IMG/VR virus record: IMGVR_UViG_3300007363_000118
Coordinates: 1-22,489 of that record
DNA: 22,489 bases
Source of the DNA: a virus
Reading direction: 5' to 3' (one strand)
Both the position numbers and the translations under genes were made by a program. Below the pieces are notes generated by a model. It saw nothing but the letters and a program-made list of their open reading frames with translations. It was not told the origin of the DNA and did no database searches. Shown piece after piece: positions 1-22,489 of the stretch; within the stretch, counting starts at the first letter, position 1, and each line of letters opens with the position of its first letter.

Positions 1-122
1 GCGACGTCCTCTCGGAACTCAGCGTCCGGGCACCCCGGCGAAACGCCGAAGAGCTGGCTGAGATCGCGGCGCTGGCCGCCGAAGCGGCGCGGCGTCTGGA
101 TCGCATCGCGTGGAAGCTGTGA
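1..122 (+). CDS. C-terminal end of an unidentified plus-strand protein (partial)
   Basis: An open frame enters from the left edge (first full codon at position 3) and ends at TGA 120-122. The 39 visible residues are rich in Ala, Arg and Glu and look like a charged helix ending in the residues DRIAWKL. The stop overlaps the ATG of the next plus-strand gene (TGATG), a translational-coupling junction that supports both frames. The start lies outside the window and I do not recognise a family. It belongs to a different transcription unit from the rest of the window, which reads on the minus strand. Confidence 0.55.
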   Translation, partial: DVLSELSVRAPRRNAEELAEIAALAAEAARRLDRIAWKL

Positions 123-307
123 TGGATCGCGAAGAAGTAGTTAGCCGCCTCAGCGATCTTGCAACGCATCTCCGCTGGGTGGCTGACGAGACTGAGGCTG
201 ATTTCCCCGAAGCGGCGGCTAGCGGCCGTCGGGACGCGGATGCGGTTGATCTGGCGATCGACGCGATTCTAGGCGTCAACGCTACGGACACAGGCGACGC
301 GGGCTAA
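122..307 (+). CDS. Small hypothetical acidic protein
   Basis: This 61-residue frame starts at ATG 122-124, overlapping the stop of the preceding plus-strand gene. A purine-rich GGAAG lies just upstream as a possible ribosome binding site. The protein is acidic and probably mostly helical (a DREEVVSRLSDLATHLRWVADE-type amphipathic start), with no membrane segment or recognisable domain. Its last 39 bases overlap the 3' end of the convergent minus-strand exported-protein gene, so one of the two ends is read antisense. The coupled start makes it more likely real than a chance frame. The function is unknown. Confidence 0.5.
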   Translation: MDREEVVSRLSDLATHLRWVADETEADFPEAAASGRRDADAVDLAIDAILGVNATDTGDAG

Positions 308-583
308 AGCGTCGTAGCCGCTTTCAAGCGCCGGCTGGACGGCGTTTCTGACGGCCGCCTCTACCCGCTGTTGGCACTCCCGTTCGGTAGCGAAAACGGC
401 CTCCGGCATCATGGCGCACTGAACAGTCTCGGGCTTATCGCGCTCCCAAAGGCACACCTGCACAACAGAAACGAAATACGGACGGTCCTGAAGCCGATAC
501 GGGCGGCGCTCCTGGCTTGAGGCTAGGAAAGGCGCAAAAGCCGCAAGCGAGGCCGCAATAGCGATTACGACGAGGCGGCGCAT
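269..583 (-). CDS. Small exported protein with signal peptide
   Basis: The 104-residue product begins MRRLVVIAIAASLAAF followed by a region ending near FLASSQE, a typical Sec signal peptide with a probable cleavage site around residue 24. The mature part is about 80 residues and carries three cysteines (in the contexts VCLWE, QCAMM and ECQQR) plus one near the end (ACVRS), so one or two periplasmic disulfides are possible. The start ATG overlaps the stop of the upstream gene (TAATG). An upstream in-frame start would read into that gene and has no reason to be used. It is the last gene of the minus-strand late operon, next to the spanins, so a role at the cell envelope during lysis or superinfection is possible. 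This is inference; no family is recognised. Confidence 0.7.
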   Translation of the reverse strand: MRRLVVIAIAASLAAFAPFLASSQERRPYRLQDRPYFVSVVQVCLWERDKPETVQCAMMPEAVFATERECQQRVEAAVRNAVQPALESGYDALARVACVRSVDA

Positions 584-867
584 TACTGGGGGCCTCCGCT
601 TTGGGAAAAAAGCGCCTTGAACCCCAGCCAAAGCATCGTACCGAGCGCCGTGCAGCTAGTGCCGATGAAGATACTCAGGATGGCGAACCGGGATGCTTTC
701 GAGCCTTCCCGCAGGGCGCGTAAATAGGCGAAGTCCTTTTGAGCGGAGAGCACGTTAGAGGCGTCGGACGTGTCCAGGCCCATTGTGAGCAGGGTCCGGC
801 GTACCGTCGCATCGACGATTTCCTCAATCTCCTCATGCGTTAAGGTTACGGGGTCTTTATCGGCCAT
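583..867 (-). CDS. Small phage membrane protein, DUF6127-like
   Basis: The 94-residue protein has a soluble, acidic N-terminal half (MADKDPVTLTHEEIEEIVDA, roughly residues 1-58) and one clear hydrophobic segment at about residues 60-86 (FAILSIFIGTSCTALGTMLW). It ends in a short polar tail. The layout of a charged helical domain followed by a single C-terminal membrane span resembles small proteins annotated DUF6127 near alphaproteobacterial phage lysis genes. That match is by eye only. It overlaps the o-spanin gene by 11 bases upstream and the exported-protein gene downstream, so it is translated as part of the lysis cassette. A holin or antiholin role is possible but unproven. Confidence 0.7.
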   Translation of the reverse strand: MADKDPVTLTHEEIEEIVDATVRRTLLTMGLDTSDASNVLSAQKDFAYLRALREGSKASRFAILSIFIGTSCTALGTMLWLGFKALFSQSGGPQ

Positions 868-1093
868 TGCGCAATCTTTCCGCCTCTTCAGGGCACAACG
901 CCGCGAATACGGCGTTGTGGGCTTTCACGTCTTTGATGGTTTGGTCGGTATCCCGCACGCTCCACGGGATCGGCCGGAACTGAGTGCAATACGCCCGGTC
1001 AATCGGGTCTGCGCCATCCGTCATCGTCGCGCAGCCGTTCAGGATCAGCATTGGAGCGATCAGCCCGAGCCCGAGCCTCAGACGCAGTTTCAT
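857..1093 (-). CDS. o-spanin, Rz1-like outer-membrane lipoprotein
   Basis: The product starts MKLRLRLGLGLIAPMLILNG followed by Cys, a lipoprotein signal peptide with a good lipobox (L-N-G-C). The mature protein would be acylated at that Cys and anchored in the outer membrane. The rest contains a PIPWSVRDTDQTIKDVKAHN stretch and paired cysteines, as in many alphaproteobacterial Rz1-like proteins. The first 95 bases overlap the i-spanin gene in another frame, the classical embedded Rz/Rz1 arrangement. I chose the ATG at 1093. A GTG 15 bases upstream would place charged residues before the signal peptide. In the family, the o-spanin meets the i-spanin across the periplasm and fuses the two membranes at lysis. 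Confidence 0.82.
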   Translation of the reverse strand: MKLRLRLGLGLIAPMLILNGCATMTDGADPIDRAYCTQFRPIPWSVRDTDQTIKDVKAHNAVFAALCPEEAERLRNGR

Positions 1094-1250
1094 GGATTTC
1101 CGCTGCACGTTCTTGGCCTTTCATTTCTGCTTCCCGTTTCGCTTCCCGCTTGCCTTTCCGCTCCCCCAGGAATCGCCCGGTGACGAACAGGAAAACCGCA
1201 GCCCCAATCGCTGCGCCGGCCCATTTGAGCCATTTGACCATCGTGAACAT
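999..1250 (-). CDS. i-spanin, Rz-like inner-membrane protein
   Basis: The 83-residue protein has an N-terminal membrane anchor (WLKWAGAAIGAAVFLFVTG, about residues 7-25). A long, highly charged helix rich in Lys, Arg, Glu and Ala follows (FLGERKGKREAKREAEMKGQ onward). This is the usual shape of a phage i-spanin: an N-in anchor with a periplasmic coiled coil. The start ATG overlaps the stop of the holin-like gene (TAATG), and the 3' part overlaps the lipoprotein gene in another frame. A longer frame upstream runs through the holin-like gene and has no independent support. The family role is to complete lysis by linking the inner membrane to the outer-membrane Rz1 partner. Confidence 0.8.
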   Translation of the reverse strand: MFTMVKWLKWAGAAIGAAVFLFVTGRFLGERKGKREAKREAEMKGQERAAEIHETASEARARADRSNADPERLRDDDGWRRPD

Positions 1251-1447
1251 TACTCGCCTTTCCCCGGCGCCGTCTTGGTCAGGACGCGCAGTACGGCCAC
1301 GCCAACGGCTATGGCGGTCAGCCAAGGGCCGGCGTTCTCGCCCGTAATTAGATCGGTCCACTGCGTCGTTTCCAGGACGCCTAGCACGGCGAGGCCGGCG
1401 GCGTAGAGGAAAGTGCGGAAGCCTTTGAGGTTCAGTTTAATGTTCAT
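1250..1447 (-). CDS. Putative holin, two membrane segments
   Basis: This 65-residue protein has a short basic N-terminus (MNIKLNLKG) and two hydrophobic segments, at about residues 11-27 (FLYAAGLAVLGVLETTQ) and 42-57 (WLTAIAVGVAVLRVLT). A charged tail ends it. A good ribosome binding site (GAGGAG) sits about eight bases before the ATG. It lies directly before the spanin pair, where holins commonly sit. No endolysin is visible in the window, so the lysis enzyme must lie elsewhere. Other small two-span phage proteins look similar, so the holin call rests on topology and position. Confidence 0.65.
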   Translation of the reverse strand: MNIKLNLKGFRTFLYAAGLAVLGVLETTQWTDLITGENAGPWLTAIAVGVAVLRVLTKTAPGKGE

Positions 1448-1459
1448 GGGGTGTTCTCC

Positions 1460-2272
1460 TCAACGAGATATAGGTTGAACCAGCGCTTGATTCAGGGGGA
1501 GGTACGGAGCTTCCGCAATGCCCGGCTCGGTTGCCCGCACCACTTCGACGCCTACCCCCTTAAGCATCGAGATCGACCGTTTGAGGGCGGGGATGAACTT
1601 GCTTTGGTAATTGTCCGTTAAGGTTACCCGCTTATGAAGGTTGTGCCATTGCGTGGCGCCGTCCGGCGCCGGCCGCATGTCGAAGCCGAAGAGAACAATC
1701 CGCCTGGCGCCTAAATGATAGGCAAGGTTGATCGCCTGATTCCCACTATCCCATCCGTATACCCGGCAGGGGTCGAACGAAAAGTCGTTCCGATCGCGCC
1801 ACAGGCGCAGGAGGCGGGCCTCGTTGGTTGTCGTAGTGTCGCTGGTCGCCGTCGAGATGAGCCGGTCCTCGGGCCATCTGGCGAGCACGTCGGCCTTGTT
1901 CCACTGCCACCACTGCGCGTCTGCGAAGTGTAGGAGCTGCGCCCACGGGGCGATCAGGTAGGAGTTGTTGATCGCGATCGTCTTAAACCCCTGCGTCGGG
2001 GTAAGGTCGAAACCGCGCAGGGACGGACCGCCGCCGATCAGGCACACCGTTTCCCCGTTCCACATTTGTTCCACTTTCCACGCGCGAATCCCCCTCTCGG
2101 CGTGTGGATTATGGTCTGGCGGCACAAGCTTTAGCCCCGTGACCGGATGTCGATCAAGCACTTTCGGTCGCTTGCGCGTTGTTTGCGTGACGGGGCGCTG
2201 TCGCAGACCCTCCTCGATTCGGCGCTGCGCTTTTTCGGCTTTCCGCTGCCGCCAGGGCTTGCCGTCTTTCAA
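1460..2272 (-). CDS. DUF115/MptE-like Rossmann protein, possible glycosyltransferase-related enzyme
   Basis: The central part carries CLIGGGPSLRGFDL, a glycine-rich nucleotide-binding loop, followed by KTIAINNSYLIAPWAQLLHF and a DAQWWQWN segment. Later comes GNQAINLAYHLGARRIVLFG with an FDM and a WHNLH element. This order resembles DUF115 domains, found in MptE-like enzymes and in Maf flagellin-glycosylation proteins. The match is by eye and the substrate is unknown. The N-terminal 60 residues are basic. The annotated start is TTG 2272, which overlaps the upstream stop (TTGA) and has a GGGGGTG just before it. A GTG at 2329 would overlap the upstream gene by 61 bases and has no spaced ribosome site. 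The gene sits between tail and lysis genes. It could modify a virion or host surface component (inference). Confidence 0.6.
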   Translation of the reverse strand: MKDGKPWRQRKAEKAQRRIEEGLRQRPVTQTTRKRPKVLDRHPVTGLKLVPPDHNPHAERGIRAWKVEQMWNGETVCLIGGGPSLRGFDLTPTQGFKTIAINNSYLIAPWAQLLHFADAQWWQWNKADVLARWPEDRLISTATSDTTTTNEARLLRLWRDRNDFSFDPCRVYGWDSGNQAINLAYHLGARRIVLFGFDMRPAPDGATQWHNLHKRVTLTDNYQSKFIPALKRSISMLKGVGVEVVRATEPGIAEAPYLPLNQALVQPISR

Positions 2273-2751
2273 GACGCACCCCCGATAAGCGAGAAAACGC
2301 AGGCGCCGATCCAAGCGCCCGAGAACCACTCCGCAGCGGCAAGACGATCAACGCCTAGACGGTCCAGCGTCGTAGACGGAATAGTAATACGGTAAATAAC
2401 CGCAATCCCGAAAGCCTGCGCGATCATGAGCGCAACGCCGAACCCACCCGCGATCCAATAGGCCGGGAACAGAAGCCCGCGCGCGAACATAACGAGGAAG
2501 TCTCGCTCGGGCGTGTGAGCAATCACCCCGGCGTCTTCCGCACCGTACCAGCCGGGCGTCCGCCAAAGCAAAAACGATCCGGCGATGATCAGGGCTTGCC
2601 ACGTCCCGAGATACAGCATCAGGCACACGGCGAGGGCGATCGATGCGTACCACACCGGACGCCCGCGCCAGTGCTTTTGCCACCACCAACGCCCGCCGCT
2701 GAAAAGATTCAAGAAGGCGAAAACGTAGAGAAAGAATAAAGCTTCGATCAT
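2269..2751 (-). CDS. Multi-span membrane protein of unknown function
   Basis: The 160-residue protein has about four hydrophobic segments: an N-terminal one (ALFFLYVFAFLNLF), one around residues 34-61 (WYASIALAVCLMLYLGTW into LIIAGSFLLW), one around 90-118 (LLFPAYWIAGGFGVALMIAQ) and a C-terminal one (SGAWIGACVFSLIGG). A loop rich in Trp, Arg and Lys (GGRWWWQKHWRGRPVW) lies between the first two. A GGAAGG ribosome site precedes the ATG. It is the first gene after the tail hub gene and overlaps the next gene by four bases. I do not recognise a family. A role in superinfection exclusion or lysis timing would fit the location but is inference. Confidence 0.7.
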   Translation of the reverse strand: MIEALFFLYVFAFLNLFSGGRWWWQKHWRGRPVWYASIALAVCLMLYLGTWQALIIAGSFLLWRTPGWYGAEDAGVIAHTPERDFLVMFARGLLFPAYWIAGGFGVALMIAQAFGIAVIYRITIPSTTLDRLGVDRLAAAEWFSGAWIGACVFSLIGGAS

Positions 2752-2779
2752 TGATTCTGCGCCCTTCCGGGGTTTCGTG

Positions 2780-5095
2780 TCACGGCGGCGGGCCGCCCCA
2801 AGCGTAGCCCCAGGAAAGCCCCCAACCGAACAGACCGATTTGTACAGGAAGTTCGTAGTATTGCAAACTCTCTTCGCCGCTCAAGACAGAAGAGACGCGC
2901 ACCAGCAAGATCGACTCGCCTGCATACGCCGACACCGCCAAGGTTAACGAAGAGCCCGAGAGGCCGGCGTCTTCCGAAAGCTCGGTCGTGCCCGTAGAAT
3001 CGAACACGCGAACGGTCGTGGTTTGGCCGGCGGGCGGCGTTACGGCGTCGTCGTTCCAGCGGATAACGACGTTGTCCTCAAGCTCGTGGTTCCGTGTATT
3101 CCAAGTGATGTCGAGATTGGCTGCGCTTGTTGCGTCTACCAGGCCGAACCCCGTGCCGTTGATCCGCACCTTGCCGGGACGGTTCGGTTTGCTGGCCCGA
3201 TTGGTGAGCGTCACCGAGTCTACGGGGGTCGCGCCTAGGTCGAGCACACCCCGACTGGTTCGCGTCGCTAGTTTGTAGTTGACCGCCTCGGTCTCGGAGC
3301 GCGGGGTCTGATCGATAAACGCGGTGTCCGGTTCGAAGAAGAATGCGCTGGTCCCGGCGGGCCACGCGCGAGGCACTGTGTCGAAGCACCCGCGCTCTAT
3401 GGTGTAAGCCCCGTTGCTATCGACGCCCGTGAATTGGCAAATCTCCTGCGTTTCTTCGTCCTCTCCGCCGAGAAGCACGAAACCCTCATAGGCCGGGCCG
3501 ATGCCGCCGGCCGTCTGCACGAAGGACACTTCGCTTTCGGCTTCCTGATCGAGCGCCTCTACGGTGACGGCGTGCGTCAGGATTTGGCGGCTGCCGGCGA
3601 TTTGATATTCCAGCGCACCGCTAGCGCTCAAACCTTCGACGTAAAGTTCGTAGCCTATCGTATCCCCGTTCTCTGACGCGGCCAAAATCGTGGTGTAGGC
3701 GTCCCCGTCCTCAACCGTGAGGTCTAGCTGGTTCAGAAAGTAGCGAGGCGTGCTGAAGAGCGCGCTGTAATCAATCGGGTCCGGGTCTGTACGAGGATCG
3801 ATGAAGAGCGAGTTCGGGGGCGCGATCGTGGACGACACCGAGAAAGAGTATATATCTTCCAACAGCTCAAGCGTAATCTCGGGCGAAGTCGTGGTGCCGT
3901 TGTTCACGCGCATGACCCGGAATACGACTTCGTCCAGGCTGTAGCGCTGGTTCGTGACCCGCACGACTGATCCAGGATTTATGTTCCACTGCCGGCGATC
4001 CGTCGTCATTTTGATCGACGCGAGAGGCGCCGAAGCTTGGCGCAAGTCTCGGGCGCAGATTCGCGCCGCCAGTTCGCCGTTTCGAACGCCTTCGTACTCC
4101 CGCGTTTCAGAGACCACGCCGCCTTGGATAATCACGTTCGCTAGGTCTTGGTAACTTACGCTATCGAAATCCTCAAATTCGGGATTGAGCCACTTGACTT
4201 CGATTTCGTTGATCGTCTCGCTCAGGCTACGGCGCTGAAATTCCAAAAGGGTAGCGTTGCTTTCGTCAAGCAGCGGCAACTCCGAAGCCGTATAGTCGTC
4301 TCGTAGAAGTTTCAGGTTGACGAGGCCCGTCTTCGGATCGACGAAAACGAACGCCGAAATATGCTCGCAGACTTGGACGATGAAATCTTCGATCGTGGTC
4401 TGCCCCGTCCAGTGCAGCGAAAGGCCGAAAGACTCATTGAACAGGGTCTCGGCGGCTGCGCGGAAACTCGTAACATCGATTAGCGACGCGGGCATGGCGA
4501 TGCCCCAGTCGCTATTCGTGATGCACTCGTAGATTATATGCGCGGGGTTGGCCTCCGTGCCATCAATAACTGCGAACTCGGATTGCAGGTTTGCGGCGAC
4601 AGGTCGGCGGAACACTGTGGCCCACAGCGTTTTAATGTACGGAACGTTGTGTGAGATCACAGCACCTTTGCCGGATGGCGGTCGGAAGAACCGCTGAAAC
4701 AGCGTCGGCAGAAAACCCGCGTTTGATTCCTCGGCGGGCAGGGCTGTGGAATCACCGGGATCGTCGGCGGATACAAGCGCGAAAGTTGTAGTTCCGCGAA
4801 ACGCAGGACATTCTTCGCTTGTGCGGCCGAAACGCGCGGCCAAGTCTTGCGGGATAACTTGCCCTCCCGCCCCGTCCATGAAATAGGCAAGCGCGACAAG
4901 CCCGCCCTCTTTCTTCTCGCCGCCGAAAAGCTCGGGCTGTCTAATGTACGCATACGACAAACCGGAGGCGGAACCCTCCCACGCCAGCTTTTCGCCGAAC
5001 CATAGTTTCTTGATGACCGCCGGCCCCGCGCACACACCCATGTGCACGGATAGCCGGTATTCGGTCACTTCTTGTTTGGCGCTAGGCGTTCCCAT
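2780..5095 (-). CDS. Tail tip/central hub protein (gpJ/TipJ-like), main part
   Basis: This 771-residue protein starts with a domain typical of siphovirus tail-tip hub proteins: an early YRLSVHMGVCAGPAVIKKLW segment, a LWFGEKLAWEG element, and a middle region with an IYECITNSDWGIAMP motif (about residues 185-205). That motif is common in the receptor-end hub of this tail class. From about residue 625 a fibronectin-III-like segment follows (NRPGKVRINGTGFGL, then DITWNTRN), and the end is Gly/Trp rich. The family forms the distal tail tip and contributes to host recognition and DNA passage. The segment that usually precedes it in one polypeptide is encoded separately (5260-5490), with a small gene in between. 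It overlaps that small gene by 14 bases. The virion tag DSNS is absent, although a DSNG occurs. Confidence 0.78.
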   Translation of the reverse strand: MGTPSAKQEVTEYRLSVHMGVCAGPAVIKKLWFGEKLAWEGSASGLSYAYIRQPELFGGEKKEGGLVALAYFMDGAGGQVIPQDLAARFGRTSEECPAFRGTTTFALVSADDPGDSTALPAEESNAGFLPTLFQRFFRPPSGKGAVISHNVPYIKTLWATVFRRPVAANLQSEFAVIDGTEANPAHIIYECITNSDWGIAMPASLIDVTSFRAAAETLFNESFGLSLHWTGQTTIEDFIVQVCEHISAFVFVDPKTGLVNLKLLRDDYTASELPLLDESNATLLEFQRRSLSETINEIEVKWLNPEFEDFDSVSYQDLANVIIQGGVVSETREYEGVRNGELAARICARDLRQASAPLASIKMTTDRRQWNINPGSVVRVTNQRYSLDEVVFRVMRVNNGTTTSPEITLELLEDIYSFSVSSTIAPPNSLFIDPRTDPDPIDYSALFSTPRYFLNQLDLTVEDGDAYTTILAASENGDTIGYELYVEGLSASGALEYQIAGSRQILTHAVTVEALDQEAESEVSFVQTAGGIGPAYEGFVLLGGEDEETQEICQFTGVDSNGAYTIERGCFDTVPRAWPAGTSAFFFEPDTAFIDQTPRSETEAVNYKLATRTSRGVLDLGATPVDSVTLTNRASKPNRPGKVRINGTGFGLVDATSAANLDITWNTRNHELEDNVVIRWNDDAVTPPAGQTTTVRVFDSTGTTELSEDAGLSGSSLTLAVSAYAGESILLVRVSSVLSGEESLQYYELPVQIGLFGWGLSWGYAWGGPPP

Positions 5096-5276
5096 TTCGA
5101 GCCTTCAATATGCGTAACACGTATGCGTCTTCTTGAGCCAGCGCAGGGTCAATGCCGTCGCGTAGCACTTCCTTGAACGACAGCCCGCGAAGCTCGCACC
5201 AGCGACGAATTCCGCGCGGGCAGTAACCTGCGTTGCGGGCCTCGCTGACGGTGATTCGGTCAGGCTTCAACTTCAT
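5082..5276 (-). CDS. Small tail-module protein, conserved hypothetical
   Basis: The 64-residue basic protein has the pattern VSEARNAGYCPRGIRRWCEL followed by a FKEVLRDGIDP segment. Short proteins with an AGYC-GIRRW-like signature often lie next to tail-hub genes in siphoviruses of Proteobacteria, judged from memory of the family. Two cysteines (about residues 19 and 27) are visible, but no known domain. It overlaps the preceding small hub gene by 17 bases and the main hub gene by 14, so all three are translationally coupled. It may be an assembly factor for the hub rather than a virion part. The function is unknown. Confidence 0.7.
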   Translation of the reverse strand: MKLKPDRITVSEARNAGYCPRGIRRWCELRGLSFKEVLRDGIDPALAQEDAYVLRILKARNGNA

Positions 5277-5490
5277 AGGTCCGCTGGGACTTGTCGCCGA
5301 ACCACAGCATTTGCAGTTCTTTCACGGTCACGGTTCCGAACACGACGCCGATCTTTCGACCTCGCTCAATCGTGGGACTTTCCAGCTCGGCCGGCGTCAC
5401 GTCTGATCCAGGCGGGCGCGGTGCGATCAGGTACGAAAGTACAAGCAGGCCAACAGAGATGGCGACTTGAGCGATGATCGGTAGCGGCAT
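5260..5490 (-). CDS. N-terminal hub segment protein with one membrane span
   Basis: The 76-residue product starts with a hydrophobic segment (MPLPIIAQVAISVGLLVLSY) and continues with a GRKIGVVFGTVTVKELQMLW stretch and WFGDKS. In many related phages a hydrophobic N-terminus plus an EGR-IPVVFGTV-like motif form the beginning of one long tail-hub polypeptide. Here they are encoded alone, with the rest of the hub starting at 5095. The start has a GAGGT ribosome site seven bases upstream. It overlaps the next gene by 17 bases. It is either a naturally separate hub subunit or the product of a gene split. The hydrophobic helix may act in membrane insertion during DNA entry (inference). Confidence 0.7.
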   Translation of the reverse strand: MPLPIIAQVAISVGLLVLSYLIAPRPPGSDVTPAELESPTIERGRKIGVVFGTVTVKELQMLWFGDKSQRTYEVEA

Positions 5491-5499
5491 GATCGTACC

Positions 5500-6345
5500 T
5501 CAATAATAGATGGAGCTGGACGAAGCGACAGGCTGATCGCCCGGCATGAAGGGCTGGCCGCCGTAGTTCAGGATATTATTGTGAATGTCTTTGCAGTCGT
5601 CAACTTGGTGATTGCAGCCGATCGACAACTTCACCGACTGGCCGGCGATAAGCCCGGACGTGTCGCCGTTGAGCACAAGCCGGGTACTGGTTACGGAAAG
5701 GATCGTGCGCAGCACGACGCCGTTCGGCCCTTGCCACTCCACCAGCCCACCAACGAACTTCGCCTTCGTTTCCTCGGGCGAAACCCACGAGGCGGGGAGA
5801 TCGATGTACCCGGCCCCGAGAGCGCTGGGGACGACGCTGAAGCTATTCGCCTCGCGCGAGGCTTTACACTGCGCCCCGTAGAGTACGTGCGGACACATGA
5901 CCATCCACGAACGGCGCAGGCCGGGGCGCCGGAACGCCGACGAAAGCGGCTCGCACGACAATTGCGCAGTGTTGTCGTCAGGGTCGAACTTGGCCGACAG
6001 GACGCGGCCAGTCCAGAGAACCCGCCAGTCTGGCGTCTCTTCGGACAAGTGGCCGCGATACACGGTCAGAGCGACGTTGTATGAGGGCGGGAAACCCCGG
6101 AAGAGCGCGGCGATTTCGTTGGTGTCCGCCATAGTGATTTCGAGCGTTTGTTGGTCCAACTGCGAGCTTTGCGTAATCTCCGGCAGAGAGATTGATCTCG
6201 GGACGTAATTGACGCCGTCGTAGACTTGCGACTGTTCGGCGTCGGTGCAGCCGAACCGCGCAAGCGCGTTCTCGCCGTAGCGAAACAGGAATAGGTTCGC
6301 CGGGGAGCCGTGGTAGCGGCTAGTTTCTCTTTGCTCAAAAGACAT
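5500..6345 (-). CDS. Tail tip protein, phage BR0599/DUF2163 family (gpL-like)
   Basis: The 281-residue protein matches the BR0599 pattern. A DUF2163-like N-terminal half contains NYVPRSISLPEITQSSQLDQ and LEITMADTNEIAALF. A C-terminal part follows with CPHVLYGAQCKASR (about residue 150) and GCNHQVDDCKDIHNN followed by LNYGG (about residue 245). Four conserved cysteines occur as two pairs. In lambda gpL, tail-tip cysteines hold an iron-sulfur cluster, and a similar site here is plausible but unproven. The protein sits between the larger tail protein and the hub, its normal position, and starts two bases after the preceding stop. It should form part of the distal tail hub ring. Confidence 0.82.
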   Translation of the reverse strand: MSFEQRETSRYHGSPANLFLFRYGENALARFGCTDAEQSQVYDGVNYVPRSISLPEITQSSQLDQQTLEITMADTNEIAALFRGFPPSYNVALTVYRGHLSEETPDWRVLWTGRVLSAKFDPDDNTAQLSCEPLSSAFRRPGLRRSWMVMCPHVLYGAQCKASREANSFSVVPSALGAGYIDLPASWVSPEETKAKFVGGLVEWQGPNGVVLRTILSVTSTRLVLNGDTSGLIAGQSVKLSIGCNHQVDDCKDIHNNILNYGGQPFMPGDQPVASSSSIYY

Positions 6346-6347
6346 AG

Positions 6348-8129
6348 TCAGGCCGTTGAAGAGTTGCTGTCTTCGATGTCGCTGCCCTGGTCGTCAGGAA
6401 GCGTCTCGAAGGTAAGGGACGTAGAACACTTAGTTTGCGTTAGCCACTCGGCGACGAGATTATCGCTGGAAAGCCGACACAGATGGAACCATTCGAGGCC
6501 GACGATGTCAACCAAGGGGCGGGTCGCGTCGAACGGTTCGGCGAACGTGATGATGGTTTTGCCAAGGTTCCCGCCCGTGCCCAACACGATGCTTGAGATG
6601 CGCTTATAGATCGTCTCGTCGGTGAATTCGATCTTCAACATACCGCGCGTGCGGACTTCGAAATAGTAGGCGCCGAAAAGCGTGCCTTCGACAACAAGCG
6701 TACTCTGCCCGAGCGTAACCCCGCTCGCCGCGACCGGGTCTTCATCCCGCCAATCCGGGATGTAGAATTCGCCGAGCCGCCCCTTCATTCGGTAGAAGAA
6801 ATGGCGCACCTGCTCAAACTCTGCGTGAGAGCGACAAGTGTAGTTGAAGCGCCAGCGGGACCGCATGTGATCGATCGAATAGCCACGATCAACGCGGCCG
6901 TAACCGGCGTCCACGAATGTCGTCGGCCAAATCATTTCGATCGGAACACCCGACACCCAGTTCGGTTCTTTTCGCCACACTTCTCGGCCGTCGATAAACT
7001 CCGTCGCGGCCGGAATCGTTTCGATCGGTTCCTCGCCGGGGACCGCAGTGAAGTCCATCGGGGCTTGCGTAAGATACCGGGAGGGGGCTGCAACGCTGAT
7101 CGAATCTTGCGGCCAGCTACGAATAGCCGGATGAATGCGCGTGCCGGCGGGCCACGCCGTTGCGTCGCCGGTCGTGAATTCCAAAACGTTATAATCGCTG
7201 GTGCTGTTGCTGTTCTCCGGGAGATCGGAGATGCGACGTAGGGCCACGCGGCGCCCATGGCGCAGTACGACATAGTTCAAGCGCTGCGCCCACCACGGCG
7301 GCGTTTGGTCGATCGCCACGGTATCGTCCAGCGAATTCATGTCTTCGGTCGTCGTGACGTAGCGCGAGAATTCAGGCACCATGAAGGTGCCCTTCTGATT
7401 CGCCGTCATGATCTGTTGCAGCAACAAGCTGTCTTCCAGATTCATAAGCAGTGACGCCATCTCGATGCGTTTGCGCGGTGTCTGTCGATTAGCGCGTCGC
7501 TGTTCGCTCCCGTTCGCGCTGACGATGATCCCGGTTTGGAATTCATAGGAGACCACGAACGACGAATTCCAGTTGTGCACGAACGGGTAGATGTCGAAGT
7601 TGAAGTCTGGCGAACGGTTGCCGGAGATAGGCAGCTCGGCGACAAGAGCCGGGTTGTCGTCGGTCGTGAAAGTGAAGAGCCCGGTCTCGGAAAGCGTTTG
7701 CTCCGTCGTGAAGAACGCCGTTGCGTTGTACTCGCGCGCCTGTAGGTGCTGGTACGTCGTGGGAGTCGCCGGACCTAGAATTCCGACTTCAGCCGTGTCC
7801 GTAGTGGTGAAGTTCGTCAGGATGACCGGATCGAGAAAGGCGTTCCACACGAGGAACGTTTGCGTCTCTTGCTCGGCCATCGTGCCGAACTGCAAAGGGT
7901 TCGGCAAAAAGTAGATGCGATTGTAGAAGTCGTGCACGAACGAAAACAGATAGTAGCTCGGGACGAACGATTGCTGATTCGTCTGTTGCTCCAAGACGTG
8001 CTGGAAACGCCCGAAACCCAGGTCGCGGCCGTCCTCCGCCGTAATCCGATTCTGGACTAGGGCTTCGTTGATCCCGCCTTCGCTGTTGATCGCGAAGGTT
8101 TCGAGGAGGCCGTACCGAACGCCGGGCAT
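6348..8129 (-). CDS. Tail tip structural protein with C-terminal DSNS tag
   Basis: The 593-residue protein has a C-terminal domain (about residues 410-575) typical of siphovirus tail proteins: a WRFNYTCRSHAEFEQVRHFF motif, then GRLGEFYIPDWRD, and an ending near SLTFETLPDD. The first 300 residues are less familiar and rich in aromatic residues and Thr (FVPSYYLFSFVHDFYNRIYF). The conserved part stops at LPDD, and the tail that follows carries EDSNS, four residues from the C-terminus. A variant ENSNS lies near residue 307. Start and stop overlap or abut the neighbours (TAATG upstream, two-base gap downstream). It likely forms the distal tail or tip surface. Confidence 0.75.
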   Translation of the reverse strand: MPGVRYGLLETFAINSEGGINEALVQNRITAEDGRDLGFGRFQHVLEQQTNQQSFVPSYYLFSFVHDFYNRIYFLPNPLQFGTMAEQETQTFLVWNAFLDPVILTNFTTTDTAEVGILGPATPTTYQHLQAREYNATAFFTTEQTLSETGLFTFTTDDNPALVAELPISGNRSPDFNFDIYPFVHNWNSSFVVSYEFQTGIIVSANGSEQRRANRQTPRKRIEMASLLMNLEDSLLLQQIMTANQKGTFMVPEFSRYVTTTEDMNSLDDTVAIDQTPPWWAQRLNYVVLRHGRRVALRRISDLPENSNSTSDYNVLEFTTGDATAWPAGTRIHPAIRSWPQDSISVAAPSRYLTQAPMDFTAVPGEEPIETIPAATEFIDGREVWRKEPNWVSGVPIEMIWPTTFVDAGYGRVDRGYSIDHMRSRWRFNYTCRSHAEFEQVRHFFYRMKGRLGEFYIPDWRDEDPVAASGVTLGQSTLVVEGTLFGAYYFEVRTRGMLKIEFTDETIYKRISSIVLGTGGNLGKTIITFAEPFDATRPLVDIVGLEWFHLCRLSSDNLVAEWLTQTKCSTSLTFETLPDDQGSDIEDSNSSTA

Positions 8130-9178
8130 TAGCTGTTGCTGTCCTCTTCGCCTGTTCTGTAGGCATAGCCGACCCAGTGGCTACTCAAGCTCACGGGATA
8201 CGACGACGCGCTGCTCTTGGTCATGTTCTTCGAGAGCTGCCGCGAGAGGGCGGGAAACACGAACCACTCGAAGCCGCCGACGATGATCTCTTGCTTCGGC
8301 GACAAGTCTTGCATGTTGACTGCGCGGATTCCAGCCGGGCGGCCGATTGGAATGAAAGACGAATCGCCGATCAACTGCTCCGTTGCGTAAAGATTGATCG
8401 GCACAAGAATGTTGGAACCAGCGAAGGGCGCTCGCGCTCTCGCGAGATACCCGTCATTGATACTGTCGTTGAACCCGCCTATGACCGCCTCGTTGCCCAT
8501 GTTGCTCAACGGGGCGGTGCTGATCGGGCCGAGGAATTTGCGCCACGGAACGTCGTTAGAGCCGGCGTCGGCGTAAACGCCGCCAGAAAAGGCGGCGCTC
8601 TTGAAGGAGGAACGCGCACTGAAAAGATATTTCATTCTCGTCGTCGAGTTGTACGCCGTCGTGCCCGTGATGGTACCGGGGCCGTCGCTAGCGCTGATCA
8701 CTTCGCCGCCTTCGTAGTCGCCGATCTTCTCCATGTTGCCGATATACATATGCCGGTAAATGTCGCCGGGATATTCGACGACGATGCCGATGTACGGCGC
8801 CGGCGATAAATCGCCGAAGAGATGCACGAAAGACGGCACAAGAACAGCGGCGGCCGTTTGGGCGGGGTCAGTAATTGGTGAGAAGAAATCGCAACCCGAC
8901 GTAATGATTGTGTCGAGCAAACTGTTGCTCGTGTAGTCGTACATTTCCAGGAAGAGACGGTGCGTAAGACCCGCCGCCGACGCTTGCAGTCGCCAGCGGA
9001 TCGGATCGCTCTCGTAGAACAGCGTGTTCGAGATGCTGTTTGAGTTGGGCGTGGGATTCCAGATAATCGGCTGAGACGGCGTAGAAAGGTCTACGCTGAA
9101 ACCGATCGTCTGTGCAAACGTCCCGACCAGGGCCGGGATATCCGTGATGGCGCTTACGGCGTGAAGTTCGTAGCTCAT
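8129..9178 (-). CDS. Tail structural protein ending in EEDSNS
   Basis: The 349-residue protein has no signal peptide and no catalytic motif. It is rich in Ser, Thr, Gly and aromatic residues, as virion beta proteins are. Features include a DIYRHMYIGNMEKIGDYEGG segment near residue 140 and a FEWFVFPALSR segment near 305. It shares a general plan with the next upstream protein (a central YxG...LFIG-like segment and a late V-G-F-x-W-F strand), so the two may be distant paralogs. The very last residues are EEDSNS, directly before the stop. The gene overlaps both neighbours by one to four bases (TAATG and ATGA). A tail-tip or fibre-base role is inferred from position after the tape measure. Confidence 0.65.
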   Translation of the reverse strand: MSYELHAVSAITDIPALVGTFAQTIGFSVDLSTPSQPIIWNPTPNSNSISNTLFYESDPIRWRLQASAAGLTHRLFLEMYDYTSNSLLDTIITSGCDFFSPITDPAQTAAAVLVPSFVHLFGDLSPAPYIGIVVEYPGDIYRHMYIGNMEKIGDYEGGEVISASDGPGTITGTTAYNSTTRMKYLFSARSSFKSAAFSGGVYADAGSNDVPWRKFLGPISTAPLSNMGNEAVIGGFNDSINDGYLARARAPFAGSNILVPINLYATEQLIGDSSFIPIGRPAGIRAVNMQDLSPKQEIIVGGFEWFVFPALSRQLSKNMTKSSASSYPVSLSSHWVGYAYRTGEEDSNS

Positions 9179-10221
9179 GGCGAATTGCTATCCTCGACGA
9201 GAAGGCTGTTGCTGTTTTCGGGGAACACTTCAACCGCAAACCACGAGTCGATCGCGGTGCGGAAAGCGTTTGAGAAGACGACGTGGACGCGATCGTCTAC
9301 AGAGATCAAGTTCTCCGGGCTCTGCCCCCGGCCGGTGACTTGATAGACGCCGTCGAGAACGCCGAGCGCTTGATCGGCTGGATTGAATTGATTGAGCGAG
9401 ATCGGCGCGAGGGCGAAGCCCCCGCCGTAAGTCTCGACGACGCGAGCCGCGACGGACTTGTATCCGTACCCGCCGCTATCCGCGTCTTGAACCAAGCTCT
9501 CGCCGAGGCCTAGCCCGGTGCCGAAATAGTTCGGCCCGAGCGCGACGTTTGCCGTAGCGCGATCGGCAGCGCAGCGCAGCCAGTCGCCTTGCGGCGACAA
9601 AAGCCATGCGCTCGTTTCCCAGCCCGTCGCAGCTTCGCTGTAAGATGCGAACGGGAAAAGCGAATGCTTCGTGGTAACGTCGCGCCAGTCCGCCGCTTCC
9701 GTAGGGCCGCCGTCTCCGGCCGCCGCGCCGATAAACAGCGGATAGGAGTATTGTGTGAGCGTTCCATAGGCGAGGAAGAAGCCAGCGTACAACGCTTGAT
9801 AGATCGTGCCGACTTTGATGACAACGATGAACCGGCGCCCCGAAGCGACGAACCAATAGTTCATCGGAGTAGTCTTCGAGAACATCTTCACCGCGCGCGG
9901 CGTGACGTTAATGTGGTCGGTGACTTGTTCGGCATTCGGCACAACACCCGTCATGCCGTAGACGTAGAACGTCGAGTTGTCCTCCGGCACGTTATCTTCG
10001 CGGCGCAAGCCGACGTAGATGTTGTCTGTCCCGGTTGAGCCGGGGCCGCGCAGGACGATGTCTGTGTCGTTCGGGTTGCCGCTGTTAGAGTCGTCCGCGA
10101 GCCAAGCCGTAGTCCACTGATCGCTGGCCGCGACGAGAGTTGGGTCCGTTGTGAGAAAAGCTAGCAGCTTATCCCAAAGGTCAACGTGACTGGACGCAGT
10201 TCCTGTTTGGTAAGCGGTCAT
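9175..10221 (-). CDS. Tail structural protein with internal and C-terminal DSNS tags
   Basis: The 348-residue protein starts TAYQTGTASSHVDLWDKLLA, continues through a VLRGPGSTGTDNIYVGLRRE segment, and has a YQALYAGFFLAYGTLTQYSY stretch near residue 145. This N-terminal pattern is familiar from structural proteins placed just after the tape measure in siphoviruses. It carries DDSNS near residue 46, in a probable loop before GNPND, and ENSNS plus EDSNS within its last 16 residues. The ATG overlaps the tape measure stop (ATGA) and its own stop overlaps the next ATG (ATGA). It is likely part of the tail tip complex; the exact role is unknown. Confidence 0.7.
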   Translation of the reverse strand: MTAYQTGTASSHVDLWDKLLAFLTTDPTLVAASDQWTTAWLADDSNSGNPNDTDIVLRGPGSTGTDNIYVGLRREDNVPEDNSTFYVYGMTGVVPNAEQVTDHINVTPRAVKMFSKTTPMNYWFVASGRRFIVVIKVGTIYQALYAGFFLAYGTLTQYSYPLFIGAAAGDGGPTEAADWRDVTTKHSLFPFASYSEAATGWETSAWLLSPQGDWLRCAADRATANVALGPNYFGTGLGLGESLVQDADSGGYGYKSVAARVVETYGGGFALAPISLNQFNPADQALGVLDGVYQVTGRGQSPENLISVDDRVHVVFSNAFRTAIDSWFAVEVFPENSNSLLVEDSNSP

Positions 10222-13200
10222 GAGAGAGCCTTTTTAATGCTGCGCTTGTTCGCTTGCATGAAATTTACGATTGCGGTCTGACCCGCGCGAGTCGAGAGGC
10301 CCTGAGAGACAAAGTCTCCGGGGTCGATCGTGTTTACCACCGTCACATCTGTTTTGCCAGCGCCCCCGCCGTTGTTGCGGTGCCGGGGGTCGGTTTCTGT
10401 CAGAACCTCTTCGCCGCGCTCCAAGATGGCGGGGACTTCGTTGCTGCGCAAGCCGGGGCCGCCGCCGCCGTGGTAGCGGTGTGCGTTTCGAAACACTGAA
10501 GCCGGAACCGCCCGAAGGCGGGCCGGTTCGCCAGCAATACCCCCTTCGTGCGCGACTTGCGCGGGTGAACCAGGGATAACCCCGCCGAGCCCCAGGAAAC
10601 CGAGCGTTGATTGGATCGCCTTAAGGATAAGCGCCTGAATGATCATCTGCGCGATCTGGCGCAGGAAGTCAGCCGCGAACTGCCGGAAGGCGTTCGCCAC
10701 CCCTTCGATCGCATCGCCCCAAGAGCTTGTGCCGGCGATGGCTTGCGCAATCGCATCAAGCGCCCCAAACACCGCGTTCGGGAGATCGCGCTCTAGGACT
10801 TCGACGATTTGGTCAAGCGTGATAAGGGCGGGCTGTATAATCTGTTCGTCGGCGCCGCGTGCGTCGCGAGCTTCTTCCGCTGCGTCCTTGTCGCCGAGCT
10901 GAATCGCCAGTTCTTCGGCAGCCACGGACGCATCGATAAGCTGAGTCGTAAGCTGCTCGACTTTCGCGCGCTGCGCTTCGATCGCTTCGGCGCCGGCGAA
11001 ATTGTTGATCAACTCGTTGAGACGTTCTTGAGCCTCGATACGATCTTGTTCCAGATCGCGCAGTTCTTCGAGTTGATCGTTCAGACGATCGCCCGCGTCT
11101 TCGCGTTCGAGAATTTGTCCGGTGATCTCCGCCCACAGGCGGCCTTCTTCGGTAAGAAGATCGATGTTCTGCCGTCGAGCTTCCCGTTCCAAACGCTCTT
11201 GTACGGAAATCGCTTCGCCGCGCAACTCGCGCAAACGGAACGTTTGCTCCTCAATGTCCGCGCGAACGCGCTCCGCTTGGATCGCGTCAAACGTCGCTCC
11301 GACGCTTTCCGTGATTGCGTCGCGCTGTTGTTGCGTCAGTTCGAGGCGGACCGCCCTAGCTTCGTTCTCCGCTTCGTAAAGAGCCTGTAGGACTTCTTGT
11401 TGTCGAGCCGTCTGCCCAATCAGGCTGACTTCGAATTGCCGGTCACGGATAGTTTGTTCAAGCTCTTCACGGAAACGACGCTGTTCTTCCGCCAGCCGTT
11501 GCGCATCCGTCCGTCGCCCACGGCGATCTTGCCGCGCACGATCCGCGAGGATGTCATTGATAGCGCGCTCCGCGCGCGCTTGATCTTCGGTGCCGGCAGA
11601 CAGTTCACGCAATTGAGCGATGCGCCGATCTTGGGCGTTCCGTTCGTTTTCCCGCCTGATCGTCGGGGCTTCTTCTTCAAGCTCGCGCAGAAGATCGGCG
11701 CGTTGCTGCGCGCGGACTTCGTTCTCAGACAGCGCAGAGTTTAGCGCTTCTACTTCACCCGTAGCTTCGTTGAAGCGCAAGCCGACGCGCTTGATCGCGT
11801 CTTCCAGATTGGGGAACGTCTTAGCGCCCAAGCGATCGGCCGTAACCGCAAGTTCGGCCGTAGCACGCTCGCCTTCCGAAGCCGCCTGAGTAGTGCGGAT
11901 CAATTGCGCGATGTAGTTTTGCAGCGGCGCGTCGTCGATCGATTCGAAAAGTTCGTTCAGTTCTCGCCGGTACTCGAAGGTGGTGAGGCGCCCGGCTGAG
12001 TATTCCCGAGACAAAGCGGCGACTTGGTTCTTGGCTTCTTCATTCGAAACATCGAGCCGGCGCAGAGAGTCGGACATATCGTCCACTTCCGCACGCGCTT
12101 CCACAACCGACTGCGCCGTTTCGATGAAGGAAGCGTTAAAGATCGCCAACACTTCTGCGTTGCTTGCGTCAACTGCCGCACGATTGAATTCACGAGCTTC
12201 GTCGGCGGCGGCTTTCGATTCAACTTGGAACTGTTCGAGCAAACGATTCGTGTCAAACAGCGATTGGTTCATCTCGTCTACGTCCGAAGCGGCGCCGACG
12301 AAAAGACTGCCGATAGCGAAAGTGGCGGCCGTCACAACGGCGAGCGGAGCCAACGCACGGCCGACAGTCAGAAGGGCCGTACCCGCTGCGCGGGCTGAAG
12401 CCGCAAGAGCGGCGAGACGCGCCTGCATAACCGCCGTGCCGCTTGCCCCTGCGACAACGGCAGCCGAATACGCTTGGAAGGATCGAATAAGCCCAACCGT
12501 AGCAACTGCCAGATTGGAAGTCGCAGCCGACAGAACGCCACGCGCAGCGGCGGCTTGCGTGTCTGTAGCGATGCCGGCCGCTGTTGCTTGTTGCGCCAAG
12601 ACTAAGCGGGCTATCAGCGCCGAGAACGAAGCGGTAAGGCTTAGAACAAATTGCGCCGCTTTAATCGAAACGAAAAGCTGAAGAGCCAACGCGAATTCGT
12701 CAATAAAATCCGTTGCCGCGATCAAGATATCGACGAACGTGCCGAGCGCGGCGCCCAGCTTGAGGAAGAATTCTTGGCCCTCTTCCGAATTGAACTTCTC
12801 CACGAGATCGTCGAGCGCCCGACCGAGAGCGTCGGCAAACCCGCCTTGCGCGACCGTCGCTTGCGCGCGGGTTAGCGCGTTGCCGAAACGGCCGAGACCG
12901 GCGTTCAGGGATTCTATCGCCGTAGGCAAACCGCCGCTAAACTCTTGGCGCAGAGCGCGGGCGAAGTTGAGAAGATTGGTTTCGTTCGCTACAAGCTGAC
13001 CCGTGCTGATAAGACGAATAGCTTCAGCCGTGGATACACCCAAGCTCTCAGCGAACAAACCGAGCGCGCCGGGAAGTCGGTCACCCAACTGTTGACGCAG
13101 TTCTTCAAGAGAGAACGCGCCTTTCGAAATGATTTGAGTAAAGGCGTTGTAAGTGCCTTGAGTCTGTTCAACCGTGAGGCCGAGAACGCGCGCAGTTTCC

Positions 13201-14801
13201 GCAATGGAGGAGAAAATCTCCCGCGTTGCTTCTGTCGAAATGTTAGCCTGCCGCCCGGCAGCCGCGAACTTACCAAACTCCTGCGCCAGCGAGACGTAGG
13301 ATATGCCGAGTCGATCGGCTTCACCGCGAACGAAGCGCAGTGCGTTGCCGGCGAGGACGGCGTCGCCGCCGGTCGCCGCAAGCGTGGCCGCCGCCGCGCG
13401 TTCAAGATCAGTGAAGACCTTGACTACGCTTTGAAGCTGAATGATCGCAGCATAAACACCGGCAAACTGTACGGTTAGGCTAAGCAGTTCGCCGCGCACG
13501 CGCTTGGAAATCTGTCCGAGCGAACGAATACCATTGCCGAAAACAGCGGTGCCTTGGTTCGCTTGTGTGGCCGCAACGCGAGTGCGCTCAAACGATTGGG
13601 CGAGGTTAACGTTAACACCCGTAAGCGAACGAATGGCCCGCTCGAACCCCGCAATGCGCTGGGTTTGCAGCGCTTCGGCGAGCGCTTGTTGCTGGCGCTT
13701 ATAGGCGGCGGATGCTTGATCCGCGTTAGCTTTAGCGATGAGGAAAGAGCGGGCCAGAGAGTCGGACGGCGCCGTCGCCGCGCGCATGGCTTGCCCTAGC
13801 CGATCGACTTCCGCTTGGGCTCGCAGGAACGCGTCACGAGCGCCGTTAACTGCCAACTCTTGTTGGCGCAACGTCTTAACGGTTTGGGCCGCTTCACCAG
13901 AGCTGCCGAGAGAGCGCTGCCGCTGTAGCGCGGCGTTAAGTTCGTTAATCTCTTGGGCGGCGCGGGACGACGCTTCAGCGATAGCTTTTTCGTCTGCGGC
14001 CAGCCCGCCGAGAGCGCGCGAGGCCACGTCAGTAGCGCTCTTCAGTTCCGCATACGCAGCATTCGCTTCGTCAAGCCGACGCGACTGTTCGAGAGTCGTT
14101 TGCGCCGAGCGATCGAACTGTCGGTTAAGGTTGACGAGATTGCGTTCGGCAGCTTTCAGTTCGCGACTGAGGGAGTTGTAAGCCTGTTGAGCGGAAGCCA
14201 CTCGGGCGCGTTGCTGCGCAAGCTCGTCGCGATTGGCGACTTGAGCCTGCGTCAATCGGATCAATTCATTCTGTTGGTCCCGGATCGATTCACGCAGCGT
14301 TTCGCTAGCTTGTCCGCCCTGACGGTACGCTGCAATGAGGAGACGATAGCGCGCGGCAGCTTGCCCGACTTCCGCAGCGAGAGCGCGTTGAGACTGAACC
14401 GTAGCGTCGGTTTCGGCTTTCTGCGCCGCGAGCGCCGCTTCCGCCTGCCGGAATTCGTTCTGGATTTCCTGGACGGCGGTAGCGGCCTGAGACGCGGAAA
14501 CCGAGAGTTGCGTGAATTCCGCCCGGCTGCCGGCGACGCGGGCTTCCAGCGCCTGAAGCGCGGCGCCCGCTTGTTGGAATTGAGACGCCAGTTTCGCGAA
14601 GCTGTCGAGCTGCGCCGACTTGGCCTCAAGGCCGGCGATTTCCGTTTCCAGTTCCCCGACAAGCCCGCTCGTTTTCGAGGCAGCTTGACCGGCTTTTGCT
14701 TGAGACGCCGAGAAACGGTCCAGGGCGCCGGACACATTGTCGAGCGCCTTGCGGGCGTTGTCGCGGGCTGTGATGACTAGCTCGGCTTCCCGGCGGGCCA
14801 T
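10218..14801 (-). CDS. Tail tape measure protein
   Basis: The 1527-residue protein is the longest in the window. Residues 1-400 are coiled coil with heptad-like Ala, Gln, Glu and Arg. A tape-measure domain spans about 460-600 (RGEADRLGISYVSLAQEFGK, then SLEELRQQLGDRLPGALGLF). Hydrophobic segments lie near 440, 700-735, 805-835 and 1375-1405. A second coiled coil occupies about 980-1300. The C-terminus has the typical HEGGIAG, RYHGGG and EVPAILERGEEVLT pattern. In this class the protein sets tail length and leaves through the tail at DNA entry. At about 1.5 angstrom per residue, a tail of roughly 230 nm would be predicted (rule of thumb). AGAGGA precedes the ATG. No DSNS motif is present, consistent with an interior position. 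Confidence 0.95.
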   Translation of the reverse strand: MARREAELVITARDNARKALDNVSGALDRFSASQAKAGQAASKTSGLVGELETEIAGLEAKSAQLDSFAKLASQFQQAGAALQALEARVAGSRAEFTQLSVSASQAATAVQEIQNEFRQAEAALAAQKAETDATVQSQRALAAEVGQAAARYRLLIAAYRQGGQASETLRESIRDQQNELIRLTQAQVANRDELAQQRARVASAQQAYNSLSRELKAAERNLVNLNRQFDRSAQTTLEQSRRLDEANAAYAELKSATDVASRALGGLAADEKAIAEASSRAAQEINELNAALQRQRSLGSSGEAAQTVKTLRQQELAVNGARDAFLRAQAEVDRLGQAMRAATAPSDSLARSFLIAKANADQASAAYKRQQQALAEALQTQRIAGFERAIRSLTGVNVNLAQSFERTRVAATQANQGTAVFGNGIRSLGQISKRVRGELLSLTVQFAGVYAAIIQLQSVVKVFTDLERAAAATLAATGGDAVLAGNALRFVRGEADRLGISYVSLAQEFGKFAAAGRQANISTEATREIFSSIAETARVLGLTVEQTQGTYNAFTQIISKGAFSLEELRQQLGDRLPGALGLFAESLGVSTAEAIRLISTGQLVANETNLLNFARALRQEFSGGLPTAIESLNAGLGRFGNALTRAQATVAQGGFADALGRALDDLVEKFNSEEGQEFFLKLGAALGTFVDILIAATDFIDEFALALQLFVSIKAAQFVLSLTASFSALIARLVLAQQATAAGIATDTQAAAARGVLSAATSNLAVATVGLIRSFQAYSAAVVAGASGTAVMQARLAALAASARAAGTALLTVGRALAPLAVVTAATFAIGSLFVGAASDVDEMNQSLFDTNRLLEQFQVESKAAADEAREFNRAAVDASNAEVLAIFNASFIETAQSVVEARAEVDDMSDSLRRLDVSNEEAKNQVAALSREYSAGRLTTFEYRRELNELFESIDDAPLQNYIAQLIRTTQAASEGERATAELAVTADRLGAKTFPNLEDAIKRVGLRFNEATGEVEALNSALSENEVRAQQRADLLRELEEEAPTIRRENERNAQDRRIAQLRELSAGTEDQARAERAINDILADRARQDRRGRRTDAQRLAEEQRRFREELEQTIRDRQFEVSLIGQTARQQEVLQALYEAENEARAVRLELTQQQRDAITESVGATFDAIQAERVRADIEEQTFRLRELRGEAISVQERLEREARRQNIDLLTEEGRLWAEITGQILEREDAGDRLNDQLEELRDLEQDRIEAQERLNELINNFAGAEAIEAQRAKVEQLTTQLIDASVAAEELAIQLGDKDAAEEARDARGADEQIIQPALITLDQIVEVLERDLPNAVFGALDAIAQAIAGTSSWGDAIEGVANAFRQFAADFLRQIAQMIIQALILKAIQSTLGFLGLGGVIPGSPAQVAHEGGIAGEPARLRAVPASVFRNAHRYHGGGGPGLRSNEVPAILERGEEVLTETDPRHRNNGGGAGKTDVTVVNTIDPGDFVSQGLSTRAGQTAIVNFMQANKRSIKKALS

Positions 14802-14803
14802 GC

Positions 14804-15513
14804 TTAATCCTCTTGAAGCGATTTAATCAGGGCGCGAAAAGCCTTCTGCCCCTTCCTATCGAGGACAGATATAATAGCGCCCTGGATCAAAATCGCCTCG
14901 GTTATAAGCCGGGAGTTAGCGCGGCGACGCACCCGCTTGGCTTCGGCTAACAGGTGCGTCAGCGGCCAGTGCGCGGCTTCCGGGCGTCCGTGCTCGCAAA
15001 CGAGGCTTTGGGCCTCGCGGATGCTCTCAAGCCACTCTCTTAGTTGACGCTCGGCGGGGAGGTATCGGGAGCCTTTTTGTCCTTGTTCAGCAGTCGCATC
15101 TTTTCCCGAAGGCCCCCGGCGATGCGTTTTACGGCGGCCATCGTCTCCCCCAGGGAGGCATCCTCGAAAGTCAGCTCGACGGCCGCTTCGAGAATCGCGA
15201 GCTGCGCGTAGGCGGGGAGCCGGCCGGCGACCTCCCGGCCCTCGTCGTTATACTCGTTGACCGAGTGGGCGATGATGTCCTTCAGTGCTTCCGGCGCCGT
15301 GGCGGCGAGGATCGTGAACAGGAAGCCCACGTCAAGGCCGGCTTGACGGTTGAAGCCCTCCGGGTAGTGCTTGTTCACGATGTCGAAAATGAGATCGCCG
15401 TAGGTGGCGACGACTGCGAGGATTTCCGTACCCGAGAGGCCCCGGACGGTGATCGTGTCTTCGCCGATCTCGACGGGGAGGGTGCGGAATTTTAGGTCTC
15501 TAAGCTTAGCCAT
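14804..15513 (-). CDS. Tail assembly chaperone, frameshifted long form (gpGT-like)
   Basis: The stretch 14804-15039 has no ATG-started gene of its own, yet the -1 frame is open from the slippery run at 15073-15079 to a TAA at 14804, two bases before the tape measure ATG. A -1 slip would add 89 residues to the first 147 of the short form. The added part begins GSRYLPAERQLREWLE and has a helical, charged makeup. The position, frame and end point match the lambda G-GT arrangement, which is widely conserved in long-tailed phages. In lambda the T part recruits the tail tube protein. The frame contains no good GTG or TTG start with a ribosome site, so frameshifting is the simplest reading. Confidence 0.78.
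15040..15513 (-). CDS. Tail assembly chaperone, short form (gpG-like)
   Basis: The 157-residue protein (MAKLRDLKFRTLPVEIGEDT onward) contains TVRGLSGTEILAVVATYGDL, then a helical region and a charged C-terminus. This is the usual look of the small chaperone encoded just before the tape measure. In the family it coats the tape measure during tail assembly and is not in the virion. I chose the ATG at 15513. Another ATG two codons upstream (15519) is equally possible. Longer starts would lie inside the Mom-fusion gene. The start overlaps the stop of that gene by eight bases. A slippery run lies 12 codons before the stop (separate entry). Confidence 0.85.
   Translation of the reverse strand: MAKLRDLKFRTLPVEIGEDTITVRGLSGTEILAVVATYGDLIFDIVNKHYPEGFNRQAGLDVGFLFTILAATAPEALKDIIAHSVNEYNDEGREVAGRLPAYAQLAILEAAVELTFEDASLGETMAAVKRIAGGLREKMRLLNKDKKAPDTSPPSVN
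15073..15079 (-). promoter_or_regulatory. Probable -1 programmed frameshift site, CAAAAAG
   Basis: Read on the minus strand, the chaperone frame is GAC AAA AAG GCT. The last two codons before the slip are the AAA AAG pair, the classic bacterial A-site/P-site slippery combination, although the first base of the heptamer is C rather than A. Slipping back one base opens an 89-codon extension. I see no obvious strong stem directly downstream, though GC-rich sequence follows. The real efficiency is unknown. Confidence 0.7.
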
Positions 15514-16495
15514 TTTCATCTTTCTTTGCCGGTACGAACTTGTACGCCTGAGAGCCGCTTGCCCACTTTTGGTTTCCACGAGGAACCCGAACCCAGTTCT
15601 GATCGAACGCTTCAACAAGCTCCGGGATTACGTGAACCCAGGCGATCAGCTCGGTTTTGCCTTTGACTGCACCTTCCAGGTCGCGGCTCTTTCCCCCTGA
15701 ATACGTCGGGAGGCGGGCTCCGTCAACTGTATATGTAGGACGGTGCGAAACGCCCGCCACTTGCCAGCCCGAGCATTGGTAGACGTACCCGGTGTGCCCC
15801 TGCCCTGAATCGCTGTAGGTCAGCAAAGTCGGCCAGCGGGTTCGGTCTATGCCGTGCTTCATTTGCCACAGGAGCGGCTTGGAGACGTGCTTGAGACGGC
15901 GTTGGTCTTTGGGTAAGGCGCACATGCGCGTCAAAGCGAGAACGCCGTGCGGAGCGGAGCCCCCGTAGAGCTGCGCAGGGCCGGGAGGGGGTGGGCCCCA
16001 AGTATAGGCGGCAACGACTTTACCGTCTTCCCAAACGGTGAAAACGTAGGTTGGCATTTTCGGGCAAGAGGCGTAGCCGTGATGAGAGACGATAAGTTCG
16101 GCGGCTTCTTTTAGATGGCCTTGGCGGATATCGAATCGCGGTGCGCTGAGGGCGTGGTCAAAGCGGTTACCTTTTTTACTGTTCTGTTCGGGAGTGAGAT
16201 ACTGTAGGTTCGTGTGCACGTGCAAACCCGAAACGCTATCACCTTGAAGCGGAATAACGTGGTCTACTCTATTTTTTGCGTGGTAAGCGGCGTTTTTCTC
16301 TCGGTATTCGCCTTTCTTACGTTGGTACCTTTCACGCTCGTAAGCCCGTATTTGCGGTTTGTTCCTTCGGTACCGAGATGACGTACACGCTACGCAACCC
16401 CCGTGAACGTAATACTCGAAATGCCCGTTTTTACACGGTTTTTGCCGCATATATTTGTTTTGTCCTGAGGCGAGGGCCTGTTGGCGGGGCGACAT
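15506..16495 (-). CDS. HNH endonuclease fused to a Mom-like DNA-modifying acyltransferase
   Basis: Residues 1-40 form a Cys-rich module (R-QQALASG-NKY-PC-NGHF-Y-GGCVAC, with C21, C34 and C37) that is repeated in the other HNH protein. Residues 77-112 are an HNH core (VDHVIPLQG, GLHVHTNLQYLTPEQNSKKG). From about residue 120 to 312 the protein is a different domain. It contains ELIVSHHGYASCPKMPTYVF, GVLALTRMCALPKDQRRLKH and YSDSGQGHTGYVYQCSGWQ, the signature of Mom-like GNAT proteins. Mu Mom converts adenine to a methylcarbamoyl-type derivative and protects DNA from restriction. The join is in frame, and no Met occurs between residues 17 and 146, so a separate Mom product from ATG would lack its N-terminus. 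It overlaps the chaperone gene by eight bases. Domain calls are by eye. Confidence 0.8.
   Translation of the reverse strand: MSPRQQALASGQNKYMRQKPCKNGHFEYYVHGGCVACTSSRYRRNKPQIRAYERERYQRKKGEYREKNAAYHAKNRVDHVIPLQGDSVSGLHVHTNLQYLTPEQNSKKGNRFDHALSAPRFDIRQGHLKEAAELIVSHHGYASCPKMPTYVFTVWEDGKVVAAYTWGPPPPGPAQLYGGSAPHGVLALTRMCALPKDQRRLKHVSKPLLWQMKHGIDRTRWPTLLTYSDSGQGHTGYVYQCSGWQVAGVSHRPTYTVDGARLPTYSGGKSRDLEGAVKGKTELIAWVHVIPELVEAFDQNWVRVPRGNQKWASGSQAYKFVPAKKDENG
16209..16235 (-). repeat. Conserved HNH-core DNA segment, copy 1
   Basis: This 27-base stretch encodes the SGLHVHTNLQ part of the HNH-Mom core and differs at two positions from the matching segment at 19112-19138 in the other HNH gene. The close DNA match, with little synonymous drift, suggests recent common origin or exchange between the two genes. 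Confidence 0.7.
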
Positions 16496-16503
16496 GGTTT
16501 CCG

Positions 16504-16532
16504 ATTATACGCAAAAGCTGTGCCGCAGACAA
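16504..16532 (-). promoter_or_regulatory. Probable sigma-70-type promoter for the HNH-Mom gene
   Basis: On the minus strand TTGTCT and TATAAT are spaced by exactly 17 bases. The -10 is perfect and the -35 shares TTG and the overall T-rich shape. The expected start of transcription falls about two bases before the ATG at 16495, so the mRNA would be nearly leaderless, and no good ribosome site precedes that ATG. The -35 begins just past the terminator of the tail tube gene. Confidence 0.6.
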
Positions 16533-16563
16533 GCGAAAGGGCGGCCCCCGAAGAAACCGCCCT
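16533..16563 (-). terminator. Rho-independent terminator after the tail tube gene
   Basis: On the minus strand AGGGCGG and CCGCCCT form a 7-bp GC-rich stem around a 12-base loop, followed by TTTCGC. The T run is short, so it may only reduce readthrough. It begins 22 bases after the tail tube stop codon. Confidence 0.65.
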
Positions 16564-16584
16564 CTCACCGGCTTCCACCCCGGA

Positions 16585-17412
16585 TTAGAACAGCGCCGCG
16601 TCGTCCACGTAGGCCGCCGCGCGATCGGTGCGCTTGAGGATTTCGACATTAAAAGGAATAGTCAACCAATCGCTTTCGGCCTTGAGGGCGTAATCGCCGT
16701 TCGGCGAGATCGTCACATACGGGAAGTAGTAGGTAACGTTATCGCCGCGCGCGTTGTTCGTGATGTAGCGCAGAGCGCCCGTCACAGCCGTAGAGCCGGA
16801 AAGCACACGCTCGTAGGTGCGGGCCTTCACGATGTACTGGACGATGATATCCGTGCCATCGGCGATGGCGCCGCCCGGCTTGATCCAGAGACGACCGTGC
16901 CGGTAATCCATCACGTAGTCGGTGCCTTCGATGTATTCGACGCCGCCCAGCGTGTTCGAATCGTTCTCGACAACCTTAAAGGCGCCGGCCGAGTTCGAGT
17001 CGGTGGTGGCGCCGACGATGTTTCGCGCGCCGGAGGGACGGGACGCCGTGATGCCAAGTTGGTAGTAATAGCCTTGCTGAACGTCGTTGAATTCTTCCGT
17101 CGCCGCGCCGCCCGCGTCCACGACGCTTTCCTTGGAGCCGAAGAAGAACAGAGCAACGTTGTCGAGATTGATGTTGTCGGTCGTGAACGAGCCCGAGCGG
17201 GACACTTCGAGAGAGATAGAGGCGTCCTTCTCGCGGACACCGGCTTCGGCGGAGAAGTGGTCAAGCTTCTCTTCTTCGAGCGAAATGGTAAATTCGGGCG
17301 TGTTGCCGAAATAGAGTTCGCCCGCGAGGGCGTAGGTCGTCTCGTTGGTCATCCGGGCGAAATACAGTTCGCCGCGCCCAAGGACGTAGTTGTTGGTTTC
17401 GCCATTAGCCAT
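16585..17412 (-). CDS. Major tail tube protein
   Basis: The 275-residue protein begins MANGETNNYVLGRGELYFAR and has an NTPEFTISLEEEKLDHFSAE segment. This strand-rich pattern is found in siphovirus tail tube proteins that stack as hexameric rings. A C-terminal beta region follows (YYFPYVTISPNGDYALKAES). Placement between the tail terminator and the chaperone, plus its own terminator, fits a highly expressed tube gene. An insertion-like loop in the middle (about residues 130-160) carries DSNS (ATTDSNSAG) and DSNT (VENDSNTLGG) 13 residues apart. In tube proteins such loops often face outward, so these may be surface exposed (inference). Confidence 0.88.
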   Translation of the reverse strand: MANGETNNYVLGRGELYFARMTNETTYALAGELYFGNTPEFTISLEEEKLDHFSAEAGVREKDASISLEVSRSGSFTTDNINLDNVALFFFGSKESVVDAGGAATEEFNDVQQGYYYQLGITASRPSGARNIVGATTDSNSAGAFKVVENDSNTLGGVEYIEGTDYVMDYRHGRLWIKPGGAIADGTDIIVQYIVKARTYERVLSGSTAVTGALRYITNNARGDNVTYYFPYVTISPNGDYALKAESDWLTIPFNVEILKRTDRAAAYVDDAALF

Positions 17413-17473
17413 AATCGAAACTCCCAGGTTAGGCCGCGCCTGAACACCTTAAGGTAAATAGGGCGCAGCCCGC

Positions 17474-18037
17474 TTAGAGGTAAGGGGTACGCAGGTTTTC
17501 CGCGATACGGATGGTCAGGAGGAGCCAGAAATAGGAATGCTGAGACGAGTTTTCATCGGGCGGCCGGATCACCGGGGAACCGATGGAAATGGAGTCCACG
17601 ACCGGCTTGCCGTTTTGGAGCACCCCGAGAAGCCCCTGCGCAGGGTCTAGGAGCGGCCCAGACGCTTGAGAGGGGTGGAGGCGGGCTTTGTCCCGCTCCG
17701 CCGCCAGCGCCGCCACAACGTCCGCTGCGAGATGATACGCGGGATCAGTGGGGTTGACGCGATCCGGCTCGGCGAAACCCTGCACGAGCAGGTTCCAGTC
17801 GTACAGGGACAGAGCCCCCCGCCGGGTCTCGATAATCGCCTCTTCAGGCTGGGGGGCTTCCAGGATTGAGACGCACGGAACGGGGTCGTCAGCGCCGAAG
17901 AACAGCCGACCCCGAAAGACGCGGCCGGCAAGCGTGTGCCGGTAGCCGCTGGCGCTGTTGGAATCTTCGGTGACGGCTTCGAGTACGCCCGTCAGTGCGT
18001 TGAGGACCCGAAGGCGAACAGGGGTGTCAAAAGCCAT
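17474..18037 (-). CDS. Probable tail terminator/completion protein
   Basis: The 187-residue protein sits between the gp10-like neck protein and the tail tube, the usual place of the tail terminator. It starts MAFDTPVRLRVLNALTGVLE and has central segments LYDWNLLVQGFAEPDRVNPT and HLAADVVAALAAERDKARLH, ending in a strand (YFWLLLTIRIAENL). This alternation of strands with a long helix is typical of the gpU-like fold. EDSNS lies near residues 23-27 in a probable loop (TEDSNSASG). The start overlaps the upstream stop (TAATG). The family call rests on position and general pattern. Confidence 0.65.
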   Translation of the reverse strand: MAFDTPVRLRVLNALTGVLEAVTEDSNSASGYRHTLAGRVFRGRLFFGADDPVPCVSILEAPQPEEAIIETRRGALSLYDWNLLVQGFAEPDRVNPTDPAYHLAADVVAALAAERDKARLHPSQASGPLLDPAQGLLGVLQNGKPVVDSISIGSPVIRPPDENSSQHSYFWLLLTIRIAENLRTPYL

Positions 18038-18600
18038 TAGGCAAAAACCTTACTCAGACGAAGGAATTCTCGCTCGGCGCGCAATAAGATCAGCGGCTCT
18101 ACCTCCACGAATACGCCTCGCGTCGCGGTCCTGTCAAGGAGCCCTTGGGCTAGGGACGGGCCGAACAGAAGCCACAGATCGCGGCCGACGCGGCGGGGCT
18201 TGTAGGCCGTACGGGGTTTGCGAGGAGAACGAATCGCGAACCCACCGTCCGCGAAATTCACGACGTTAGGCAGGGTGCGGACTCGGCCCGGCTTAACTTC
18301 GACGCGCGCTGTCCGGCCTTTCGAGCCGGTCTTGAACTGCGCCAGCGGCAGCGGATCGGAGGCCCCAGTCAGCCGCCCTTCGAGCGAGGCGCCGCCAGCG
18401 AAACGGATAGCGATACCGCCACCCGAGCCAGATACCTCGCTTCGAGGCAGGCGAATTTGCTGGCGGATGCGGCGGGAAGCTTCTGCCCGGCCGAAACGGA
18501 GCGCGGTGTTCACCGCGCGCGCTGCGTTCTTTCGAATGTCCGTTGTCTGGAAATCGAGCCGAAGCTGGCGAACGTTGGTGGCGGGCTTAAACTCGATCAA
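18037..18600 (-). CDS. HK97 gp10-like / minor tail Z-like neck protein
   Basis: The 187-residue basic protein opens with FRQTT-type strands and a helix (NAARAVNTALRFGRAEASRR), then a long basic stretch (KTGSKGRTARVEVKPGRVRT) and an ending LLRAEREFLRLSKVF. This resembles gp10/gpZ-type tail completion proteins, which lie between connector and tail terminator genes. It likely acts at the head-tail or tail-end junction. The start codon is TTG, not ATG, and overlaps the previous stop as TTGA. No ATG nearby gives a better start. There is no DSNS motif. Confidence 0.68.
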   Translation of the reverse strand: MIEFKPATNVRQLRLDFQTTDIRKNAARAVNTALRFGRAEASRRIRQQIRLPRSEVSGSGGGIAIRFAGGASLEGRLTGASDPLPLAQFKTGSKGRTARVEVKPGRVRTLPNVVNFADGGFAIRSPRKPRTAYKPRRVGRDLWLLFGPSLAQGLLDRTATRGVFVEVEPLILLRAEREFLRLSKVFA

Positions 18601-18998
18601 TCGGGAACCGGCAATCCTGCCGCCTCTGCGTCGGTCAGGCGGGAAACTTCCGCCGTGACGGTGATGTTGTCGTGAGGGCGGACAAGATCAACGATATAAG
18701 CTTCGCCGGTCGCGACTGAGAACACGTTGCCGCGCTGAAGGGTAATCCCGGCTTCGGTGAGATCGGCGCGCAAAGCGATAATCTTCGGGACGAAGTCGTA
18801 TTTCGTGGCCCATCCTTCGCCTTCCGGGTTCTCGCCGGTAAGGGCGATGCGATCGTGAACCCGAACATACAGCGTCGTAAGGCCGCCTTCGCTGTTCGAG
18901 TCTTCGGTGTAGGGGAGAGAGGCGATGTAATACGCCGCGACTTTAAACGTCTCGTGAACCGCCTGCCGGGCTGCGTCTCGCTGTTCGCGCCAACTCAT
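18597..18998 (-). CDS. Head-tail connector/head completion protein
   Basis: The 133-residue protein begins MSWREQRDAARQAVHETFKV and continues with a beta domain (TTLYVRVHDRIALTGENPEG, then VTAEVSRLTDAEAAGLPVPD at the end). The size and position between the capsid and gp10-like genes fit a head-tail connector or stopper. I use the ATG at 18998, where AGGA lies five bases upstream and the ATG overlaps the HNH gene stop (ATGA). An earlier ATG at 19034 would run inside the HNH gene. EDSNS is at residues 32-36 (YTEDSNSEGG), between the first helix and the first strand, a likely exposed loop. The ribosome site is supplied by the end of the HNH gene, so the two are coupled. Confidence 0.68.
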   Translation of the reverse strand: MSWREQRDAARQAVHETFKVAAYYIASLPYTEDSNSEGGLTTLYVRVHDRIALTGENPEGEGWATKYDFVPKIIALRADLTEAGITLQRGNVFSVATGEAYIVDLVRPHDNITVTAEVSRLTDAEAAGLPVPD

Positions 18999-19840
18999 GC
19001 TAATCCTCGCTCCCGAAGCCAGTTTATCTGCCACGCTTCCGCCGCTTCAGCGTCTTCACGGGTGTAATGGTTTCCTTTAGAAGAATTCCTGCCCGGTGTT
19101 AGATATTGGAGATTCGTGTGCACGTGCAAGCCTGAAACGATTCTCTTCCCGCCCCGACGCCCTTGAAGTGGGATTATGTGGTCTACCGTCATTCCGGGCG
19201 GGCAATTGACGTAAACGCGAGCGTTCGCTTCGTGGTCGGCCCACGGCGGGGTGCGTTCAATTTTAGCCGCACGGCGCTTGTTTTCAATCGCGGTGGCGCG
19301 GCCCCGATTCTGTTTTTTCCAAGTTTTGTTTCTGCGCTGGCTCTCCTCGCGCTTCGCGTCGTTAATTTGATACTCAGTTCGCCGTTTTTCCCGAAGTGCG
19401 GCGGCGTGGGCGGACCTCCACGCGGTTTGTTGTTTCTGGATTTTGCCCCGGTTTTCCCGGCCGTATCTTTTTTGGTAGGCGGCGCAACAAACAACACACG
19501 CGCCATTAGTGTATCGCTTATAGTGACCTGATTTACAGGGGCTTAGCGGGGTGTAAATAGACAAACCTAAACCGATAGCTTCCGCGCGGGTTAACCCTTC
19601 GGGGTTTTCCGCCCGCAGAGCGGCGTGTTTCTCTTCGCGAGATTTTCGGGTCTTTTCCGCGTTCAACGTATTTCGGTGCGCCTTTTTAACCGGGTCGCGT
19701 TTATAGCGGGCTTGGTATTCGGCCCTGCACGGTACGCACGCCCCCGTTGCCACGTGCCGCAGATTGCCGCGACAACGCTTGCACGGCGCATCTGCCGCGT
19801 AAACTTTCAACCCGAGAGCAACTGCATCCTTGCGCTTCAT
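18995..19840 (-). CDS. HNH homing-type endonuclease with two Cys-rich modules
   Basis: The 281-residue protein carries two copies of a Cys-rich module (residues about 4-38 and 84-119: AVALGLKVY...PCKRCRGN...GACVPC and AIGLGLSIY...PCKSGHYKRYTNGACVVC). A very basic helical linker follows, then an HNH core at about 219-258 (TVDHIIPLQG, VSGLHVHTNLQYLTP, NSSKGN). The paired cysteines suggest zinc-binding DNA-contact modules. HNH enzymes of this type nick or cut DNA and often move between phages. It lies between the major capsid gene and the connector, starts right after a terminator, and its stop overlaps the next ATG (ATGA). The sibling at 15506-16495 shares one module and the core. Confidence 0.85.
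   Translation of the reverse strand: MKRKDAVALGLKVYAADAPCKRCRGNLRHVATGACVPCRAEYQARYKRDPVKKAHRNTLNAEKTRKSREEKHAALRAENPEGLTRAEAIGLGLSIYTPLSPCKSGHYKRYTNGACVVCCAAYQKRYGRENRGKIQKQQTAWRSAHAAALREKRRTEYQINDAKREESQRRNKTWKKQNRGRATAIENKRRAAKIERTPPWADHEANARVYVNCPPGMTVDHIIPLQGRRGGKRIVSGLHVHTNLQYLTPGRNSSKGNHYTREDAEAAEAWQINWLRERGLA
19112..19138 (-). repeat. Conserved HNH-core DNA segment, copy 2
   Basis: The partner of 16209-16235, in the separate HNH endonuclease gene. It encodes the same VSGLHVHTN part of the core, with two differences in 27 bases. Together they could serve as a site for recombination between the two cassettes (inference). Confidence 0.7.
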
Positions 19841-19846
19841 TTCCTT

Positions 19847-19875
19847 CTTGTACGCAAAATCTGCGCCAAAGAAAA
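19847..19875 (-). promoter_or_regulatory. Promoter-like element before the HNH gene
   Basis: On the minus strand TTTTCT and TACAAG are separated by 17 bases. The block aligns with the promoter of the HNH-Mom gene (shared core TTTTGCGTA-AA and surrounding bases, 17-base spacing). It is weaker than that promoter: the -10 has two mismatches and the -35 overlaps the terminator T run. Predicted initiation falls at or next to the ATG. Confidence 0.4.
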
Positions 19876-19902
19876 GCCGGCGACGCTTTCACGCCGCCGG
19901 CT
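19872..19902 (-). terminator. Rho-independent terminator after the major capsid gene
   Basis: Minus strand AGCCGGCGGCG and CGTCGCCGGCT pair in an 11-bp stem (one G-T) around the loop TGAAAG, followed by TTTTCTTT. It starts 22 bases after the capsid stop. This is the strongest terminator in the window and would lower transcription from the head genes into the HNH and downstream genes. Confidence 0.85.
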
Positions 19903-19924
19903 CTCCTAACTCACGGCTTCCAAA

Positions 19925-21007
19925 TTAGAGGCCGGGGCTGTTGCTGTCGTCAACCGGAACAGCATTGGCGATACGAGCCGAGCGGTTCGGGTAGACGGGG
20001 ATCGGAAGCGGAGCCGATTGCGTCATGATGAAGATGCCGGACGGGTCCGGTTGCATCCACATTTTCGGATACACGCTCATGGCCTGAAGGTTCGCTTCGT
20101 GATCCATGATCGCACCGAAAGCCATGACGCCGCCCGGATCGGCGCCGGTGAACACGACATCGCCCTGACGCATGAAGAACACTTGGTTCCCGTTGGCGTC
20201 TTCATAGAAGTCCTGGTTCAGCCAGAGTTCGATGCCTTCACCCAGGAGGCCAAGGAAACGAACGTTGGAGTTCCGGTCCACTTGCACGATGCCGCGCTCG
20301 ATATCGACGTTCGAACGCTTGTAGTTCAGGTCCATCAAGTCCTTGAGCTTCGTGTTGTTGCGGATTTTCTTCCACACGGAGCCGCCGATGTCGATACGGA
20401 CGCAGGCGCCGCCGAACTCGGCTTCGCGCATACGGTCGCACATTTGCTCGATTTCGAGCACGACATCATAAGTATCGGTCCAGTAGTTCGACGTTTTCGT
20501 GACGGTGAGGTTGCTGGCGCGACCGAAGTCCACAAGCTGATCGTCGCCGTCCTCGTACTCGACGAGAACCTTGCCGTAAATGTGAGCTTGGGCGCACATC
20601 TGCTCCCAACGGCGCTCGATAATGGCACGATGCCATGCCATCACTTCAGCGACTTCCGCGTCCCGGTTTTGCTCCGGGGTGCGCGGGGCGTCCGACAGAA
20701 GATCGCCCGAGCGACGCGAGAATTGCTCGCCGGCCCAAACCGCATCCTTCGGCTTGATATACGCCGGACGGTAGGTCTCAACGCGCGAGCCGTTGCGGGT
20801 CCACGTCGCGACGCCGGTGCGAGTCGGATGCACGAAGGGGGCGACACGACGCCGGCCCGTGATCTTCTCGAACACGATGTCTTGGGTCGTGAAGTTCTGC
20901 ACATTGGATGCAAAACCGCCAAGCTGCATGAACGTCCGCGACGGAGCTTCCAGGCGAGCGTCGCGATAGACCGCCAGAAGGGTGCGTGGATCAAGAATAG
21001 TGACCAT
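19925..21007 (-). CDS. Major capsid protein, lambda gpE family
   Basis: The 360-residue protein starts MVTILDPRTLLAVYRDARLE and has the E-family pattern: a TQDIVFEKITGRRRVAPFVH segment, a KPKDAVWAGEQFSRRSG segment, a long helix region (AWHRAIIERRWEQMCAQAHI) and a late PDPSGIFIMTQSAPLPIPVY. Length is close to the family (lambda gpE has 341). In the family it builds the icosahedral shell. The C-terminus ends VPVDDSNSPGL, with the DSNS tag four residues from the stop. It follows the decoration gene after 12 bases, with GGGGGAAC upstream of the ATG, and has its own terminator. Confidence 0.93.
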   Translation of the reverse strand: MVTILDPRTLLAVYRDARLEAPSRTFMQLGGFASNVQNFTTQDIVFEKITGRRRVAPFVHPTRTGVATWTRNGSRVETYRPAYIKPKDAVWAGEQFSRRSGDLLSDAPRTPEQNRDAEVAEVMAWHRAIIERRWEQMCAQAHIYGKVLVEYEDGDDQLVDFGRASNLTVTKTSNYWTDTYDVVLEIEQMCDRMREAEFGGACVRIDIGGSVWKKIRNNTKLKDLMDLNYKRSNVDIERGIVQVDRNSNVRFLGLLGEGIELWLNQDFYEDANGNQVFFMRQGDVVFTGADPGGVMAFGAIMDHEANLQAMSVYPKMWMQPDPSGIFIMTQSAPLPIPVYPNRSARIANAVPVDDSNSPGL

Positions 21008-21019
21008 TAAGGTTCCCCC

Positions 21020-21484
21020 TTACGTCAGTTCAGTGGGCGTAGCGGTGCCCGGTTGGTCAACCGTGATACCCGTACCTGTTTGGGCGAGGCGGTTGCGCAG
21101 CAGAGCGAGCGTCCAGCCGGCACCTTTCGTAATGGCATCGTAATTGAAGCCGCCATCGATGTAGTAGGTGACGCCTTCGACGCCGGCCGCACCACCGGCA
21201 GAGTTCGAGGAGACGAACGCAGAGTTCGAGTCTTCGACCGCGACCGCGCGGGTCGTGATGCCGACAGGGTTTTGCGAGCCGTCCGTCGCCGTAGCGGAAG
21301 AGAGCACCAGCATGTTCGTCTCGGTCACGATGCCGACGAGCGAATACGCCGCGAGATCGGTAGCCGTCAGACCTTCAGACACGCGCGTCGGCGCGGGGCC
21401 GCCCGCCAGAAGCAGATTCGGAGGGGTGAAGACTTCGCTTTCGCCGAAAGCCACACCCGGAACATAGTTGCCAAGGACAGTCAT
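21020..21484 (-). CDS. Head decoration protein, lambda gpD-like
   Basis: The 154-residue protein has the D-family pattern: an early LLAGGPAPTRVSEGLTATDL segment, a central beta part (VLSSATATDGSQNPVGITTR) and a YYIDGGFNYDAI segment matching the FN motif of HDPD-type proteins. In the family, trimers sit on the capsid surface and stabilise it. EDSNS and a nearby SSNS lie in one loop (AVEDSNSAFVSSNSAGG, about residues 82-98). GGGAG precedes the ATG and the gene begins 12 bases after the protease stop. It is longer than lambda gpD (110 residues), partly because of this loop. Confidence 0.85.
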   Translation of the reverse strand: MTVLGNYVPGVAFGESEVFTPPNLLLAGGPAPTRVSEGLTATDLAAYSLVGIVTETNMLVLSSATATDGSQNPVGITTRAVAVEDSNSAFVSSNSAGGAAGVEGVTYYIDGGFNYDAITKGAGWTLALLRNRLAQTGTGITVDQPGTATPTELT

Positions 21485-21496
21485 TCAGGTGCTCCC

Positions 21497-21844
21497 TTAC
21501 TTCGCCTTCGCGAAACGCGAGTTGGAGATGATGCGCGCAGCGATAGTTTGCGGCGAATTGTCGTCTTCCTGCTTTTCCTCTTCTTGCGCCTTTACGCCAG
21601 TGGCGCCGATCGCGGCCATGACTTTGGCGAAGAGGTTATCTTCGGACTCGGCTTTGGCCTTGGCTTCCGGCTCGGCCTTGGCTTCCGCCGGGAAAGACTT
21701 GAGCAGATTGACGGCAGCTTCGACCGTCATGTCGGTCTGAAGCGCCAAAGCGCGGGCCTGCGCCGGGCGGGTCTTAGCCTCTTCGCTGTCCATGATGGCG
21801 GCGATTCGGGTGCGCTCGGCGCGGGTTGCTTCATTTACGTCCAT
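21497..21844 (-). CDS. Nested capsid scaffold protein (Nu3-like)
   Basis: Inside the protease frame an ATG at 21844 begins MDVNEATRAERTRIAAIMDS and gives a 115-residue product sharing the protease stop. A perfect GGAGG lies seven bases before it (21852-21856), far better than chance within a coding region. The product has no catalytic residues and is Ala, Glu and Lys rich with helices (KAEPEAKAKAESEDNLFAKV), typical of phage scaffolds. In lambda, Nu3 is made this way from within gene C. The protein would guide capsid assembly and be cut or lost before DNA packaging. Confidence 0.78.
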   Translation of the reverse strand: MDVNEATRAERTRIAAIMDSEEAKTRPAQARALALQTDMTVEAAVNLLKSFPAEAKAEPEAKAKAESEDNLFAKVMAAIGATGVKAQEEEKQEDDNSPQTIAARIISNSRFAKAK

Positions 21845-22489
21845 CGATGAGCCTCCACTAGAAGTCTGACGGGGCCAAAAATCGACTTCAGACATAATCG
21901 AGTCAACCAGATTGGCCCGGAGCCCTTCTTCGGCTGAATAAAGCGCCGCTTCAGTGCCCCTAACGATTTCTTCGGCCAGCTCCCGGCCTTCGGAAACCGC
22001 CCTCACAAAAGCCACGTAGTCATCCTCAACCTCTTTTGTAAGGGTCTTAAGCGCGAGTTCGGAGAGAGGTTCGTAGGGGTTCCCATCCTTTTTGTGCGCT
22101 CCGGCGTAAATGAGGGTGACGTTGAGCCCGGCCTGCTCATAAGCTTTCGAGGCGTCGATATGGCGCAGGATAACTCCAATCGACCCCACGCCCGCCGACG
22201 GGGAGACCGTGATCTTGTCCGTTTGGGAGGCCAGTAGATAGGCGGCAGAATACCCCAGGCCCGAAATATAGGCTTCCACGGGTTTGCTGGCCTTGGCGAT
22301 CATGTCCGCCGTTTCGAAGGCGCCCATGACCATACCGCCGGGGGAATCGATATCCAGAACGATCTTCTTGACCGTCCCGTCGCTCTTGGCCCGATTCAAG
22401 GCGCGTTGGATGTAGGTGTAGCCTGTCGCCCAGCCGGAGAGGGTATAAGAAAAGCCGTGCACCAGGACGCCGGAAACCGGGATCGTCAG
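21497..22489 (-). CDS. S49-type head maturation protease, N-terminus missing
   Basis: The frame is open to the window edge; the first visible residues are LTIPVSGVLVHGF, so the start lies outside. Family features are clear: VLDIDSPGGMVMG, then ISGLGYSAAYLLASQTDKIT, where the Ser in GYSAAY fits the nucleophile position of S49/SppA-type phage peptidases, and SAGVGSIGVI. After about residue 210 of the visible part, the protein becomes an Ala/Glu/Lys-rich helical tail that is also translated separately as a scaffold. In lambda, gpC protease and Nu3 scaffold share their ends in the same way. The role is processing of scaffold and portal during head maturation. Near the end it has EDDNSP, close to but not the DSNS motif. 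Confidence 0.92.
   Translation of the reverse strand: MTIPVSGVLVHGFSYTLSGWATGYTYIQRALNRAKSDGTVKKIVLDIDSPGGMVMGAFETADMIAKASKPVEAYISGLGYSAAYLLASQTDKITVSPSAGVGSIGVILRHIDASKAYEQAGLNVTLIYAGAHKKDGNPYEPLSELALKTLTKEVEDDYVAFVRAVSEGRELAEEIVRGTEAALYSAEEGLRANLVDSIMSEVDFWPRQTSSGGSSMDVNEATRAERTRIAAIMDSEEAKTRPAQARALALQTDMTVEAAVNLLKSFPAEAKAEPEAKAKAESEDNLFAKVMAAIGATGVKAQEEEKQEDDNSPQTIAARIISNSRFAKAK
21852..21856 (-). promoter_or_regulatory. Internal Shine-Dalgarno for the nested scaffold
   Basis: GGAGG on the minus strand lies seven bases upstream of the ATG at 21844, within the protease frame. Strength and spacing decide in favour of independent scaffold translation. Confidence 0.75.

What the first reader, a model, noticed from the sequence alone, without database searches (positions are those of the whole stretch)
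6360..21235. A short [E/D]DSNS peptide recurs in eight unrelated virion proteins
Seen in sequence: exact DSNS occurs nine times, at 6360-6374, 8132-8146, 9181-9195, 10081-10095, 16990-17001, 17954-17968, 18891-18905, 19937-19951 and 21221-21235. Eight of the nine have E or D before it (EDSNS or DDSNS). Near matches are ENSNS at 7203-7217 and 9205-9219, DSNT at 16951-16962 and SSNS at 21200-21211. The carriers are the capsid, decoration, connector, tail terminator, tube and three tail-tip proteins, which share no fold. Positions are predicted loops or the extreme C-terminus. It is absent from the tape measure, chaperone, gp10-like, gpL-like, hub, lysis and HNH proteins. From ordinary residue frequencies I would expect well under one DSNS in about 5,300 residues of structural protein (rough estimate). 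Inference: a shared surface tag, perhaps a modification acceptor, metal-binding loop or host-contact epitope.
Basis: partly seen in the sequence, partly recalled or inferred. Interest (0 to 1): 0.9.

Follow-up and report, generated by a model that had tools for sequence, protein, structure and literature searches.

The report
Virion-wide DSNS tag, probably glycosylated
A small group of uncultured phages has inserted the same four-residue peptide, Asp-Ser-Asn-Ser, into almost every outward-facing protein of the virus particle, and only these phages also carry a set of sugar-transferring enzymes, which suggests that the peptide marks where the particle gets coated with sugars.

Summary
The window has nine in-frame DSNS in eight virion proteins; composition predicts 0.06, and no shuffle exceeded two. 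Five longer relatives (60-70 kb contigs) carry the tag in the same proteins: capsid C-terminus, decoration, connector, terminator, tube, lateral fibre proteins, distal tail, usually hub, plus tip fibres. Over six phages, outward-facing proteins hold 64 DSNS (0.3-0.4 expected); tape measure, protease, gp10-like, gpL-like, chaperone and gp52/gp53 hold none, nor do the same carriers in untagged relatives. Tags sit in lineage-specific insertions or C-terminal tails and use many codons, so selection acts on the peptide. The strict core is S-N-S, usually preceded by D and, before that, E/D. Exactly this clade encodes a Maf/CstII-fold glycosyltransferase (window 1460-2329) and, in the five long contigs, a four-gene cassette (two glycosyltransferase-like proteins, methyltransferase, second MptE-like protein); cassette gene in 6/6 tagged, 0/28 untagged records. 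Best explanation: DSNS is the acceptor tag for phage-encoded glycosylation of the virion surface. Glycosylation is inferred, not shown; tag and enzymes appear in one clade, so co-occurrence is one evolutionary event.

The parts
1460..2329 (-). MptE/Maf/CstII-fold glycosyltransferase (289 aa), proposed tag-reading enzyme
   Evidence: phrog_4603 E 1e-31; Pfam MptE-like E 1.5e-5, below the curated cut-off; AF2 model pLDDT 83, best PDB match Maf 5mu5 then CstII; 49-56% identical homologs only in tagged phages
6348..8129 (-). distal-tail-type protein (DUF2460), carrier
   Evidence: Pfam DUF2460; phrog_1082; tagged in all six phages
6360..6374 (-). EDSNS near the C-terminus of the distal-tail-type protein
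7203..7217 (-). ENSNS, insertion absent from untagged homologs
8129..9178 (-). lateral-fibre protein (JBD30 gp48-like), carrier
   Evidence: phrog_687; weak match to JBD30 ORF
8132..8146 (-). EDSNS at the extreme C-terminus
8921..8929 (-).
9035..9046 (-).
9175..10221 (-). lateral-fibre protein (JBD30 gp47-like), carrier
   Evidence: matches 8rk3 chain c, E 9e-31
9181..9195 (-). EDSNS in the C-terminal tail
9205..9219 (-). ENSNS in the C-terminal tail
10081..10095 (-). DDSNS in an inserted loop
16585..17412 (-). major tail tube protein (YSD1_22-like), carrier
   Evidence: matches 6xgr E 2e-56
16951..16962 (-). DSNT in the second inserted tube loop
16990..17001 (-). DSNS in the first inserted tube loop
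17474..18037 (-). tail terminator, carrier
   Evidence: phrog_5078 E 1e-46
17954..17968 (-). EDSNS in an inserted loop of the terminator
18597..19034 (-). connector / tail-attachment protein, carrier
   Evidence: phrog_4858; matches the AchV4 'putative tail attachment protein'
18891..18905 (-). EDSNS in an inserted loop of the connector
19925..21007 (-). major capsid protein (YSD1_17-like), carrier
   Evidence: matches 6xgp E 2e-41
19937..19951 (-). DDSNS in the C-terminal tail; D-S-N-S invariant in six phages
21020..21484 (-). head decoration protein, carrier
   Evidence: phrog_49 E 5e-13
21200..21211 (-). SSNS, second half of the paired tag (DSNS in the relatives)
21221..21235 (-). EDSNS, first half of the paired tag in the decoration protein

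Best explanation
[D/E]DSNS (core S-N-S) is a short acceptor tag for a post-translational modification, most likely serine O-glycosylation, that the phage carries out itself. The Maf/CstII-fold glycosyltransferase at 1460-2329 (and/or its MptE-like paralog in the cassette) would attach the first sugar to a tag serine. The other cassette enzymes (two further glycosyltransferase-like proteins and a methyltransferase) would extend and cap the glycan. Tags were added as loop insertions and C-terminal tails to nearly every outward-facing virion protein, so the particle becomes glycan-coated, perhaps as a shield or for attachment. SHOWN: the tag, its enrichment, its restriction to outward-facing proteins, insertion relative to untagged homologs, constraint at protein level, co-occurrence with the glycosyltransferase genes, the Maf-like fold. 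INFERRED: that the tag is glycosylated, which serine, which enzyme, which sugar, and the benefit.
For: 64 DSNS in outward-facing proteins of six phages (0.32 expected; shuffles of 300 sets gave at most 4), 0 in interior or non-virion orthologs, 0 in carriers of untagged relatives. Tags are insertions or C-terminal tails absent from untagged homologs and lie in loops of the tube model. D-S-N-S is invariant in the capsid tail at about 50% protein identity. 33 different DNA codings in 114 DSNS. Strict S-N-S: TNS not enriched, SNT 2-fold, SNS 20-fold. All loci with glycosyltransferases 49-56% identical to the window's are tag-rich; loci with 28-39% identical ones are not. Cassette gene in 6/6 tagged, 0/28 untagged capsid relatives; glycosyltransferase profile hits none of 42 untagged records. 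Closest solved fold is Maf 5mu5, then CstII. In G001 the glycosyltransferase start overlaps the stop of a tag-bearing tail gene. Precedent: glycans on C-termini of capsid and tube of mycobacteriophages (PMC12619734); Maf enzymes glycosylate surface-exposed Ser/Thr (PMC11339370).
Against: No biochemical evidence of a glycan. Tagged phages are one clade, so tag/enzyme co-occurrence is one evolutionary event. Maf family enzymes have no known sequon and known ones act on flagellin. Related enzymes in other phages (D3-like PMG1, PAJU2, CcrPW, S20) come without any comparable recurring peptide that I could detect. Threonine is not accepted at the first serine position, stricter than is usual for O-glycosylation. 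The four-gene cassette lies outside the window, so for this phage itself only the one glycosyltransferase is seen.
Confidence: 0.72

Rival explanations
1. DSNS is a modification acceptor, but the enzyme is a host enzyme or another phage enzyme, and the Maf-like protein and cassette serve something else (host surface glycans or DNA modification).
For: Phage glycosyltransferases often act on DNA or host polysaccharide (PMC12619734); the first cassette protein has relatives annotated as nucleotide-sugar transferases in unrelated phages without the tag.
Against: The tag tracks precisely the glycosyltransferase clade; the glycosyltransferase gene sits next to tag-bearing tail genes; the fold match is to a protein glycosyltransferase.
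Confidence: 0.13
2. DSNS is not modified but is a binding motif: a docking site for a phage or host protein (for example a lectin-like or decorating protein) or a metal or receptor contact.
For: Surface-exposed, strictly conserved, present many times per particle; small tag-bearing proteins also exist.
Against: A single binding site would not need copies on head, neck, tube, tip and fibres alike; the motif has no known metal-site geometry (general knowledge); it does not explain the enzyme clade.
Confidence: 0.12
3. Chance, composition bias, or a mobile DNA repeat.
For: None found beyond the shortness of the motif.
Against: Shuffles give at most 2 in the window. 33 different DNA codings with both AGY and TCN serine codons. 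Same carriers and often the same loops in six diverged phages.
Confidence: 0.01

Closest known systems
Virion glycosylation of mycobacteriophages (Freeman et al. 2023, known here only through PMC12619734)
   Same: Phage-encoded glycosyltransferases; glycans on C-termini of capsid and tail tube subunits.
   Different: Here a defined four-residue tag recurs in eight or more unrelated virion proteins, including loops; the enzyme is Maf/CstII-like; no glycan has been measured.
Maf (DUF115) flagellin O-glycosyltransferases
   Same: Best solved-fold match of the window enzyme is Maf 5mu5; Maf modifies surface-exposed serines and threonines (PMC11339370).
   Different: Window enzyme is 289 aa, without the further Maf domains; below the Pfam cut-off; proposed acceptors are virion proteins; Maf enzymes have no known sequon.
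phrog_4603 'alpha-2,3-sialyltransferase' of phages D3/PMG1, PAJU2, CcrPW, S20
   Same: Same protein family, often encoded among morphogenesis genes.
   Different: Those phages show no DSNS enrichment.
Bacterial N-glycosylation sequon D/E-X-N-X-S/T (PglB)
   Same: Acidic residue two positions before Asn.
   Different: Most tags lack Ser/Thr two positions after Asn; the usual next residues are A, G, L, T, E, P, D or the stop.

Membership tests
Phage-encoded virion glycosylation (mycobacteriophage type) | phage encodes glycosyltransferase(s) | tested here: met
Phage-encoded virion glycosylation (mycobacteriophage type) | candidate acceptor serines on exposed parts of capsid and tube | tested here: met
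   C-terminal tail of capsid, inserted loops of tube
Phage-encoded virion glycosylation (mycobacteriophage type) | glycan detected on virion proteins | not testable with these tools
   needs mass spectrometry
Phage-encoded virion glycosylation (mycobacteriophage type) | loss of glycan on deletion of the glycosyltransferase | not testable with these tools
   no cultured member known
Maf (DUF115) glycosyltransferase | MptE-like/GT42-like catalytic fold | tested here: met
   Foldseek best hit 5mu5 E 5.6e-6, then CstII
Maf (DUF115) glycosyltransferase | Pfam MptE-like PF01973 above the curated cut-off | tested here: not met
   25.3 bits against 34.6; G008 ortholog 29.5 bits
Maf (DUF115) glycosyltransferase | additional N- and C-terminal domains of Maf | tested here: not met
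   289 aa against 632 aa for 5mu5; N-terminal 60 residues low confidence
phrog_4603 (phage MptE/CstII-like glycosyltransferases) | profile match over most of the profile | tested here: met
   profile positions 1-174 of 178, E 1e-31
PglB-type N-glycosylation | acceptor D/E-X-N-X-S/T | tested here: not met
   Ser/Thr at the last position in only a small minority of 158 sites
Casjensviridae-like lambda/chi-type siphophage | chi-type capsid and tube with solved homologs (YSD1) | tested here: met
   capsid to 6xgp E 2e-41, tube to 6xgr E 2e-56

The most novel reading that the evidence does not exclude
A phage lineage has evolved its own glycosylation code: a strict four-residue sequon spread by repeated insertion over the whole virion surface and read by a phage-encoded Maf-like glycosyltransferase plus a glycan-building cassette. 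It would be a first defined sequon for this enzyme fold and a particle-wide glycan coat.
Probability: 0.6. Interest if true: 0.92.

Novelty: new variant of a known kind. Interest (0 to 1): 0.85.

Why it matters
Virion glycosylation is known in a few phages, but I found no description of a short portable tag placed on head, neck, tube, fibres and tip at once (one whole-text search for the tag word, and one for phage sequons; neither is exhaustive). Maf-type enzymes have no known sequon (PMC11339370). If DSNS is one, it makes their specificity testable and gives a portable O-glycosylation tag. It would also explain how a virus can coat its entire particle by adding one peptide many times, and would give a sequence signature for finding glycan-coated phages in metagenomes.

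Tried and rejected
Single-protein scans of viral contigs with the gpL-like protein and one fibre protein found no relatives; glycosyltransferase and alignment queries did. Close relatives in bacterial genomes: the genome scan gave only 25-37% identical glycosyltransferases with no tag enrichment. I looked for analogous recurring peptides in other phages with related glycosyltransferases (PMG1, PAJU2, Domovoi, CcrPW, S20, EBPR siphovirus 3) and found none comparable. DNA-repeat origin rejected: 33 different codings. N-glycosylation sequon rejected. Calling the enzyme a Maf rejected: it fails the Pfam cut-off and lacks the other domains. No PDB match by sequence for the glycosyltransferase (only an insignificant one) or the decoration protein. 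The greedy ORF caller used in several scripts misses genes with long antisense ORFs, so key counts were redone on homology-confirmed reading frames. The main text of Freeman et al. 2023 is not held.

Full report
OBSERVATION. All nine DSNS are in frame on the minus strand at the stated coordinates. Composition predicts 0.065 DSNS in the 7119 residues of the window proteins. Within-protein shuffles gave at most 2 in 2000 trials, and codon shuffles of the virion genes the same. DSNS is the most enriched 4-mer of the window.

WHAT THE PHAGE IS. The window (22.5 kb, an IMG/VR virus record) is part of a siphophage related to Casjensviridae. The capsid and tube match YSD1 structures 6xgp and 6xgr. 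The best-ranked cultured relative of the capsid is Achromobacter phage AchV4 (38%). L002 is a second contig, 100% identical over 5.5 kb, that extends the window upstream into portal and terminase genes.

RELATIVES WITH THE TAG. The gene at 1460-2329 encodes a phrog_4603 glycosyltransferase. Using it as query led to G001, a 68.5 kb contig whose virion proteins also carry DSNS. A family alignment then found four more long contigs (G005-G008, 60-70 kb). All five have glycosyltransferases 49-56% identical to the window's and all are tag-rich, while loci with glycosyltransferases at 28-39% identity are tag-free apart from isolated single hits. A seventh tagged member, L127 (10 kb fragment), has a decoration protein with DSNSVVDSNS.

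DISTRIBUTION OVER PROTEINS. In six phages the decoration, capsid, connector, terminator, tube, both lateral-fibre proteins and the distal-tail-type protein each carry at least one S-N-S/T site in every phage; the hub does in four of six. Protease, gp10-like, chaperone, tape measure, gpL-like, gp52, gp53 and the glycosyltransferase have no DSNS, and only two S-N-S/T matches in all, both in the protease. Totals: 64 DSNS in 19,289 residues of outward-facing proteins (0.32 expected), 0 in 18,311 residues of the others, 0 in 12,434 residues of carriers from six untagged relatives. Relatives also carry tags in DUF2793 tip fibres (3-7 DSNS each), glycine-rich fibres, and small proteins of 65-92 aa. 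The JBD30 structure paper places gp47 and gp48, the family of the two lateral-fibre proteins, as arms protruding from the baseplate, while the C-terminus of upper baseplate protein gp50, taken here as the counterpart of the gpL-like protein, is buried; the gpL-like protein has no tag.

INSERTION AND CONSTRAINT. Alignments with untagged homologs show most tags as short insertions or C-terminal extensions. In the tube, 38 sequences show an inserted block with the tag only in the six tagged phages, and in the AlphaFold2 model (pLDDT 86) both tag sites are loops flanking a short strand. By alignment to YSD1 this region should lie in the external domain 2 (inference). In the capsid the tail residues D-S-N-S are invariant among six proteins about 50% identical to each other, and no other capsid of the 80-locus set has DSNS there; one, L099, ends in DPSNS. 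The tag is written with 33 different 12-base codings, both AGY and TCN serines. Variation: S-N-S is strict (132 against 6.6 expected), SNT is only 2-fold enriched and TNS not at all; the residue before is mostly D, then N, S, G, E, and the one before that mostly E or D.

ENZYMES. The window glycosyltransferase was modelled from 20 sequences (pLDDT 83). Foldseek against the PDB gives Maf glycosyltransferase 5mu5 first, then an archaeal HPPK (MptE type), then CstII sialyltransferase. All five long relatives also have a conserved four-gene block just upstream of the terminase small subunit: a protein of phrog_28018 whose relatives are annotated as nucleotide-diphospho-sugar transferases, a SAM methyltransferase, a second phrog_4603 protein, and a protein with a W-x-D-x-D-M signature whose relative in phage S20 is annotated as a glycosyltransferase. 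The first gene of this block is found in 6 of 6 tagged records and 0 of 28 untagged capsid relatives; the main glycosyltransferase profile hits none of 42 untagged records and does hit L127. In G001 the glycosyltransferase start overlaps the stop codon of a tag-bearing tail gene.

PHYLOGENY AND ITS LIMIT. A capsid tree built without the tail puts the six tagged phages in one clade (100/98), with an untagged sister group L138/L141/L144. Tag and enzymes therefore look like one joint acquisition followed by retention, with further gains and losses of individual tags (hub, fibre proteins). Co-occurrence supports a functional link but is a single evolutionary event.

MECHANISM. A modification acceptor read by the phage's own glycan enzymes explains at once the restriction to outward-facing proteins, the loop and tail insertions, the strictness of a very short motif, and the match with the enzyme clade. 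Maf enzymes glycosylate surface-exposed serines and threonines, with no known sequon (PMC11339370). Mycobacteriophages provide the precedent for glycans on capsid and tube C-termini (PMC12619734). Not shown: that a glycan is present, which serine carries it, which enzyme acts first, and what it is for. A binding motif or a host enzyme remain possible.

CALIBRATION (own estimates). That the tag is real and selected: above 0.98. That it is a surface tag: about 0.95. That it is a modification acceptor: about 0.85. That the phage's glycosyltransferases do it: about 0.72.

Noticed in passing
window 15506-16495 (-): Gene inserted between chaperone and tube: HNH-like N-terminal part joined to a Mom (DNA modification) domain, Pfam PF25680 E 1e-12. 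An HNH plus Mom fusion looks unusual; it shares the motif GLHVHTNLQYLTP with the other HNH gene.
   Followed up: no
window 18995-19840 (-): Second HNH-like gene inserted between connector and capsid; sequence repeats with the 15506-16495 gene suggest related mobile endonucleases.
   Followed up: no
L071 (phage S20) 26950-33219: Block of eight or so genes between capsid and head-closure genes with several glycosyltransferases, two sialyltransferase-like proteins and a methyltransferase: another phage with a glycan cassette inside its head genes, without a recurring peptide found.
   Followed up: partly
G001 21904-22179; G006 25898-26176; G007 28520-28717; G008 43239-43445: Small proteins (65-92 aa) encoded near the glycosyltransferase, with a similar N-terminal half and one or more DSNS tags; function unknown, possibly fibre parts.
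   Followed up: no
L099 4527-5579: Capsid protein of an otherwise untagged relative ends in DPSNS; possibly chance, possibly an incipient or remnant tag.
   Followed up: partly
G008 37748-38740 and orthologs: DUF2793 tip fibre repeats a block like GDSNSTETxVxxALDDLY, so the tag occurs there in a regular repeated arrangement.
   Followed up: no
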